DNA from: Streptomyces sp. TLI_105
GTDB taxonomy: Bacteria; Actinomycetota; Actinomycetes; Streptomycetales; Streptomycetaceae
Direction of reading: 5' to 3'
DNA: 64,000 nucleotides
Assembly: GCF_900105415.1 (NCBI RefSeq)
Contig: NZ_FNSM01000001.1
Location: 6,163,501 to 6,227,500, forward strand
Below the pieces are notes generated by a model. It had not been told where the DNA came from and ran no database searches. It worked only from the letters and a program-made list of their open reading frames with translations. This document shows positions 1-64,000 of the stretch, in pieces (the first letter of the stretch is position 1; the number at the start of each line of letters is the position of its first letter). The translations under genes were made by a program, and so were the position numbers.

Positions 1-771
1 CGGGTTCACCGAGATGATCCGCGCGCCCGAGGCCTTCGCCTTCTCCAGGGCCGAGAGCATCCGCGGATGGTTCGTCCCCGGGTTCTGCCCGGCCACGATG
101 ATCAGGTCCGCCCGGTGCAGGTCCTCCAGGGAGACGCTGCCCTTGCCGATGCCGATCGTCTCCGTCAGCGCCGAGCCCGAGGACTCGTGGCACATGTTGG
201 AGCAGTCCGGCAGGTTGTTCGTGCCGAACTCGCGCGCGAACAGCTGGAGCAGGAACGCCGCCTCGTTGCTCGTCCGCCCCGAGGTGTAGAAGAGCGCCTC
301 GTCCGGCGAGGCCAGGGCCCGCAGCTCCTCCGCGATGATCGAGAAGGCCCGCTCCCAGGTCACCGGCTCGTACCGCTCGCCGCCCTCCGGGAGCAGCATC
401 GGCTGCGTGATGCGGCCCTGCTGCCCCAGCCAGTACCCGCTGCGGGTCGCCAGGTCCGCCACCGGGTGCGCGGCGAAGAACTCCGGCGTCACCCGGCGCA
501 GCGTCGCCTCCTCGGCGACCGCCTTCGCGCCGTTCTCGCAGAACTCCGCCACATGCCGCTTGTCACCCTCCGGCCAGGCGCAGCCGGGACAGTCGAAGCC
601 GTCCTTCTGATTGACCTTGAGCAGGGTCCGCGCGGTCCGCCGCAGACCCATCTGCTCCTGCGCGATCCGCAGCGTGTGCCCGATGGCGGGCAGGCCGGCG
701 GCGGCGTGCTGCGGCGGCGTGACCTGCGGTGCGTCCTGGACCGGGTCACCGGCCGGCGGCTTGCTGACCAT
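1..771 (-). CDS. FdhF/YdeP-type molybdopterin oxidoreductase, N-terminal part (3' end outside window)
   Basis: The visible 257 residues are the N-terminus of a formate dehydrogenase alpha-like (YdeP/FdhF family) molybdopterin oxidoreductase. An early cysteine group reads DCPGCAWPEGD, followed by a GYWLGQQGRIT segment, then YTSGRTSNEAA, CSNMCHESSG and VAGQNPGTNHPRM, all typical of the molybdopterin-binding region. Members of this family oxidise or reduce small substrates with a bis-MGD cofactor; the true substrate is generally unknown. The ATG at 771 follows an AAGGGAGAG ribosome-binding site. The gene is divergent from polA across a 122-nt spacer that has a RecA-NDp-like motif for each direction. 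The C-terminal part lies beyond base 1, so completeness cannot be judged. Confidence 0.85.
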   Translation of the reverse strand, partial: MVSKPPAGDPVQDAPQVTPPQHAAAGLPAIGHTLRIAQEQMGLRRTARTLLKVNQKDGFDCPGCAWPEGDKRHVAEFCENGAKAVAEEATLRRVTPEFFAAHPVADLATRSGYWLGQQGRITQPMLLPEGGERYEPVTWERAFSIIAEELRALASPDEALFYTSGRTSNEAAFLLQLFAREFGTNNLPDCSNMCHESSGSALTETIGIGKGSVSLEDLHRADLIIVAGQNPGTNHPRMLSALEKAKASGARIISVNP

Positions 772-813
772 CGCGCTCTCCCTTGAGCGGTAATCCTCTG
801 GCGTACGTCTCCG

Positions 814-836
814 ATCCTGTCACGCGGCACCGACAG
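814..836 (-). promoter_or_regulatory. RecA-NDp/PafBC-like promoter of the molybdopterin oxidoreductase gene
   Basis: Reading the minus strand, CTGTCGGTG is followed by exactly 8 nt and then CAGGAT. This fits TTGTCRGTG-N8-TANNNT except at the first base of each element. The ATG lies 42 nt downstream. Weaker than the uvrB and uvrC examples. Confidence 0.45.
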
Positions 837-864
837 CCCGGCACCCCGACCACTGTGGACGGGA

Positions 865-887
865 TTGTCAGCGGGCCGTGGCAGGAT
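865..887 (+). promoter_or_regulatory. RecA-NDp/PafBC-like promoter of polA
   Basis: TTGTCAGCG (865-873), 8 nt, then CAGGAT (882-887). The first half matches TTGTCRGTG at 8 of 9 positions and the -10 deviates only in its first base. The polA GTG at 894 lies six bases past the -10, which predicts a leaderless mRNA. Confidence 0.55.
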
Positions 888-893
888 CGTCCC

Positions 894-3605
894 GTGGCCG
901 AGACAGCATCGAAGACCCCCGCAGACACCCGCCCCCGCCTGCTCCTCATGGACGGGCACTCGCTCGCGTACCGGGCGTTCTACGCGCTGCCCGCGGAGAA
1001 CTTCACCACCGCGACCGGACAGCCGACGAACGCGATCTACGGGTTCGCCTCGATGCTGGCGAACACGCTCCGCGACGAGGCGCCCACGCACTTCGCGGTC
1101 GCGTTCGACGTGTCCCGCAAGACCTGGCGGTCCGAGGAGTTCCCGGAGTACAAGGCGAACCGCTCCAAGACCCCCGACGAGTTCAAGGGCCAGGTCGAGC
1201 TGATCGGCGAGCTCCTCGACGCGATGAACGCGCCGCGGTTCGCCGTCGACGGCTTCGAGGCCGACGACGTCATCGCGACCCTCGCCACCCAGGCCGAGGC
1301 AGCCGGGTTCGAGGTCCTGATCGTCACCGGCGACCGGGACTCCTTCCAGCTGGTCTCCGACCACACCACCGTGCTCTACCCGACCAAGGGCGTCTCCGAG
1401 CTCACCCGCTTCACCCCGGAGAAGGTCCAGGAGAAGTACGGCCTCACGCCCTCGCAGTACCCCGACTTCGCGGCCCTGCGCGGCGACCCGTCCGACAACC
1501 TCCCGGGCATCCCCGGCGTCGGCGAGAAGACCGCGGCCAAGTGGATCAACCAGTTCGGCTCCTTCGACGAGCTCGTCGCGCGCGCCGAGGAGGTCAAGGG
1601 CAAGGCCGGCCAGAACTTCCGCGACCACCTGGAGGCGGTCAAGCTCAACCACCGCCTGACCGCGATGGTCACGGACGTCGAGCTGCCGAAGGGCGTCACG
1701 GACCTCGCCCGCGAGCCGTACGACCGCGCGGCCGTCGCCCTCGTCCTCGACACCCTGGAGATCCGCAACCCCTCGCTGCGCGAGCGGCTCCTCGCCGTCG
1801 ACCCGGGCGCCGCCGAGGAGGCCGCCCCCGCCCCCGCCGCGGGCCTGGAGCTCGACTTCACCGTCCTCGGCGCGGGCGAGCTCGCCCCCTGGCTCGCCGA
1901 GCACGCCACCGAGCCCCTCGGCATCGCCACCGTCGACAGCTGGGCCCTCGGCACCGGGAACGTCAGCGAGGTCGCCCTCGCCGCCGCCGGGGGAGCCGCC
2001 GCCTGGTTCGACCCCAGCGCGCTCGACGAGGCCGACGAGCAGGCCTGGGCCGCATGGATCTCCGCCCCCGACCGGCCGAAGGTCATGCACAACGCCAAGG
2101 GCGCCATGCGGGTCTTCCCCGAGCACGGCTGGAGCATCGCCGGCGTCACCATGGACACCGCCCTCGCCGCCTATCTGGTCAAGCCCGGCCGGCGCTCCTT
2201 CGCCCTCGACGCCCTCACCGTCGAGTACCTCGGCCGCGAGCTCGCCCCGGCGGCCGCCGCCGACGGCCAGCTCGCCTTCGGCGCAGACGACACCGCCGAG
2301 GCCGAAGCCCTCATGAGCCAGGCACGGGCCGTCCTCGACCTCGGCGCGGCCTTCGACGAGCGGCTCGCCGAGGTCGGCGCCCGCGAGCTCCTCCACGAGG
2401 TCGAGCTCCCCACCTCCGCCCTCCTCGCCCGCCTGGAGCGGCACGGCATCGCCGCCGACCGCGACCACCTGGAGGCCATGGAGCAGCAGTTCGCCGGGGC
2501 GGTCCAGCAGGCCGTCAAGGAGGCCCACGCCTCCGTCGGCCACGAGTTCAACCTCGGCTCGCCCAAGCAGCTCCAGGAGGTCTTCTTCGGCGAGCTGAAC
2601 CTCCCGAAGACCAAGAAGACCAAGACCGGCTACACGACGGACGCCGACGCCCTCGCCTGGCTGGCCGGCCAGACCGAGCACGAGCTGCCGGTGATCATGC
2701 TCCGCCACCGCGAGCAGGCCCGCCTGCGCTCCACGGTCGAGGGCCTGATCAAGACCGTCGCGGCGGACGGCCGCATCCACACCACCTTCAGCCAGACGGT
2801 CGCGGCGACCGGCCGCCTGTCCTCCACCGACCCCAACCTGCAGAACGTGCCGGTCCGCACGGACGAGGGCCGGGCCATCCGGCACGGCTTCGTCGTCGGC
2901 AAGGGCTTCGAGGCCCTCATGACCGCCGACTACAGCCAGATCGAGCTGCGCGTCATGGCCCACCTCTCCGAGGACGAGGGCCTCATCGAGGCCTTCACCT
3001 CCGGCGAGGACCTGCACACCACCGTCGCCTCCCAGGTCTTCGGCGTCGAGCGGTCCGCCGTCGACGCCGAGATGCGCCGCAAGATCAAGGCCATGTCGTA
3101 CGGCCTGGCCTACGGCCTCTCCGCCTTCGGCCTCTCGCAGCAGCTGACCATCGACCCGGCCGAGGCCCGGATCCTGATGGAGACCTACTTCGAGCGCTTC
3201 GGCGGGGTACGGGACTACCTGCGCCGCGTCGTCGACGAGGCCCGCGCCACCGGCTACACCGAGACGATGCTGGGCCGCCGCCGCTACCTCCCGGACCTCA
3301 ACAGCGACAACCGGCAGCGCCGCGAGGCCGCCGAGCGGATGGCGCTCAACGCCCCCATCCAGGGCACGGCCGCCGACATCGTCAAGGTCGCCATGCTGAA
3401 CGTCGACCGGGCGCTCACCGAGGCGGGCCTCGCCTCCCGGATGCTCCTCCAGGTCCACGACGAAATCGTGCTCGAACTCGCCCCCGGCGAGCGCGAGCAG
3501 GTCGAGACCCTGGTCCGCGAGCAGATGTCGGCCGCCGCCGACCTCCGCGCCCCCCTGGACGTCTCGGTGGGCGTCGGCCAGAACTGGGACGCGGCAGCGC
3601 ACTGA
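894..3605 (+). CDS. polA: DNA polymerase I
   Basis: DNA polymerase I of 903 residues fills repair and Okazaki gaps. The 5'-nuclease domain (about residues 15-300) carries LLLMDGHSLAYRAF, EADDVIATLA and GDPSDNLPGIPGVGEKTA. The central 3'-5' exonuclease fold (about 320-480) lacks the expected DxE metal residues, so no proofreading is predicted, as is usual for actinobacterial PolA. The polymerase domain has motif A (TADYSQIELR), motif B (RRKIKAMSYGLAYG) and motif C (QVHDEIVLE). The GTG at 894 is chosen because it gives the MAETASK-type start I recall from other Streptomyces and sits at the predicted leaderless position; an in-frame TTG at 783 is less likely. No partner gene is co-directional. 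Confidence 0.96.
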   Translation: MAETASKTPADTRPRLLLMDGHSLAYRAFYALPAENFTTATGQPTNAIYGFASMLANTLRDEAPTHFAVAFDVSRKTWRSEEFPEYKANRSKTPDEFKGQVELIGELLDAMNAPRFAVDGFEADDVIATLATQAEAAGFEVLIVTGDRDSFQLVSDHTTVLYPTKGVSELTRFTPEKVQEKYGLTPSQYPDFAALRGDPSDNLPGIPGVGEKTAAKWINQFGSFDELVARAEEVKGKAGQNFRDHLEAVKLNHRLTAMVTDVELPKGVTDLAREPYDRAAVALVLDTLEIRNPSLRERLLAVDPGAAEEAAPAPAAGLELDFTVLGAGELAPWLAEHATEPLGIATVDSWALGTGNVSEVALAAAGGAAAWFDPSALDEADEQAWAAWISAPDRPKVMHNAKGAMRVFPEHGWSIAGVTMDTALAAYLVKPGRRSFALDALTVEYLGRELAPAAAADGQLAFGADDTAEAEALMSQARAVLDLGAAFDERLAEVGARELLHEVELPTSALLARLERHGIAADRDHLEAMEQQFAGAVQQAVKEAHASVGHEFNLGSPKQLQEVFFGELNLPKTKKTKTGYTTDADALAWLAGQTEHELPVIMLRHREQARLRSTVEGLIKTVAADGRIHTTFSQTVAATGRLSSTDPNLQNVPVRTDEGRAIRHGFVVGKGFEALMTADYSQIELRVMAHLSEDEGLIEAFTSGEDLHTTVASQVFGVERSAVDAEMRRKIKAMSYGLAYGLSAFGLSQQLTIDPAEARILMETYFERFGGVRDYLRRVVDEARATGYTETMLGRRRYLPDLNSDNRQRREAAERMALNAPIQGTAADIVKVAMLNVDRALTEAGLASRMLLQVHDEIVLELAPGEREQVETLVREQMSAAADLRAPLDVSVGVGQNWDAAAH

Positions 3606-3611
3606 CGAGAC

Positions 3612-3629
3612 GCCCACCCCGTCGTGGGC
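3612..3629 (+). terminator. short hairpin after polA
   Basis: GCCCAC/GTGGGC with a 6-nt loop lies 6 nt after the polA stop. There is no T tract, so it is only a possible terminator. Confidence 0.35.
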
Positions 3630-3654
3630 ACCTGGCCGGGGCCCCCGTCCCACC

Positions 3655-3836
3655 CCCGTGTGGCAATCGTCCCGCTGGGGCGAGGGGGCCCCTGCTCGAG
3701 CGAAGCCGAGAGCTTGGGGGAGGGTGGGCACAACGGAACGGCGCCCTTGCGGGCGCGCTTCGCCTTCCGCGCCTTGACCCGCACCACGTGCACATCGCAC
3801 TCGTGGTGCGGGTCAAGGCACAGGAGGCGAAGCGGT
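3655..3836. repeat. Palindromic intergenic repeat element, copy 1 (right arm truncated)
   Basis: This fills most of the 314-nt gap between polA and the next gene. The centre is an inverted repeat with perfect 17-nt arms (3771-3787 and 3803-3819) around 15 nt. Outside these is a second perfect 10-nt pair, CGCTTCGCCT (3756-3765) and AGGCGAAGCG (3825-3834). The left arm also holds a short hairpin motif, CTGCTCGAGCGAAGCCGAG. Bases 3664-3780 closely match 54236-54350, where a second copy with a full right arm lies before uvrC. No coding potential is evident. Confidence 0.8.
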
Positions 3837-3919
3837 CGACACGGGACAGGCCCGGTGGATGTGCGCCAGTCGGACCAGTAAAAGGGCGCCCGGGCGGCAC
3901 GGCTCCCGAAACTGGGGGC

Positions 3920-5092
3920 ATGATCACGCGCCGCCGCCCCCGCCTCCCCACCTGGGCCCTCCTCGGCGCCCTCCTCGGCGCGTCGGGCACCGCCTGGTCC
4001 TGGCCCGCCGAGGCCCACCGGGCGCCCGCACTCTGCACCTCGTCCCGCGAGCCGACCCTCGCCGCCCGGCTGTCGCAGGACATCGCGGCGGCGCTCAAGG
4101 GCCGCGAGGGCACGGTCTCCGTCGCGCTCCACGACCCCGTGCGCGGACTGCGCTGCCGGCTCGCCGACACCGTGCCGTACGACTCCGCCAGCATCGCCAA
4201 GGTCCTGATCATGCAGGCCGTCCTCGGGCGCGCGGAGGAGCTCGGCCGGGTGCCCACCCGACTGGAGTCGCGGCGGCTGAAGGCGATGATCACCCGCTCG
4301 GACAACACCGCCGCCACCGAGCTGTGGGAGGGGCTGTCCCGCGCCCGGCTGAACAGGGTGCTGCGGGAGGCCGGAGCCCAGGACACCGTCCTGGGCCACG
4401 ACAACTACTGGGGCCTCACCCGCACCACCGCTCGCGACCAACTCGCCCTGCTCGCCGCGGTGTCACGCCGCGGCGAGGCCCTGTCCCTGATGGGGCAGGT
4501 GGTCCGCCCACAGGCCTGGGGCGTCACCGCGGGCGCGCCCCGCACGGTCAAGGTCCACCTCAAGAACGGCTGGCTGCCCCGCGCGACCCACGCCTGGCGG
4601 GTCCACAGCGTCGGCATCGTGCGCCCGGCGGCGGCCCCGACGGGCACCGACACGGGCACGGCCCCGGGCAGGGACGCGAGCACGGACACCGGGAGGGGGA
4701 CGAGCCCGGGCACCGACACGGGCACGGGCAGCGGCACCGGCACGCCGAGCCCCGCCGTCGACTACCGGATCGTCCTCCTGAGCCACGACAACCCCACCAT
4801 GCGGTACGGCGTCCGCACCCTGGAGAGCGTCGCCCTCGTCGTGCACCGCAGGCTCTCCGGCGGCGCCGCGGCCCGTGGCTTCACCCCGCCGGAGAAGATC
4901 AGCGAGATCCCGGACGGGAGCGCTCCGGCCGAGGTCCCGGGCCGGGGAGATCCCGGTGCGCCGGCTCCTGGTGAGTCGGAGTGGCCGGAGCCGTCCGGGC
5001 CCGCCGCGATCCGAGGAGCCGCGCCCCCGTCCCGTACAGCACGAGCCCGACGGCGAGCCCCGCGCCGGCGCCGAAGCAGGCCGTCGGGATGA
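3920..5092 (+). CDS. Secreted class A beta-lactamase-like serine hydrolase
   Basis: A 390-residue exported protein with a short N-terminal hydrophobic signal (TWALLGALLGASGTAWS). The fold is that of a class A beta-lactamase or DD-peptidase-like hydrolase: an SxxK motif in DSASIAKVLIM, an SDN motif in TRSDNTAAT, and KNG where KTG is expected (VHLKNGWLP). The KNG change and the unknown substrate argue against calling it an antibiotic-resistance enzyme; a cell-wall or peptide hydrolase is the safer label. A Thr/Gly/Asp-rich insert at about residues 240-275 is encoded by a minisatellite. The C-terminus overlaps the convergent DUF4184 gene by 194 bp, so its last 60 or so residues are low complexity and doubtful. 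ATG at 3920. Confidence 0.8.
   Translation: MITRRRPRLPTWALLGALLGASGTAWSWPAEAHRAPALCTSSREPTLAARLSQDIAAALKGREGTVSVALHDPVRGLRCRLADTVPYDSASIAKVLIMQAVLGRAEELGRVPTRLESRRLKAMITRSDNTAATELWEGLSRARLNRVLREAGAQDTVLGHDNYWGLTRTTARDQLALLAAVSRRGEALSLMGQVVRPQAWGVTAGAPRTVKVHLKNGWLPRATHAWRVHSVGIVRPAAAPTGTDTGTAPGRDASTDTGRGTSPGTDTGTGSGTGTPSPAVDYRIVLLSHDNPTMRYGVRTLESVALVVHRRLSGGAAARGFTPPEKISEIPDGSAPAEVPGRGDPGAPAPGESEWPEPSGPAAIRGAAPPSRTARARRRAPRRRRSRPSG
4642..4727. repeat. Minisatellite inside the serine hydrolase gene
   Basis: A 20-bp sequence occurs identically at 4642-4661 and 4708-4727, with degenerate GGCACGG/GACACC units between. It encodes the TGTDTGT-type linker between the KNG strand and the last beta strand. 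Confidence 0.75.
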
Positions 5093-5810
5093 CGTCGAGG
5101 GGCGTCTCGATCCGGTCCCAGCCCCAGTACGCCGCCCAGCGCAGCACCCGGTGGGCGACACCCCCGAGGACGCAGCCGCCGATCAGCCCGGCGGCCAGGA
5201 GCCGGCCGCGTCGGCCGGGGACCGGAACCCGGGACGGCAGCCCCACCCCAGGAGGGGAGGTGCGCAACGCCCGCGCCGTGCACCAGGCGAGGATTCCGAG
5301 GGCCAGCGCCGAACCGCCGTACTGCGCGTAGAGATAGACCGGGAACCCGGCGACGACCTCACCGAGGAAGGGGATCGCGCGGGTGCCCCAGCGGTCGAGA
5401 TGGGTGAAGGAGTCCCACACCACGTGCGTGGTGGCGCCGAGGATCGCCGAGAGGCAGAACCACCCGACGAGCGCCGCCGGGTGCCGCTCCCGCCAGGGAC
5501 GGCCCCGGACGAGGCCGTGCACCCGGCCGCGCCACCGCTCGGGCAGCAGCGCGACGAGCGGCTCGCGCACGGTCAGCCACAGGGCCACGAGCGCGGCGGT
5601 GATCAGCACGTCGGCCGTGACGATCCCGACGGGGGAGTGGGTGACGTCCCCGAGGACCATCGCCCCGGGGAACGCGGTCGCGGCGAAGTAGGTCATGTCG
5701 GGCGAGAAGGACCCGGCGACGAGGGCGGACGCGACCAGCGGGCCGCGCGCGGTCCCGTCCCGGCGCAGCGCGGGCAGCACGGCGGCGGCGTGGCTCAGCG
5801 TGAACGGCAA
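4899..5810 (-). CDS. DUF4184 family membrane protein
   Basis: A 303-residue integral membrane protein with the DUF4184 start signature LPFTLSHAAAVLPALRRDG and conserved FSPDMTYF, LGDVTHSPVG and TTHVVWDSFTHLDRWG segments. The His/Asp-rich pattern resembles membrane-embedded metal-dependent hydrolases (YdjM-like), but no activity is established. I chose the TTG at 5810 because GGGGGAA precedes it by 6 nt and family members begin with MPFTLSHA. About five or six hydrophobic segments follow. The Arg/Pro-rich tail overlaps the 3' end of the convergent serine hydrolase gene for 194 bp. Confidence 0.82.
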   Translation of the reverse strand: MPFTLSHAAAVLPALRRDGTARGPLVASALVAGSFSPDMTYFAATAFPGAMVLGDVTHSPVGIVTADVLITAALVALWLTVREPLVALLPERWRGRVHGLVRGRPWRERHPAALVGWFCLSAILGATTHVVWDSFTHLDRWGTRAIPFLGEVVAGFPVYLYAQYGGSALALGILAWCTARALRTSPPGVGLPSRVPVPGRRGRLLAAGLIGGCVLGGVAHRVLRWAAYWGWDRIETPLDVIPTACFGAGAGLAVGLVLYGTGARLLGSRRARTAPATPTHQEPAHRDLPGPGPRPERSRPGSR

Positions 5811-5939
5811 CGGGAGTTCCCCCAGGGTTCCGACGGTGACGGCGGCCGGTGTGCGCGGCCGACCGGAGTGCAAGAGGGGCGGGACGCTCCGGTCGGTTCC
5901 CGGAATCCCCTGGTCGGCAGGCGGCCAAGAGGTGACGAA

Positions 5940-5954
5940 ACCGTGAAACACGGT
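5940..5954. promoter_or_regulatory. Inverted repeat upstream of the transglycosylase gene
   Basis: A perfect 6-3-6 inverted repeat, ACCGTG-AAA-CACGGT, lies in the divergent spacer. It is a possible operator; the binding protein is unknown. Confidence 0.35.
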
Positions 5955-5964
5955 CAGGGGTCGG

Positions 5965-5993
5965 TGTTCGGCGGTCCGGAGTTGGCATAGGGT
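5965..5993 (+). promoter_or_regulatory. Candidate promoter of the lytic transglycosylase gene
   Basis: TAGGGT (5988-5993) is a good streptomycete -10. TGTTCG lies 17 nt upstream as a weak -35. The ATG is about 58 nt downstream. Confidence 0.4.
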
Positions 5994-6051
5994 CGCCTGA
6001 GGTCTCACGCGGGGAGCGTGGGACCGCGTCGACGGGGAGGGGACGACGGAC

Positions 6052-7851
6052 ATGGCAGCGCACATCGGACGCCGACTGCGCAAGGGAGCCACCAGCGGTG
6101 TGGTGATGGCCGCGGCGGTCGCCGCGCTCGCCGCCTCGCAGGCGCCGGAGACGATCCCGCAGGCCACGGACAACACGGGCGGGGACCAGGCCATCGGCGC
6201 CGGTGACACGGCTTCTCCGTCCGGGGACGGCTCCGCCTCGGGCGATTCCCCGTACTACACGAAACTCCCGCCGCTGTTCACGCCGAACAAGCCCGGGGCG
6301 AGCACCAATCTGCCGCTGACGACCGGCCCCGCCGAGGCCGGCATACCCGCGTCCGTCTACTCCGCCTACAAGCGGGCCGAGCTCTCGATACGTTCGACCG
6401 ACCCCGGCTGCAACCTGCCGTGGCAGCTGCTCGCCGGCATCGGCAAGGTCGAGTCCGGTCAGGCGAACGGCGGCAGGGTCGACGCCAACGGCACGGCATC
6501 GCCGCGGATCCTCGGCCCTGCCCTCGACGGCAACGGCTTCGCCATGATCGCGGACACCGACGGCGGCGCCTTCGACGGCGACAAGGTCCACGACCGGGCC
6601 GTCGGCCCGATGCAGTTCATCCCGTCCACCTGGGCCACCTGGGGCCAGGACGCCAACAGCGACGGGAAGAAGGACCCGAACAACATCTACGACGCGGCGC
6701 AGGCCGCCGGCCTCTACCTCTGCGCCAACGACCGCAACCTCGCGCTCAAGGCCGACCTCGACCAGGCGATCCTCAGCTACAACCGCTCCAGGGAGTACCT
6801 GAACACGGTCCTGTCCTGGGCCGCCTTCTACGAGCGCGGCACCCACCAGATCCCGGACGGCACGGGCGTGCTGCCGGTGGGGCGCAGCGACAACGGCACC
6901 AGGGGCAACCGCCCCCACCCCACCACGCCGCTCCCGACCGTCCCCACGACTCCGGCGCCGACGCCCGGCGCCCAGAAGCCGAAGCCGCCGTCGGAGCACC
7001 GTCCCGGCACGGTCAAGCCGCCGACCGTTCCCGCCAAGCCCCCGGTCACCCCGCCCGCCCTCCCGGCGGCCGCCAAGGTCGCACAGCTCGCGATCGTGGC
7101 CAACGAGAAGCCGACCACGACCACCGGCAGCGCCTTCACGGGACTTCCCCGGGTCGCGGCGCTCGACGCCTCGGGCAAGCCGGTCCCCGGCGTGAACATC
7201 CGCTTCGAGATCGTCGGAGCCACCGACACCCGGTTCGGCGCCGGCGGTACCACCGCCACCGTCACCACCGGCTCGGCAGGCCTCGCCACCTCTCCCGCCC
7301 TCCGGGCCGGCGAGAAGACGGGAGCCTTCATCGTGCGGGCCACCGTCGTGGGCCGGACCCTGGACGCGGCCGACTTCGCCGCGACCGTCACGGAGCGTCG
7401 GGCGGACACCCTCACCCGGCTCGCCGGCGACCCGCTGTCCGCCACGACCGGCACCTCCTTCACCCAGAAGGTCCAGGTGAAGGCCACCGACAAGGGCGCC
7501 CTCGCCCCCGGTGTGCGCGTCACCGCGGTGATCGTCACCTCGAAGACGGACCCCCAGGAGAGCACCGAGGGCCCGTCCTTCAAGCGCGCGGACGGCACCA
7601 CGGTCCGTACCCTCACGCTCGTGACCGGCACGGACGGACTGCTCACCTTCGAGTCCGGCGACCTCCTCGCGGGCGACAAGGCCGGCACGTACTACGTGCA
7701 GCTGACCGCACCGGGTGGCGGCACCACCTTCGTCGACCTGACGGTCAGCGCCCCCGCCACGACGGACCCGACCCCGACCCCGGAGCCGACGCCTTCCGGC
7801 GGCACCTCGCCCGAGGCCACCCCCTCGCCCGGCACCTCGCCTTCGGCCTGA
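6052..7851 (+). CDS. Secreted lytic murein transglycosylase with C-terminal Ig-like domains
   Basis: A 599-residue exported peptidoglycan lytic transglycosylase. An Arg-rich, then Ala-rich signal (GATSGVVMAAAVAALAAS) leads to a transglycosylase domain at about residues 95-280. The probable catalytic Glu is in GIGKVESGQANGG, followed by GPMQFIPSTWATWG and a cysteine pair (DPGCN and LYLCAND). A Pro/Thr/Lys linker joins two Ig-like domains (about 340-450 and 455-570), which may bind the wall or act as a stalk. The end is a Thr/Pro tail without a sortase signal. The ATG at 6052 follows GGGGAGGGG. It is followed by a strong terminator, so probably monocistronic. Confidence 0.88.
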   Translation: MAAHIGRRLRKGATSGVVMAAAVAALAASQAPETIPQATDNTGGDQAIGAGDTASPSGDGSASGDSPYYTKLPPLFTPNKPGASTNLPLTTGPAEAGIPASVYSAYKRAELSIRSTDPGCNLPWQLLAGIGKVESGQANGGRVDANGTASPRILGPALDGNGFAMIADTDGGAFDGDKVHDRAVGPMQFIPSTWATWGQDANSDGKKDPNNIYDAAQAAGLYLCANDRNLALKADLDQAILSYNRSREYLNTVLSWAAFYERGTHQIPDGTGVLPVGRSDNGTRGNRPHPTTPLPTVPTTPAPTPGAQKPKPPSEHRPGTVKPPTVPAKPPVTPPALPAAAKVAQLAIVANEKPTTTTGSAFTGLPRVAALDASGKPVPGVNIRFEIVGATDTRFGAGGTTATVTTGSAGLATSPALRAGEKTGAFIVRATVVGRTLDAADFAATVTERRADTLTRLAGDPLSATTGTSFTQKVQVKATDKGALAPGVRVTAVIVTSKTDPQESTEGPSFKRADGTTVRTLTLVTGTDGLLTFESGDLLAGDKAGTYYVQLTAPGGGTTFVDLTVSAPATTDPTPTPEPTPSGGTSPEATPSPGTSPSA

Positions 7852-7880
7852 CCGCCCGCGCCTCCGCGCCGCGTTCCTCC

Positions 7881-7918
7881 GCGCCGTCCCCCGTCCGCAC
7901 CGGACGCGGGGACGGCGC
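7881..7918 (+). terminator. Terminator after the lytic transglycosylase gene
   Basis: A long GC stem with GCGCCGTCCCC on the left and GGGGACGGCGC on the right, with GTCCG/CGGAC pairing inside, lies 30 nt after the stop. It has no long T tract, as is common in Streptomyces. Confidence 0.7.
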
Positions 7919-8016
7919 TTCGCGTTACCCGGGTGCAACGTGTTCTCATCTCACGGCCACGTTGCTACGGTGCCCCCGCCCTGACGACCTATCAGATCGC
8001 ACCCGGGAGGCCGACC

Positions 8017-8157
8017 ATGCGCGCCCTCGTCGCCGCCGCCATCGGACTCGCCCCAGTCCTCCTCTTCGTCCTGCTCCTCTCCGTGGTCGATCTGCCGCCC
8101 GACGGCCCCACCTCGCCCAAGCCCCTCCTGACCGCAGACCCCGGCCCCAAGAAGTAG
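8017..8157 (+). CDS. Small single-span membrane protein
   Basis: A 46-residue protein that is almost entirely one hydrophobic helix (ALVAAAIGLAPVLLFVLLLSVV) followed by a Pro-rich tail. The ATG at 8017 is preceded by GGGAGG at 8005-8010. It stops 11 nt before the DUF3068 gene, so the two form an operon and may form one membrane complex. No function is known. Confidence 0.65.
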   Translation: MRALVAAAIGLAPVLLFVLLLSVVDLPPDGPTSPKPLLTADPGPKK

Positions 8158-8168
8158 GGGGGCCGACC

Positions 8169-9164
8169 GTGCGCCGCCGAGCCAGCCTCGTCCTGCTCGC
8201 CCTGGCCGTCTTCTGCGCCGCGATGGCCCCGACCCTGCGCTGGTACGCCTTCCCCCGCCTCGCGAAGATCCCGCCCAACCAGTACCAGGAGACCGTCCTG
8301 GAGGCGCGGCCCGCGACCCTCCTCGACTACTCGACGCTCAAGGCCGAGAAGGTCGACAAGATCACGATCATCCAGACCCTCAAGGGCAACGTGGAGGAGT
8401 CACGGCGCATCGAACGCGACGCCGGGCGTGACGTCGTCGTCTGGGACGCCCTCGCCTACGTCACGGGACCCGACGGCAAGATGGTCTCCAAGGTCCCCGA
8501 GCGGTACGTCTTCGACGCCCACACCCAGGACCCCGTCCACGCCACCGGCGAATCGGTCGACGGCGACCCGGTCCGGCGCGAGGGCATCGAGTTCAAGTTC
8601 CCCTTCCTGACCGAGAAGCGCGATTACCAGTACTTCGACGCCCAGACCCGCACCGCGGCCCCCATCCACTACAGGGGCACCCGCACCTTCCGCGGCATGG
8701 AGGTCTACTACTTCGAGCAGACCATCCCCTGGACCAAGGTCCCCATGCCCAAGACCATGCCGGTCAAGGGCATCACCCCGAAGATCCTCGCCGACTCCGG
8801 CCTCACCCGCTGGTACACGACCAAGCGCATGTTCTGGATCGAGCCGATCACCGGAGCCCCCGTCAACGGCGAGGAGATCCACAAGGAGGAACTCCGCAAC
8901 GCCAAGGCGCTGATGGGGCGGGACACCCTCACCGTCTTCGCGGGGCACGTGAAGATGCGCGAGGACTACCTCGAGAGCGTCGGCGAGATGGTCTCCGCCA
9001 ACCGCCTCATGGTCCTCATGCTCGTCTCCTACGTCCCGTGGAGCCTCACCGTCCTCGCCCTGCTCCTCCTCTCCCTCGCCCTCTGGCTGGAGGCCCGCTC
9101 GCGCCGCCCCGAACCGGAGCCGCCCGCCGCCCCCGCCCCCACGCCGGTCAGCGCCCCCCTCTGA
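8169..9164 (+). CDS. DUF3068 (PorA-like) family membrane-anchored protein
   Basis: A 331-residue protein with an N-terminal hydrophobic helix (LVLLALAVFCAAMAPTLRWY), a large extracytoplasmic domain, and a second transmembrane helix near the C-terminus (LMVLMLVSYVPWSLTVLALL). The arrangement and the PNQYQETVL, FDAHTQDPVHATGE and GMEVYYFEQT segments match DUF3068, which NCBI labels porin PorA family. Streptomyces has no mycomembrane, so a porin role is doubtful. The GTG at 8169 follows a GGGGGG tract. The 3' end overlaps the convergent hrpB gene by 17 bp. Confidence 0.82.
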   Translation: MRRRASLVLLALAVFCAAMAPTLRWYAFPRLAKIPPNQYQETVLEARPATLLDYSTLKAEKVDKITIIQTLKGNVEESRRIERDAGRDVVVWDALAYVTGPDGKMVSKVPERYVFDAHTQDPVHATGESVDGDPVRREGIEFKFPFLTEKRDYQYFDAQTRTAAPIHYRGTRTFRGMEVYYFEQTIPWTKVPMPKTMPVKGITPKILADSGLTRWYTTKRMFWIEPITGAPVNGEEIHKEELRNAKALMGRDTLTVFAGHVKMREDYLESVGEMVSANRLMVLMLVSYVPWSLTVLALLLLSLALWLEARSRRPEPEPPAAPAPTPVSAPL

Positions 9165-11739
9165 GCCGCGCGCTGGTGTGCCGGGTCGGCACCGCCGCTG
9201 ACGGATCCTCCGGCCACGGGTGCTTCGGGTACCGCCCCCGCAGCTCCGCCCGCACCGCCCGGTAGCCGTCCCGCCAGAACGACGCCAGGTCGGCCGTCAC
9301 CGCCGCCGGCCTGCCGGCGGGGGAGAGGAGGTGGACGAGCACCGGCACCCCCGCCACCCGGGGCGTCTCGGCCAGACCGAACATCTCCTGCAGCTTCACC
9401 GCGAGCACCGGCCGCTCACCCCCGTACTCGACCCGTATCCGCGAACCGCTCGGCACCTCGATCCGCTCCGGCGCCAGCTCGTCCAGCCGGACCGCCTCGC
9501 CAGACGCCCACGGCAGCAGCCGCCGCAACGCATCCCCGGCGTCGATCCGCCCCAGATCCGCTCGGCGCGACGCCCGGGACAGCTCCGGCTCCAGCCACTC
9601 CCCGGCCCGGTCGACCAGCGCCCCCTCCGACACGTCCGGCCAGGGCTCCCCCAACTCCCGGTGGAGAAAGGCGAGCCGCTCGCGCAGCTCCCCGGCCTCC
9701 CGGCGCCACCGCAACAGCCCGAGCCCCTCGCGCCGCAGGCCGTCGAGCAGCGCCTCCCGCACGAGAGCCGGCTCGGCCCCGGCGCCCAGGGGACGGACCG
9801 TCAGCTCGACCGCGCCCAGCCGGTCCACCGACCGCGCCACCACGTCCCCGTCCTCCCAGTGGACCTCCTCGCCGGTGCTCCGCAGATGCCCGGCCGCCCG
9901 GCACGCCATGGACTCGTTCACCACCGCCGCGAGCCGCACCCGCGCCGTGGCGTCCCGCGCGGTGCGGTCCGCCACCGCCACGGCGAGCCACGGGCTGGAC
10001 CGCAGCCGGGAGCCCTCGGCCAGCCGCGCCCCGCTCCCCGACACCATCAGATAGCCGCCCTGCTCCCGGGCCCTGGCCACCCGCTCCGGGAACGCCAGCG
10101 CCGTCACCAGACCGGCCACGGCGTCGTCGCCCTCCCGCTCCCCGCCGACGGCACCCCCGCCCACCGCCTCACCGGCCGACCGCTCCCCGACGGCGACGCC
10201 CCCGTCCACCACTTCGCCGGCCGACCGCTCCAGGCGCCGCGCCTCCGCCCTCCACCGCGCGCCGTACCCGTCGGTCCCCTGGCGGGCCGCGCGCCAGGCC
10301 GACACCAGGTCGTCCCCGTAGTCGCGCGGCGGTTCCTCGCTCAGCAGCGCCACCACCTCCGCCGCCCGCCGCACCCCGACCTCGGGCGCACCGTCCAGGA
10401 GCGCGCGCCCCAGCCGGGGGTGCAGCCCGATCCGGGACATCCGCACCCCCCGCTCCGTGGCCCGGCCCTCACCGTCGACGGCCCCGATCGACCCGAGCAC
10501 CGCGCGGGCCGCCGCCATCGCCCCGGCCGGCGGCGCGTCGAGCAGCGCGAGCCCCTCCGCCGTCGGGTCGCCCCAGCAGGCGGCCCGCAGCGCGAAGTCA
10601 GCCAGGTCGGCGATCCGGATCTCGGGCGAGGGGAACCGCGCCCGGCTGCCGTCCTCCGCCTCGGCCCAGCAGCGGTAGACCACACCGGCCGCCTCACGCC
10701 CCGAGCGCCCCGCCCGCTGGGTCGCCGCCGCGGTCGACACCGGCACCGTCGCGAGGGAACCGAGACCCCGGGCATGGTCCGTCCGGGGCTCCCGCGCGAG
10801 CCCCGAGTCCACGACGATCCGCACCCCCGGAACCGTCAGGCTCGACTCCGCCACCGACGTCGACAGCACCACCCGCCTCCGTCCGCCCGGCCCGGCACCC
10901 CGCAGCACCGCGTCCTGGACGGCGGCGGGAGCCCGCCCGTGCAGCTGGAGCACCTCCGCGTCGACGCCGTCGAGCAGCCCCGCCGTCCGCGCGATCTCCC
11001 CCGTGCCCGGCAGGAAACAGAGGACGTCGCCCTGGTGCCGCTCCAACGCGAGCCGGACCGTCGACGCCACGTGCCGCAGCAGCGCCGGATCCACCCAGGT
11101 GCCGTGCGCGGGCCTGATGCCGGCCGGCGGCGCGGCGAACCTCACCGCGTACCCATGGCCCTCGCCCTTGCTCCACACGATCGGCGCGGGACCCCCGCCC
11201 TCCAGGACCGTGAGCAGCTCCGCCCACGCCTCGGCGTCGCTCGTCGCGGACGCCGCGATCAGCTTCAGCTCCGGCCGCAGCGTCGCCCGGACGTCCACCA
11301 GGAAGGCCATGGCCGTGTCGGCGTCGAGATGCCGCTCGTGACACTCGTCGAGCAGCACCACGTCCACGCCCGCCAGCTCCGGATCGCGCTGGAGCCGCTG
11401 GAGCAGGATGCCCGTCGTCACCACCTCGACCCGCGTCGCGGCCCCGGTCCGCCGCTCACCGCGCACCGAGAAGCCGACCGCGCCGCCGACCTCCTCGCCG
11501 AGCAGCCAGGCCATCCGCCGGGCCGCCGCCCGCACCGCCATCCTCCGCGGCTCGGCCACGAGCACCCGCCGCGCCGGTCCGTCCCCTATGAGCCCCGCGA
11601 GCGCCAGCGGCACCAGCGTCGTCTTGCCGGTGCCGGGAGGAGCGGACAGCACCGCCGCGCCGCGCTCCGCGAGGGCGGCGAGCAGCTCGGGGACGGCATG
11701 GCGGACGGGGAGACGGTCGAGTGCGTCGTTTCGGATCAC
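9148..11739 (-). CDS. hrpB: ATP-dependent helicase HrpB
   Basis: An 863-residue DEAH-type (DECH variant) RNA helicase-like ATPase. Motifs in order are Walker A APPGTGKTTL, Walker B DECHERH, SAT (IAASATSD), motif V region STSVAESSLTVPGV, and motif VI QRAGRSGRE, followed by HA2 and the HrpB C-terminal domain. The cellular role of HrpB is poorly defined; the family is implicated in RNA metabolism. I start at the GTG at 11739, which gives MIRNDALDRLPV; an upstream in-frame start at 11799 would add nonconserved residues. A duplicated Gly/Ser/Glu segment (ERSAGE twice) lies in the linker before the C-terminal domain. It ends inside the convergent DUF3068 gene. Confidence 0.9.
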   Translation of the reverse strand: MIRNDALDRLPVRHAVPELLAALAERGAAVLSAPPGTGKTTLVPLALAGLIGDGPARRVLVAEPRRMAVRAAARRMAWLLGEEVGGAVGFSVRGERRTGAATRVEVVTTGILLQRLQRDPELAGVDVVLLDECHERHLDADTAMAFLVDVRATLRPELKLIAASATSDAEAWAELLTVLEGGGPAPIVWSKGEGHGYAVRFAAPPAGIRPAHGTWVDPALLRHVASTVRLALERHQGDVLCFLPGTGEIARTAGLLDGVDAEVLQLHGRAPAAVQDAVLRGAGPGGRRRVVLSTSVAESSLTVPGVRIVVDSGLAREPRTDHARGLGSLATVPVSTAAATQRAGRSGREAAGVVYRCWAEAEDGSRARFPSPEIRIADLADFALRAACWGDPTAEGLALLDAPPAGAMAAARAVLGSIGAVDGEGRATERGVRMSRIGLHPRLGRALLDGAPEVGVRRAAEVVALLSEEPPRDYGDDLVSAWRAARQGTDGYGARWRAEARRLERSAGEVVDGGVAVGERSAGEAVGGGAVGGEREGDDAVAGLVTALAFPERVARAREQGGYLMVSGSGARLAEGSRLRSSPWLAVAVADRTARDATARVRLAAVVNESMACRAAGHLRSTGEEVHWEDGDVVARSVDRLGAVELTVRPLGAGAEPALVREALLDGLRREGLGLLRWRREAGELRERLAFLHRELGEPWPDVSEGALVDRAGEWLEPELSRASRRADLGRIDAGDALRRLLPWASGEAVRLDELAPERIEVPSGSRIRVEYGGERPVLAVKLQEMFGLAETPRVAGVPVLVHLLSPAGRPAAVTADLASFWRDGYRAVRAELRGRYPKHPWPEDPSAAVPTRHTSARLRGGR
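10171..10231. repeat. Internal duplication in hrpB
   Basis: CCGGCCGACCGCTCC occurs at 10172-10186 and 10217-10231, a period of 45 bp. It encodes the ERSAGE repeats in a Gly-rich insert. Confidence 0.65.
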
Positions 11740-11762
11740 GCACTCAGTCTCGTACGCGCCGC

Positions 11763-11795
11763 GAAAAAGAAAGGCCCCGTTGTCCACAGGGCCCC
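11763..11795 (-). terminator. Intrinsic terminator after the methyltransferase gene
   Basis: Read on the minus strand, GGCCC, a 11-nt loop and GGGCC precede TTTCTTTTT. It separates the methyltransferase gene from hrpB. Confidence 0.7.
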
Positions 11796-11812
11796 TCATT
11801 AGTACGACTACC

Positions 11813-11873
11813 AGCCGTCCCGCTCGCAGGCGAAGCCAGCCGTCCCGGCTAGCCGTCCCGCTCGCAGACGAAG
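11813..11873. repeat. Partial duplication of the methyltransferase 3' end
   Basis: A 23-bp sequence at 11851-11873, covering the last codons, is repeated at 11813-11835 with one mismatch, a period of 38 bp. The outer copy is beyond the stop codon. Confidence 0.75.
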
Positions 11874-12688
11874 ATCGCCGTCCCCGGGATCAGGTTCCCC
11901 CGCAGCGGGGACCAGCCGCCCCACTCCTGACTGTTCCAGGCCGGCCACTCCGGCTCGACCAGGTCCACGAGCCGGAAGCCGCCGGCCACCACGTCCCGCA
12001 CCCGGTCCCCGACGGTCCGGTGGTGCTCCACGTACACGGCCCGGCCCTGCTCGTCCTGCTCGACGTACGGCGTGCGGTCGAAGTACGAGGCGGAGACCGA
12101 GAGGCCCTCCGGCCCCGGCTCGTCCGGGAACGCCCAGCGGATCGGGTGCGTCACCGAGAACACCCAGCGGCCGCCCGGCCGCAGCACCCGGCGCACCTCG
12201 CGGAAGACCCGCACCGGGTCGGCGACGAACGGCACCGCGCCGTACGCCGAGCACGCCAGGTCGAAGGAGCCGTCCCGGAAGGGCAGCGCTCCGGCGTCCG
12301 CCTCCACCAGCGGCACCTCCCCGCCGATCCGCAGCGCGTGCTGGAGCTGCCGGTGCGAGAGGTCGAGGGCCACCGGCCGCGCCCCCTGGGCCGCCAGCCA
12401 GCGCGAGCACTGCGCCGCGCCCGCGCCGATCTCCAGGACGTCGAGGCCCTTCAGGGAGGCGGCCGGCCCCAGGAGCCCGGCCTCGGCCTCGTCGAGCCCC
12501 TCGGGGCCCCACACGAACCGGTCGTCGCCCAGGAAGGAGCCGTGCTCGCTCTGGTACTCGTCGGCGTTCCGGTCCCACCAGCCGCGGCTCGCCCGGCTGC
12601 TCTCCGCGTCCCCCGCGTCACGCCGGGTCGCCTCGGCCTCGTCGGCCTCCCCGCCGACCGCGTCTTCGTGTCCGTACTCTTGGTTCAT
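11849..12688 (-). CDS. Class I SAM-dependent methyltransferase
   Basis: A 279-residue methyltransferase with a Rossmann-type SAM domain: motif I VLEIGAGAAQCSRWL, an acidic ribose-binding strand (PVALDLSHRQLQHA), VEADAGALPF, and VLRPGGRWVFSVTHP. The C-terminal half has the Trp/Tyr-rich pattern of UbiE/type 11 methyltransferases. The substrate is unknown. The N-terminus is Glu/Asp/Ala-rich and probably disordered; GWWDRNADEYQSEHG is the first conserved element. The gene is divergent from rpsA and followed by an intrinsic terminator. Its 3' end is partly duplicated downstream. Confidence 0.88.
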   Translation of the reverse strand: MNQEYGHEDAVGGEADEAEATRRDAGDAESSRASRGWWDRNADEYQSEHGSFLGDDRFVWGPEGLDEAEAGLLGPAASLKGLDVLEIGAGAAQCSRWLAAQGARPVALDLSHRQLQHALRIGGEVPLVEADAGALPFRDGSFDLACSAYGAVPFVADPVRVFREVRRVLRPGGRWVFSVTHPIRWAFPDEPGPEGLSVSASYFDRTPYVEQDEQGRAVYVEHHRTVGDRVRDVVAGGFRLVDLVEPEWPAWNSQEWGGWSPLRGNLIPGTAIFVCERDG

Positions 12689-12809
12689 CTCGCCCGCCGA
12701 TGTAGTTTGCGCTCAGTGCAGCCGTGCGGCGGACCCCCGCCGTGGTGGCGCAAGAGGCATGATTGGTGCCGGAATTGAGTGGATCTGCCTCGGGTGCGCG
12801 CTTCGCGCA

Positions 12810-12838
12810 TTGACCCTGTCCGGCCGCCCCCGTATGCT
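12810..12838 (+). promoter_or_regulatory. Strong housekeeping promoter of rpsA
   Basis: TTGACC (12810-12815) and TATGCT (12833-12838) are separated by 17 nt, close to the consensus for the principal sigma factor HrdB. A start near 12845 would give a leader of about 190 nt before the rpsA ATG. Confidence 0.8.
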
Positions 12839-13034
12839 AAAGGTTGCGCTGCGGGCCTGCGCGCCTCAGACGGAGCAGGCCGCGCTCGTACCTGTTGTAT
12901 GTCCCCTCGGTTTTCGAGGTTCCCTCCCGTTCGCGGAAGGGTGCTTCATTGGCTGTCCGGCTTCTTGGTGCGATACGGGCTCTCGGCGTAGCAGTACCTA
13001 CGACTTTCTGTCCGTAACCGGAGCCCTTTCCCAC
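12839..13034 (+). promoter_or_regulatory. Long 5' leader of rpsA
   Basis: The 346-nt gap before rpsA holds the promoter above and this roughly 190-nt leader. It is T-richer than its surroundings and has no clear Shine-Dalgarno directly before the ATG, only GGAGCC at about -15. Ribosomal protein S1 is autoregulated through its leader in several bacteria, so a structured control region is plausible; I do not see a known element. Confidence 0.4.
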
Positions 13035-14540
13035 ATGACGAGCAGCACCGAGACCACCGCCACCACCCCGCAGGTTGCGGTCAACGACATCGGTAACGAG
13101 GAAGCCTTCCTCGCCGCGATCGACGAGACGATCAAGTACTTCAACGACGGCGACATCGTCGACGGCGTCATCGTGAAGGTCGACCGGGACGAGGTCCTGC
13201 TCGACATCGGTTACAAGACCGAAGGTGTCATCCCGAGCCGCGAGCTCTCGATCAAGCACGACGTCGACCCGAACGAGGTCGTCAAGGTCGGCGACGAGAT
13301 CGAGGCCCTGGTTCTCCAGAAGGAGGACAAGGAAGGCCGCCTGATCCTCTCGAAGAAGCGCGCCCAGTACGAGCGCGCCTGGGGCACCATCGAGAAGATC
13401 AAGGAAGAGGACGGCATCGTCACCGGTACCGTCATCGAGGTCGTCAAGGGTGGTCTCATCCTCGACATCGGCCTCCGCGGCTTCCTCCCGGCCTCCCTGG
13501 TCGAGATGCGTCGCGTCCGCGACCTCCAGCCCTACGTGGGCAAGGAGCTCGAGGCGAAGATCATCGAGCTGGACAAGAACCGCAACAACGTGGTCCTGTC
13601 CCGCCGTGCCTGGCTGGAGCAGACCCAGTCCGAGGTTCGCCAGACCTTCCTCACGACCCTCCAGAAGGGTCAGGTCCGCTCCGGCGTCGTGTCCTCGATC
13701 GTCAACTTCGGTGCCTTCGTGGACCTGGGTGGCGTCGACGGCCTCGTCCACGTCTCCGAGCTGTCCTGGAAGCACATCGACCACCCGTCCGAGGTCGTCG
13801 AGGTCGGCCAGGAGGTCACCGTCGAGGTTCTCGACGTGGACATGGACCGCGAGCGTGTCTCCCTGTCGCTGAAGGCGACGCAGGAGGACCCGTGGCAGCA
13901 GTTCGCCCGGACCCACCAGATCGGCCAGGTCGTCCCGGGTAAGGTCACCAAGCTGGTTCCGTTCGGTGCGTTCGTCCGCGTGGACGAGGGCATCGAGGGT
14001 CTGGTCCACATCTCCGAGCTGGCCGAGCGCCACGTGGAGATCCCGGAGCAGGTCGTCCAGGTCAACGACGAGATCTTCGTCAAGGTCATCGACATCGACC
14101 TCGAGCGTCGTCGCATCAGCCTCTCGCTGAAGCAGGCCAACGAGTCCTTCGGTGCCGACCCGGCCTCGGTCGAGTTCGACCCGACCCTGTACGGCATGGC
14201 CGCGTCCTACGACGACCAGGGCAACTACATCTACCCCGAGGGCTTCGACCCCGAGACCAACGACTGGCTCGAGGGCTACGAGGCTCAGCGCGAGGCCTGG
14301 GAGACCCAGTACGCCGAGGCGCAGGCTCGCTTCGAGCAGCACCAGGCTCAGGTCATCAAGTCCCGCGAGGCCGACGAGGCCGCCGCTGCCGAGGGCGCTG
14401 CCGCCCCGGCCGCCGGCAACGCCGGTGCGGGCATCTCGGGTGGTTCGTACTCCTCGGAGTCGGACGACAACTCCGGCGCCCTGGCGTCGGACGAGGCGCT
14501 CGCCGCCCTGCGCGAGAAGCTGGCCGGCGGCCAGAGCTGA
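13035..14540 (+). CDS. rpsA: 30S ribosomal protein S1
   Basis: A 501-residue protein with four S1 (OB-fold) domains at about residues 35-105, 122-190, 207-276 and 293-362. The third and fourth carry the matching signatures VNFGAFVDLGGVDGLVHVSELS and VPFGAFVRVDEGIEGLVHISELA, spaced here by residue ranges. It helps recruit mRNA to the 30S subunit. The C-terminal 135 residues are acidic and Ala/Gln/Glu-rich, as in other actinobacterial S1. Codon use includes more T-ending codons than its neighbours, as expected for a highly expressed gene. A strong promoter precedes it and a strong terminator follows. Confidence 0.97.
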   Translation: MTSSTETTATTPQVAVNDIGNEEAFLAAIDETIKYFNDGDIVDGVIVKVDRDEVLLDIGYKTEGVIPSRELSIKHDVDPNEVVKVGDEIEALVLQKEDKEGRLILSKKRAQYERAWGTIEKIKEEDGIVTGTVIEVVKGGLILDIGLRGFLPASLVEMRRVRDLQPYVGKELEAKIIELDKNRNNVVLSRRAWLEQTQSEVRQTFLTTLQKGQVRSGVVSSIVNFGAFVDLGGVDGLVHVSELSWKHIDHPSEVVEVGQEVTVEVLDVDMDRERVSLSLKATQEDPWQQFARTHQIGQVVPGKVTKLVPFGAFVRVDEGIEGLVHISELAERHVEIPEQVVQVNDEIFVKVIDIDLERRRISLSLKQANESFGADPASVEFDPTLYGMAASYDDQGNYIYPEGFDPETNDWLEGYEAQREAWETQYAEAQARFEQHQAQVIKSREADEAAAAEGAAAPAAGNAGAGISGGSYSSESDDNSGALASDEALAALREKLAGGQS

Positions 14541-14575
14541 ACAGGCTCTCCGCTGAGCGCTAGCCGCTAGCGAAT

Positions 14576-14620
14576 CCGAGGCCCGTTCCCCTTCGGGGGA
14601 GCGGGCCTCGGTCGTTTTCC
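14576..14620 (+). terminator. Intrinsic terminator after rpsA
   Basis: A near-perfect 16-bp stem (14576-14591 with 14596-14611) closed by a TTCG tetraloop is followed by TCGTTTTCC. Confidence 0.9.
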
Positions 14621-14755
14621 CGAGCAGCTCAGCCGAACCGCTCGCGCCCGGCCGCCGCAGGCGCCGCCGAGTTCCTCCGCCGGAAGATCGCCGCACCGGG
14701 AATTGCCGTGCCGCGCGCGGCGTTTCCAAAGAGAACACGAGGAGGAGCGGTAATC

Positions 14756-15694
14756 GTGCTTGATCCCCAGGATTTGTACGAATGGGACCCGAAGGGCGTG
14801 GCCGTCGTCGACCTGGCCCTGGCGCAGGAGTCGGCCGGACTGGTCATGCTGTACCACTTCGACGGCTACATCGACGCGGGCGAGACCGGTGAGCAGATCA
14901 TCGACCGGCTGCTCGACACCCTCCCGCACCAGCTGGTGGCCCGCTTCGACCACGACCGGCTCGTGGACTACCGGGCCCGCCGCCCCCTGCTGACCTTCCG
15001 GCGCGACCGCTGGACCGCGTACGAGACGCCGTCCATCGAGGTCCGCCTCGTCCAGGACGCCACCGGCGCGCCCTTCCTCGTCCTCTCCGGCCCGGAGCCG
15101 GACGTGGAATGGGAGCGTTTCGCCGTCGCCGTCCGGCAGATCGTCGAGCGCCTCGGGGTGCGCCTCTCCGTCAACTTCCACGGCATCCCCATGGGCGTCC
15201 CGCACACCCGCCCGGTCGGCCTCACCCCGCACGGCAGCCGCGTCGACCTCATGCCGGGCCATCGCAGCCCCTTCGACGAGGCCCAGGTCCCCGGCAGCGC
15301 CGAGTCCCTCGTCGAGTACAGGCTCACCGAAGCCGGCCACGACACCCTCGGCGTCGCCGCCCACGTCCCGCACTACGTGGCCCGGTCCCCGTACCCGGAC
15401 GCGGCCCTGACCGCCCTGGAGGCCGTCACCGCCGCCACCGGCCTCGTCCTCCCGGGCGTCGCCCACTCCCTGCGGACCGAGGCCCGCCGCACCCAGACCG
15501 AGATCGACCGCCAGATCGGCGAGGGCGACGAGGAGCTGGTCGCGCTCGTCCAGGGACTTGAGCACCAGTACGACGCGGCGGCCGGTGCCGAGACGCGCGG
15601 CAGCCTCGTCGCCGAGCCGGTCGACCTGCCCTCGGCCGACGAGCTGGGCCGAGAGTTCGAGCGCTTCCTCGCGGAGCGGGAGGGCGACTCCTGA
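14756..15694 (+). CDS. PAC2 family protein
   Basis: A 312-residue soluble protein of the PAC2 (proteasome assembly chaperone 2-like) family: [15 protein letters not shown] near the N-terminus, then [26 protein letters not shown] and a C-terminal helical region. Actinobacterial members are widespread; their function is not established, although eukaryotic PAC2 helps assemble the proteasome. The GTG at 14756 gives [10 protein letters not shown] and has GAGGAGGAG about 10 nt upstream. It is 31 nt before coaE and probably co-transcribed with it. Confidence 0.85.
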
Positions 15695-15725
15695 CCCCGT
15701 CGGGGCAGGCCCTAAGCTGCCGCTC

Positions 15726-16334
15726 ATGCTGAAGGTGGGCCTGACCGGCGGGATCGGCGCCGGCAAGAGCGAAGTGTCGCGGCTGCTCGTCTCGTACGGA
15801 GCCGTACTGATCGACGCGGACCGGATCGCGCGCGAGGTCGTCGAGCCCGGGACCCCGGGGCTCGCGGCCGTCGTCGCGGCCTTCGGGGACGGCGTCCTCA
15901 CCGAGGAGGGGACGCTGGACCGGCCCAAGCTCGGCTCCATCGTGTTCTCCGACGCGGACCGCCTCGCCACCCTCAACGCCATCGTCCACCCCCTGGTCGG
16001 AGCCCGGTCGGCGGAGCTGGAGAGCCGCGCCGGCGCCGGGGACGTCGTCGTCCACGACGTGCCGCTGCTCACCGAGAACGGGCTCGCGCCGCTGTACGAC
16101 CTGGTCGTGGTCGTGGACGCCTCCCCGGAGACCCAGCTCGACCGGCTGGTACGGCTCCGCGGCATGGCCGAGGCCGAGGCCGAGGCCCGGATGGCGGCCC
16201 AGGCCACGCGCGCTCAGCGACTGGCCGTCGCGGACCTCGTGATCGACAACGACGGACCGCTCGACGCGCTCGAACCCCAGGTGAGGAAGGTCTGGGACGA
16301 GCTGGAGCGCCGCGCGAAGGCCGCCGAAGACTAG
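15726..16334 (+). CDS. coaE: Dephospho-CoA kinase
   Basis: A 202-residue kinase for the last step of CoA synthesis, phosphorylation of dephospho-CoA at the 3' hydroxyl. The P-loop is [14 protein letters not shown] (about residues 5-18), followed by [10 protein letters not shown], a [11 protein letters not shown] substrate loop and the [11 protein letters not shown] lid region. Length is normal for the single-domain bacterial enzyme. It follows the PAC2 gene on the same strand. Confidence 0.95.
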
Positions 16335-16489
16335 GACCTTGTCTTGTCGGTCGGGCCCAGGGGGCCTCTCGGATCAGGCCCCGCGACCCCGGCACGATCC
16401 GGGAGACAGCCCCTACAGGGGCGTCTTCCGGTGGAATGCGACTGCGGGGTCCGGTGTTCAACCACCGGATCGAGGGGAAGGATTCCATC

Positions 16490-16858
16490 GTGGCCGACAG
16501 GAACCCGGAAACGCACGTCATCGACTTCCGCGCCGCCGAGCACCTGCTGGCCGCGCGGGACCCTCGTGGGGCCGTGAAGCTGCTGGACTCGGTCATCGCC
16601 GCCCACCCCGAGAACACGGCCGCGCGCCTGCTGCGCGCCCGGGCGTTCTTCGCCGCCGCACAGCTCCGGCCCGCGCAGCTGGAGTTCGAGCTGGTCCTGG
16701 AGCGCGAGCCGGACAACGCCTTCGCCCACTTCGCGCTGGCCCGCACCTTCGAGCGCTCCGGGCAGACCGCCCAGGCCACACGGCACTTCCGCCTCGCCGC
16801 CGCGCTCGACCCGAAGCCGGAGTACCTCCAGGCGGCGGGCTTCGACACCCGGGACTGA
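16490..16858 (+). CDS. Tetratricopeptide repeat protein
   Basis: A 122-residue all-helical protein with about three TPR units; AARLLRARAFFAAAQLRPA and NAFAHFALARTFERSGQTA are clear examples. TPR proteins act as protein-binding scaffolds; no partner is indicated. I start at the GTG at 16490 (MADRNPETHVIDF) because GGGGAAGGA lies 7 nt upstream; an in-frame ATG at 16436 is possible. It is separated from coaE by 155 nt that hold several short GC hairpins. Confidence 0.8.
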   Translation: MADRNPETHVIDFRAAEHLLAARDPRGAVKLLDSVIAAHPENTAARLLRARAFFAAAQLRPAQLEFELVLEREPDNAFAHFALARTFERSGQTAQATRHFRLAAALDPKPEYLQAAGFDTRD

Positions 16859-16871
16859 GGCGGGCGGGACG

Positions 16872-17141
16872 TCAGCGTCCCGGGCCGCCGTGATCGGGTT
16901 CGTACGGCGGGATGCTCCGGCCCGGCTGCCAGTGAGCGCCCTGGTGGAGATGGCGCAGCACCACCGCCAGGTCGACCGTGACGACCAGGAACAGCACTCC
17001 GCAGGCCGCCGCCCAGCCGGGGCGGCCCACCAGGGAGAACACGGTCGTGCCGAAGGCGGCCCAGAGCAGCCCCCACACGCTCAGCCAGAACCGCAGCCGC
17101 AGGGCACTGCGCGCGGTGGCCGGCTCGTTCCCCGATCGCAT
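16872..17141 (-). CDS. DUF6343 family small membrane protein
   Basis: An 89-residue protein with two transmembrane helices (about residues 15-35 and 45-62). The MRSGNEPATARSALRLR start and PPYEPDHGGPGR end match the streptomycete DUF6343 family. No function is known. It is convergent with the TPR gene, 13 nt apart. Confidence 0.75.
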   Translation of the reverse strand: MRSGNEPATARSALRLRFWLSVWGLLWAAFGTTVFSLVGRPGWAAACGVLFLVVTVDLAVVLRHLHQGAHWQPGRSIPPYEPDHGGPGR

Positions 17142-17233
17142 GACGGTCGCATCTCCCCTCGGAGTCCCGAGGTCACTTCCAGCATGTACCCCGGGCGGGG
17201 GAAACGGAACGTCGGCCGGGCGGCCCGCGCCGA

Positions 17234-17569
17234 CTAGTGGATGACGCTGTAGCTGCGCCAGGGCAGGGTGTCCGGGGCGATCCTGTTGCCGGTCCTGCTG
17301 GGGACGTAGATGGAGTTCTTCCCCTGACAGTCACGGGTCCGGTACATCACGATGTCGACCAGGGAGTTGTTCTCGACCTTGGTCACGCCCGAGGGCGCCA
17401 GGCGGTGGCAGCCCTTCACCGACGGGCTGGTCACGGTCACCACCAGGTCGCGTTCCGTCTCGTACCTGATCGTGCCCACGGCGCTGCGGCCGAGGCCCGA
17501 GCAACCGGCGACGGCGAGGGTGAGCAGCACGGCCCCGGTGGCGGTCGTGAGACGCCGGCGAACGGACAT
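17234..17569 (-). CDS. Putative lipoprotein
   Basis: A 111-residue exported protein with an Arg-rich N-terminus, a hydrophobic stretch and the lipobox LAVAGC at about residues 17-22. The mature part is small, with two cysteines (KGCHRL and RDCQGK) that may form a disulphide, and no recognisable domain. The ATG at 17569 follows GAAGAGGAT. It is divergent from the SNF2 helicase operon. Confidence 0.7.
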   Translation of the reverse strand: MSVRRRLTTATGAVLLTLAVAGCSGLGRSAVGTIRYETERDLVVTVTSPSVKGCHRLAPSGVTKVENNSLVDIVMYRTRDCQGKNSIYVPSRTGNRIAPDTLPWRSYSVIH

Positions 17570-17669
17570 GGCGGATCCTCTTCTGTCGTGTCGTTTCAGG
17601 CCACCATGCCGTCGGCGGGCGGCGCTGTCATCCGTTGTTGGGCCGCCCGGGGGAACCGCCCGACGGTCG

Positions 17670-17692
17670 TTGTCAGACCCCGCTTGTAAGGT
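17670..17692 (+). promoter_or_regulatory. RecA-NDp/PafBC-like promoter of the SNF2-SWIM operon
   Basis: TTGTCAGAC (17670-17678), 8 nt, then TAAGGT (17687-17692). It matches TTGTCRGNN-N8-TANNNT exactly; only the weakly conserved TG is AC. A start near 17699 leaves a leader of about 36 nt with GGGAGGGGAG before the GTG. Confidence 0.7.
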
Positions 17693-17734
17693 CGGAAGGC
17701 CAATGGGGAAGCGACACACAACGGGAGGGGAGCC

Positions 17735-20599
17735 GTGGCACACACCTGGATGACCAGCGCCGCCGTCTTCCTGCCCGCCGCCCTTCCCCGTGACGGCCGG
17801 GTCGCCTTCTGGGCCCCCGACGGCGGCTCACCGCCGGACCCGGCGGTGAGCGGGGCGGAGCGGGTCGAGCTGACCGTGGCCCGGCGGCACGGCAGCGGCG
17901 CCCGTGCCCGCTCCGTGCCCGCCGTGGCCCTGCCCGTCGAGGTCGCGCTGCCGCATCTCGTCGCGGCCCGCCACCACCCGGCCGCGCACCCCGCCACCGC
18001 CGGCTGGGGCGCCGCCACCCTGCACGCCCTGCACCTGGCCGCGCGCGGGCGGCTGCTGCCCGGACTGACCGCCGACGACCTGGACGCCTGGCGCGCCGGA
18101 CCGCTGGACGCCGAGGACATCGCCCACCTGCGGGCCGTCGCCGCCGCCCTGCCGTACGAGGGGTACGCCGTGCCGGTGCCGGGGCGCGGTCCGCTGCGGC
18201 TGCCCGAGCCCGAGGCCCTCGTGCGCGCCTTCCTCGACGCGGTCGCCGACATCCTGCCCCGCACCCCGGCCGCCGCCCACGCGGTCGGCGCGCCGTTCGC
18301 GGCGCGCGCCCCGCAGCACCTGCCCCGCGCGCGTGCCTGGGCCGCCGAGGCGGCGGCCGGGATGGACGCCGGGGTGCGGGTCTCGCTCCGCCTCGACCTG
18401 TCGCCGTACGAACTCTTCGACGCGACGGACACCACGGACACCGCCGGCCCGGACGGCGAAGGGGACGGCGGGGAGCGCCACGCCGCCGCCGCGCTCCTCC
18501 AGATCCACAGCCTCGCCGACCCCACCCTCGTCATCGACGCCGCGGACCTGTGGGCGGGGGACGGCGAGCACTTCGGGCCCCGCGCCCGGATCGACGCCGT
18601 CCTCGCCCTGCGCCGGGCCGCCCGCGTCTGGCCCCCGCTCTCCCGCCTCCTGGAGCGGGACGTGCCCGACGTCCTCGCCGTCACCGAGGACGAGCTGTAC
18701 GAACTGCTCGGCCCGGCCGCCGCCCGCCTCGCCGACGCGGGGGTCGCACTCCACTGGCCGCGGGAACTCGCCCGCTCCCTCAGCGCCTCCGCCGTCGTCC
18801 GTCCCGCGCACGCCGCGCCCGGCTCCGCCACCGACGGCACCTCCTTCTTCGACAGCGAGGAGCTCCTGCGGTTCAACTGGCAGCTGGCGCTCGACGGCGA
18901 CCCGCTCACCGAGCGCGAGATGGACCTCCTGGCCGAGGCCCACCGGCCCGTCGTGCGCCTCCGCGACCAGTGGGTCGTCGTCGACCCCGCCCTCGTCCGC
19001 AAGGCCCGCAAGCGGGAACTCGGCCTGCTCGAACCGGTCGACGCCCTCGCCGCCGCGCTCACCGGCACCGCCGAGGTCGACGGCGAGTCCGTCCCCGCCG
19101 TCCCCGTCGGAGCCCTCGCCGCGCTCCGCGACCGGCTCCTGGCCGGCCCCGAGGACGTGCAGGCACCCCCCGGCCTCACCGCCACCCTGCGCGACTACCA
19201 GCTCCGCGGCCTCGCCTGGCTGGACCTGATGACCTCCCTCGGCCTCGGCGGCTGCCTCGCCGACGACATGGGACTCGGCAAGACCGTCACCCTCATCGCC
19301 CTCCACCTGCGCCGCGCCCGCCGCGCCCCCACCCTCGTCGTCTGCCCGGCCTCCCTCCTCGGCAACTGGCAGCGGGAGGTGCGGAAGTTCGCCCCCGATG
19401 TGCCCGTCCGGCGCTTCCACGGCACGGACCGGGACCTCGACGGCACCGAGGGCGGTTTCGTCCTCACCACCTACGGCACCCTGCGCACCAGCGCCGCCCG
19501 GCTCGCCGAGCGGGAGTGGGGGATGGTCGTCGCCGACGAGGCGCAGCACGTCAAGAACCCCTTCTCCGCGACCGCCAAGGCGCTGCGCGAGATCCCCGCC
19601 CCCGCCAGGGTCGCCCTCACCGGCACCCCAGTGGAGAACAACCTCTCCGAACTCTGGGCGCTCCTCGACTGGACCACCCCCGGTCTCCTCGGACCGCTCA
19701 AGACCTTCCGCTCCCGCCACGCCCGGGCCGTGGAGAACCACGAGGAGATCGAGCACGAGGAGGCCGTCGAGCGGCTCGCCCGGCTCGTGCGCCCCTTCCT
19801 GCTGCGCCGCCGCAAGTCCGACCCCGGGATCGTCCCCGAACTCCCGCCGAAGACGGAGTCCGACCATCCCGTCGCCCTCACCCGCGAACAGGCCTCGCTG
19901 TACGAGGCGGTCGTCCGCGAGACCATGGCCCGCATCGAGGGCGCCGAGGGCATGGCCCGCCGGGGCCTCGTCATGAGCCTGCTGACCTCCCTCAAGCAGA
20001 TCTGCAACCACCCCGCGCAGTACCTCAAGGAACAGGCCCCGCGCGGCAGCGGCACCGCGCGGCTCGCCGGCCGGTCCGGGAAGCTCGCCCTGCTCGACGA
20101 GCTCCTCGACACGATCCTCGCGGAGGACGGGTCCGTACTCGTCTTCACCCAGTACGTGTCGATGGCGCGGCTCCTCGCCGACCACCTGGCCGCGCGGGGC
20201 GTCCCCGCCCAACTCCTGCACGGCGGCACGCCGGTGGCCGAGCGGGAGCGGATGGTCGACCGCTTCCAGGCCGGCGAGGTCCCCGTCTTCCTGCTCTCCC
20301 TGAAGGCCGCGGGCACCGGCCTCAACCTCACCCGGGCCGGCCACGTCGTCCACTACGACCGCTGGTGGAACCCGGCCGTCGAGGAGCAGGCCACCGACCG
20401 GGCCTACCGCATCGGGCAGACCCAGCCGGTGCAGGTCCACCGGCTCGTCGCCGAGGGCACCGTCGAGGACCGCATCGCCGAGATGCTCCGCGCCAAACGG
20501 GCCCTGGCCGACGCCGTCCTCGGCTCCGGCGAGGCCGCCCTCACCGAACTCACCGACCGGGAGCTCGCCGACCTGGTGTCCCTGAGGAGGCCCTCGTGA
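17735..20599 (+). CDS. SNF2-family helicase-like ATPase
   Basis: A 954-residue Swi2/Snf2 ATPase. The first 450 residues are an Ala/Leu/Asp-rich bacterial SNF2-associated region. The ATPase core has Walker A DDMGLGKTVTL, a DEAQ box (VVADEAQHVKN), SAT-equivalent ALTGTPVENNLSELW, ICNHPAQ, SLKAAGTGLNLT and motif VI DRAYRIGQTQPVQVHR. Such proteins translocate on double-stranded DNA and remodel protein-DNA complexes. The GTG at 17735 follows GGGAGGGGAG. The stop overlaps the SWIM gene start by 4 bp (GTGA), so the two are translationally coupled. The upstream motif suggests DNA-damage control. Confidence 0.93.
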   Translation: MAHTWMTSAAVFLPAALPRDGRVAFWAPDGGSPPDPAVSGAERVELTVARRHGSGARARSVPAVALPVEVALPHLVAARHHPAAHPATAGWGAATLHALHLAARGRLLPGLTADDLDAWRAGPLDAEDIAHLRAVAAALPYEGYAVPVPGRGPLRLPEPEALVRAFLDAVADILPRTPAAAHAVGAPFAARAPQHLPRARAWAAEAAAGMDAGVRVSLRLDLSPYELFDATDTTDTAGPDGEGDGGERHAAAALLQIHSLADPTLVIDAADLWAGDGEHFGPRARIDAVLALRRAARVWPPLSRLLERDVPDVLAVTEDELYELLGPAAARLADAGVALHWPRELARSLSASAVVRPAHAAPGSATDGTSFFDSEELLRFNWQLALDGDPLTEREMDLLAEAHRPVVRLRDQWVVVDPALVRKARKRELGLLEPVDALAAALTGTAEVDGESVPAVPVGALAALRDRLLAGPEDVQAPPGLTATLRDYQLRGLAWLDLMTSLGLGGCLADDMGLGKTVTLIALHLRRARRAPTLVVCPASLLGNWQREVRKFAPDVPVRRFHGTDRDLDGTEGGFVLTTYGTLRTSAARLAEREWGMVVADEAQHVKNPFSATAKALREIPAPARVALTGTPVENNLSELWALLDWTTPGLLGPLKTFRSRHARAVENHEEIEHEEAVERLARLVRPFLLRRRKSDPGIVPELPPKTESDHPVALTREQASLYEAVVRETMARIEGAEGMARRGLVMSLLTSLKQICNHPAQYLKEQAPRGSGTARLAGRSGKLALLDELLDTILAEDGSVLVFTQYVSMARLLADHLAARGVPAQLLHGGTPVAERERMVDRFQAGEVPVFLLSLKAAGTGLNLTRAGHVVHYDRWWNPAVEEQATDRAYRIGQTQPVQVHRLVAEGTVEDRIAEMLRAKRALADAVLGSGEAALTELTDRELADLVSLRRPS

Positions 20600-21876
20600 A
20601 CCACGCAAGGGGCGCGCGGGGCGCCCGGGGCGCCGCCCTCCGGCACGACGACCGCCGCCGCAGCTTCCCGCAGGTCGCGCCGCGCTCGGCCCCCGACGGC
20701 CGGTTCGCCGCCACCTGGTGGGGAAACGCCTGGGTGGCCGCCCTGGAGGACGCCGCCCTCGACGCGGCCCGTCTCGCGCGGGGCAAGGCGTACGCGGGGC
20801 GCGGCCACGTCGACGCGATCACGGTCACCCCCGGCCGGGTCGTCGCCTACGTCCACGGCAGCCGGCCCCGCCCGTACCGAACCGAGATCAGGATGCGGAC
20901 CCTCGGCGACGACGGCTGGGAGCGGTTCCTCGACGAGGCCGCCGCCCGCCCCGACCACATCGCCGCCCTGCTCGACAAGGACGTGCCGCACGCCCTGGAG
21001 GCGGTCGCCGGACTGCTGCCCGCGCCGGGCGACCTCGTCCCCGACTGCTCCTGCCCGGACGACGGTTACCCCTGCAAGCACGCCGCCGCCCTCTGCTACC
21101 AGGCCGCCCGTCTCCTCGACGAGGACCCGTTCGTCCTCTTCCTGATGCGCGGCCGCGGGGAGCAGGAGCTCCTCGCCGAGCTCACCCGGCGCAACGCCGC
21201 CCGGGGCGCCGCCGAGACGGGCGCCGCCGCCCCGCCGATGCCCACGGTCCCCGCCCGTGTCGCGCTCGCCGCGGCCACCGGGGCAGGGCTCCCGCCGCTG
21301 CCGCCCGAGCTGCCGGTCCCGGACCGGCCCGGCCGCCCGGCGGTCTTCCCGCCGGACCCGGACGCCCCCGATCCGCTCGCCCTCGACCTCCTCGCCACCG
21401 AGGCCGCCGCCCGCGCCCACGCCTTCCTCGCCACCGGCCACGACCCGGTCGCCGCGCTCACTCCCTGGCAGGACGCGGTCCGGCTGGCCGCCGCGCACCC
21501 CGGCTCCGGCCTCACCGCCTCGTCGCGCGCGCTCTACCGCGACCTGGCGGGCGCCCTCGACCGGACCCCCACGGAGCTCGCCCGCGCCGTCGCCGCCTGG
21601 CGCCAGGGCGGCGCGGCGGGCCTCGCCGTCCTCGAAGAGCCCTGGGATCCGCCGGCCGGTCCGTTCGACCGGGCCAGACCCGCGCTGCTCGCCGCCGACT
21701 TCCCCGCCTTCCGCCCCTGGCGCAACAGGCTCTCCGGGGAGTCCCTCCAGCTCCGGCTCGGCCGCGACGGCCTCTGGTACGGGTACGAGTCGGACGCCGG
21801 CCGCGAGGACTGGTGGCCGCGCGGCGCCCCCGACCCGGACCCGGTGGGTGCCCTCACCGATCTCCTGGGGCGCTGA
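20596..21876 (+). CDS. SWIM zinc-finger protein
   Basis: A 426-residue protein with a SWIM zinc finger (CSCPDDGYPCKH, about residues 151-162) in the middle of an alpha/beta region rich in Trp and aromatic residues (TWWGNAWVAALED near the start, LWYGYESDAGREDWW at the end). SWIM fingers bind DNA or protein; bacterial SNF2-linked SWIM proteins are thought to act together with the helicase. It starts inside the helicase stop codon (GTGA overlap), strongly implying a complex. The linker at about 200-260 is Pro/Ala-rich. Confidence 0.9.
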   Translation: MNHARGARGARGAALRHDDRRRSFPQVAPRSAPDGRFAATWWGNAWVAALEDAALDAARLARGKAYAGRGHVDAITVTPGRVVAYVHGSRPRPYRTEIRMRTLGDDGWERFLDEAAARPDHIAALLDKDVPHALEAVAGLLPAPGDLVPDCSCPDDGYPCKHAAALCYQAARLLDEDPFVLFLMRGRGEQELLAELTRRNAARGAAETGAAAPPMPTVPARVALAAATGAGLPPLPPELPVPDRPGRPAVFPPDPDAPDPLALDLLATEAAARAHAFLATGHDPVAALTPWQDAVRLAAAHPGSGLTASSRALYRDLAGALDRTPTELARAVAAWRQGGAAGLAVLEEPWDPPAGPFDRARPALLAADFPAFRPWRNRLSGESLQLRLGRDGLWYGYESDAGREDWWPRGAPDPDPVGALTDLLGR

Positions 21877-21884
21877 GGGGTGTC

Positions 21885-21945
21885 GACGGGCGTGGACGGA
21901 TGTCGAAAAGCGTCGGCAGGTGTCGACGGGTGTTGACCCGACACT
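21885..21945. repeat. Degenerate tandem repeats upstream of the chaplin gene
   Basis: GGTGTCGACGGG occurs twice about 40 bp apart with related GTCGAAAAGCGTCGGC between. Further downstream, CACTC-GATG-GAGTG forms a short hairpin. The function is unclear. Confidence 0.45.
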
Positions 21946-22010
21946 CGAACGGATTCCCACTCGATGGAGTGAAACCCGTCAACGGCCGGATCCGGCACGC
22001 ACGTTTGTCG

Positions 22011-22016
22011 CGTTGA
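22011..22016 (+). promoter_or_regulatory. Possible BldN-type -10 of the chaplin gene
   Basis: CGTTGA lies about 50 nt upstream of the ATG and equals the -10 reported for sigma BldN, which controls chaplin genes. No CGTAAC -35 is seen 16 nt upstream, so support is weak. Confidence 0.25.
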
Positions 22017-22064
22017 TTCCGGTACGGGCACTTGCCCGTGCACACCTCCGGAAGGCAGGAAGCC

Positions 22065-22853
22065 ATGAGGCAGATTCGCCGAAGTGGTCTGGCCACACTG
22101 TTGGTCACGGGCGGAGCGCTCGCCCTCTCGGCGGGCGCCGCGCACGCCGACGCCGGCGCCGAGGGCGCCGCGGTCGGTTCGCCGGGAGTCGGTTCCGGCA
22201 ACACGATCCAGCTGCCGGTGCACGTGCCGGTCAACGCCTGCGGCAACACGGTCAACGTCGTCGGACTGCTCAACCCGGCCGCGGGCAACAGCTGTGCCAA
22301 CCGCTCCGCCGAGCGCGAGACCGGGGGCTACGGGGACGAGAAGGGCGGCGGCTCCCACAAGGACATGCCCGCCACCCCGCGCGGCGGCGAGCAGGCCGGC
22401 GGCTCCCAGACCGGCTCCCACGGCGCCGGCTCCTCCAACGGCGGCGGGTCCACCGCCGAGACCCACGCCCAGGGATCCCCCGGCGTGCTCTCCGGGAACG
22501 GCATCCAGCTGCCCATCGACCTGCCCGTGAACGTCAGCGGCAACTCGGTCAACGTGGTCGGCATCGCCAACCCGGCCATCGGCAACACCGCGGTGAACGG
22601 CCCGGCCAAGCCCCAGCAGCCGATCGAGACGCCGACGCCGCGCCCGCAGACCCCCGTGCGGAACGTGCCGGGGCCGCGGGCCGAGACCGTGACCCCCGCC
22701 CCGGTCCCCGCGCCGCAGGGCGGGACGAGCACGGCCTCGCTGGCCGCCACGGGTTCGGACGCCATGGGCTACGCCGGTTCCGTGAGCGCCGCGCTGCTCC
22801 TCGGCGGCGCCCTGCTGTACCGCCGTGGACGCCGCGCCGGCGACCAGGCCTGA
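22065..22853 (+). CDS. Long, cell-wall-anchored chaplin
   Basis: A 262-residue surface protein that helps coat aerial hyphae with a hydrophobic amyloid layer. It has a signal peptide (about residues 1-29), chaplin domain 1 (about 37-78, with two cysteines in VNACGNTVNVVG and GNSCANR), a Gly/Ser/His-rich spacer, chaplin domain 2 (about 137-178, no cysteine), a Pro/Thr-rich wall-spanning region, and a sortase signal LAATG at about 226 followed by a transmembrane helix and RRGRRAG. LAxTG is the sortase E recognition motif. This is the ChpA/B/C class architecture. ATG at 22065. Confidence 0.93.
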   Translation: MRQIRRSGLATLLVTGGALALSAGAAHADAGAEGAAVGSPGVGSGNTIQLPVHVPVNACGNTVNVVGLLNPAAGNSCANRSAERETGGYGDEKGGGSHKDMPATPRGGEQAGGSQTGSHGAGSSNGGGSTAETHAQGSPGVLSGNGIQLPIDLPVNVSGNSVNVVGIANPAIGNTAVNGPAKPQQPIETPTPRPQTPVRNVPGPRAETVTPAPVPAPQGGTSTASLAATGSDAMGYAGSVSAALLLGGALLYRRGRRAGDQA

Positions 22854-22900
22854 GGATCGGTCCCCCGCGGCCCGGTCGACGCGGGCTGACGCCCGAGCCG

Positions 22901-23590
22901 TCAGCCGCGTTCCCGGCCGCTCGTGGTCCCGCCGCCCTGGCGCCAGGTCCGGAGCACCGCCTCGATGGCGGGCGCGACCCTCGTCCGGGCCTGGTGCCGG
23001 GGAACCCCCTGCATCAGCAGGGAGTCGTACGGCGTGTCGACATGTCGTACGGAGGCTCGTACCGCGGCGGTGACCGCGCCGCGGTCGAGCGAGCGGCCCG
23101 CGGCCGTGCGCCCCACGCGTCCGCTGCCCTTCGCCGAGGCGTGGACGGCGATCTCCGTGGCCCGGTCCGCCGGGCAGGACGGGAAGAGCCGCAGGATCTC
23201 CGCCAGGAGCGCCGCGGTGATCTCGGCGTCTGCGGCCGCGCGCCGCACCGCGTCCCGGGCCCGCCGCGCGGCCCGCGCCTCGGCGTCCGCCAGGCAGGCC
23301 CGTTCCGCCTCGGCGAGTGCGGCCTCCTCGACGAGCAGGCCCTGACGCTCGTACCGCGTGCGGCGCCGGTTGTGCCGTACGACCACGGCCCAGAGCGTGC
23401 TGCCCTCCCGGGCGCGACGGGTGAGCGCCGTGTCGCCCCGGCGCAGGAAGACCAGATGGCCGAGGTCGGCGCAGTCCAGACAGACCGGCGCGTTGTACTC
23501 GACGATCATCCGGTCCAGCGGCCCCCGGTGGCATTCCGAGCAGCGGCGGCGCCGGAGCGGCTCGACGACGACGGGAGCGACGAGGTCCAC
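22901..23590 (-). CDS. DUF2293 domain-containing protein
   Basis: A 229-residue basic protein. The N-terminal part has a possible metal site, CSECHRGPLDR with CLDCADLG, followed by an Arg/Ala-rich helix. The C-terminal 90 residues (EILRLFPSCPADRATEIAVHAS onward, by position about 130-225) match DUF2293, of unknown function. The GTG at 23590 is selected as the first good start before the conserved Cys region. Its coding start lies 13 nt past the end of the next minus-strand gene, suggesting a two-gene unit. Confidence 0.75.
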   Translation of the reverse strand: MDLVAPVVVEPLRRRRCSECHRGPLDRMIVEYNAPVCLDCADLGHLVFLRRGDTALTRRAREGSTLWAVVVRHNRRRTRYERQGLLVEEAALAEAERACLADAEARAARRARDAVRRAAADAEITAALLAEILRLFPSCPADRATEIAVHASAKGSGRVGRTAAGRSLDRGAVTAAVRASVRHVDTPYDSLLMQGVPRHQARTRVAPAIEAVLRTWRQGGGTTSGRERG

Positions 23591-23603
23591 GGCCGGTCCC
23601 CGC

Positions 23604-24062
23604 TCAGCGGACGCCGGGCGCGGCGGCGGCGATGAACAGGGCGAGTGCCTCCTTGGCCTGCTCGGAGCGGCGGGCGCGGTCCGCCTCGTCGACCGCCTCG
23701 TGCATGCAGTGGGACTCCACGAAGGCCGCCTCGGCGAGTCGCCGGGTCTCCGGGTCGTCACAGACCAACTGGACGCGGAAGAGGGCCTGTCGGGCGGCGG
23801 TCCGCTGTCGGTAGGAGGCGTGACGGGACTCCTCCGCCTCCTCCGAGCCGGGATGCGCCAGGGCCCGGAACCAGCGGTCGTTCTGGCTGTGGCGGTAGTC
23901 GACGACCGCGCCCGCGAAGGCGCTGTAGGTCTCGATCCGCTCCTGCCGGAGCTGCTCGGTGCGGGCGAGCGCGGCCGTGCGCTCGGTGGCCCGCGCCTGG
24001 AACCAGTGCGTGAAGACCACGCCCAGCAGGGTTCCCGCCACGGCTATCAGCGCCGCATCCAT
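23604..24062 (-). CDS. Membrane-anchored coiled-coil protein (KilB-like topology)
   Basis: A 152-residue protein with one N-terminal transmembrane helix (ALIAVAGTLLGVVFTHWF) followed by a charged helical region (ERTAALARTEQLRQERIETY). The arrangement recalls the KilB-like small proteins of streptomycete plasmids and chromosomes, but I cannot confirm homology. The ATG at 24062 follows GGGGAGGG. It is upstream of, and 13 nt from, the DUF2293 gene. Confidence 0.6.
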   Translation of the reverse strand: MDAALIAVAGTLLGVVFTHWFQARATERTAALARTEQLRQERIETYSAFAGAVVDYRHSQNDRWFRALAHPGSEEAEESRHASYRQRTAARQALFRVQLVCDDPETRRLAEAAFVESHCMHEAVDEADRARRSEQAKEALALFIAAAAPGVR

Positions 24063-24131
24063 GACCGGCCGCCCTCCCCGTACTCCTCGGCCTTCAGACC
24101 CGTAGATCATGACAGCACGAGGGGCCCGACG

Positions 24132-25343
24132 TCACTGCCGGTAGCCGCTCAGGAATCGGCCGATACGGCTGACGGCGGCGTCGAGGTCGTCGGCGTACGG
24201 CAGGGTCAGGATGCGGAAGTGGTCCGGACGCGGCCAGTTGAAGCCGGTGCCCTGCACGACCTGGATCTTCTCCCGCAGCAGCAGGTCGAGGACGAACCTC
24301 TCGTCGTCGTGGATCTTGTGCACGGCGGGGTCGAGTCGCGGGAAGGCGTACAGCGCGCCCTTCGGCTTCACGCAGGAGACGCCCGGGATCTCGTTGAGCT
24401 TCTCCCAGGCCCGGTCGCGCTGTTCGCGCAGCCGGCCGCCCGGGGCGCACAGCTCGTGGATCGACTGCCGGCCGCCGAGCGCGGCCTGGATGGCGTACTG
24501 GGCGGGGGCGTTGGGGCAGAGCCGCATGGAGGCCAGCATCGTGAGGCCCTCCAGGTAGTTCCTGGCGTGCTGCTTCGGGCCGGTGACGACCAGCCAGCCG
24601 GAGCGGAAGCCCGCGACCCGGTAGGTCTTGGAGAGGCCGCCGAAGGTGAGGACGACCAGGTCGGGGGCGAGGGAGGCGATCGGGTGGTGAACGGCCTCGT
24701 CGTAGACGATCTGGTCGTAGATCTCGTCGGCGAGGACCATGAGGTTGTGGCGGCGGGCGAGGTCGAGGATGCCGTCGAGGACCTCCTTCGGATAGACCGC
24801 GCCGGTGGGGTTGTTGGGGTTGATGACGACGACGGCCCGGGTCCGGTCGGTGATCTTCGACGCCATGTCGTCGAGGTCCGGGTACCAGTCGGCCGACTCG
24901 TCGCAGAGGTAGTGCACGGGCTTGCCGCCCGCGAGGGTCGTGACGGCCGTCCACAGGGGGTAGTCGGGGGCCGGGATCAGGACCTCGTCGCCGTCCTCCA
25001 GGAGGGCCTGGGTGGCCATCGAGATGAGTTCGGAGACGCCGTTGCCGAGGTAGACGTCGTCGACGTCGACCTCGGTCAGGCCCATCGACTGGTAGCGCTG
25101 GGCGACGGCGCGGCGGGCGGACAGGATGCCGCGGGAGTCGGTGTAGCCATGGGCCTTGGGGAGCATCCGGATCATGTCCTGGACGATCTCCTCGGGCGCC
25201 TCGAAGCCGAAGAGCGCGGGGTTGCCGGTGTTGAGGCGCAGGACGCTGTGGCCCGCCTCCTCCAGGGCGTTGGCCTGCTCGATGACCGGGCCGCGGATCT
25301 CGTAGCAGACCTCGCTCAGCTTGCTCGACTGCCGAAACTCCAT
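24132..25343 (-). CDS. PLP-dependent class I/II aminotransferase (AlaA-like)
   Basis: A 403-residue fold-type I aminotransferase. Recognisable elements are LNTGNPALFGF, YTDSRGILSARRAVA, NPNNPTGAVYPKEVL, ADEIYDQIVYD, and the PLP lysine in GGLSKTYRVAG (about K239), with RILTLPY near the end. It resembles the alanine aminotransferase AlaA/YfbQ group, which makes alanine from pyruvate and glutamate. The ATG at 25343 follows GGGGAGG. It is divergent from an HxlR-type regulator over a 66-nt spacer full of CTTGG/CCAAG half-sites, so it is the likely target of that regulator. Confidence 0.9.
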   Translation of the reverse strand: MEFRQSSKLSEVCYEIRGPVIEQANALEEAGHSVLRLNTGNPALFGFEAPEEIVQDMIRMLPKAHGYTDSRGILSARRAVAQRYQSMGLTEVDVDDVYLGNGVSELISMATQALLEDGDEVLIPAPDYPLWTAVTTLAGGKPVHYLCDESADWYPDLDDMASKITDRTRAVVVINPNNPTGAVYPKEVLDGILDLARRHNLMVLADEIYDQIVYDEAVHHPIASLAPDLVVLTFGGLSKTYRVAGFRSGWLVVTGPKQHARNYLEGLTMLASMRLCPNAPAQYAIQAALGGRQSIHELCAPGGRLREQRDRAWEKLNEIPGVSCVKPKGALYAFPRLDPAVHKIHDDERFVLDLLLREKIQVVQGTGFNWPRPDHFRILTLPYADDLDAAVSRIGRFLSGYRQ

Positions 25344-25363
25344 GCGCCGACCTCCCCAGAAGT

Positions 25364-25406
25364 GTTGGTGCTTGGTTTTACCAAGTTCGAGCTTGGAAAG
25401 TCCAAC
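25364..25406. promoter_or_regulatory. HxlR-type operator cluster between the aminotransferase and its divergent regulator
   Basis: Half-sites alternate as TTGG (25365-25368), CTTGG (25371-25375), CCAAG (25381-25385), CTTGG (25392-25396) and CCAAC (25402-25406). They form the dyads CTTGG-N5-CCAAG, CCAAG-N6-CTTGG and TTGGA-N3-TCCAA. The cluster covers both predicted promoters. Confidence 0.7.
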
Positions 25407-25409
25407 AAC

Positions 25410-26057
25410 ATGTCTAGACTGCGTCGCATGCCACGTCAGCCACGCCGCCGCAGCTACGACCAGCACTGCGCCGCCGCGCGCGCCCTCGACCTCGTCGGCG
25501 ACCGCTGGACCCTGCTCGTCGTCCGCGAACTCCTCGCCGGGCCGCGCCGCTACACCGACCTCCACGCCGACCTCCCCGGCGTCAGCACCGACATGCTCGC
25601 CGGCCGCCTCAAGGACATGGAGGGCGCCGAACTCGTCACCCGGCGCCGACTGCCCCCGCCCGCCTCGGCGTACGTGTACGAACTCACCCCGCGCGGACGT
25701 GACCTGCTGCCCGTCCTGCGCACCCTCGCCGCCTGGGGCGCGCCCGAACTCGGCGAGCCGCGCCCCACCGACGCCGTCCGCGCCCACTGGTACGCGATCC
25801 CGCTCCTCGGCGCGCTGGCGGAGCTCGGCGCGGGGATCGTCCAAGTGACCCTCGACGAGGGCGAGTTCCACGTACGGCGCGGGGCCGACGGCAGCGTGGC
25901 CTACGGGGACGGAGGGGTGGACGCCCCCGACGCCCGGCTGCGGACCGACACGGCGACCTGCAGGGCCCTCGCCGCGGGGGAGCTGACCCTGCACGAGGTG
26001 CTCGAGTCGGGCCGCGCCGTGCTGGAGCGGGCCGCGCCGGTGGTCGCGCAGGCCTGA
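25410..26057 (+). CDS. HxlR family transcriptional regulator
   Basis: A 215-residue winged-helix regulator. The HxlR domain (about residues 20-105) has the usual DLVGDRWTLLVVRELL, YTDLHADLPGVSTDMLAGRLK and YELTPRGRDL signatures. The C-terminal 110 residues resemble the SCP2-like ligand-binding domain found in some actinobacterial HxlR proteins. I start at the ATG at 25410, with GGAAAG 9 nt upstream; the ATG at 25428 is an alternative. It is divergent from the aminotransferase gene and probably controls itself and that gene through the operator cluster. Confidence 0.88.
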   Translation: MSRLRRMPRQPRRRSYDQHCAAARALDLVGDRWTLLVVRELLAGPRRYTDLHADLPGVSTDMLAGRLKDMEGAELVTRRRLPPPASAYVYELTPRGRDLLPVLRTLAAWGAPELGEPRPTDAVRAHWYAIPLLGALAELGAGIVQVTLDEGEFHVRRGADGSVAYGDGGVDAPDARLRTDTATCRALAAGELTLHEVLESGRAVLERAAPVVAQA

Positions 26058-26072
26058 GGCCGGTGCCGGGGA

Positions 26073-26420
26073 TCAGACCTGCGCGGCCAGCGCCTTCGCC
26101 AGGCGGTCGCGGGCCGCGGTCTGCGCCGCTATGCGCGCGTCGATCACGGCGAGGCGCTCGCGGGCGATCTCCAGGGCGCGGGCGGACGGCGGGGCCGCCG
26201 AGACGTCCCCGTCCAGACAGGTGCGGAACGCGGAGACGTCGTCCAGCGTGAACCCCGCGTCCAGCAGGTACCGGATGTTCGACACCCGCGTGACGGCGAT
26301 CTCCTCGTACACCCGGTATCCGTTGGCCGCGCGGACCGACGTGATCACCCCCGCCTCCTCGTAGTGCCGCAGCGCGCGGGCCGACACCCCGGTCCGCCGG
26401 GCCAGTTCACCGATGCGCAA
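26073..26420 (-). CDS. MerR family transcriptional regulator
   Basis: A 115-residue MerR-type activator or repressor. The N-terminal HTH is MRIGELARRTGVSARALRHYEE, given here by its first 22 residues, followed by the wing (NGYRVYEE), an NIRYLLDAGFTLDDV region and a dimerisation coiled coil. No cysteine metal site is visible, so an organic or redox ligand is more likely than a metal. I start at the TTG at 26420 because GAGGAGG lies 8 nt upstream; a GTG at 26450 overlapping the SDR stop (GTGA) is the alternative. It follows the SDR gene in one operon. Confidence 0.82.
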   Translation of the reverse strand: MRIGELARRTGVSARALRHYEEAGVITSVRAANGYRVYEEIAVTRVSNIRYLLDAGFTLDDVSAFRTCLDGDVSAAPPSARALEIARERLAVIDARIAAQTAARDRLAKALAAQV

Positions 26421-26446
26421 GGACGCCACCTCCTCACGCAGTCGTA

Positions 26447-27199
26447 TCACGAGACCAGCGCACCCCCGTCGACGGGCAGGACGGTGCCGGTCAGGAAGGC
26501 GGCGTCCGGGGCGGCGAGCGCCGTGATCGCCCAGGCGACCTCCTCCGGCCGCCCGACCCGCCCCAGCGGGGTGTGCGCCAGCTGCCACGCCCGCACCGCC
26601 TTCCGCTGCTCGGGGGTGAGGCCCATGTGGTCCGCGATCGGGGTCTCGATCGCACCGGGCGCGACCGCCACGACCCGGACGCCGGCCGGCGCGAGCTCCA
26701 CCGCCCAGCAGCGGGTCAGGGTCTCCAGGGCGCTCTTGGTCGCCGGATAGACGGAGTTGCCGGGCCAGCCGCGCTGGCCGATCGTCGTCGTCACGTTGAC
26801 CACGACGCCCCGGGACTCCCGGAGCGCGGGGACGGCCGCCTGGGTGAGCAGGAGCGGTGCGACGAGGTTCGTCTCCAGGAGCGGGGCGATCACGGAGCGG
26901 TCGAGGGTCCCGAGCGGGCCGCCTGCGGAGATCCCGGCGTTGTTGACGAGGACGTCGAGCCGGCCGTGGGCCGTCAGCGCGGCGCGGACGATCTCCTCGG
27001 CCGCGCCCTCCGCCGTGACGTCGGCGGCGAACGGACGGATGCCCGGGTGTCCCTCGGCGGTCTCCCGCAGCGGCTCCTCCCGACGGCCGACGGCGACGAC
27101 CGTCGCCCCCTGCGCGGCGAACGAGCGCGCGGTGGCCCGGCCGATGCCGGTGCCCGCGCCGGTGACGACGACGACCCTGGTGGGTGTGGTGGTGTCCAT
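26447..27199 (-). CDS. Short-chain dehydrogenase/reductase
   Basis: A 250-residue NAD(P)-dependent SDR with the cofactor motif TGAGTGIG (about residues 13-20), NNAG (about 88-91), the catalytic YPATK (about Y150), and the C-terminal LTGTVLPVDGG. The Arg in VGRREE suggests NADPH preference. The substrate is unknown. The promoter region contains a MerR-type dyad and the next gene is a MerR regulator, so the SDR is probably induced by the ligand of that regulator. Confidence 0.9.
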   Translation of the reverse strand: MDTTTPTRVVVVTGAGTGIGRATARSFAAQGATVVAVGRREEPLRETAEGHPGIRPFAADVTAEGAAEEIVRAALTAHGRLDVLVNNAGISAGGPLGTLDRSVIAPLLETNLVAPLLLTQAAVPALRESRGVVVNVTTTIGQRGWPGNSVYPATKSALETLTRCWAVELAPAGVRVVAVAPGAIETPIADHMGLTPEQRKAVRAWQLAHTPLGRVGRPEEVAWAITALAAPDAAFLTGTVLPVDGGALVS

Positions 27200-27213
27200 G
27201 GACCCGATGGTCG

Positions 27214-27239
27214 GACCCTGACGTCAGTGACAAGGTCAA
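27214..27239 (-). promoter_or_regulatory. MerR-type operator/promoter of the SDR-MerR operon
   Basis: The dyad GACCYTG-N10-CARGGTC spans 27214-27237 and overlaps a TTGACC -35 on the minus strand (27234-27239). This matches the usual MerR arrangement, in which the protein sits between the -35 and -10. The -10 itself is not obvious. Confidence 0.6.
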
Positions 27240-27246
27240 GCCCGGC

Positions 27247-27663
27247 TCAGCGCTCGGGGCAGAGGAACTCCAGCCGGTTCTCGTGGCAGTCGGCGACGTA
27301 GAAGCGGCGGTGGCCCGGGAAGTCGTCGTCCCAGGTCACCTCGACACCCAGGCCGGTCAGCCGCTCGGCCAGGCCGTCGAGGTCGGCGACCAGGATGCCC
27401 GGGTGTCCCTTGCGGGCCGGCCGGAAGTCCTCCTCGACGCCCAGATGGATCTCCAGCGCGTCCGAACGCACCCACAGGCCGCCGCGCGCCGCGAGGACCG
27501 GCGGCTTCTGGATCTCGGTCATGCCCAGCACGTCCACGTAGAATCGGCGGCACACCTCCTCCTCGCCCGGCGGCAGGGAGAGCTGCACATGGTGCAGCCC
27601 GAGACCGAAGGGCGTCGTCGCCTCCGTGGTCTCGTAGGGCAGTGCTTCCTGACGCAGGCTCAT
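27247..27663 (-). CDS. VOC family protein (glyoxalase/dioxygenase fold)
   Basis: A 138-residue vicinal-oxygen-chelate protein: GLHHVQLSLP supplies a metal His, VDVLGMTEIQKP follows, LEIHLGVEEDF may supply the second His, and NRLEFLCP the conserved Glu. Members are lyases, dioxygenases or resistance proteins; the reaction cannot be assigned. ATG at 27663. It is transcribed away from the uridine kinase-like gene. Confidence 0.82.
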   Translation of the reverse strand: MSLRQEALPYETTEATTPFGLGLHHVQLSLPPGEEEVCRRFYVDVLGMTEIQKPPVLAARGGLWVRSDALEIHLGVEEDFRPARKGHPGILVADLDGLAERLTGLGVEVTWDDDFPGHRRFYVADCHENRLEFLCPER

Positions 27664-27768
27664 GGGGGAACGAGTCCTCTCCTCCGCGGGTGCCGTGCGG
27701 TCGCGCGGCCAGATCACCGTAATGCCGGGGGTGTCGACCGGTACACGTCAGGGGGAGCGACGGGCAGG

Positions 27769-28413
27769 ATGAGCGGGATGCGATACGAGGCGATCACCTG
27801 GGACCGGATGGCGGAGGCGCTCGCCGGCCACCTCGACACGTCGCCCGCCGCGGCGGGCGACGCCTGGCTCAAGGTGGGCATCGACGGGCCGCCCGCCGCA
27901 CCCGGGGACGAGCTCGCCGGGCTCCTCGCCGAGGCGCTGCGCACGCGCGGGCGGGCGGTCCACGTCGTGGGGACCGGCGGCTTCCTGCGGCCCGCTTCCC
28001 TGCGGTACGAGTACGGAAAGCAGGACCCCGACGCGTACTACAGCGGGTGGACCGACACCGGGGCCCTGTGGCGGGAGGTCTTCGGCCCGCTGGAGCCCGG
28101 TGGCAGCGGGCGCGTGCTGCCGGACCTGTGGGACCCGGCCACGGACCGCGCGACCCGCAGCCCGTACGTCACGCTGCCGCCGCGCGGAGTGCTCGTGCTG
28201 CACGGGCCCTTCCTGCTCGGCCACTGGTTCCCCTTCGACCTCACCGTGCACCTGCGCCTCTCGCCCGCCGCCCTCGCCCGGCGCACGGAGGAGCCCTGGA
28301 CCCTGCCCGCCTTCGCCCGGTACGAGACGGAGGTCGGCCCCGCCGAGGCGGCGGACGCCGTCGTACGGGCCGACGACCCGCGCCATCCTGCCTGGACGGG
28401 ACTGCGGACGTAG
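27769..28413 (+). CDS. Uridine kinase-like protein with degenerate P-loop
   Basis: A 214-residue P-loop-like protein of the group annotated as uridine kinase in Streptomyces. Where a GxxxxGK[ST] loop is expected, residues 37-48 read GIDGPPAAPGDE, so the catalytic Lys and Ser/Thr are missing. Downstream elements (GGFLRPASLRYEYG, YYSGWTDTGALWREV, VLVLHGPFLLG) are retained. It is therefore probably not an active kinase. Two in-frame ATGs at 27769 and 27778 compete; the first is used here. Confidence 0.75.
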   Translation: MSGMRYEAITWDRMAEALAGHLDTSPAAAGDAWLKVGIDGPPAAPGDELAGLLAEALRTRGRAVHVVGTGGFLRPASLRYEYGKQDPDAYYSGWTDTGALWREVFGPLEPGGSGRVLPDLWDPATDRATRSPYVTLPPRGVLVLHGPFLLGHWFPFDLTVHLRLSPAALARRTEEPWTLPAFARYETEVGPAEAADAVVRADDPRHPAWTGLRT

Positions 28414-28562
28414 CGCCCGACTCCAAGGGCGCCCGCCTTCCCTGCCCCGTCCGGGCCCGGCTGTCCGACTCCGGGCCGGCCGACTCCTCGGTCTCGTCCG
28501 AGAGCCGCCCGGGGCCCGACTCCCCGGCCCCTCGACTCCGGGCCGTCCCGCGCATGGACCGG

Positions 28563-29477
28563 TCAGCCGGCGGCCAAGCCCTCCGGGGGTCTGCCGCCCA
28601 CCGTGGTGACCGCCTCCGCGCCCGCACGGCAGCCCGCCTCCGCCGCCCGCACCGGGTCCGCGCCCATCAGTCGCGCGGCCAGGAACGCCCCGGTGAACGC
28701 GTCGCCCGCGCCCGTCGAGTCCACCGGCCGCACCGGTGGCGCCGCCACCCGCGCGGTGACGGCGCCGCCCTCGGCGACCAGCGCGCCCGCCGCTCCGAGG
28801 GTGACCACGACCAGCGGGAAACGCCTGCTCAACTCCGCTGCCGCCGCCTCCGGTTCGCCGCACCCGGTGAGCGACCGAGCCTCGTCCGCGTTGGGCAGCA
28901 GTGTCTCGGCGCCCTCCGCCGCCGTGAGGAACCGGTCCGCCCCCAGCTCCGCCAGGAACCCCGCCGAGGCCGGGTCCACGCTCACCGGGACCCCCGCCTC
29001 CCGTGCGTCCCGCAGCGCCCGGCGGGCCGTCTCGCGGCTCGGCGCGGCGAAGAACAGGTACCCCGAGAGGTGCAGCCGGGCCACGCCGTCGAGCAGCCTC
29101 GCGGACCAGTCGGCGGGGGAGAGGCGCAGCGCGGCACCGCTGTCCGTCAGGAAGGTGCGCTCCGACGAGCCGTCCACCAGTGCGATCACGGTGGCCGTCG
29201 CCGCGTCCGCGTCCGGGACGAGCAGGGGACGCACGCCCGCCCGGCGCAGCGCCCGCTCGTGCCAGTCGGCCGCGTCCGTCCCCACCCGGCCGAGCAGCCG
29301 CACGTCGTCCCACCCCGAACGCGCCGCCCAGCAGGCGGCGTTGGCCCCGGCGCCGCCCGGGAGGGTCCGGATCTCCGCTGCCGTGTCCGTGGCGGGGGCG
29401 AGCGGGGTCCGGTGCCGGGCGACGACGTCCGTGACCACGTCCCCTATGACCAGCAGCGCGCCTCCGGCCGGGGTCAC
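28563..29477 (-). CDS. psuK: PfkB-family carbohydrate kinase, probable pseudouridine kinase
   Basis: A 304-residue ribokinase-fold kinase with GGAGANAA near the N-terminus and the anion-hole/catalytic motif DSTGAGDAF near residue 235-243. On its own it would be a generic PfkB sugar kinase. Its GTG start overlaps the psuG stop by 4 bp, and psuG homologues are classically paired with a pseudouridine kinase, so phosphorylation of pseudouridine to its 5'-phosphate is the likely activity. Confidence 0.8.
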   Translation of the reverse strand: MTPAGGALLVIGDVVTDVVARHRTPLAPATDTAAEIRTLPGGAGANAACWAARSGWDDVRLLGRVGTDAADWHERALRRAGVRPLLVPDADAATATVIALVDGSSERTFLTDSGAALRLSPADWSARLLDGVARLHLSGYLFFAAPSRETARRALRDAREAGVPVSVDPASAGFLAELGADRFLTAAEGAETLLPNADEARSLTGCGEPEAAAAELSRRFPLVVVTLGAAGALVAEGGAVTARVAAPPVRPVDSTGAGDAFTGAFLAARLMGADPVRAAEAGCRAGAEAVTTVGGRPPEGLAAG

Positions 29478-30499
29478 CGGCCGTCGGCGCCGGCCGCCGA
29501 CGGGTGGGGCGTCCCGGTGTCACGGGCGCTCGGGTCGGGAGCCGCCGCGCCGCCGGAACCCGTACCGGTGCCCGTGGCGCGGCCCGGCCCCCTCCCCGCC
29601 GCGTACGCCCCCGCGATGCTCGCGGCGAGCCGCACATTGCCGCGCACCGCCGCGAGGTTGGCCTCCAGAGACGCTCCTTCCGTGTGCACCATCAGGTATT
29701 CGAGGAGGAACGGCGTCACCGCCTGCCCGGTGATCCCCTTCTCCTTCGCCGCCGCCAGGCCCCGCGCGAGCACCCGGTCGTGCAGTGCGGGATCCAACTG
29801 CTCGGCCACCGGCACCGGGTTGGCCACCACGAGCGCGGCCCGCGGGCCGCCGAGCCCGTCCTGCGCCCGTATCACCCCCGCCACCTCCTCCGGGGTGCGC
29901 AGGGTCCAGTCGACCGGCTCGCCCGAGGAGGAGAGGTAGAAGCCGGGGAAGCGGTCCGTGCCGTAGCCGACGACCGTCACCCCCAGCGTCTCCAGGCGCT
30001 GGAGCGTCGCGGGCACGTCGAGGATCGACTTGACCCCGGCGCACACCACGGTGATCCCGACCCGGGCGAGCAGCCGCAGGTCGGCGGACTCGTCCTGCGT
30101 CTCGCTCCACTCGCGGTGCACGCCGCCGAGCCCGCCCGTCGCGAACACCCGTATGCCGGCCGCGTCCGCCAGCCAGGCCGTCGCCGAGACCGTCGTCGCC
30201 CCCGTGGCCCCGGTCGCCAGGGCGGGGGCCAGATCGCGGTGGCCCAGCTTCCGCACCGACGGGTCCTCGGCGATGCGGGTCAGGGCCGCCCGGTCGAGGC
30301 CGATCCTGGCCGTGCCGTCGATCACCGCGATCGTGGCGGGGACGGCGCCCCCGGCCCGTACGGACTCCTCCAGCTCCGCCGCCACGGCGAGGTTGCGCGG
30401 GCGCGGCAGACCGTGGGCGATGAGCGTCGATTCCAGCGCGACGACGGGCCGGCCCTCGTGGAGCGCTTCCCGTACCTCTTCGGACACCTGTGTGGACAT
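29474..30499 (-). CDS. psuG: Pseudouridine-5'-phosphate glycosidase
   Basis: A 341-residue enzyme that splits the C-C glycosidic bond of pseudouridine 5'-phosphate to uracil and ribose 5-phosphate. Family signatures are VVALESTLIAHGLPRPRN, PATIAVIDG, FATGGLGGVHRE, VVCAGVKSILD and VVGYGTDRFPGFY. The last 40 residues are a Gly/Thr/Ala-rich tail not needed for the fold. The ATG at 30499 has only a weak ribosome-binding site. It is the upstream gene of the psuG-psuK pair, which salvages pseudouridine from RNA turnover. Confidence 0.93.
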   Translation of the reverse strand: MSTQVSEEVREALHEGRPVVALESTLIAHGLPRPRNLAVAAELEESVRAGGAVPATIAVIDGTARIGLDRAALTRIAEDPSVRKLGHRDLAPALATGATGATTVSATAWLADAAGIRVFATGGLGGVHREWSETQDESADLRLLARVGITVVCAGVKSILDVPATLQRLETLGVTVVGYGTDRFPGFYLSSSGEPVDWTLRTPEEVAGVIRAQDGLGGPRAALVVANPVPVAEQLDPALHDRVLARGLAAAKEKGITGQAVTPFLLEYLMVHTEGASLEANLAAVRGNVRLAASIAGAYAAGRGPGRATGTGTGSGGAAAPDPSARDTGTPHPSAAGADGR

Positions 30500-30773
30500 G
30501 TGTGATTCCTTGGCGCGATCACCGGCCCCGCAAACCTCGTTGGCGACCACCTGCCACACCCGGGGAGCCCCCTGCGGAATCCGTGACGGGGCGCCGGGCA
30601 GGAGCGCCGACGACGGCCGCGACACCCTTGGGACACTGCGGCAGAGGGCCGGTGCGGATTTCGTCGCCCCGCCAGCCTTCGGCATCGCCCCTGGTCGGAG
30701 CCGAAACGGAGGCTTTTCTTCCATCGGATCCCGGCCTCGGGAGGCCCTCGGGGCCCAGCTACAGTCACCGCCC

Positions 30774-31130
30774 ATGACGACTCATGACCTGCCTTCCTTC
30801 GCCGTGCACATCCCCGACGCGGAGCTCGAGGCCGAGCCCCTCGACCCCGGCCAGATCGTCTCCGGCACGCCCGAGGTGACGGGCAAGGTGCTATGGGAGT
30901 CGGCCGACGGCAAGCAGCTGCGCGGCATCTGGCAGATCACGCCGGGCGTCGTCACCGACACCGAGGCCAACGAGCTGTTCGTGGTGGTCTCCGGGCGGGC
31001 GACCGTCGCCGTCGAGGGCGGCGACACGTTGGAGATCGGCCCCGGTGACGCGTGCGTGCTGCGGGAGGGCGACCGGACGACCTGGACCGTGCACGAGACC
31101 CTCCGCAAGGCGTACCACATCAGCCTCTGA
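30774..31130 (+). CDS. Cupin domain protein
   Basis: A 118-residue single-domain cupin of the DUF861/cupin_3 type, with IWQITPGVVTDTEANELFVVVSG, by position about residues 50-72, and a second motif at GPGDACVLREGDRTTWTVHE. The first motif lacks the usual two His residues, so metal binding is uncertain. TACAGT lies 8 nt before the ATG as a possible -10. Function unknown. Confidence 0.8.
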   Translation: MTTHDLPSFAVHIPDAELEAEPLDPGQIVSGTPEVTGKVLWESADGKQLRGIWQITPGVVTDTEANELFVVVSGRATVAVEGGDTLEIGPGDACVLREGDRTTWTVHETLRKAYHISL

Positions 31131-31466
31131 AGACCCTCCCAGCCCCGGACCGAGGGCCGTCCGACCCCCTGAACTCCGGGCGGAGGAGAGGGAGTCGGAA
31201 GTCTGGTAGGAAACCTTCCTGTCCGCTATTCTCCCGGGCAGCGGCTCGGCGCGGCGCCCCACCCTAGGGGCGTGACGCGCTCAGCGAGAGCTCTGACCCG
31301 GCCGCCGAGCACCACTCCCGCCGTGTGGCGCCCGAATCGCCACCCGGCCGGTCGCCCGTGTCCGTCACCCGCGGCACGGGCGCCCCGGCCCGCGCCCCGC
31401 GGTCGGTCCGTGGTGCCCCGCACCGGTGTCCAGCTCTCGCCGACCCCCAGGCCAGGGAGCCCAGGT
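31131..31466. other. 336-nt intergenic region before the metallophosphoesterase operon
   Basis: I find no gene here. It holds the AGGAA-ACC-TTCCT palindrome and a TATTCT -10-like sequence at 31227-31232, implying a leader of more than 200 nt or a further promoter. Short ORFs are not supported. Confidence 0.6.
31208..31220. promoter_or_regulatory. AGGAA-N3-TTCCT palindrome upstream of the metallophosphoesterase operon
   Basis: A perfect 5-3-5 inverted repeat lies just before a -10-like TATTCT, in the position of a repressor site. I recall similar AGGAAA/TTTCCT palindromes before secreted hydrolase genes of Streptomyces, but cannot confirm it here. Confidence 0.45.
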
Positions 31467-32807
31467 ATGCGCCCGTTCGCCTCCGCCCCACCTCGCCGCA
31501 CCACCGACCGACTGCCCCTCGTCCTCGCCGCCGTGCTGCTGCTCGTCGGCGGACTCCTGCTCGCCCTCCCTGACCGGGCCGGAGCCGCCGCCGACACCCT
31601 GATCTCCCAGGGCAGGCCGGCCACGTCCTCCTCCGTCGAGGACTCCACCTTCGGCCCGGAGAAGGCCTTCGACGGCGTCTCCACCACCCGCTGGGCCAGC
31701 ACCGAGGGCGTCGACCCGCAATGGATCAAGGTCGACCTCGGCCCCTCGGCCACCGTCTCCCGCGTCAAGCTCGTCTGGGAGGCCGCCTACGCCAAGGCCT
31801 ACCGCGTCGAGACATCCGCCGACGGCACCACCTGGACCCGCCTCGCCACCGAGACCGCGGGCAACGGCGGCACGGACGACTGGACCGGGCTCACCGGCAC
31901 CGGCCGCTACCTGCGCGTCTACGGGACCGCGCGCGGCACCTCGTACGGCTACTCGCTCTACACGGTGGAGGTCTACGGCACCACGCCCACCACGCCTCCC
32001 CCCACCGGCGCCTTCACCGTCGTCGCGGCCGGCGACATCGCCGCCCAGTGCACCGCCTCCAGCAGCTCCTGCGCCCACCCGAAGACCGCCGCGCTGGCCC
32101 AACGGATCGCGCCGTCCTTCTACCTGACGATGGGCGACAACCAGTACGACGACGCCCGCCTTTCGGACTTCCGCAACTACTACGACAAGACCTGGGGCGC
32201 CTTCAAGGCGCAGACCCGGCCCGTCCCCGGCAACCACGAGTCCTACGACCCGGCCGGCGCGTTCTCCGGCTACAAGTCGTACTTCGGCGCGATCGCCTAC
32301 CCCCAGGGCAAGCCCTACTACAGCTACGACCAGGGCAACTGGCACTTCGTCGCCCTCGACTCCAACACCTTCGACGACGCCGCGCAGATCCAGTGGCTCA
32401 AGGACGACCTCGCGCGGAACACCAAGGGCTGCATCGCCGCCTACTTCCACCACCCGCTGTACTCCTCCGGCGGCCACGGCAACGACCCCGTCTCCAAGCC
32501 GGTCTGGCAGATCCTCTACGGGGCCAGGGCCGACCTCGTCCTCAACGGGCACGACCACCACTACGAGCGCTTCGCCCCGCAGGACCCGAGCGGACGGGCC
32601 ACCGCCGACGGCATCGTCGAGATCGTCGGCGGCATGGGCGGCGCCGAGCCCTACGACATCGAGACGGTCCAGCCGAACAGCCAGAAGCGGATCAGCGGAA
32701 CGTACGGCGTCCTGAAGCTGGACCTCACCGACACCACCTACACCTGGCAGTACGTCGGCACCGACGACCAGGTCAAGGACTCCGGCCCGACCTACACCTG
32801 CCACTGA
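31467..32807 (+). CDS. Secreted metallophosphoesterase with F5/8-type (discoidin) domain
   Basis: A 446-residue exported protein. After a signal peptide (about residues 1-42) comes a discoidin-like domain (about 45-175: GRPATSSSVEDSTFGPEKAFDG onward by position), a Thr/Pro linker, and a calcineurin-type phosphoesterase domain. Metal motifs visible are AAGDIA, MGDNQYDD, PGNHE, FHHPLYSSGGHG and NGHDHHYER. It probably hydrolyses phosphoester substrates at the cell surface, with the discoidin domain binding carbohydrate. CAGGGAG precedes the ATG at 31467. It is coupled to the MFS gene by a TGATG overlap. Confidence 0.9.
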   Translation: MRPFASAPPRRTTDRLPLVLAAVLLLVGGLLLALPDRAGAAADTLISQGRPATSSSVEDSTFGPEKAFDGVSTTRWASTEGVDPQWIKVDLGPSATVSRVKLVWEAAYAKAYRVETSADGTTWTRLATETAGNGGTDDWTGLTGTGRYLRVYGTARGTSYGYSLYTVEVYGTTPTTPPPTGAFTVVAAGDIAAQCTASSSSCAHPKTAALAQRIAPSFYLTMGDNQYDDARLSDFRNYYDKTWGAFKAQTRPVPGNHESYDPAGAFSGYKSYFGAIAYPQGKPYYSYDQGNWHFVALDSNTFDDAAQIQWLKDDLARNTKGCIAAYFHHPLYSSGGHGNDPVSKPVWQILYGARADLVLNGHDHHYERFAPQDPSGRATADGIVEIVGGMGGAEPYDIETVQPNSQKRISGTYGVLKLDLTDTTYTWQYVGTDDQVKDSGPTYTCH

Positions 32808-34129
32808 TGTACCTCGCGACCACCGGTCGCCGCGACGCGCCGCCCCGCCCCACCGGGGCCCGGCGGCGCGTCCCCGGCACCGTCCTCGTCCTCGGCACGG
32901 TCAGCCTCGTCACCGACGTCTCCTCGGAGATGGTGACCGCCGTCCTGCCGCTCTACCTGGTCCTCGGACTCGGCCTCTCCCCGCTCCAGTTCGGCCTCCT
33001 CGACGGCCTCACCACCGGCGCCACCGCGCTCGTACGGCTCCTCGGCGGCGCCGGCGCCGACCGCGGCGGCCGCCACAAACAGGTCGCCGGACTCGGCTAC
33101 GCCCTCTCCGCCTGCTCCCGGCTCGGCCTCCTCCTCGCCGGCGGGGCGACCGGCTGGATCGCCGGGGCCCTCGCCGCCGACCGGCTCGGCAAAGGCGTCC
33201 GCACCGCGCCCCGCGACGCGCTCATCACCCTGCACACCCCGCCCGAGGACCTCGGCCGAGCCTTCGGCACCCACCGCGCCATGGACACCACCGGCGCCCT
33301 CCTCGGACCCCTCGCCGCCTTCGCCCTGCTGTGGGCGACCGCCGAGACGTACGAGACGGTCTTCGCCGTCAGCTTCTGCGTCGGCGCGTTCGGCGTGCTG
33401 GTCTGGCTGCTCCTCGTCCCGGGACGGCCGCGGGACGCAGGTCGGCAGCAGGATTCCGGTCGGCAGCGGGACCCCGGCCGGCCGCGGGGCGGCCGGGACA
33501 CGCGGTCGAAGGGCCCGGCGGTGCCACGCGCGCGTGGCGGGCTCCTCGCGGCCCCGCGCTCACCCGCGTACCGCCGGATCGTGCTCTGCGCCGCCCTCCT
33601 CGGCGCCGCCACCGTGGGCGACTCCTTCCTCTACCTGCTGCTCCAGCGGCGCCTCGACCTCGACGCCACCTGGTTCCCGTTCCTGCCGCTCGGCGCGGCC
33701 GCCGTCTATCTGCTGCTCGCCGTCCCGGCGGGCCGCCTCGCCGACCGCCTCGGACGCCGCCGGCCCCTCCTGTACGGGCACGGGGCCCTGCTCCTCGCCT
33801 ACGGACTGCTCCTCGCCCCCGTGCCCGGTGCGGGGGCCCTAGTGGGCGTCCTCGTCCTGCTCGGGGTCTTCTACGCCGCCACCGACGGCGTCCTGATGGC
33901 CCTCACCGGACCGTTCCTCACCGAGGGACGGCAGGCCGGCGGCCTCGCGGTCGTCCAGACCGCGCAGGCGCTCGCCCGGCTCGGCGCCGCCGTCGCCTTC
34001 GGCGCCCTCTGGACGGCGAGCGGACCGGAGACGGCCCTCGTGGCGGCGCTCCTGGCCCTCGCGGCGGCCCTGGGCTGCGCCGCCCGTCTGCTGCCGTCCG
34101 GGCCGAGCCCCGAAGGGAGCACGACATGA
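32807..34129 (+). CDS. MFS transporter
   Basis: A 440-residue major facilitator with about 12 transmembrane helices. VSLVTDVSSEMVTAVLPLYLV is its first helix and AGADRGGRHKQVAGLG the cytoplasmic loop 2-3 signature. The central loop (about residues 205-240) is a repetitive Arg/Gly/Asp/Gln stretch. Its substrate is unknown; the preceding phosphoesterase suggests import of a dephosphorylated product. ATG shares its A with the previous TGA (TGATG), indicating re-initiation coupling. Confidence 0.88.
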   Translation: MYLATTGRRDAPPRPTGARRRVPGTVLVLGTVSLVTDVSSEMVTAVLPLYLVLGLGLSPLQFGLLDGLTTGATALVRLLGGAGADRGGRHKQVAGLGYALSACSRLGLLLAGGATGWIAGALAADRLGKGVRTAPRDALITLHTPPEDLGRAFGTHRAMDTTGALLGPLAAFALLWATAETYETVFAVSFCVGAFGVLVWLLLVPGRPRDAGRQQDSGRQRDPGRPRGGRDTRSKGPAVPRARGGLLAAPRSPAYRRIVLCAALLGAATVGDSFLYLLLQRRLDLDATWFPFLPLGAAAVYLLLAVPAGRLADRLGRRRPLLYGHGALLLAYGLLLAPVPGAGALVGVLVLLGVFYAATDGVLMALTGPFLTEGRQAGGLAVVQTAQALARLGAAVAFGALWTASGPETALVAALLALAAALGCAARLLPSGPSPEGSTT

Positions 34130-34179
34130 CCGCCCCGAAGGGAGCACGCCGTGAACGTCCCTGAATGGAGCACGACATG
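34111..34179 (+). repeat. Tandem triplication of a ribosome-binding site and start codon
   Basis: Three units of 25-26 bp, each with an A/G-rich site (GAAGGGAGC, GAAGGGAGC, GAATGGAGC) followed by ACGACATG, ACGCCGTG and ACGACATG, lie between the MFS and TolB-like genes. The starts are at 34126, 34151 and 34177. The first two open only 12- and 9-codon peptides; the third opens the real gene. Confidence 0.8.
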
Positions 34180-35157
34180 AACGTCCCCGCCTCCACGCGC
34201 GCGCGTGTGGGGATCCTCGTCCTCGCCCTCCTGCTGCTCGGCGGCGGAGCCACCGCCTACACCCTCCGCGTCGCCTCCGGGCGGACCGCCGCCACCGGGA
34301 CCGCCGACCCCGGCTTCACCCTGGCCGGCGGCACCGGCGCGCTCTACGTCCGGGACACCGCGAGCGGGCGCGTCGCGCGCGTGGACCCGGCCGCGCCCGG
34401 CGGCCGGGTGACGGGCGGACCCTCCTGCGACCGCTTCCACGCGGCCGGCTCCACCGCCCTCTGCCTCCAGCGGCGGCCGGGCGTACCGGCCCGCTCGTAC
34501 GTCCTCGTGCTCGACGGCCGGCTCCGCGAGCTCCGCCGCATCGCCCTGCCCGGCATCCCCAGCCGGGCGAGGGTGTCCGCCTCGGGACGCATGCTGTCCT
34601 GGACGATGTTCGCCACCGGCGACTCGTACGCGCGCTCGGCCTTCTCCACCCGCACCTCGATCCTCGACCTGCGCACCGGCTACCTGGTGAAGAGCATCGA
34701 GCAGATCCCGCTCACCCTCGACGGCCGCCGCCACCACGCCCCCGACGTCAACTACTGGGGCGTCACCTTCGCCGCCGACGACAACCGCTTCTACGCCACC
34801 GTCTCGACGGGCGGCCGCACCCACCTCGTCGAGGGCGACATGCGGAACTGGTCCGCCCGGGCCCTGCGGGAGAACGTCGAATGCCCCTCGCTCTCCCCGG
34901 ACGGGACCCGGATCGCCTTCAAGAAGCGGGTCTCCGACGGCCCGCGCGAGCCATGGCGGCTGCACGTGTACGACCTGCGCACCGGACGCGAGCACCCCGT
35001 CGCCGAGCGGCGCGGCATCGACGACCAGGCGCTGTGGACGGACCCGAAGACCCTCGCGTACGGCTACGGGGGAGCGGTCTGGTCGGTGCCCGCCGACGGC
35101 ACGGGCGCCCCGCGCCAACTGGCCGGCGGGGCCTCGTCCCCGGCGGTGCCGCGCTGA
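34177..35157 (+). CDS. Membrane-anchored TolB-like beta-propeller protein
   Basis: A 326-residue protein with one N-terminal transmembrane helix (VGILVLALLLLGGGATAYTL) and an extracytoplasmic beta-propeller of WD40/TolB type; repeats include ALYVRDTASGRVARVD, CPSLSPDGTRIAFKK and WSVPADGTGAPRQL. It may be an adaptor or sensor at the outer face of the membrane. The ATG at 34177 is the third of three tandem start regions and is chosen because the other two give only short peptides. Last gene of the phosphoesterase-MFS operon. Confidence 0.82.
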   Translation: MNVPASTRARVGILVLALLLLGGGATAYTLRVASGRTAATGTADPGFTLAGGTGALYVRDTASGRVARVDPAAPGGRVTGGPSCDRFHAAGSTALCLQRRPGVPARSYVLVLDGRLRELRRIALPGIPSRARVSASGRMLSWTMFATGDSYARSAFSTRTSILDLRTGYLVKSIEQIPLTLDGRRHHAPDVNYWGVTFAADDNRFYATVSTGGRTHLVEGDMRNWSARALRENVECPSLSPDGTRIAFKKRVSDGPREPWRLHVYDLRTGREHPVAERRGIDDQALWTDPKTLAYGYGGAVWSVPADGTGAPRQLAGGASSPAVPR

Positions 35158-35173
35158 GACCGGAGCGGCCCGG

Positions 35174-36466
35174 TCAGACCTTCCGCAGGGCGCCCCGCAG
35201 CGCGAGCGCCGCCATCGGCAGCAGCAGGCAGGCGGCGATCGCGTTCAGCGGCCCGTAGCCCGCCTGCGAGACGATCAGGCCCGCCGCGAGGCCGCCGACC
35301 CCGGCGGCGGTGTTCATCACGAAGTCGGAGAGTCCCTGGACGGCGGCCCGCGCGGCCTGCGGCACCGAGTCGGTGAGCAGCGCCGAGCCGGACACCAGCC
35401 CCGCCGACCAGCCCAGACCCAGGACGAAGAGGCCCAGCGCGGTCCGGCCGTGCGACGGTCCCGCCGTGCCCGCCACGAGCGCCGCCGTACCGATGAGACC
35501 GACCGCGAGCCCGATCACCGAGAGCCGGCCGAGACGGTCGGACAGCCAGCCCATCAGCGGCGAGAAGGCGTACATCCCGGTGATGTGCCCGCTGATCACG
35601 AGCCCGATCAGCTGGATGTCCGCGCCGTGATGGGTGAGCGCCACCGGGGTCATCGACATGATCGACACCATGGCGGTGTGCGAGCCGGCGATGGTGACCA
35701 GGGCGATCCGGGCCCGCGGGGACTTCCGTACCGCGTCCATCCCGGCCCGCAGGGAGCGGCCCTCCTCCGCCTCGCCCGGCCCGGCGGCCGACAGCGCGCG
35801 GGCGGTGAGCAGCGGGTCCGGGCGCAGCAGCACGGCCACCACGACCGCGGCGAGCACGAAGACACCGGCGGCCCAGACGAACGGACCGGCGGTGGCCGGG
35901 ACGCCCAGGCCCGCGACGCTCTTCCCGGCGGGCGCGGCGACGTTCGGGCCGAGCACCGCGCCGATCGTGGTCGCCCACACCACCGTGGAGATGGCCCGGG
36001 CCCTGCGGTCCGGCTCGGCGAGGTCGGCGGCGGCGAAGCGGGCCGCCAGGTTCGCCGAGGACCCCGCACCGAAGCCGACGAGGCCGACGAGCAGCAGGGG
36101 GAAGTTCCCGAGGACCGCCCCGAGCACCACCACGCCGGCACCGAGCGCCGCCAGCAGGTACGCGAGGACGAGCCCCGTCCGGCGCCCCCGCGAGGCCATC
36201 AGGGTGGCCAGCGGCATGGCGACCAGAGCCGAGCCGGCCACCGAGGCCGTCGACGCGAGACCGGACAGCGCCTCGGTGCCGCTCACGTCCCTCGCCAGGA
36301 CGGCGGCGAGGGCGAAGCCGATGGCGATGCCGAGGCCTCCCAGGATCTGGGTGGCGATCAGCGTGGCCTGAACGCGTCGGCGGAGCGCGGGCAGCTCGGC
36401 GGGGGCGACGGGGACGGATATCTCGTCGGGCACGGCAGCGTCAGGGGCACTGGGGGTGTGGGTCAC
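35174..36466 (-). CDS. MFS transporter
   Basis: A 430-residue 12-helix major facilitator. ATQILGGLGIAIGFALAAVLA is the first helix, and MASRGRRTGLVLAY and LSDRLGRLSVIG are the loop 2-3 and 8-9 signatures. It resembles drug-efflux or YnfM-like permeases; the substrate is unknown. The GTG at 36466 gives MTHTPSAPDA and has no clear ribosome-binding site. Two palindromes lie immediately upstream and may bind a regulator that is not adjacent. Confidence 0.87.
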   Translation of the reverse strand: MTHTPSAPDAAVPDEISVPVAPAELPALRRRVQATLIATQILGGLGIAIGFALAAVLARDVSGTEALSGLASTASVAGSALVAMPLATLMASRGRRTGLVLAYLLAALGAGVVVLGAVLGNFPLLLVGLVGFGAGSSANLAARFAAADLAEPDRRARAISTVVWATTIGAVLGPNVAAPAGKSVAGLGVPATAGPFVWAAGVFVLAAVVVAVLLRPDPLLTARALSAAGPGEAEEGRSLRAGMDAVRKSPRARIALVTIAGSHTAMVSIMSMTPVALTHHGADIQLIGLVISGHITGMYAFSPLMGWLSDRLGRLSVIGLAVGLIGTAALVAGTAGPSHGRTALGLFVLGLGWSAGLVSGSALLTDSVPQAARAAVQGLSDFVMNTAAGVGGLAAGLIVSQAGYGPLNAIAACLLLPMAALALRGALRKV

Positions 36467-36501
36467 TTACGTGAGTGTGCCAGCCGTCCCATCTGATGGG
36501 A
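36464..36501. promoter_or_regulatory. Palindromes upstream of the MFS gene
   Basis: A perfect 7-1-7 inverted repeat, TCCCATC-T-GATGGGA, spans 36487-36501. A second dyad, CACTTACGTGAGTG (36464-36477), overlaps the GTG start. The first looks like a TetR/GntR-type operator. Confidence 0.5.
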
Positions 36502-36532
36502 ACGCCCCTCCTTCTTCCCGGGCCGCCCGTGC

Positions 36533-37111
36533 TCAGAAGAGCGGCGCCGGCAGCACCCCCTCCAGGGCCAGCAGCCGCCGCTTCGTCTCCAGACCGCCGC
36601 CGAAGCCGCCGAGACCGCCGTCGCTCTCCACCACCCGGTGGCAGGGCACCACGACCGGCAGCGGATTGGCGCCCATCGCCGCCCCGACCGCCTGCGCCGC
36701 GCCGGGCTGCCCCACGCGCCTCGCCAGCTCCCCGTACCCGACGACCGTGCCGTACGGAACGCCCGTCGCCAGCTCGCGCAGCACCTGCCGGTTGAAGCCG
36801 GTCGTCAGGCTCCAGTCCAACGGCAGGTCGAGGCGGTCCGGCTCGCCCGCGAAGTACCGGTCGAGCCGGCGTATCGCCTCCGCCAGACGTCCCGAGGCGC
36901 ATTCCACCGGCTCCGCGCCGAGCTGCCCCGCCAGCCGGTCGAGCATCCGCTCCCGCCGCGCCGCGTCGGCGTGGAACTCGACCCGCACGAGCCCCCGCCC
37001 GGTCGCGGCGAGGAAGAGCGGCCCGATGGCGCTCTCCACGACCGTCCACTCCGCCGTGGCGTCCCGCTCCCGGCCGCCCGGCCCCGCCGCCGCCCCCGTG
37101 TCGATGTCCAT
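36533..37111 (-). CDS. ogt: Methylated-DNA--protein-cysteine S-methyltransferase
   Basis: A 192-residue suicide repair protein that transfers alkyl groups from O6-alkylguanine to its own cysteine. The active site is VVPCHRVV (about residues 154-161), preceded by TGFNRQVLRELATGVPYGTV and the helix-turn-helix YGELARRVGQPGAAQAVG. The ATG at 37111 lies 8 nt past a TACCGT -10, so the mRNA is predicted to be leaderless. It is a single-gene unit under a RecA-NDp-like promoter. Confidence 0.93.
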   Translation of the reverse strand: MDIDTGAAAGPGGRERDATAEWTVVESAIGPLFLAATGRGLVRVEFHADAARRERMLDRLAGQLGAEPVECASGRLAEAIRRLDRYFAGEPDRLDLPLDWSLTTGFNRQVLRELATGVPYGTVVGYGELARRVGQPGAAQAVGAAMGANPLPVVVPCHRVVESDGGLGGFGGGLETKRRLLALEGVLPAPLF

Positions 37112-37421
37112 GCCGCCCACGGTACGACCCGCCACCGACAACACGGCCCGGAAACCGTCACCGACAACGCCGCCCGGAGTCGTCACCGGCACCACGGCCC
37201 CGACCCGTCGCGGACAAGCCGGTCCGGAACGGTCGCGGATCGCCCGGCCCGGAGCCCTCCCCGAGATCACGGACCGGTCTCGCTCCGGTCTCGCGAATGG
37301 AAATTCCCCGGTCACGTGGTCGCCGAGCCCCGGGCGCGCCATAATCTCGCCCCGGTAGTACTACCCAGCGGTACCGACTGTTTTCGGACGACGTTGCACC
37401 AGGGGTGGAGGGCACACGCTC
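37112..37421. other. 310-nt divergent spacer between ogt and the MHYT gene
   Basis: I see no gene here. It holds the ogt promoter, a second TTGTCGGTG on the minus strand near 37160 without a -10, a perfect 12-bp palindrome GGTAGTACTACC (37354-37365) and CATAAT at 37340-37345, a weak -10 for the MHYT gene. Confidence 0.6.
37119..37141 (-). promoter_or_regulatory. RecA-NDp/PafBC-like promoter of ogt
   Basis: On the minus strand TTGTCGGTG (37133-37141), 8 nt, then TACCGT (37119-37124), a full match to TTGTCRGTG-N8-TANNNT. The ATG is 8 nt after the -10, giving a leaderless mRNA. Confidence 0.8.
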
Positions 37422-38333
37422 ATGCAGGGCACGGTCGACGGATTCAGCTACGGGCTCGTCACGCCGGTGGCCGCCTTTCTCATGGCCTGCCTCGGCGGCG
37501 CCCTCGGCCTGAGGTGCACCACCAGATCGCTCCGGCACCACGACACCTTCAAGGCGGGCTGGCTCGCCCTCGGCGCCACCTCGATCGGCACCGGCATCTG
37601 GACGATGCACTTCATCGCCATGATGGGCTTCTCCGTCGCGCAGGCGCCCATCGACTACGACCGCCCCATCACCTTCGCCAGCCTGGGCGTCGCCGTCCTC
37701 ATGGTCGGCATCGGCATCTTCATCGTCGGCTACCGCGGGGCGACCGCCCTCACCCTGGTCACCGGCGGCACCATCACCGGCCTCGGCGTCGCCACCATGC
37801 ACTACCTCGGCATGGCCGGTATGCGCTTCCAGGGCCGGATCGAGTACGACACGGTCACCGTGGCCCTCTCCGTGGTCATCGCCGTCGTGGCCGCCACCGC
37901 GGCCCTCTGGGCGGCCGTCTCCGTGCATGGATTTCTGGCCAGTCTCGGTGCGAGCCTGGTGATGGGCGTCGCCGTGAGTGGTATGCACTACACCGCCATG
38001 GCCGCCGTCAGCGTCCACCTGCACGGCGCCGGGGCCCGCACCGGGGCCGACGACCCCGCCACCTCGCTCCTCCTGCCCATGCTGATCGGCCCGGCGGTCT
38101 TCCTGATCCTGGCCGCCGTCGTCGTCATGTTCGACCCGCTGCTCGTGATGGGCGACCCGGACTGGCAGCGGCCCGTCGCCCGGGCCCCGCACCGCCCCGG
38201 CGTGCCCGCGCCGCGCCACGTCCCCTCCTACGGCGAGCCCGCCAACTGGAGCGCCCGCCCGCCCGGCCGCCCCGTCGGACGGGCCGCGCGCAGGGCCGTC
38301 CCGCGCGGCGGACACCGCTCCCAGGACTGGTGA
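37422..38333 (+). CDS. MHYT-domain integral membrane sensor protein
   Basis: A 303-residue protein with seven predicted transmembrane helices and three MHYT motifs: WTMHFIAMMG, TMHYLGMAG and GMHYTAMAA. MHYT domains are proposed to bind copper and sense oxygen, CO or NO. Unlike many MHYT proteins, it has no GGDEF/EAL output, only a basic Pro-rich tail of about 60 residues. ATG at 37422 preceded by GGAGGG. Confidence 0.9.
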   Translation: MQGTVDGFSYGLVTPVAAFLMACLGGALGLRCTTRSLRHHDTFKAGWLALGATSIGTGIWTMHFIAMMGFSVAQAPIDYDRPITFASLGVAVLMVGIGIFIVGYRGATALTLVTGGTITGLGVATMHYLGMAGMRFQGRIEYDTVTVALSVVIAVVAATAALWAAVSVHGFLASLGASLVMGVAVSGMHYTAMAAVSVHLHGAGARTGADDPATSLLLPMLIGPAVFLILAAVVVMFDPLLVMGDPDWQRPVARAPHRPGVPAPRHVPSYGEPANWSARPPGRPVGRAARRAVPRGGHRSQDW

Positions 38334-38375
38334 CGGGACGTCCGGCACCCGGGCGGTGAGCCGATCACCGCCCGA

Positions 38376-38398
38376 GTGTCAGTGCCGGGTCGTACGGT
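38376..38398 (+). promoter_or_regulatory. RecA-NDp/PafBC-like promoter of uvrB
   Basis: GTGTCAGTG (38376-38384), 8 nt, then TACGGT (38393-38398), matching TTGTCRGTG-N8-TANNNT except for the first base. The ATG at 38405 is six bases past the -10, which predicts a leaderless mRNA. Confidence 0.8.
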
Positions 38399-38404
38399 GG
38401 TTGC

Positions 38405-40543
38405 ATGCGGCCCGTTTCCAAGATCGAACGTTCGGTGGCGCCCTTCGAGGTCGTCAGTGAGTACCAGCCCAGCGGCGACCAGCCGACCGCCATCGCCGAC
38501 CTCGAGCGGCGCATCCGCGCGGGCGAGAAGGACGTCGTGCTCCTCGGTGCCACCGGCACCGGCAAGTCGGCGACCACCGCCTGGATGATCGAGAAGCTCC
38601 AGCGCCCCACCCTGGTGATGGCGCCGAACAAGACGCTGGCCGCCCAGCTGGCGAACGAGTTCCGCGAGCTCCTGCCGAACAACGCCGTCGAGTACTTCGT
38701 CTCGTACTACGACTACTACCAGCCCGAGGCGTACGTCCCGCAGTCGGACACCTACATCGAGAAGGACTCCTCCATCAACGAGGAGGTGGAGCGGCTCCGC
38801 CACTCCGCGACGAACTCCCTGCTCACCCGCCGGGACGTCGTCGTGGTCGCCTCCGTCTCCTGCATCTACGGCCTCGGCACGCCCCAGGAGTACGTGGACC
38901 GGATGGTCCCGCTCAAGGTCGGCGAGGAGATCGACCGCGACCAGCTGCTGCGCCGCTTCGTCGACATCCAGTACACCCGGAACGACCTGGCGTTCACCCG
39001 CGGCACCTTCCGGGTGCGCGGCGACACCATCGAGATCTTCCCGGTGTACGAGGAGCTCGCCGTCCGTATCGAGATGTTCGGCGACGAGATCGAGGCCCTC
39101 TCCACCCTCCACCCGCTCACCGGCGAGGTCATCAGCGAGGACCGCGAGCTGTACGTCTTCCCCGCCAGCCACTACGTCGCCGGGCCCGAGCGCATGGAGC
39201 GGGCGATCAACGACATCGAGCGCGAGCTGGAGGTCCGCCTCGCCGAGCTGGACAAGCAGGGCAAGCACCTGGAGTCCCAGCGCCTGCGGATGCGCACCAC
39301 GTACGACATCGAGATGATGCGGCAGATCGGCTCCTGCTCCGGCATCGAGAACTACTCGATGCACTTCGACGGCCGCGAGCCCGGCTCCGCGCCCAACACC
39401 CTCCTCGACTACTTCCCCGAGGACTTCCTCCTCGTCATCGACGAGTCGCACGTCACCGTGCCGCAGATCGGCGCCATGTACGAGGGCGACGCCTCCCGCA
39501 AGCGGACCCTGGTCGACCACGGCTTCCGGCTCCCCTCCGCCCTCGACAACCGCCCGCTGAAGTGGGAGGAGTTCCAGGAGCGGATCGGCCAGACCGTCTA
39601 CCTCTCCGCGACCCCCGGCACCTACGAGCTCTCGCGCGGCGACGGCTTCGTCGAGCAGATCATCCGCCCCACCGGACTCGTCGACCCCGAGGTCGTCGTC
39701 AAGCCCACCGAGGGCCAGATCGACGACCTGGTCCACGAGATCCGGCTGCGTGCCGAGCGCGACGAGCGGGTCCTCGTCACCACCCTCACCAAGAAGATGG
39801 CCGAGGACCTCACCGACTACTTCCTGGAGCTCGGCATCCAGGTGCGCTACCTGCACAGCGACGTCGACACCCTGCGCCGCATCGAGCTGCTGCGCGAGCT
39901 GCGCGCCGGCGAGTACGACGTCCTCGTCGGCATCAACCTCCTCCGGGAGGGCCTCGACCTGCCCGAGGTGTCCCTGGTCGCCATCCTCGACGCCGACAAG
40001 CAGGGCTTCCTGCGCTCCGGGACCTCCCTCATCCAGACGATCGGCCGCGCCGCGCGGAACGTGTCGGGCCAGGTCCACATGTACGCCGACCGGATCACCC
40101 CGGCGATGGAGCAGGCCATCGACGAGACCAACCGGCGCCGCGAGAAGCAGATCGCGTACAACACGGAGCGCGGCATCGACCCGCAGCCGCTCCGCAAGAA
40201 GATCAACGACATCGTCGCGACCATCGCGCGCGAGGAGATCGACACCGAGGAACTGCTCGGCACCGGCTACCGGCAGGGGAAGGAGGGCAAGGGTGCGAAG
40301 GCCCCCGTGCCCTCGCTCGCCGCGCACGGCCCCGCGGCCAAGGGCAAGGGCGGCAAGGTCGGCTCCACCGTCGAGCTCGGCGACCGGCCCGCCACCCAAC
40401 TGGCCGCGCTCATCGAGGAGATGACCGAACGCATGCGCGCCGCGGCGGCCGAGCTGCAGTTCGAGGTGGCGGCCCGGCTCCGCGACGAAGTGGGGGAGCT
40501 GAAGAAGGAGTTGCGCCAGATGAAGGAGGCGGGACTCGCCTGA
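38405..40543 (+). CDS. uvrB: Excinuclease ABC subunit B
   Basis: A 712-residue damage-recognition helicase of nucleotide excision repair. Walker A is [10 protein letters not shown], the beta-hairpin region [12 protein letters not shown], the DEAD-like motif VIDESHVT, motif V region [14 protein letters not shown] and motif [11 protein letters not shown]. The UvrB/UvrC interaction motif is at the end ([17 protein letters not shown]). It loads at lesions with UvrA and recruits UvrC. A RecA-NDp-like motif places its ATG at the expected transcription start. It is followed by a candidate terminator and the terD gene. Confidence 0.97.
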
Positions 40544-40562
40544 CCGGCGAGGGCGGACGGGC

Positions 40563-40599
40563 GGTCCGGTGTGTTGCAAGACCGACACAAAACCGGACC
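40563..40599 (+). terminator. Candidate terminator after uvrB
   Basis: GGTCCGGT (40563-40570) pairs with ACCGGACC (40592-40599), with an inner GTGT/ACAC pairing; no T tract. Confidence 0.5.
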
Positions 40600-40610
40600 G
40601 AGCCTCCGCG

Positions 40611-40633
40611 GTGTCGGTGCCGCTGCGTAGGGT
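40611..40633 (+). promoter_or_regulatory. RecA-NDp/PafBC-like promoter of terD
   Basis: GTGTCGGTG (40611-40619), 8 nt, then TAGGGT (40628-40633), a match to TTGTCRGTG-N8-TANNNT except for the first base. It would give a leader of about 56 nt. Confidence 0.75.
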
Positions 40634-40694
40634 GCTCGACAACCGCACGCACCGGACAGCGGGCGCGGGGAACGCTAACGAGAGGGGCAAACGC

Positions 40695-41273
40695 GTGTCG
40701 GTCAACATGACCAAGGGCCAGGCCATCAGCCTGGAGAAGAGGGGCGGGGGCAGCCTCACCCAGGTGCGGATGGGGCTCGGCTGGCAGGCGGCGCCGCGCC
40801 GCGGTCTCTTCGGCTCGCGCACCCGGGAGATCGACCTGGACGCCTCGGCCGTCCTCTTCGCCGAGAAGCAGCCGGTGGACGTGGTCTTCTTCCGCCACCT
40901 GGTCAGCGACGACGGCTCGGTCAAGCACACCGGCGACAACCTCGTCGGCGGCGCGGGCCAGGGCGGCGACGACGAGGCGATCCTCGTGGACCTGGAGCGG
41001 GTGCCGGTCCACATCGACCAGATCGTCTTCACGGTGAACTCCTTCACCGGCCAGACGTTCCAGGAGGTGCAGAACGCCTTCTGCCGGATCGTCGACGAGA
41101 CGAACGGGCAGGAGCTCGCGCGCTACACCCTCGACGGCGGCGGCAACTACACCGCGCAGATCATGGCGAAGGTGCACCGGGTCGGCTCCGGCTGGCAGAT
41201 GACGGCCCTGGGCAACCCGGCCAACGGGCGCACCTTCCAGGACCTGATGCCCGCGATCCTGCCGCACCTGTAG
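40695..41273 (+). CDS. TerD family stress-response protein
   Basis: A 192-residue TerD-domain protein, a calcium-binding beta-sandwich linked to resistance to tellurite and other stresses. The family signatures EIDLDASAVLF, VVFFRHLVSDDGSVKHTGDN and DDEAILVDLERVP are clear. A basic, Arg-rich insert (AAPRRGLFGSRTR) follows the first strand. The GTG at 40695 has GAGAGGGG upstream. A RecA-NDp-like promoter precedes it, and a TerD-fusion gene and terC follow, so it probably works with them at the membrane. Confidence 0.93.
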   Translation: MSVNMTKGQAISLEKRGGGSLTQVRMGLGWQAAPRRGLFGSRTREIDLDASAVLFAEKQPVDVVFFRHLVSDDGSVKHTGDNLVGGAGQGGDDEAILVDLERVPVHIDQIVFTVNSFTGQTFQEVQNAFCRIVDETNGQELARYTLDGGGNYTAQIMAKVHRVGSGWQMTALGNPANGRTFQDLMPAILPHL

Positions 41274-41295
41274 ACGGGTCCGGCAAGGCACACCC

Positions 41296-41330
41296 ACAGC
41301 TCCCGGAGGTGCGAGGCCGCCGGGAGCTGT
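41296..41330 (+). terminator. Hairpin between the two TerD genes
   Basis: A perfect 11-bp stem, ACAGCTCCCGG (41296-41306) with CCGGGAGCTGT (41320-41330). It may end or attenuate terD transcription; no T tract. Confidence 0.5.
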
Positions 41331-41371
41331 CCGCATGATCCGCACCTGGAAACACCGAGGGGACAGAGACG

Positions 41372-43390
41372 ATGACGGCCGAGCTGGTCCGGGGGCAGAA
41401 CCACCCCCTGCCCGAGACCCGACTGGAGATCCGGGTGTCGGCCGGCCATCCCGTCCTCGCCGGAGCCGCGTTCGGCGACGAGCAGGGCCGGGTCGCGGAC
41501 GCGGAGTGGATCGCCCATCCCGGCGCGCCCTCCCTGCCCGGTGTCGACGTGCCCGCAGGGGCCGCCGCCGACCATCGCCTCGCCGTCGATCTGGACGCCG
41601 TCCCCGGCGCCGTCCACCGCGTCTCGGTCCTCCTCGCGCTGACCGGCGGAGCCGTCCGCTTCGGGGCCCTCGCAGCCCCGTTCGTCGCCGTCGCCGGCCT
41701 CGACGGCACCGAGATCGTCAGCTACACCATCACCGGCCTCGACACGGAGTCCGCCGTCGTCGCCCTGGAGCTGTACCGTCGCCAGGGCGCCTGGAAGGTC
41801 CGCGCCATGGGCCAGGGGTACGCGGGCGGGCTCGCCGCCCTGCTCGCCGACCAGGGCCTGGAGCGCCCCGCTGACCTCGCCGCCACGATCCTGGCGACGG
41901 CGTCCCCGGCCCCCACCCTCGCGCCGACCGGCCCTGTGCCGGTCGCCTCCGCGCAGGCCGATTCCTCGCCCGCCGCCCCGCCGGCCGAGCCGTCGCCCGC
42001 CGCTTCGTCGCGCGTCCCCGAGCCGGAGCGCGTACGCCACACAGCGCCGCCCACCGCCCCGGACCCGGCGACCCCGGTGACCGCCCCGGACCCGGCACCG
42101 GCGCCCCCGACGACCGCCCCGGACCCGGCACCGATGGCACCGTCCCCCACCCCGGCGACGGGTACGGGCAGCGGCGGGCCCATCGACTACTCCCACCCCC
42201 GGCGCCGGACGGCCCCCGCCGCCGAGCCCGCTCCCGCCCCCGAGCCCCGGCAGGCCCCGCCCGTGCCGGTCGCCGGGGACGCCTCGGGCTGGTCCATGGA
42301 CGAGCGGCTCTACAACCAGGTGTGGGGCATGTTCGAGGACCTGGCCCGTACCGCCGCCGCCTACCGCAGCGCCTGCGACTTCGCGGAGTCCCGGCTCGAC
42401 CGGGAGCTCGACGAGACGCTCACCGACTACCGCGCCCGGGCCGGCGGCGCGAACGACGCCGCGCGGGCCGCCGCCCGCGCCCGGCGCGACGAGCTCGTGG
42501 AGCGCGCCCGGGAGGTCCTGGACCGGGACCTCGCGCAGCTCGCAGCCGAGTCCGAGGTCGTCGAGCCGGCGCTGCCCGTCGCCTACGCCCGCTGGGACAG
42601 CCCCGTCTGGCACGCCTACCGCGTCCCGGACGAGGAGCCGATGGCCGTCCGCCTCGGCGACCTCCACCTCCCCGAGCGCACCGATCTGCGGATCCCCATG
42701 CTCGTCCGGCTGCCGCTGGAGCGCGGTCTGTGGGTGGATTCCGGCCGGGGCCACTCCGGGGCGGCCGGGCTCCTCGACGAGGTCGAGCTGCGGCGGCTCG
42801 CCCTGGACTGCGCGGTGGCGCACGCGGCGCGGCTCCTCGCGGCGCACCCGGCCGACGGCTTCACCGTCCATCTGATCGACCCGGCGGGCGCGGGCGCCGC
42901 GGCCCTCGCGCCCCTCGTGGAGACGGGTGCGGCCGCCCCGCCGGGCCGGGGAGCGGCCGGTGTCTCGGCGGTCCTGGAGCAGCTCACGGAGCGGGTGGAC
43001 CTGCTTCAGATGGCGCTGCGGGGCGGGGCGGCCGACGCGCTGCCGCCCGGTCTGGACACGGCCCGGCAGCTGCTGATCGTGCACGACTTCCCGCACGGCT
43101 TCGACGACCGGGCGGTCACGCGACTGCGGTACCTCGCCGACGAGGGCCCCTCGGTCGGCGTCCATCTGCTGATGGTCGCGGCCCGGGAGGACGCGGCCGC
43201 GTACGGGCCGCTGCTCGACCCGCTGTGGCGCTCGCTGCTGCGGCTCACGCCCGTGCCCGACGACCACCTGGCCGACCCGTGGGTCGGTCACGCCTGGTCG
43301 TACGAGCCGCCGCTCCTTCCTCCGGGCAGCGGGATCCTCCGTCAGGTCCTCGGGCAGGTGGCGGCAGCTCGCCATGGGAAGCAGTTCTGA
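41372..43390 (+). CDS. TerD domain fused to a coiled-coil and a FtsK/SpoIIIE-like fold lacking Walker motifs
   Basis: A 672-residue three-part protein. Residues 1-185 are a TerD-like domain (AGHPVLAGAAFGDEQGRVADAEWI region, and VSYTITGLDTESAVVALELYRRQG). Residues about 190-305 are a Pro/Ala/Thr linker encoded in part by a minisatellite. Residues about 308-400 form a charged coiled coil. Residues about 415-670 resemble the module before the active P-loop domain in large FtsK/SpoIIIE (HerA-type) proteins: RLGDLHLPERTDL, GLWVDSGRGHSG, FTVHLIDPAGAG and LLIVHDFPHGF. No GxxxxGK[ST] is present, so ATP hydrolysis is unlikely. ATG at 41372 follows GAGGGGACAG. The fold assignment is inference. Confidence 0.75.
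   Translation: MTAELVRGQNHPLPETRLEIRVSAGHPVLAGAAFGDEQGRVADAEWIAHPGAPSLPGVDVPAGAAADHRLAVDLDAVPGAVHRVSVLLALTGGAVRFGALAAPFVAVAGLDGTEIVSYTITGLDTESAVVALELYRRQGAWKVRAMGQGYAGGLAALLADQGLERPADLAATILATASPAPTLAPTGPVPVASAQADSSPAAPPAEPSPAASSRVPEPERVRHTAPPTAPDPATPVTAPDPAPAPPTTAPDPAPMAPSPTPATGTGSGGPIDYSHPRRRTAPAAEPAPAPEPRQAPPVPVAGDASGWSMDERLYNQVWGMFEDLARTAAAYRSACDFAESRLDRELDETLTDYRARAGGANDAARAAARARRDELVERAREVLDRDLAQLAAESEVVEPALPVAYARWDSPVWHAYRVPDEEPMAVRLGDLHLPERTDLRIPMLVRLPLERGLWVDSGRGHSGAAGLLDEVELRRLALDCAVAHAARLLAAHPADGFTVHLIDPAGAGAAALAPLVETGAAAPPGRGAAGVSAVLEQLTERVDLLQMALRGGAADALPPGLDTARQLLIVHDFPHGFDDRAVTRLRYLADEGPSVGVHLLMVAAREDAAAYGPLLDPLWRSLLRLTPVPDDHLADPWVGHAWSYEPPLLPPGSGILRQVLGQVAAARHGKQF
42053..42129. 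repeat. 17-bp minisatellite in the TerD fusion gene
   Basis: ACCGCCCCGGACCCGGC occurs identically at 42053-42069, 42080-42096 and 42113-42129. It encodes the repeated TAPDPA of the Pro-rich linker. Confidence 0.8.
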
Positions 43391-43459
43391 CCTGGCTCTT
43401 TGGGGTCTCTTTACCCTGCCCTTTACCTTCTCTTGGTCTTTCGGGTAGTCTTCTTGGTG
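43391..43459 (+). promoter_or_regulatory. T-rich region before the manganese riboswitch
   Basis: The first 69 nt of the 229-nt gap before terC have an unusual C/T-rich run (CTCTTTGGGGTCTC, CCCTTTACCTTCTCTTGGTC) in this GC-rich genome and probably carry the terC promoter. TAGTCT at about 43446-43451 could be the -10. Confidence 0.4.
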
Positions 43460-43580
43460 CGGAGGGGAGTACTCCCTGTACGCGGCGTACCCGTCAGTAC
43501 GGACGGATCATCAGCGATCCGATCCCGGGGCGTCGGCCCGGCGGCCCGTCCGCCACCGGGTGGAAGAGACCTCCGGCAGC
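43456..43580 (+). ncRNA. yybP-ykoY (manganese) riboswitch upstream of terC
   Basis: The 5' strand GCGGAGGGGAGTACTCCC and the 3' strand GAGACCTCCGGC are the conserved ends of the yybP-ykoY family. Helix P1 forms by CGGAGG (43460-43465) with CCTCCG (43570-43575). The mid region ACCCGTCAGTACGG holds the second conserved internal-loop sequence. The family binds Mn2+ and commonly controls terC/alx-type exporters. CCTCCGGC (43570-43577) can instead pair over 8 bp with GCCGGAGG (43608-43615), which contains the terC ribosome-binding site. This predicts that Mn2+ binding frees the site and turns translation on. Confidence 0.85.
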
Positions 43581-43619
43581 GACGACGCTGATCAGTAGCC
43601 GTACGACGCCGGAGGCGCA

Positions 43620-44633
43620 GTGGACGTTTCAATGACCCTGTGGGTACTGACCATTCTCGGTCTGTGTGCCCTCATCGGTGCCGACTTCTTCATCGGGCGC
43701 AAGCCCCATGACGTCTCGGTCAAGGAAGCCGGAATCTGGACCGTCGTCTGGATCGTGCTCGCCGCGCTCTTCGGGCTCGGCCTGCTGGTCTTCGGCAACA
43801 GCCAGGCGTCCGGCGAGTTCTTCGCGGGCTACATCACCGAGAAGTCGCTCAGCGTCGACAACCTCTTCGTCTTCGTCCTGATCATGGCGAAGTTCTCGGT
43901 CCCCTCGCATCTCCAGCAGCGGGTGCTGCTCGTGGGCGTGCTGATCGCCCTGGTGCTCCGCGCGATCTTCATCGCCGCCGGCGCCGCGATCATCGCGAGC
44001 TTCTCCTGGGTCTTCTACATCTTCGGCGCGTTCCTGATCTACACCGCCTGGAAGCTCATCCAGGAGGCGCGCTCCGACGAGGACGAGGAGGACTGGGAGG
44101 AGAACCGTCTCCTCAAGACCGTCGAGAAGAAGTTCGGCGTCGCCGACCGCTACCACGGCACCAAGCTCTTCATCCGCAACAACGGCAAGCGGGTGCTGAC
44201 GCCGCTGATGGTCGTCATGCTCGCCATCGGCACCACCGACATCCTCTTCGCCCTCGACTCCATCCCGGCGATCTTCGGCCTCACCCAGGACCCGTACATC
44301 GTCTTCACGGCCAATGCCTTCGCCCTCATGGGTCTGCGGCAGCTGTACTTCCTCATCGGCGGCCTGCTCAAGAAGCTGGTCCACCTGAGCTACGGCCTGT
44401 CGGTGATCCTCGGGTTCATCGGCGTCAAGCTCGTGCTGCACGCCCTGCACGAGTCCGGGGTGCACGTCCCCGAGATCTCCATCCCGTTCTCGCTCGCGGT
44501 CATCGGCGGTGTCCTGGTCGTCACCACCATCACCAGCCTGATCGCCTCCAGGAAGCAGGCCCGGCTCGCCGAGGCCGAGGCCGAGGCTCCGGCCGTCGCC
44601 GAGGACACCCCGAAGGACAGCGTCGAGGCCTGA
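43620..44633 (+). CDS. terC: TerC family integral membrane protein (probable metal exporter)
   Basis: A 337-residue membrane protein with about eight or nine transmembrane helices. The TerC motifs EKSLSVDNLFVFVLI and GTTDILFALDSIPAIFG carry the intramembrane Asp residues thought to bind metal. TerC proteins act in Mn2+ export and in tellurite/stress complexes. The GTG at 43620 has GGAGG 5 nt upstream; that site is the switchable element of the preceding riboswitch. It ends the Ter cluster and is followed by a strong bidirectional terminator. Confidence 0.95.
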   Translation: MDVSMTLWVLTILGLCALIGADFFIGRKPHDVSVKEAGIWTVVWIVLAALFGLGLLVFGNSQASGEFFAGYITEKSLSVDNLFVFVLIMAKFSVPSHLQQRVLLVGVLIALVLRAIFIAAGAAIIASFSWVFYIFGAFLIYTAWKLIQEARSDEDEEDWEENRLLKTVEKKFGVADRYHGTKLFIRNNGKRVLTPLMVVMLAIGTTDILFALDSIPAIFGLTQDPYIVFTANAFALMGLRQLYFLIGGLLKKLVHLSYGLSVILGFIGVKLVLHALHESGVHVPEISIPFSLAVIGGVLVVTTITSLIASRKQARLAEAEAEAPAVAEDTPKDSVEA

Positions 44634-44651
44634 CGCCCCTCCCGCACACAT

Positions 44652-44686
44652 CGACGGCCGACCGGGACCACCCCGGTCGGCCGTCG
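44652..44686. terminator. Bidirectional terminator between terC and the MFS gene
   Basis: A perfect 15-bp stem (44652-44666 with 44672-44686) and 5-nt loop lie between the two convergent genes. Confidence 0.9.
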
Positions 44687-44709
44687 CCGTCTCGTACCGC
44701 CCGGACGGA

Positions 44710-46038
44710 TCAGACCGCTGCGGGCTCGGGCGCCGGACGACCGGCACGGCCCGGGAGGGTCTCCGGGAGGAGGGCGAAGCAGCCGAGGCTCAGGAGCGCG
44801 ACCAGCGTCAGGTACGCCGCGACGCCCCAGGGCGGGCCGGAGCCGCCGTCGGAGAGGGTGGTGGCGACGACGGGCGTCAGCGCGCCGCCCAGGACGCCGG
44901 CCAGGTTGTAGCCGACGGCCGCCCCCGTGCAGCGGACGCGGGGCTCGTACAGCTCCGGGAGGTACGCGGCGATCACCGCGAACATGGTGATGAAGGCCAG
45001 CAGCGAGCCCAGGAACCCGAGGAACATCAGCAGCGGCCGCGCCGTGTGCAGCAGCGCCACCATCGGGAACGTCCAGAGCGCCGAGGCCGCGCACCCCGCC
45101 AGACAGAGCGGCCGGCGGCCCCAGCGGTCGCCGAGCAGGGCCACGAACGGGGTGACCGCGCCCATGACCGCCACCGCCGCCATGACACAGCTCAGCATCA
45201 CCGTGCTGCTCACCCCCAGCCGCTCGGTGCCGTAGGCCAGCGCCCAGGTGGAGACCGTGTAGAAGACCGCGTACCCGACCGCGAGCGCCCCGGCCGTCAG
45301 CAGCACGAGTCGCCAGTGGTCGCGGACGACCTCCGCCAGCGGGGCGCCCGCGCGCCGCCCGGACGCGGACAGCTCCTCGAACTGCGGAGTCTCCGCGAGC
45401 GAGGAACGCAGCAGCAGGCCGCCGACCGCGAGCAGCCCCGCCGCCCAGAACGGCACCCGCCAGCCCCAGGCGCGGAACTCCACGTCGCTCAGCCCGGCGG
45501 TGAGCGCCAGCATCACCCCGTTCGCCAGGAGGAAGCCGATCGCCGGCCCGACCTGCGGGAAGCTCGACCACAGCGCGCGCCGGTGCTCGGGGGCGTGCTC
45601 TGCGGTGAGCAGGACCGCCCCGCCCCACTCGCCGCCCAGGCCGAGACCCTGCAGGAAGCGGAGGGCGAGCAGCAGCGCCGGGGCGGCGATGCCGAGCGTC
45701 GCGTACGTGGGGACGCAGCCGACCGCGACCGTGGCGCAGCCCGTCAGGAGCAGCGAGACGAAGAGGACCGGCCGCCGGCCGTACCGGTCGCCAACGTGCC
45801 CGAAGAGCACCGAGCCGAGGGGACGGGCGAGGAAACCGGCGGCGAAGGTGCCGAAGGCGGCGAGGGTCCCCGCCAGGGGAGAGAAGGTGGGGAAGAAGAG
45901 CGGCCCCAGGACGAGGGCGGCGGCGGTCCCGTAGACGAAGAAGTCGAAGAACTCGATGGCGGTGCCGACGAGCGAGGCGGCGGCGAGCCGGGCCATCGAG
46001 GGCGGCCGGGACGGCGACGGAGGGTGACTTTGGCGCAT
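44710..46038 (-). CDS. MFS transporter of the metabolite:proton symporter (MHS) type
   Basis: A 442-residue, 12-helix permease. EFFDFFVYGTAAALVLGPLFF and the RPLGSVLFGHVGDRYGRRPVL loop, here about residues 30-95, identify the MHS branch (ShiA/ProP-like), which imports organic acids or osmolytes with protons. GLGLGGEWGGAVLLTAEHAPE is the conserved mid motif. The substrate is unknown. ATG at 46038; weak ribosome-binding site. Confidence 0.88.
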   Translation of the reverse strand: MRQSHPPSPSRPPSMARLAAASLVGTAIEFFDFFVYGTAAALVLGPLFFPTFSPLAGTLAAFGTFAAGFLARPLGSVLFGHVGDRYGRRPVLFVSLLLTGCATVAVGCVPTYATLGIAAPALLLALRFLQGLGLGGEWGGAVLLTAEHAPEHRRALWSSFPQVGPAIGFLLANGVMLALTAGLSDVEFRAWGWRVPFWAAGLLAVGGLLLRSSLAETPQFEELSASGRRAGAPLAEVVRDHWRLVLLTAGALAVGYAVFYTVSTWALAYGTERLGVSSTVMLSCVMAAVAVMGAVTPFVALLGDRWGRRPLCLAGCAASALWTFPMVALLHTARPLLMFLGFLGSLLAFITMFAVIAAYLPELYEPRVRCTGAAVGYNLAGVLGGALTPVVATTLSDGGSGPPWGVAAYLTLVALLSLGCFALLPETLPGRAGRPAPEPAAV

Positions 46039-46115
46039 GTCGCGCCAACTACCCCGCCACCGCCCCGGTTACGGGGGCGTACGGAGGTGCGCAGCTCGGA
46101 GGGAGCGCGCCGGTG

Positions 46116-46772
46116 TCACCAGCCGCGCCGACGCCACTCCGCGAGGTGCGGGCGCTCGTCACCGAGCGTGGTGTCCCGGCCGTGGCCGGGATAGACCCAG
46201 GACTCGTCGGGCAGGACCGCGAAGAGCTTGGTCTCCACGTCGTGGATCAGGCTCGCGAAGGCCTCCGGGTCCTTCCACGTGTTGCCCACGCCGCCCGGGA
46301 AGAGGCAGTCGCCGGTGAAGACGTGGGGGTGGCCGTGCGGGTCGTCGTAGACCAGGGCGATCGAGCCCGGCGTGTGCCCGACGAGGCGGCGCGCGGTCAG
46401 CTCGACCCGGCCCACCCGGATCGTGTCGCCGTCCTCGACGGGCACCTCGGTCGGGACGGGGATGCCCTCCACGTCGTACGCGCCCGCGTAGGTCCGGGCG
46501 CCGGTCGCGGCGACGACCTCTTCCAGGGCCTGCCAGTGGTCGCCATGCCGGTGGGTGGTGACGACGGCGGAGATGCCGTCGTCACCGATCAGCGTGAGCA
46601 GCGTCGAGGGCTCGTTGGCCGCGTCGATCAGCAGCTGCTCGCCGGTCGCCCGGCAGCGCAGCAGATACGCGTTGTTGTCCATCGGACCGACCGCGACCTT
46701 CGAGATCATCAGGTCCGTCAGCTCGTGCACGTCCGCCGCGCCGCCGACCTTCACCACTCCGCTGTACGTCAT
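46116..46772 (-). CDS. MBL-fold metallo-hydrolase (glyoxalase II-like)
   Basis: A 218-residue metallo-beta-lactamase-fold enzyme with the binuclear metal motif THRHGDHW (about residues 74-81), GHTPGSIAL, FTGDCLFPGG and VYPGHGRDTT. It resembles glyoxalase II/persulfide dioxygenase-like hydrolases; the substrate may be a mycothiol or glutathione-type thioester. Its ATG at 46772 sits 7 nt past a TAGTCT -10, so its mRNA is predicted leaderless and damage-inducible. It is next to a MITE-like element. Confidence 0.88.
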   Translation of the reverse strand: MTYSGVVKVGGAADVHELTDLMISKVAVGPMDNNAYLLRCRATGEQLLIDAANEPSTLLTLIGDDGISAVVTTHRHGDHWQALEEVVAATGARTYAGAYDVEGIPVPTEVPVEDGDTIRVGRVELTARRLVGHTPGSIALVYDDPHGHPHVFTGDCLFPGGVGNTWKDPEAFASLIHDVETKLFAVLPDESWVYPGHGRDTTLGDERPHLAEWRRRGW

Positions 46773-46778
46773 GGCCTC

Positions 46779-46801
46779 AGACTAGCTCCGGCGACCGACA
46801 A
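46779..46801 (-). promoter_or_regulatory. RecA-NDp/PafBC-like promoter of the MBL hydrolase gene
   Basis: On the minus strand TTGTCGGTC (46793-46801), 8 nt, then TAGTCT (46779-46784). It matches TTGTCRGTG-N8-TANNNT except for the ninth base. The ATG is 7 nt past the -10. Confidence 0.72.
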
Positions 46802-46807
46802 CGGCGG

Positions 46808-46976
46808 CTAGGGCCTGTCTGACCATCCCCGCCGGGTCCGGCCCGCCCGGCACGCACGCTCGCCGCACGGCCGAAACGCCCAAGTAGCTCCGCTACAAGA
46901 GCGTCCCGGCCGCGCACCGATCGCACGCACCGAACGCCCCGGCCTGATCCGGCGGGGATGGTCAGACAGGCCCTAG
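46808..46976. mobile_element. 169-bp MITE-like element with 36-bp terminal inverted repeats
   Basis: The ends, 46808-46843 and 46941-46976, are inverted repeats matching at 34 of 36 positions, starting CTAGGGCCTGTCTGACCATC. The interior is also nearly self-complementary, with GTAG-CTCCG-CTAC at the centre, so the whole unit can fold into one hairpin. It has no ORF. CTAG at both ends may be a target duplication of the YTAR type made by IS5-group transposases. The right end supplies the TAG stop of the mycothiol enzyme gene. Confidence 0.85.
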
Positions 46977-47662
46977 AGCGGGGGGAGCTCCGGCAGGGGG
47001 CCGCCCTCGGTCTTCAGGGCGGAGCCGTCGCGGCGGCCGGCGAGCCAGCCGAGGAGCTCGGGGGAGGGGCCGCTCACGGTCACCCCGGCGCCCTCCGCGG
47101 AACCGGTGGTCCACGCGCCCGTGCCGTCCGTGGTCAGGACCCGGGTCGGCGGGACGGAGGCGTTGCCCGTGAACCGTTCCGTCAGGAAGTCGATCTCCCG
47201 CAGGACGAACTCCTCCGGCAGGTCCTCCAGCTCGTAGCCGACGCCCAGGTCGACGTGGTGCAGGGCCACCTCCACCCAGCGGCGGAAGGGGATCCGGGAG
47301 GCGCTGTCGGTGACCCCGTTGCGGAGCTCGACCGTGCGGCTCCAGTCGGCGGGCTCGGCGCCGACCTCCTGGAAGCGCTCGCCGGTCGCGCGCAGGTCGG
47401 CGAGCTGGGCGTCGAGGGGGCGGTCCGCGTCGCGCTCGATGTCGGCGTCGCGGGTCTCGGCGCTGGCGTACATCGGCCGGCCCCGGAGAACGTTCACCAG
47501 GGCGTCGGCGTTGCGGGAGATGTGGGCGAGGACGTGGCCGCGGGTCCAGCCGGGAAGCCGTGACGGCTCGGCGACGGCCGCGTTGTCCCAGGAGGCGGCG
47601 TCGTTCAGCAGCCGCTCGGTCGCTTCTCGTACGGAAGCGAGGTCGCGCTCGTGGTCGATCAT
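46973..47662 (-). CDS. Mycothiol-dependent maleylpyruvate isomerase family enzyme
   Basis: A 229-residue DinB-like four-helix protein of the MDMPI N-terminal family. The metal-binding pattern is LPGWTRGHVLAHI (His about 52) with RWVEVALHHVDLGVG (Glu and His about 140-150). Such enzymes use mycothiol as cofactor, and Streptomyces makes mycothiol. The true substrate is unknown; isomerisation of maleylpyruvate is only the founding activity. The ATG at 47662 is preceded on the minus strand by TAGGGT. The stop codon lies inside the end of the MITE-like element. Confidence 0.85.
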   Translation of the reverse strand: MIDHERDLASVREATERLLNDAASWDNAAVAEPSRLPGWTRGHVLAHISRNADALVNVLRGRPMYASAETRDADIERDADRPLDAQLADLRATGERFQEVGAEPADWSRTVELRNGVTDSASRIPFRRWVEVALHHVDLGVGYELEDLPEEFVLREIDFLTERFTGNASVPPTRVLTTDGTGAWTTGSAEGAGVTVSGPSPELLGWLAGRRDGSALKTEGGPLPELPPL

Positions 47663-47779
47663 GGCCCGCACCCTAGGGGGTGTCGTGCCGGTCGGGCCAG
47701 ATCCGATCCTGTCGGACCGGCGGAGGCGCCCCGTGCGCCGCCACTCGTTCGGGTGAAGCGGTCTCCACGCGGCCGGAAA

Positions 47780-47799
47780 TCGAATGTGCGTGCTATAGG
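47780..47799 (+). promoter_or_regulatory. uvrA promoter with LexA-box-like sequence
   Basis: TCGAATGTGCGTGCTA (47780-47795) matches the actinobacterial SOS box TCGAAC-N4-GTTCGA at 9 of 12 fixed positions. It overlaps TATAGG (47794-47799), a likely -10, so LexA could repress by occlusion. Confidence 0.5.
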
Positions 47800-47877
47800 C
47801 TCGATGGAAGCATCCGGCATCCTTGGTTGTTGGGTGTGTCAGGCACATCCGCTCTCTCAAGAAAGGTGCGGACCGGC

Positions 47878-50865
47878 GTGGCCGACCGTCTCATCGTCCG
47901 TGGCGCTCGCGAGCACAACCTCAAGAACGTCTCGCTCGACCTCCCGCGTGACTCCCTCATCGTCTTCACCGGGCTCTCGGGGTCGGGCAAGTCCTCCCTC
48001 GCGTTCGACACGATCTTCGCCGAGGGGCAGCGCCGGTACGTCGAGTCGCTCTCCTCGTACGCCCGGCAGTTCCTCGGCCAGATGGACAAGCCGGACGTCG
48101 ACTTCATCGAAGGTCTCTCGCCCGCCGTCTCCATCGACCAGAAGTCGACCTCGCGCAACCCGCGCTCGACGGTCGGCACCATCACGGAGGTCTACGACTA
48201 CCTCCGTCTGCTCTTCGCCCGCATCGGCAAGCCGCACTGTCCCGAGTGCCGCCGGCCCATCTCCCGCCAGTCGCCGCAGGCCATCGTCGACAAGGTCCTG
48301 GAGCTCCCCGAGGGCAGCCGCTTCCAGGTGCTCTCCCCGCTCGTGCGCGAGCGCAAGGGCGAGTTCGTCGACCTCTTCGCCGACCTCCAGACCAAGGGCT
48401 ACAGCCGCGCCCGCGTCGACGGCGTGACCGTGCAGCTCACCGAGCCGCCGACGCTGAAGAAGCAGGAGAAGCACACGATCGAGGTGGTCGTCGACCGCCT
48501 CACCGTCAAGGACAGCGCCAAGCGCCGGCTCACCGACTCCGTCGAGACCGCCCTCGGACTCTCCGGCGGCATGGTCGTGCTCGACTTCGTCGACCTCCCC
48601 GAGGACGACCCCGAGCGCGAGAAGATGTACTCGGAGCACCTCTACTGCCCGTACGACGACCTCTCCTTCGAGGAGCTGGAGCCGCGCTCCTTCTCCTTCA
48701 ACTCGCCCTTCGGCGCCTGCCCCGACTGCACCGGCATCGGCACCCGCATGGAGGTCGACCCCGAGCTGGTCGTCCCCGACGAGGAGAAGTCCCTCGACGA
48801 GGGCGCCATCCACCCCTGGTCGCACGGCCACACCAAGGAGTACTTCGGCCGGATGATCGACGGGCTCTCGCAGGCCCTCGGCTTCCGCACCGACATCCCG
48901 TACGCCGGGCTCCCGCAGCGGGCCAAGAAGGCCCTCATGCACGGCCACAAGACCCAGATCGAGGTCCGCTACCGCAACCGGTACGGGCGCGAGCGCGCCT
49001 GGACCACCCCCGCCTTCGAGGGCGCCGTCTCCTTCGTCAAGCGGCGGCACAGCGAGGCCGAGAGCGACTCCAGCCGCGAGCGCTTCGAGGGCTACATGCG
49101 CGAGGTGCCCTGCCCCACCTGTGAGGGCACCCGCCTCAAGCCGATCGTCCTCGCGGTCACGGTCATGGACAGGTCCATCGCCGAGGTCGCCGCGATGTCC
49201 ATCAGCGACTGCGCCGAGTTCCTCTCCCGGCTCACGCTCAACGCCCGCGACAAGAAGATCGCCGAGCGGGTCCTCAAGGAGGTCAACGAGCGGCTGCGCT
49301 TCCTCGTCGACGTCGGCCTCGACTACCTCTCGCTCAACCGGGCGGCGGGCACGCTCTCCGGCGGAGAGGCCCAGCGCATCCGGCTCGCCACCCAGATCGG
49401 TTCCGGCCTGGTCGGCGTGCTCTACGTGCTCGACGAGCCGTCCATCGGCCTCCACCAGCGCGACAACCACCGGCTCATCGAGACCCTGGTCCGGCTCCGG
49501 GACATGGGCAACACGCTCATCGTCGTCGAGCACGACGAGGACACCATCAAGGTCGCCGACTGGGTCGTCGACATCGGCCCCGGCGCCGGCGAGCACGGCG
49601 GCAAGGTCGTCCACTCCGGCTCCCTGAAGGAGCTCCTCGCCAACGAGGAGTCGATGACCGGGCAGTACCTGTCCGGCCGCAGGGCGATCGCCACCCCGGA
49701 CGTCCGCCGCCCGGTGGACCCCGGACGGCGGCTCACCGTGCACGGCGCCCGCGAGAACAACCTGCGGGACATCGACGTCTCCTTCCCGCTGGGCGTCCTC
49801 ACCGCCGTCACCGGCGTCTCGGGATCCGGCAAGTCGACCCTGGTCAACGACATCCTCTACACCCACCTGGCGCGCGAGCTGAACGGCGCCAAGTCGGTGC
49901 CCGGACGGCACACGCGCGTGGACGGCGACGACCTCGTCGACAAGGTCGTGCACGTCGACCAGTCGCCGATCGGCCGCACCCCGCGGTCGAACCCGGCGAC
50001 GTACACCGGCGTCTTCGACCACGTCCGCAAGCTCTTCGCCGAGACGATGGAGGCCAAGGTCCGGGGCTACCTGCCCGGCCGCTTCTCCTTCAACGTCAAG
50101 GGCGGCCGCTGCGAGAACTGCTCCGGCGACGGCACGATCAAGATCGAGATGAACTTCCTCCCGGACGTCTACGTCCCGTGCGAGGTCTGCCACGGCGACC
50201 GGTACAACCGGGAGACCCTGGAGGTCCACTACAAGGGCAAGTCCATCGCCGAGGTCCTGAACATGCCGATCGAGGAGGCCCTGGACTTCTTCGAGGCCGT
50301 CCCGACCATCGCGCGCCACCTGCGCACGCTCAACGAGGTCGGCCTCGGGTACGTCCGCCTCGGCCAGTCGGCGCCGACGCTCTCCGGTGGCGAGGCGCAG
50401 CGCGTCAAGCTCGCCTCCGAGCTCCAGAAGCGCTCGACGGGCCGCACGGTGTACGTGCTCGACGAGCCGACCACCGGCCTCCACTTCGAGGACATCTCGA
50501 AGCTGATCAAGGTCCTGTCCGGCCTGGTCGACAAGGGCAACTCGGTGATCGTCATCGAGCACAACCTCGATGTCATCAAGACCGCCGACTGGGTCATCGA
50601 CATGGGCCCCGAGGGCGGCAGCGGCGGCGGTCTGGTGATCGCCGAGGGCACGCCGGAGGAGGTCGCCTCGGTCCCCGAGAGCCACACCGGCAAGTTCCTC
50701 CGCGAGATCCTCGGCGCCGACCGGATCAGCGACGCCGGCGGGAAGATCCCGGCGGCCCGCGGGGCGAAGAAGACGGCGGCGAAGAAGGCCCCCGCGAAGA
50801 AGGTGGCGGCTCCCGCGAAGAAGGCGGCCGCCAAGAAGGCGACGGCCCGCACCCGCAAGGCGTGA
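47878..50865 (+). CDS. uvrA: Excinuclease ABC subunit A
   Basis: A 995-residue DNA-damage sensor of nucleotide excision repair with two ABC ATPase halves. Walker A sites are [12 protein letters not shown] and [12 protein letters not shown]; signature motifs are [11 protein letters not shown] and [11 protein letters not shown]. Zinc sites are CPECRRPI / CPDCTGIG with CPTCEGTRL in the first half and CENCSGDG / CEVCHGD in the second. The last 35 residues are a Lys/Ala-rich tail with repeated AKKA units. The GTG at 47878 has GAAAGG about 10 nt upstream. It is preceded by a LexA-box-like sequence and lacks the RecA-NDp motif seen at uvrB and uvrC. Confidence 0.97.
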
Positions 50866-50883
50866 CGGCCGACCGGGCGTGAC

Positions 50884-50919
50884 AGGGAGGCGGGACCCCG
50901 GCCGGGGTCCCGCCTCCCT
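50884..50919 (+). terminator. Terminator after uvrA
   Basis: A perfect 36-bp palindrome centred at 50901/50902 lies 18 nt after the stop codon; its right arm merges into the tandem repeat that follows. Confidence 0.8.
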
Positions 50920-51012
50920 CGTCGGGTCCGGGGCCCTGCCTCCCTCGTCGGGTCCGGGGCCCTGCCTCCCTCGTCGGGTCCGGGGCCCTGCCTCCCTCGT
51001 CGGGTCCGGGGG
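50912..51012. repeat. 26-bp tandem repeat downstream of uvrA
   Basis: Three identical 26-bp units (50912-50937, 50938-50963, 50964-50989) and a fourth of 23 matching bases (50990-51012). The unit begins GCCTCCCTCGTCGGGTCCGG. Confidence 0.9.
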
Positions 51013-51130
51013 CCGCCTCCCGGTGCCAGGCCCGCCGCCAGGCCCCGGCGTCGGGCCCCGGAAGGCCGCCGGTATCGTCGGTTCGGTCACCCCTGGGGTG
51101 TCTTGTCCCCGATCTCACCGTGGAGCGCTC

Positions 51131-51565
51131 ATGTCCGGCCAGTCCAGCCGCCGCACCGTACTGAAAGGCGCGGCCCTCGCCGGAGCTGCCGGGCTGGGAG
51201 TCGCCGCCTGCTCCACCGACTCCAAGCTCGGCCACGCCCAGGTCCCGACCCCGACCGCACCGGTCCCGCTCGGCGCCCCGGACGAGGTCCCGGTCGGCGG
51301 TTCCAAGCTCTACCGCGAGCAGCGGCTCGTCGTGAGCTGCCCGGCCAAGGGCCGGTACAAGGCCTTCAGCGCCCAGTGCACCCACGCCGGCTGCGTCCTC
51401 GACAAGGTCGAGGAGAACGAGGGCAACTGCCCCTGCCACGGCAGCCGCTTCGACGTCACGACCGGCAAGGCGATACAGGGCCCCGCCACCGTCCCGCTCC
51501 CCGAGGTCCCGATCCGCGTCGAGAACGGCAAACTGGTGGCCGGTCCCGAGGCGCCCCAGGCCTGA
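51131..51565 (+). CDS. Tat-exported Rieske (2Fe-2S) protein
   Basis: A 144-residue exported iron-sulphur protein. The N-terminus has the twin-arginine motif SRRTVLKG and a hydrophobic stretch ending GVAACS, which fits a Tat lipoprotein lipobox. The Rieske cluster ligands are CTHAGC (about residues 82-87) and CPCHGS (about 99-104). It probably carries electrons at the outer face of the membrane; no partner oxidase or cytochrome is nearby. ATG at 51131; weak ribosome-binding site (TGGAGCG). Confidence 0.92.
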   Translation: MSGQSSRRTVLKGAALAGAAGLGVAACSTDSKLGHAQVPTPTAPVPLGAPDEVPVGGSKLYREQRLVVSCPAKGRYKAFSAQCTHAGCVLDKVEENEGNCPCHGSRFDVTTGKAIQGPATVPLPEVPIRVENGKLVAGPEAPQA

Positions 51566-51586
51566 GCGGTCCGGAACCCCACCGCC

Positions 51587-52516
51587 TCACGCCCAGTCCC
51601 AGTCGATCCCCAGGATTCCCGGGCGCACCCCCTGCTCCACGAGGTGCACCGTGCGGTGCCGGCCGCTCAGGGTCAGCTCCGCACGGCCGCCGCGCGGCGC
51701 ACCCGCCGAGGACTGCGTGAACCTCCGGCACCGCACCGGAAGCGCCGCCTCGTCGAAGCGGACCTGGAGCGCGTACTGCCCGCCCGCGAAGCTGAAGCCG
51801 CGCACGTACTCCCCGCTCGGCCCCGCCGTACCGTCCTCGAAGCCGTACGAGAACAGATACGTGTCCCCGGCCCGCAGCCGCACGTCGAAGAGCAGCTCCG
51901 CGACCACCACGCCCGTGCCGGCGTGCCACCGCACCCGCCCCGTCCGGCAGTTCTCCACCGCCCGCACCACCACCCGGGACGGGTCGCAGCCGGGGTCGCC
52001 GTGGTGGATGGCGAGGTAGCGGTCCACGCCGTCCCGGTGCGCCCGCACCACGTGCTGCGACTCGCGCCCCACCAGCTCCCGCCCCGCCCCGATCCGTACC
52101 CGCTCGTGGTGCCCCACCGTGTGCAGCCCGCCGTCCGTCGGGGACTCCAGGTCAGCGAGCAGCTCCTCGACCGAGCCCGAGGCCTCCACCAGCGAGCGGT
52201 ACGAGCGGGCCGCCGGGCGCTCCACCTCGGAGCGGGCGGCCGCGTCCTCCGTCAGGAGCCGCAGCAGCGAGTTCCCGGGCAGCCGGAGGACCTCCTCCAG
52301 GGCCCGGACGGCCTTCAGGGACTCCGGCCGCTGCGGGCGACGGGCGCCCTGCTGCCAGTAGCTCAGGCTCGTCACCCCGACCTTGACGCCCCGGTGCGCG
52401 AGATGGTGCTGGACCCGCTGGAGCGGTAGCCCGCGCACGGCCAGCGCGGTGCGCAGCGCCAGATGGAAGGGACCGGTGTGCAGCAGCTGCACCAGATCCG
52501 CCTCGGTGGGGCTCAC
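51587..52516 (-). CDS. XRE-type helix-turn-helix regulator
   Basis: A 309-residue protein with an N-terminal cro/C1-like HTH (about residues 18-75: LALRTALAVRGLPLQRVQHH, VTSLSYWQQGARRPQ) and a large C-terminal part of unknown fold containing mostly beta strands. The last residues are GILGIDWDWA. The GTG at 52516 is chosen because GAGGAG lies 6 nt upstream; a GTG at 52540 is possible. It is divergent from the secreted peptidase gene and may control it. A GTGAA-CA-TTCAC dyad lies just upstream. Confidence 0.78.
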   Translation of the reverse strand: MSPTEADLVQLLHTGPFHLALRTALAVRGLPLQRVQHHLAHRGVKVGVTSLSYWQQGARRPQRPESLKAVRALEEVLRLPGNSLLRLLTEDAAARSEVERPAARSYRSLVEASGSVEELLADLESPTDGGLHTVGHHERVRIGAGRELVGRESQHVVRAHRDGVDRYLAIHHGDPGCDPSRVVVRAVENCRTGRVRWHAGTGVVVAELLFDVRLRAGDTYLFSYGFEDGTAGPSGEYVRGFSFAGGQYALQVRFDEAALPVRCRRFTQSSAGAPRGGRAELTLSGRHRTVHLVEQGVRPGILGIDWDWA

Positions 52517-52529
52517 GAGGACTCCTCGG

Positions 52530-52541
52530 TGAACATTCACG
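52530..52541. promoter_or_regulatory. Inverted repeat upstream of the XRE-type regulator
   Basis: A perfect 5-2-5 dyad, GTGAA-CA-TTCAC; related GTTCAC and GGTCACACC half-sites occur at about 52600-52630. Possible operator for the adjacent regulator. Confidence 0.4.
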
Positions 52542-52746
52542 ACGGGGGCACGGACCGTCGCGCCGCGAGGGGCGGGCGGGCAGGTGGGCCGGGGGTTTTC
52601 GTTCACACCCGGGTCACACCGTTCACGGTCCGATGTCACCCCGCATTGAAGCGTGTTGACCCGGCCCGGACAACGGCCGATGCTCCTGACCAGCGTCCGG
52701 ACGCGCTCCTCCACCCCCCTCATCCCCAGCTCCTGGGAGGAACGCG

Positions 52747-53334
52747 ATGCGCAGAAGAAAGCTGAACCTCGCGGCACTCGCCGCAGCCGCCCTCTTCCTC
52801 GTCCCCGCCACCTCGGCCTCCGCCGCCCCCACCGGCGAGGACGCCTCGACCCTCGCATCCAAGCGCCTGAACATCACCATGCAGGCCCAGCAGAAGACCA
52901 ACTGGTGCTGGGCGGCGAGCGGCAACACCATCGCCACCTGGTACGGCCGGAACTACAGCCAGAACCAGTTCTGCAACGCCGCCTTCGACCGGCAGCAGGG
53001 CTACGACTGCCCCAACTGGCAGGCCACGCTCGCCAACGTCCAGACCGGACTGGGCTGGGCCGGCATCAGCCCCGGCTCGTACGTCGACGGCTGGCTGCGC
53101 TACTCCACCCTCCAGACCGAGATCAACGCCGGTCGACCCGTCGAGACCAGGATCCAGTGGGCCGGCGGCGGCGGCCACATGCACGTGATCTACGGCTACG
53201 ACGACGCGAACAGCTGGGTCTACTGGGGCGACCCCTGGCCCTCCAGCGATCGCTACAACTGGGCCTCGCACGCCTGGTACGTGAACAACGGCTCGTTCTC
53301 CTGGACCCACTCGCTCTACCGGATCGGGGCGTGA
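52747..53334 (+). CDS. Secreted papain-like cysteine peptidase
   Basis: A 195-residue exported peptidase of the papain-like (C39/C70-like) group. A signal peptide (about residues 1-27, cleavage near ASA-APT) precedes the catalytic cysteine in TNWCWAASGNTI (C54) and a His in GGGHMHVIYGYDD. The Asn/Asp-containing YWGDPWPSS completes the site. It may process secreted proteins or peptides. The ATG at 52747 has GGGAGGAA upstream. It overlaps the next gene by 4 bp (GTGA). Confidence 0.88.
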   Translation: MRRRKLNLAALAAAALFLVPATSASAAPTGEDASTLASKRLNITMQAQQKTNWCWAASGNTIATWYGRNYSQNQFCNAAFDRQQGYDCPNWQATLANVQTGLGWAGISPGSYVDGWLRYSTLQTEINAGRPVETRIQWAGGGGHMHVIYGYDDANSWVYWGDPWPSSDRYNWASHAWYVNNGSFSWTHSLYRIGA

Positions 53335-54083
53335 CGACCATGAACACACGTGCCACGGGAGCCGGGCTCCTCGTCACCACCGCCCTCGTCCTCCTCGGGG
53401 CGCTCCCCGCGGCCGCCGAGGAGCTGCCGTCCGCGCCGACCCCCGAACAGGCCGCCTCCGCGCCGCGGACCCTGGACACCCTGTCCCGGTTCTTCGCCCG
53501 CGACGGGGCCTCCGCCCGCACGGCGGCCGCGCCGCGCGTCGAGGGCGCCTCCGTCCCCGTGCGGTTCCTCTCCCCGGACTTCGTCGCCGGGAAGCCCGGG
53601 GCGCCGGTCGCCCGCGTCGAGTTCCGCGCCAGCAGGGCCGTCTCCCCGGACGGCCGGAAGGCCTCCCTGTGGACGGTGCGGCAGCCGGGCGGCGGCTGGC
53701 AGGTGGTGAACATCGCCACCGGCGACGACGAGATCCGGTACGCGGAACTCGGCCACGGCTTCGTCTTCCGCGAGCCGCAGATCGACGCGTGGTACGTCCT
53801 GAAGGGCGCGAAGGTGCTGCCGCTCGACGAGGACGCGGTACGGGCCGTGGGCCGGAACGGGACGAGCCTCGCGGGCTACCGGGAGCGGGTCGTGCGGGCG
53901 TACGGCGACAAGCTGCCGGGGTCGTCGTACGCGCGGAAGGGGGCGGCGGGGGGTTACGACGCGCCCGCGCCCGCGTCCCACGAGAGGCCCGCCGTCGCGG
54001 CGGTGGGCGTGGGGGCGGGGCTGGTCCTCGCGCTGACGGCGTGGGCGACGGTACGCGGACGCCGGGCGGGCCGCCGCGCCTGA
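53331..54083 (+). CDS. Exported protein with C-terminal transmembrane helix, partner of the peptidase
   Basis: A 250-residue protein with an N-terminal signal (GLLVTTALVLLGALPAAA), a mature domain of about 150 residues without a recognised family, and a C-terminal transmembrane helix followed by RGRRAGRRA. It is thus anchored and faces out. The GTG start overlaps the peptidase stop (GTGA), so the two are coupled; it could be a substrate, inhibitor or membrane tether for the peptidase. ATG at 53340 is an alternative start. I do not recognise the family. Confidence 0.7.
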   Translation: MTTMNTRATGAGLLVTTALVLLGALPAAAEELPSAPTPEQAASAPRTLDTLSRFFARDGASARTAAAPRVEGASVPVRFLSPDFVAGKPGAPVARVEFRASRAVSPDGRKASLWTVRQPGGGWQVVNIATGDDEIRYAELGHGFVFREPQIDAWYVLKGAKVLPLDEDAVRAVGRNGTSLAGYRERVVRAYGDKLPGSSYARKGAAGGYDAPAPASHERPAVAAVGVGAGLVLALTAWATVRGRRAGRRA

Positions 54084-54099
54084 CCCCTGCGACGGGCCT

Positions 54100-54620
54100 C
54101 CGCTCCACGGGACGGCGCCCACCCCTTGTGCCCCCGTTGTGGGCAGCCACTCCGCCGGGGCGGTGCCCCGCCCACTCCGTTGTGGGCGCGCCGGCTGGGC
54201 CGGTGCCCGCCCACCCCCGCTCGCCCCGTTGTGGGCAGTCGTCCCGCTGGGGCGAGGGGGTCCCCCCTGCTCGAGCGAAGCCGAGAGCTCGGGGGAGGGT
54301 GGGCACAACGGAACGGCGCCCTTGCCGGGCCTGGGATCCCGCGCCTTGACCCGCACCCCGTGCACAGCGCACTGGTGGTGCGGGTCCAGGCCCGGAAGGC
54401 GGAGCGCGCCCGCAGAGGCGCCGTCCCGTGTGCCCACCCGTCCCGCCCCAGCGGGACGATTGCCCACACGGGCGGGGGCGGGGGCACCGCCCCGCAGGCG
54501 CGCGCCCACCCGGCGGTGGTGGGAAGGGCGCCGCCCCGCCGGGCGCGTTCACACGGAGAGGGGCGGCACCGCCCGCGCGGGCGCGTGCCCAGTACGAGGC
54601 GGGTTCCGGGTGGAGGCGGG
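54100..54620. repeat. Palindromic intergenic repeat element, copy 2, with degenerate flanking copies
   Basis: This fills nearly all of the 576-nt gap before uvrC. The core (54226-54473) is a long imperfect palindrome: its left arm, beginning CCCGTTGTGGGCAGTCGTCC, matches the reverse complement of its right arm, including the GTCCCGCTGGGGC block, and the centre is GACCCGCACC with GGTGCGGGTC. The left arm alone holds the CTGCTCGAGCGAAGCCGAG hairpin. Degenerate TTGTGGGC-type arm fragments repeat on both sides. Bases 54236-54350 closely match copy 1 after polA. Confidence 0.8.
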
Positions 54621-54629
54621 CGCCGTGGG

Positions 54630-54652
54630 GTGTCGGTGGGCGCCAGTAGGGT
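54630..54652 (+). promoter_or_regulatory. RecA-NDp/PafBC-like promoter of uvrC
   Basis: GTGTCGGTG (54630-54638), 8 nt, then TAGGGT (54647-54652), a match to TTGTCRGTG-N8-TANNNT except for the first base. The ATG at 54660 is 8 nt past the -10, which predicts a leaderless mRNA for the whole uvrC-rapZ-yvcK-whiA operon. Confidence 0.8.
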
Positions 54653-54659
54653 GGTGAGC

Positions 54660-56666
54660 ATGGCCGACCCCTCCAGCTACCGCCCCAAGCCGGGTCAGAT
54701 CCCCGACTCCCCGGGGGTCTACAAGTTCCGCGACGAGCACCGCCGGGTCATCTACGTGGGGAAGGCGAAGTCCCTGCGTCAGCGGCTGGCGAACTACTTC
54801 CAGCCGCTCACGAGCCTGCATCCGCGCACGGCCACCATGGTGACGACGGCCGCCTCCGTGGAGTGGACGGTGGTGTCCACCGAGGTCGAGGCGCTGCAGC
54901 TGGAGTACTCCTGGATCAAGGAGTTCGATCCCCGGTTCAACGTGAAGTACCGGGACGACAAGAGCTACCCGTACCTCGCGGTCACCATGAACGAGGAGTT
55001 CCCGCGCGTCCAGGTCATGCGCGGCCACAAGAAGAAGGGCGTGCGCTACTTCGGGCCGTACGCGCACGCGTGGGCGATCCGCGAGACCGTCGACCTGATG
55101 CTGCGGGTGTTCCCCGTGCGGACCTGCTCGGCGGGGGTCTTCCGGAACGCCGCGTCGGCCGGGCGCCCCTGTCTCCTCGGCTACATCGGCAAGTGCTCGG
55201 CGCCCTGCGTCGGCCGGGTCACGCCCGAGGAGCACCGCGAACTGGCCGAGGACTTCAGCGACTTCATGGCCGGCCGCACCGGCACGTACATCCGCCGGCT
55301 GGAGAAGCAGATGATGATCGCGGCCGAGGACATGGAGTACGAGAAGGCCGCCCGGCTCCGCGACGACATAGAGGCCCTGCGCCGGGCCATGGAGAAGAAC
55401 GCGGTCGTCCTCGCCGACGCCACCGACGCCGATCTGATCGCCCTCGCCGAGGACGAGCTGGAGGCGGCGGTGCAGATCTTCCACGTGCGCGGCGGCCGCG
55501 TCCGGGGCCAGCGCGGCTGGGTCACGGACAAGGTCGAGGCCGTCGACACGGCGGGGCTCGTGGAGCACGCCCTCCAGCAGCTGTACGGCGAGGAGAGCGG
55601 CGACGCGGTCCCCAAGGAGGTCCTCGTCCCGGCGCTCCCCGAGGACACGGAGGCCGTCTCCGCCTGGCTCTCCGGCCGCCGCGGATCCCTCGTCTCGCTG
55701 CGCGTCCCGCAGCGCGGCGACAAGAAGGACCTGATGGAGACGGTCGCGCGCAACGCCCAGCAGGCGCTCGTCCTGCACAAGACCAAGCGGGCCAGCGACC
55801 TGACCACCCGCTCCCGGGCCCTGGAGGAGATCGCCGAGGCCCTGGACCTGGACTCGGCGCCGCTGCGGATCGAGTGCTTCGACATCTCGCACCTCCAGGG
55901 CGAGGACGTCGTCGCCTCGATGGTGGTCTTCGAGGACGGGCTGCCCCGCAAGAGCGAGTACCGCCGCTTCCAGATCAAGGGCTTCGAGGGCCAGGACGAC
56001 GTCCGGTCCATGCACGAGGTGATCAGCCGCCGCTTCAAGCGTTACCTCGCCGAGAAGGACCGCACGGGGGAGTGGGGCCCGGTCGGCGACGGTGAGGTCC
56101 CCGCCGGCGGCGAGGTCCCCGCCGAGGACGCCCAGGACGACGGCCGGCCCAAGCGCTTCGCGTACCCGCCGCAGCTCGTCGTCGTCGACGGCGGGCAGCC
56201 GCAGGTCGCCGCGGCCCGCCGCGCCCTCGACGAGCTCGGCATCGACGACGTCGCGGTCTGCGGCCTCGCCAAGCGGCTGGAGGAGGTCTGGCTGCCCGGC
56301 GACGACGACCCGGTGGTGCTGCCCCGCTCCAGCGAGGGCCTCTATCTGCTCCAGCGGGTGCGTGACACGGCTCACGACTTCGCCATCCGCTACCAGCGGT
56401 CCAAGCGGACCAAACGTCTCCGGACCAGCCCGCTCGACGCCGTCCCCGGCCTCGGGGAGTCGCGCAAGCAGGCCTTGATCAAGCATTTCGGCTCGGTGAA
56501 GCGGCTGAAGCAGGCGACAATCGAGCAGATCTGTGAGGTCCCCGGCTTCGGCCGGAAGACCGCGGAGGCGGTCGCCGTGGCCCTGGCCCAGGCGGCCCCC
56601 GCCGCACCCGCCGTGAACACGGCCACAGGAGAGATCATGGAAGACGACGGGGGCACCACCGCATGA
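54660..56666 (+). CDS. uvrC: Excinuclease ABC subunit C
   Basis: A 668-residue nuclease that makes both incisions in nucleotide excision repair. The GIY-YIG domain is at the N-terminus ([21 protein letters not shown]), the UvrB-binding helix at about 205-240 ([16 protein letters not shown]), the RNase H-like C-terminal nuclease around [20 protein letters not shown] and VVVDGGQPQ, and a helix-hairpin-helix tail ([29 protein letters not shown]). A low-complexity insert ([15 protein letters not shown]) lies near residue 480. ATG at 54660, at the predicted transcription start. It is the first gene of the uvrC-rapZ-yvcK-whiA operon. Confidence 0.97.
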
Positions 56667-57625
56667 CCGAGCGCCACACGCACGACGAGCACGACCGAGA
56701 AGACGGAGCAGGACACGTGAGTACGGGCACGAAGGAGACCCCCGGCGACAACGGCGCCGAGGCGGCCATTCCCGAGCTGGTGATCATCTCCGGCATGTCC
56801 GGAGCGGGCCGGTCCACCGCGGCGAAGTGTCTGGAGGACCTCGGCTGGTTCGTCGTGGACAACCTGCCGCCCGCGCTGATCCCCACCATGGTGGAGCTCG
56901 GCGCCCGCTCCCAGGGCAACGTCGCCCGGATCGCCGTCGTCGTGGACGTCCGCGGCCGGCAGTTCTTCGACAACCTCAGGGAGTCCCTCGCCGACCTGGA
57001 CGCCAAGCAGGTCACCCGCCGGGTCGTCTTCCTGGAGTCCTCCGACGAGGCCCTGGTCCGGCGCTTCGAGTCGGTCCGCAGGCCGCACCCGCTCCAGGGC
57101 GACGGCCGCATCACCGACGGCATCGCCGCCGAGCGCGACCTGCTGCGCGAGCTGCGCGGCGACGCCGACCTGGTGATCGACACCTCCAGCCTCAACGTCC
57201 ACGAGCTGCGCGCCAAGATGGACGCCCAGTTCGCCGGCGACGAGGAGCCCGAGCTGCGGGCCACCGTGATGTCCTTCGGCTTCAAGTACGGCCTGCCGGT
57301 CGACGCCGACCTCGTCGTCGACATGCGCTTCCTGCCGAATCCGCACTGGGTCCCCGAGCTGCGCCCCTTCACCGGCCTCAACGAGGAGGTGTCGAACTAC
57401 GTCTACAACCAGCCGGGCGCCAAGGAGTTCCTCGACCGCTACACCGAGCTGCTCCAGCTGATCGCCGCGGGCTACCGCCGCGAGGGCAAGCGGTACGTGA
57501 CCATCGCCGTGGGCTGCACGGGCGGCAAGCACCGCTCCGTGGCCACCGCCGAGCGCCTCGCCGCCCGCCTCGCCTCCGAAGGGGTCGAGACCGTCGTCGT
57601 CCACCGGGACATGGGGCGCGAGTGA
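56663..57625 (+). CDS. rapZ: RNase adapter protein RapZ
   Basis: A 320-residue nucleotide-binding protein. The P-loop reads GMSGAGRST, with Arg where Lys is usual, then [11 protein letters not shown], a conserved RRPHPL, and the C-terminal domain with [22 protein letters not shown] and HRDMGR. In E. coli RapZ controls RNase E cleavage of a small RNA; in Actinobacteria it sits with yvcK and whiA and its target is not settled. ATG overlaps the uvrC stop (ATGA). The first 30 residues are charged and nonconserved; a later start near 56717 (MSTGTKETP) is possible. Confidence 0.93.
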
Positions 57626-58656
57626 AGCCGTACCGTCGGCGTGCCTCCACCCTCGCGGTGCGGCGTACGCTCCGCAGGCGCGGCGCCCAGCCCAAGGTGG
57701 TCGCGCTCGGTGGCGGCATGGGCCTGTCGGCGTCCCTCGCCGCGCTCCGCCGGATCACCGGCGACCTCACCGCCGTCGTCACCGTCGCCGACGACGGGGG
57801 CTCCAGCGGCCGGCTCCGGGAGGAGCTCGGCGTGCTGCCCCCGGGCGACCTGCGCAAGGCGCTCGCCGCCCTCTGCGGCGACGACGACTGGGGCCAGACC
57901 TGGGCCCGGGTGATCCAGCACCGCTTCCAGTCCAAGGGCGAGATCAACGGCCACGCCGTCGGCAATCTGCTGATCGTCGCCCTCTGGGAGCAGCTCGGCG
58001 ACCCCGTGCAGGCCCTCGACCTGGTCGGCCGGCTGCTCGGCGCCCAGGGCCGGGTGCTGCCCATGTCCGCCGTGCCCCTGGAGCTCCAGGCCCTGGTCAG
58101 GGGCCACGACCCGGAGCGGCCGGACGCCGTGGACACCGTGCGCGGCCAGGCGACCGTCGCGCTCACCCCCGGCGAGGTGCAGTCCGTGCACCTCGTGCCG
58201 AACGACCCGCCGGCCGTGCCCGAGGCGGTCGCGGCGGTCCTGGACGCGGACTGGGTGGTCCTCGGTCCCGGCTCCTGGTTCTCCTCGGTGATCCCGCACC
58301 TCCTGGTCCCCGAGCTCCTCGACGCCCTGGTCGAGACGAAGGCCCGGAAGGTGCTCTCGCTGAACCTCGCGCCGCAGCCCGGAGAAACCGAGGGCTTCTC
58401 CCCGCAGCGTCATTTGGAGGTTTTGGGACGACACGCCCCTAAACTCGCCCTGGACGTGGTGCTGGCCGACGAGGCCGCCGTGCCCGACGTGTCAGCGAGG
58501 GAACCCCTCGTCGATGCCGCAAAGCGGCTCGGCGCCGCGGTCGAGCTGGCGCCGGTGGCCGGGCCCGACGGCTCCGCGAAGCATGACCCGGAGCTGTTGG
58601 CCGCCGCGTACGACCGTATTTTTCGGATGCATGGAAGGATCGGCCCATGGCGATGA
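57622..58656 (+). CDS. yvcK: YvcK/CofD-like gluconeogenesis factor
   Basis: A 344-residue Rossmann-like protein: [46 protein letters not shown] and [13 protein letters not shown] are the family signatures. YvcK proteins bind UDP-sugars and influence central carbon metabolism and wall synthesis. The GTG start overlaps the rapZ stop (GTGA), and the end overlaps whiA by 10 bp, so translation of the three is coupled. Confidence 0.94.
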
Positions 58657-59636
58657 CGGCAGCGGTGAAGGACGAGATCTCCCGGCTCCCCGTCACCCGG
58701 ACCTGCTGCAGGAAGGCAGAGGTCTCGTCGATCCTGCGGTTCGCGGGCGGGCTGCACCTGGTGAGCGGCCGCATCGTGATCGAGGCGGAGCTCGACACCG
58801 CGATGGCGGCCCGCCGCCTCAAGCGGGACATCCTGGAGATCTTCGGGCACAGCTCCGAGCTGATCGTGATGGCCCCCGGCGGGCTGCGGCGCGGCTCGCG
58901 CTTCGTGGTGCGGGTGGTGGCCGGAGGCGACCAGCTGGCCCGGCAGACGGGCCTCGTGGACGGCCGCGGCCGTCCCATCCGGGGCCTTCCCCCGCAGGTG
59001 GTCTCCGGGGCCACCTGTGACGCCGAGGCCGCCTGGCGCGGCGCGTTCCTCGCGCACGGCTCGCTGACCGAGCCCGGCCGCTCCTCCTCCCTGGAGGTGA
59101 CCTGCCCGGGTCCGGAGGCCGCCCTCGCCCTGGTCGGCGCGGCCCGCCGGCTCTCCATCGCGGCGAAGGCCCGCGAGGTCCGGGGCGTGGACCGGGTCGT
59201 CGTCCGCGACGGCGACGCGATCGGCGCCCTCCTCACCCGGCTCGGCGCGCACGAGTCGGTGCTCGCCTGGGAGGAGCGGCGGATGCGGCGCGAGGTCCGC
59301 GCCACCGCCAACCGCCTGGCCAACTTCGACGACGCCAACCTGCGCCGCTCGGCCCGCGCCGCCGTCGCCGCCGGCGCCCGCGTGCAGCGCGCCCTGGAGA
59401 TCCTCGGCGAGGAGGTGCCCGAGCACCTCGCCGCCGCGGGCCGGCTCCGCATGGAGCACAAGCAGGCCTCCCTGGAGGAGCTGGGCGCGCTCGCCGACCC
59501 GCCGCTGACCAAGGACGCGGTGGCCGGCCGGATCCGCCGGCTGCTGGCGATGGCCGACAAGCGGGCGCAGGACCTGGGCATCCCCGGGACCGAGTCCAAC
59601 CTGACGGAGGAGCTCGACGACAGCCTCGTCGGCTGA
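58647..59636 (+). CDS. whiA: Sporulation regulator WhiA
   Basis: A 329-residue DNA-binding regulator needed, with WhiB, for the switch from aerial growth to septation in Streptomyces. The N-terminal part has the LAGLIDADG endonuclease-like fold without catalytic residues ([24 protein letters not shown]), and the C-terminal part is the helix-turn-helix domain ([24 protein letters not shown], by position about 283-306). The sequence agrees closely with S. coelicolor WhiA as I remember it. ATG at 58647 gives [10 protein letters not shown]. Last gene of the operon; a tandem repeat array and a terminator follow. Confidence 0.97.
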
Positions 59637-59650
59637 CCGGATCCGTCACC

Positions 59651-59775
59651 GTACGGAAAGCCTGTACGAAGAGCCTGTACGGAAAGTCTGTACGGAAAGC
59701 CTGTACGAAGAGCTCGCACGGGACGCCCATACGGACCACTCGTACGACAGCTCGTACGGAGAGAGGGCCTACGGA
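59651..59775. repeat. 13-bp tandem repeat after whiA
   Basis: At least eight head-to-tail units of consensus GTACGGAAAGCCT fill most of the gap, the first five well conserved and the later ones degenerate, one being 12 bp long. There is no coding potential. Confidence 0.85.
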
Positions 59776-59789
59776 ACCTTCAACTCCGC

Positions 59790-59826
59790 GCTGCCGGTGC
59801 CTTTCTGAGGCACCGGCAGCTTTTTC
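59790..59826 (+). terminator. Intrinsic terminator of the uvrC-whiA operon
   Basis: A perfect 12-bp stem, GCTGCCGGTGCC with GGCACCGGCAGC, and a 7-nt loop are followed by TTTTTCG. Confidence 0.95.
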
Positions 59827-59918
59827 GTACACCCCGCGAGGCACCCTTGACAGTCCCATGGGCGCCCAAGAGCCTGGCGTCTGTTCACCTTCGAGGCAGA
59901 CAACAGCAAGGGGGGCAC

Positions 59919-62870
59919 ATGAGACGCAGAGCGAGATCGATCCTCGCCGCGGCTTCACTGCTGATCGCGGGAGTGGCGGCGGCACCCGTCGCCGGAGCAC
60001 AGCCGAACGACCGGGACGGCGGCGACGCCCTCTCCGTGTGGCGGGCCGAGGTCACCCAGGAGCAGGTTCCGCTGCTCCTCGAAGCCGGTGCCGACGCCCA
60101 TGAACTCACCGAGCAGGTCCCGGCGAAGGGCTCCGCGACGGTCGAGCTCTTCCTCACCGGTCGGCAGGCCGGGCAGCTGCGCGGCCAGGGCGTCGAGATC
60201 GCCGAGCACCATCTCACCGCCCAGGCCGAGAAGCGGGTCGCCGCCGCCGGGGACGGCGTCTTCCGTCCGTACGGAGGGCCGAACGGCCTCAAGCAGGAGA
60301 TCCTGGACACCGCACGGGCCAACCCCGGCCTGACCAAGGTCGTCTCCATCGGCAAGACCCTCAAGGGCCAGGACATCCTCGCCCTCAAGCTGACCAAGGG
60401 CGCCCGGCACACCAAGGACGGCTCGAAGCCCGCCACGCTGTACATGTCCAACCAGCACGCGCGCGAGTGGATCACCCCCGAGATGACCCGGCGGCTGATG
60501 CACCACTACCTCGACGGCTACGGCAAGGACGAGCGGATCACCCGGATCGTCGACTCCACCGAGCTGTGGTTCGTGCTCTCCGCCAACCCGGACGGCTACG
60601 ACTACACGCACGCCGACCCCGCCCACCGCCAGTGGCGGAAGAACCTCCGCGACAACGACGGAGACGGGAAGCTCGGCCCCGGCGACGGCGTCGACCTCAA
60701 CCGCAACTTCGCCTACAAGTGGGGCTATGACAACGAGGGCTCGTCCCCCGACCCGGCCGACGAGACCTTCCGCGGCAAGGGCCCCATGTCGGAGCCGGAG
60801 ACGAGGGCCCTCGACGCCTTCCAGAAGCGCATCGGCTTCGCGTACGGCGTCAACTACCACTCGGCCGCCCAGCTCCTGCTGTACGGCGTCGGCTGGCAGG
60901 TGGCCACCGACACCCCCGACGACGTGGCCCTCAAGGCGCTCGCCGGCACCCCGCAGAAGTCCGCCGTCCCCGGCTACCGCCCGCAGGTCTCCTCGGAGCT
61001 GTACATCACCAACGGCGAGGCGGACGGACACGCCGCCAACGTCAACGGGATGCAGATGTTCACCCCGGAGATGTCGACCTGCGCCACCGCCTCCCGCGTC
61101 GACCCGAACGACGCCTGGAACCCGGCCGACTGCGCCTCCGTCTTCACCTTCCCGGACGACGAGAAGCTGATCCAGGCCGAGTTCGCCAAGAACATCCCCT
61201 TCGCGCTCGCCGTCGCCGAGACCGCCGCCCACCCGGACCGGCCCGTCTCCCCGGTCGGCATCGACGCCCCCGACCTCACCCCGAAGACCTTCACCACCTC
61301 CTACGCCCGGGGCCAGGGGCAGCAGGTCGCCGTCACCGCCCGCAAGTCGCTGCGCGGCAAGACCCTCACGTACCGGATCAACGGCGGCCGCCCCCACAGC
61401 GAGGAGCTGAAGGCCTGGAAGGGCGGCGAGACCTACGGAGGGGACGACAACCTCTACTTCGACGAGTACCGCGCCGAGGTCGAGGGAGCCCGTCCCGGCG
61501 ACTCCGTCGAGGTCCGGTTCACCGCCCGCACCCGAGAGGGCCGCGCCACCTCCTCCGCCCCCTTCACCTACAAGGTGGCCGAGCGTCCCCGCGGCGACGT
61601 GCTCGTCCTCGCCGACGAGGGCGGCACCACCGCCGCCCGGCACACCGCCGCGTACGTGAAGGCGCTCGCCGACAACGGCCGCAGGGCCGCCGTCTGGGAC
61701 GTCGCCACCCAGGGCACCCCGGACGCCCTCGGCGTGCTCTCCCACTTCCGCACCGTCGTCTGGTACACCGGCGCCGAGCGTCCCTCCGGGGACGCCCAGC
61801 TCGCCGTCCGCGCCTACCTCAACGAGGGCGGCAAGCTGATCAACGCCGGCGAGAAGTCCGGTGGACTCACCGAGGTCGGCCTGGCCGAGACCAACGACTT
61901 CGCCCAGTACTACCTCGGCGCCTACCACCGCGCGGGCCTCAAGAACCCGCCCGCCTTCGCCGGTACGGGCGCCTTCGCGGGCGTCGGCGCGACGCTCGGT
62001 TCCGCCACCGACAACCCGCTGGACAACGCGGGCGCGTACACCGTCACTTCGGACACCCTGAAGCCGGAGGAGTTCCCGCAGTTCGCGAGCAGCGCCTCCG
62101 CCGGCGACTACCCGGGCATCCGCACCCCCTTCGAGCCCGCCGAGGGATCGAGCTTCGCGGCCGTCAAGCACGCCGACGACACCTGGGCCCGGCTCGCCAG
62201 GACCGTCGACCTCACCGGCGTCGTCGCCGCGTCGAAGCCGCGCCTGGACTTCCAGGTCAGCTACGACACCGAGCCCGGCTACGACAACCTCGTCGTCGAG
62301 GCCCACACCGTCGGCCAGGACGACTGGACGACGCTGCCCGACCTGGGCGGCGGCACCTCCGCCCAGCCCCCGGCCGACTGCGGCGAGGGCTACTACGTCC
62401 GCGGCCACCCCTTCCTCGCCCACTACCTCACCGTCGGCGAGGACGGCTGCGCGCCCACCGGCACCACCGGCTCCTGGAACGCCTTCACCGGCCCCTCCAA
62501 CGGCTGGCGGCAGGCCTCCGTCGACCTGAGCGCCTGGGCCGGCAAGAAGGTCGAACTCGCCCTCTCGTACGTCTCCGACCCCGGTACGGGCGAGATGGGC
62601 GCCTTCGTCGACGACACCCGGCTCGTCACCGGCGCCACCACCGAGACGGAGGGCTTCGAGACCTCCCTCGGCGCCTGGTCCACACCGGGCGCTCCGGCCG
62701 GCAGCCCCGGCAACGCCTCCGACTGGGCGCGTTCCGCGGCGCTCTTCCACTCCCAGGCGGCGGTCACCACGCGTGACACCGTCCTCCTCGGCTACGGCCT
62801 GGAGCACGTGCCCGGCGAGGCGGAGCGCGCACGGATCGTCGGCCGCGCCCTGGGGACGCTCCGGCGCTGA
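59919..62870 (+). CDS. Secreted M14 zinc carboxypeptidase with C-terminal accessory domains
   Basis: A 983-residue exported metallopeptidase. After a signal peptide (about residues 1-28) and a propeptide-like region comes the M14 catalytic domain (about 110-440). Zinc ligands are H180 and E183 in SNQHAREW and the His in VNYHSAAQL; the catalytic Glu is in FTPEMST; DLNRNFAYKWG is the arginine/substrate motif. The remaining 540 residues include an Ig-like stretch, a type 1 glutamine amidotransferase-like (ThuA-ish) region and a MAM/CBM-like beta domain with FVDDTRL. TTGACA at 59847-59852 may be its -35, but no good -10 follows. RBS AAGGGGGG before the ATG. Confidence 0.9.
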   Translation: MRRRARSILAAASLLIAGVAAAPVAGAQPNDRDGGDALSVWRAEVTQEQVPLLLEAGADAHELTEQVPAKGSATVELFLTGRQAGQLRGQGVEIAEHHLTAQAEKRVAAAGDGVFRPYGGPNGLKQEILDTARANPGLTKVVSIGKTLKGQDILALKLTKGARHTKDGSKPATLYMSNQHAREWITPEMTRRLMHHYLDGYGKDERITRIVDSTELWFVLSANPDGYDYTHADPAHRQWRKNLRDNDGDGKLGPGDGVDLNRNFAYKWGYDNEGSSPDPADETFRGKGPMSEPETRALDAFQKRIGFAYGVNYHSAAQLLLYGVGWQVATDTPDDVALKALAGTPQKSAVPGYRPQVSSELYITNGEADGHAANVNGMQMFTPEMSTCATASRVDPNDAWNPADCASVFTFPDDEKLIQAEFAKNIPFALAVAETAAHPDRPVSPVGIDAPDLTPKTFTTSYARGQGQQVAVTARKSLRGKTLTYRINGGRPHSEELKAWKGGETYGGDDNLYFDEYRAEVEGARPGDSVEVRFTARTREGRATSSAPFTYKVAERPRGDVLVLADEGGTTAARHTAAYVKALADNGRRAAVWDVATQGTPDALGVLSHFRTVVWYTGAERPSGDAQLAVRAYLNEGGKLINAGEKSGGLTEVGLAETNDFAQYYLGAYHRAGLKNPPAFAGTGAFAGVGATLGSATDNPLDNAGAYTVTSDTLKPEEFPQFASSASAGDYPGIRTPFEPAEGSSFAAVKHADDTWARLARTVDLTGVVAASKPRLDFQVSYDTEPGYDNLVVEAHTVGQDDWTTLPDLGGGTSAQPPADCGEGYYVRGHPFLAHYLTVGEDGCAPTGTTGSWNAFTGPSNGWRQASVDLSAWAGKKVELALSYVSDPGTGEMGAFVDDTRLVTGATTETEGFETSLGAWSTPGAPAGSPGNASDWARSAALFHSQAAVTTRDTVLLGYGLEHVPGEAERARIVGRALGTLRR

Positions 62871-62901
62871 CGGAGAGTAGCGGGGACAAAGGTCCCAAGG
62901 C

Positions 62902-62945
62902 GGCCCGTACCCGGTGGTAGGGGCGGGCCGTCGGCCGTTTTTCCT
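62902..62945 (+). terminator. Intrinsic terminator after the carboxypeptidase gene
   Basis: GGCCCG and ACCC pair with GGGG and CGGGCC, and a second GGCCG run is followed by TTTTTCC. Confidence 0.75.
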
Positions 62946-62977
62946 TACTTTCCGGGCTCATCCGGATGCGCAGGATG

Positions 62978-63006
62978 TCACTCACCGGCGGCGGGGGAGG
63001 TAGGGT
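62978..63006 (+). promoter_or_regulatory. Candidate promoter of gap
   Basis: TCACTC (62978-62983) and TAGGGT (63001-63006) are separated by 17 nt. The leader of about 76 nt contains an A-rich tract (63031-63043) and a CGCCGG/CCGGCG hairpin before GAGGAG at 63075-63080. Confidence 0.5.
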
Positions 63007-63073
63007 CGTAAGCGGTCGGGGACATCCCAAAAAACAAAAATCTCGCCGGCGTCGAACACACCGGCGTACCTAA

Positions 63074-64000
<927 letters not shown>

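Follow-up and report, generated by a model that had tools for sequence, protein, structure and literature searches.

Candidate PafBC-type DNA-damage promoters before repair genes of a Streptomyces genome, and a variant box elsewhere in the phylum

Eight promoter-like sites and their genes

The window, which is the whole 64-kb stretch of DNA that was analysed, carried eight sites resembling TTGTCRGTG-N8-TANNNT. Two of them were divergent and lay near its left edge. The predicted PafBC-type promoter of polA (865..887, + strand) consisted of TTGTCAGCG-N8-CAGGAT with an extended -10 TGG, and a GTG codon lay 6 nt past the -10. It was followed by polA (894..3605, +; Pfam DNA_pol_A), which encodes DNA polymerase I and was predicted to be leaderless. 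The divergent site (814..836, −) was CTGTCGGTG-N8-CAGGAT with an extended -10 TGA. It was located 5' of a molybdopterin oxidoreductase gene, whose N-terminal part occupied 1..771 (−; Pfam PF00384) and which continued past the window edge. The SNF2 site (17670..17692, +) had a variant box, TTGTCAGAC-N8-TAAGGT, and preceded a gene for an SNF2-family helicase (17750..20599, +; Pfam), whose start was taken from the gene finder. The next gene encoded a SWIM zinc finger protein (20596-21876; Pfam).

The ogt promoter (37119..37141, −), TTGTCGGTG-N8-TACCGT with an ATG 7 nt past the -10, stood before the O6-methylguanine-DNA methyltransferase gene ogt (36533..37111, −; Pfam). A second copy of TTGTCGGTG was found at 37167 (−), 26 nt upstream of the ogt box, and had no fitting -10. 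The uvrB promoter (38376..38398, +) was GTGTCAGTG-N8-TACGGT with an ATG 6 nt past the -10, followed by uvrB (38405..40543, +; Pfam). This uvrB shared 85-88% identity with two named Streptomyces records, on which basis the genome was assigned to Streptomyces. The terD site (40611..40633, +), GTGTCGGTG-N8-TAGGGT, lay 61 nt before the predicted GTG start of a TerD-domain protein gene (40695..41273, +; Pfam), and this start came from a codon-usage gene finder. The site of the metallo-beta-lactamase-fold (MBL) hydrolase was lineage-specific (46779..46801, −) and read TTGTCGGTC-N8-TAGTCT with an ATG 6 nt past the -10; its gene occupied 46116..46772 (−; Pfam). The uvrC promoter (54630..54652, +) was again GTGTCGGTG-N8-TAGGGT, with an ATG 7 nt past the -10, before uvrC (54660..56666, +; Pfam).

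The original prediction had placed the motif before these eight genes with an invariable gap and, for five of them, had put the start codon 6-7 nt beyond the -10. It was accurate in all three respects: every site was present where it had been claimed, the spacer that separates the 9-mer from the -10 hexamer was exactly 8 nt in all eight, and the five genes were polA, ogt, uvrB, MBL and uvrC. Compared with TTGTCRGTG-N8-TANNNT, ogt had no mismatch and was the sole strict match of the window. There was one mismatch in uvrB, terD and uvrC (first base G) and in MBL (last box base C), and two each in polA, SNF2 and the oxidoreductase.

Frequency, targets and geometry across the genome

Motif counts were compared with expectation and with reversed patterns. 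The single strict match in the window compared with 0.01 expected. In the whole genome (8.88 Mb), KTGTCRGTG-N8-TANNNT gave 32 matches, four of them in the window, against 0 for its reversed control. The motif, for which the original prediction had proposed a genome-wide weight-matrix scan, was thus more frequent than chance. When the gap was freed from 2 to 17 nt (16 lengths), N8 accounted for 42/47 genome matches, and the reversed pattern gave 5 over all lengths. With at most one mismatch, there were 94 matches genome-wide against 7 for the reversed pattern. All of these were read except one on the second contig, and 73 of the 93 readable sites were intergenic, as were 21/22 strict sites. 'Intergenic' was defined by a simple codon-usage gene finder, and a site was counted as intragenic only if it lay more than 30 nt into a gene. 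The other 20/93 sites fell within predicted genes, and the assumption that every one-mismatch match is real was rejected. A weight matrix built from the 68 intergenic sites outside the window placed the eight sites within the ten best window scores. The remaining two, 62014 (−) and 6173 (−), lay inside predicted genes and may be background or antisense promoters. Their position indicated that sites with one or two mismatches include background. Other individual sites were also recorded. One box with a 9-nt gap (G000:C1:1568037, +; L118) adjoined a WYL-domain frame at 1567415. Two sites near opposite contig ends (G000:C1:118795, −, and 8530461, +) were both followed by GACCGGTATGAAC, as if they stood before related small genes.

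Fifty proteins encoded downstream of the 68 intergenic sites outside the window were scanned with Pfam, some of them more than 100 nt from the site. The controls were genes at 20 evenly spaced places, two of which held no gene, leaving 18. Repair, recombination or replication families were found in 14/50 target proteins and in 0/18 controls (Fisher p=0.014). The E-value threshold was 1e-3 for targets and 1e-5 for controls, and all 14 repair-type matches were below 1e-13. The enrichment at repair genes that the original prediction had proposed to look for was therefore observed. The 14 were RecA, RecQ, DnaN, DnaX, a RadA-like protein, RuvC, an AlkZ-like glycosylase, a uracil-DNA-glycosylase-family protein, an MgsA-type ATPase, a PD-(D/E)XK nuclease, a gyrase/topoisomerase IV A subunit, an Lhr-type helicase, an RNase_T-family exonuclease and a DinB-type (IMS) polymerase, where names beyond the Pfam labels are our own reading. 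Among the other 36 were transporters and domains of unknown function, and 14 of the 36 had no Pfam match. A near-match site before a PD-(D/E)XK nuclease gene (G000:C1:6579005, −; L157) lay a few kb from the Pup locus.

The distance to the start codon was similar at many sites. ATG or GTG lay 6-8 nt past the -10 at 39/73 intergenic sites, compared with a mean of 6.6 and a maximum of 12 for other 3-nt offsets, and at only 4/20 intragenic sites. In S. lividans, the average distance from the hexamer to the transcription start is 6.3 nt, and leaderless transcripts make up 17% of the total, compared with 21% in S. coelicolor, according to the part of the source available (PMC8079986). At about half of the intergenic sites, the start codon would thus lie where transcription should begin, and the mRNAs of those sites should be leaderless. 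One published case is a point against the generality of leaderless starts. The RecA-NDp transcript of M. tuberculosis Rv1955 has a leader, with the transcription start 85-86 bp and a GTG translation start 135 bp past the annotated start, as given in the text accessible to us (PMC2897130).

Two kinds of -10 were distinguished. The hexamers of polA and the oxidoreductase lacked the first T of TANNNT and had TG one base upstream. The pattern TGTCRGNG-N5-TGN-VANNNT gave 26 genome matches and the control 0. Outside the window, TG was present at 9/20 intergenic sites without the first T, compared with 3/48 sites with it (p=4e-4). Intragenic sites made up 16/36 of the non-T class, and TG occurred in 3 of these 16, which indicated that this class holds background. 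Three polA loci of the genus (L213, L214, L218) had the hexamer TAGGAT and no TG. We read this pattern as compensation, in which the extended TG would stand in for the missing first T.

Conservation in the genus and box types in the phylum

Orthologous loci of the genus were scored with the matrix from the 68 sites outside the window, at a cut-off of 14 that was chosen after the window scores had been seen. For uvrB, ogt, terD, MBL, uvrC and the control genes, 36/41 genomes were used; left out were the window's own genome and four in which uvrB was partial or on short contig pieces. For polA, SNF2 and the oxidoreductase, the loci were the best 30 matches, with the window's own locus counted in. 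The original prediction had treated all eight genes as targets, and conservation divided them. Scores of at least 14 were reached at 35/36 uvrB loci, 29/30 polA loci and 24/30 SNF2 loci, so that these three were kept in the genus. In SNF2, the best match had TGTC and TANNNT in 30/30 of the best loci, with the gap fixed by the matrix, and most of these had TTGTCAGAC or a near form. The ogt site was present in 6/6 orthologs, but these six were all that were found in 36 regions. Conservation was partial for uvrC (11/18), the oxidoreductase (13/30) and terD (12/34). The MBL site reached the cut-off in 3/35 loci, and MBL was rejected as a conserved target. Among control genes of the window, none of 199 ortholog regions of nine genes and none of five regions of one further gene scored at least 14.

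In several loci, the box had decayed and the -10 was often retained. TAGGGT was found in 18/18 uvrC loci, each with an ATG 7 nt on, and in 20/34 terD loci. The boxes of terD, MBL and the oxidoreductase were gained or lost variably within the genus. One Streptomyces uvrB ortholog (L289) had a full box with a 7-nt gap. The uvrA gene (window 47866-50865, +) had no site here, and 18/35 genus orthologs had one, 43-70 nt before the aligned start. Among 78 uvrB loci from all phyla, 17 combined a box that kept 8-9 of 9 bases with N8, TANNNT and a start codon 6-7 nt on. All 17 were actinobacterial and represented 15 named genera and one MAG. The uvrB loci of Bifidobacterium, Mobiluncus and Corynebacterium among the 78 had no such promoter.

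The canonical box and PafC matches were then counted in 396 genomes, with the reversed pattern as control. The window's class was represented by 60 genomes, all with a PafC match, in which the canonical count was 1564 vs 26 for the control. Natural loss of pafBC was thus not found among these 60. Outside the class, the canonical count was 169 vs 45 even in the 123 genomes with PafC at E<=1e-25, and the canonical motif was rejected as a phylum-wide marker. This weakness led us to search for a variant box. The pattern TGTCRSAC-N8-TANNNT was suggested by uvrB of Acidimicrobiales-type records and by SNF2, and it was counted in the same genomes. It gave 731 matches vs 105 in the 123 genomes above and 450 vs 114 inside the class. 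With PafC at E 1e-10 to 1e-24 (91 genomes outside the class), canonical and variant counts were 63 vs 45 and 135 vs 79. With weaker PafC (43 genomes), they were 21 vs 15 and 20 vs 49, and without a PafC match (79 genomes), 61 vs 52 and 80 vs 127. Outside the class, the Spearman correlation between PafC strength and excess was 0.58 for the variant and 0.19 for the canonical box, values from which species relatedness was not removed.

The variant sites had a geometry similar to that of the canonical ones. In five genomes rich in the variant, for which all matches were listed, TGTCRCAC was tried with 14 gap lengths, and N8 accounted for 117/133 matches, compared with 31 in all for the reversed control. 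We examined 29 of 30 variant loci (L331 omitted), and 14/29 had ATG or GTG 6-8 nt on. Twenty proteins, chosen by hand for a long frame near the site, were scanned, and 10/20 were of repair type. They were RecA twice, a RadA-like protein, UvrD, RmuC, an SbcD-like protein and four RNase_T-family exonucleases, one with UvrC-like parts. In one locus from another class (L326), the variant box was followed by a SWIM zinc-finger protein, just as one is encoded after the window SNF2 gene.

PafB sequences were compared with box type. In the recognition helix of 40 genomes, the best separator of the 34 PafB columns compared was the column just before the conserved arginine, residue 45 (0.86; next 0.41). 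Arginine was found there in 19/22 genomes with more variant than canonical sites and in 0/16 with more canonical than variant sites. A further 20 genomes, mostly picked for mixed counts, added 18 helices. These 58 genomes were a selection for high or mixed box counts, not a random sample, and two of them had no site. In the others, canonical/variant totals without background subtraction were 22/296 for Arg (24 genomes), 98/94 for Lys/His/Gln (17) and 320/89 for other residues (15). The Lys/His/Gln genomes were mixed, and a clean switch was rejected for a graded bias. The PafC tree divided the class from non-class genomes. Two genomes of family f17, with Lys45 and mostly canonical boxes, lay inside the other half. 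Other Lys45 genomes of f17, e.g. G120 and G131, leaned to the variant. In family f43, G208 (Lys45) had 3 canonical and 0 variant sites, and G128 (Arg45) had 2 and 5.

These results suggested, with the balance slightly in favour, that PafB residue 45 shifts the preference for the second half of the -26 box. Outside the window's class, Arg45 lineages would control a DNA-damage regulon chiefly through TGTCACAC-type boxes. Asn/Ser/Asp/Glu45 lineages would use mainly TGTCRGTG with a minority of variant boxes, and Lys/His/Gln45 lineages both types. The 8-nt gap and the leaderless starts would be the same throughout. This reading became slightly less likely because the variant exceeded its control inside the class too. 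On these alignments, residue 45 is a graded correlate of box type with few independent shifts, and not a proven switch.

Regulator, alternative readings and meaning

The genome encodes PafB (WYL-WCX) and PafC (HTH_PafC-WYL-WCX) in tandem, two genes downstream of the Pup-ligase gene in a region that includes Pup. Its PafB matched the PafB chain of 7p5x (E 1e-57). As described in the accessible text (PMC11804915), ssDNA activates PafBC of M. smegmatis, which enables the housekeeping holoenzyme to use promoters that carry a -26 motif. We consider it very probable that the window sites belong to the RecA-NDp kind and act as PafBC-type DNA-damage promoters. By analogy with what was shown in mycobacteria, ssDNA made by damage would be bound by the WYL domains of PafBC, PafB would read the TGTCRGTG box at about -26, and PafC would hold region 4 of the housekeeping sigma factor. 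RNA polymerase would then start from a -10 fixed 8 nt downstream of the box. This -10 would be TANNNT or, at sites that lack the first T such as polA and the oxidoreductase, an extended TGN-xANNNT. PafBC dependence in Streptomyces is what we infer from co-occurrence and homology.

Other readings of the box were weighed against this one. The box could be the -35 element of an alternative sigma factor and no activator site. The housekeeping -35 is TTGACA, to which TTGTCA is similar. However, TTGTCA lies only 11 nt from the -10 hexamer, which itself is the ordinary TANNNT. In S. lividans, the -35 is nTGACn and the average spacings are 16.5 and 17.4 nt in the portion of the study at hand (PMC8079986). 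This reading was rejected for its wrong spacing, and we hold it to be very improbable. Another activator such as ClgR might read the box, with PafBC acting indirectly, since ClgR was reported, in the section consulted, to recognise the RecA-independent promoter of M. smegmatis (PMC5656591). However, the motif excess tracks PafC across the phylum, and the PafB column that best separates box types sits in the recognition helix, which make such an activator unlikely. A LexA damage response exists in Streptomyces, at least in the excerpt available (PMC9380542), and the window repair genes could be SOS targets with an incidental box. Exact GAACNNNNGTTC was absent from the window, and a version short of one end base had a single window match at 5809, away from the eight sites, so that neither scan found an SOS box at any of them. 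LexA control was rejected on this ground and is very improbable.

The MBL, terD and oxidoreductase sites could also be ordinary promoters that came to resemble the box by chance or only transiently. Their low shares of conserved loci (3/35, 12/34 and 13/30, the last among the best 30 matches) and the retained terD hexamer (20/34) favoured this. However, all three keep the 8-nt gap in the window, and roughly a third to two fifths of the genus loci of terD and the oxidoreductase have an intact box. We regard it as possible but rather unlikely. We judge that seven of the eight window sites probably work as members of the regulon, and that the MBL site is doubtful.

The original prediction that Streptomyces uses the same regulon as mycobacteria was supported in part, by the motif type, the marking of repair genes and the encoded PafB, PafC, Pup-ligase and Pup genes. 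A Streptomyces form of the motif is not new and, in the sources as available to us, is already in print. The S. rimosus recA promoter was given as TTGTCAGTGGC-N6-TAGggT (Ahel 2002, as cited in PMC2375139). A recA-type motif was listed in 2008 for 67 S. coelicolor genes, among them uvrB and polymerase I genes (PMC2375139), and the UV-inducible S. coelicolor SCO6735 was found to carry the motif in 2016 (PMC5087735). The motif and genus are the same here, and these sources, as far as accessible, describe no extended -10, leaderless starts or variant box. The accessible part of a 2021 review extended the motif to other Actinobacteria (PMC8223512). A 2022 S. venezuelae paper, in the text at hand, stated that a first search pointed to a lack of conservation of the M. 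smegmatis PafBC motif and left a PafBC-like response open (PMC9380542).

The likeness to mycobacterial RecA-NDp/P1 promoters bound by PafBC, as far as their published descriptions were accessible, lay in the tTGTCRgtg box, the 8-nt gap, TannnT and repair-gene targets, and PafB and PafC genes near Pup genes are shared with the mycobacterial system. The differences lay in the extended -10 class, the high predicted leaderless share and the Streptomyces targets. DriD of Caulobacter, in the passages available, is likewise a WYL-domain damage activator that binds ssDNA at the WYL domain, but it is a homodimer. Among the titles and beginnings of abstracts searched, which covered little subscription literature and are weak evidence of absence, we found no report of the variant box, residue 45, enrichment of the regulon in leaderless mRNAs or extended -10 TG at sites without the first -10 T.

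These results make a PafBC-like damage response of Streptomyces directly testable, with a genome-, genus- and phylum-wide signal and named targets. With a CAC-type box, the regulon would reach into lineages of the phylum in which the mycobacterial consensus yields few sites. Residue 45 offers a way to test, by one substitution, how PafB recognises DNA. That a damage regulon is rich in leaderless mRNAs suggests that its translation may behave differently under stress.
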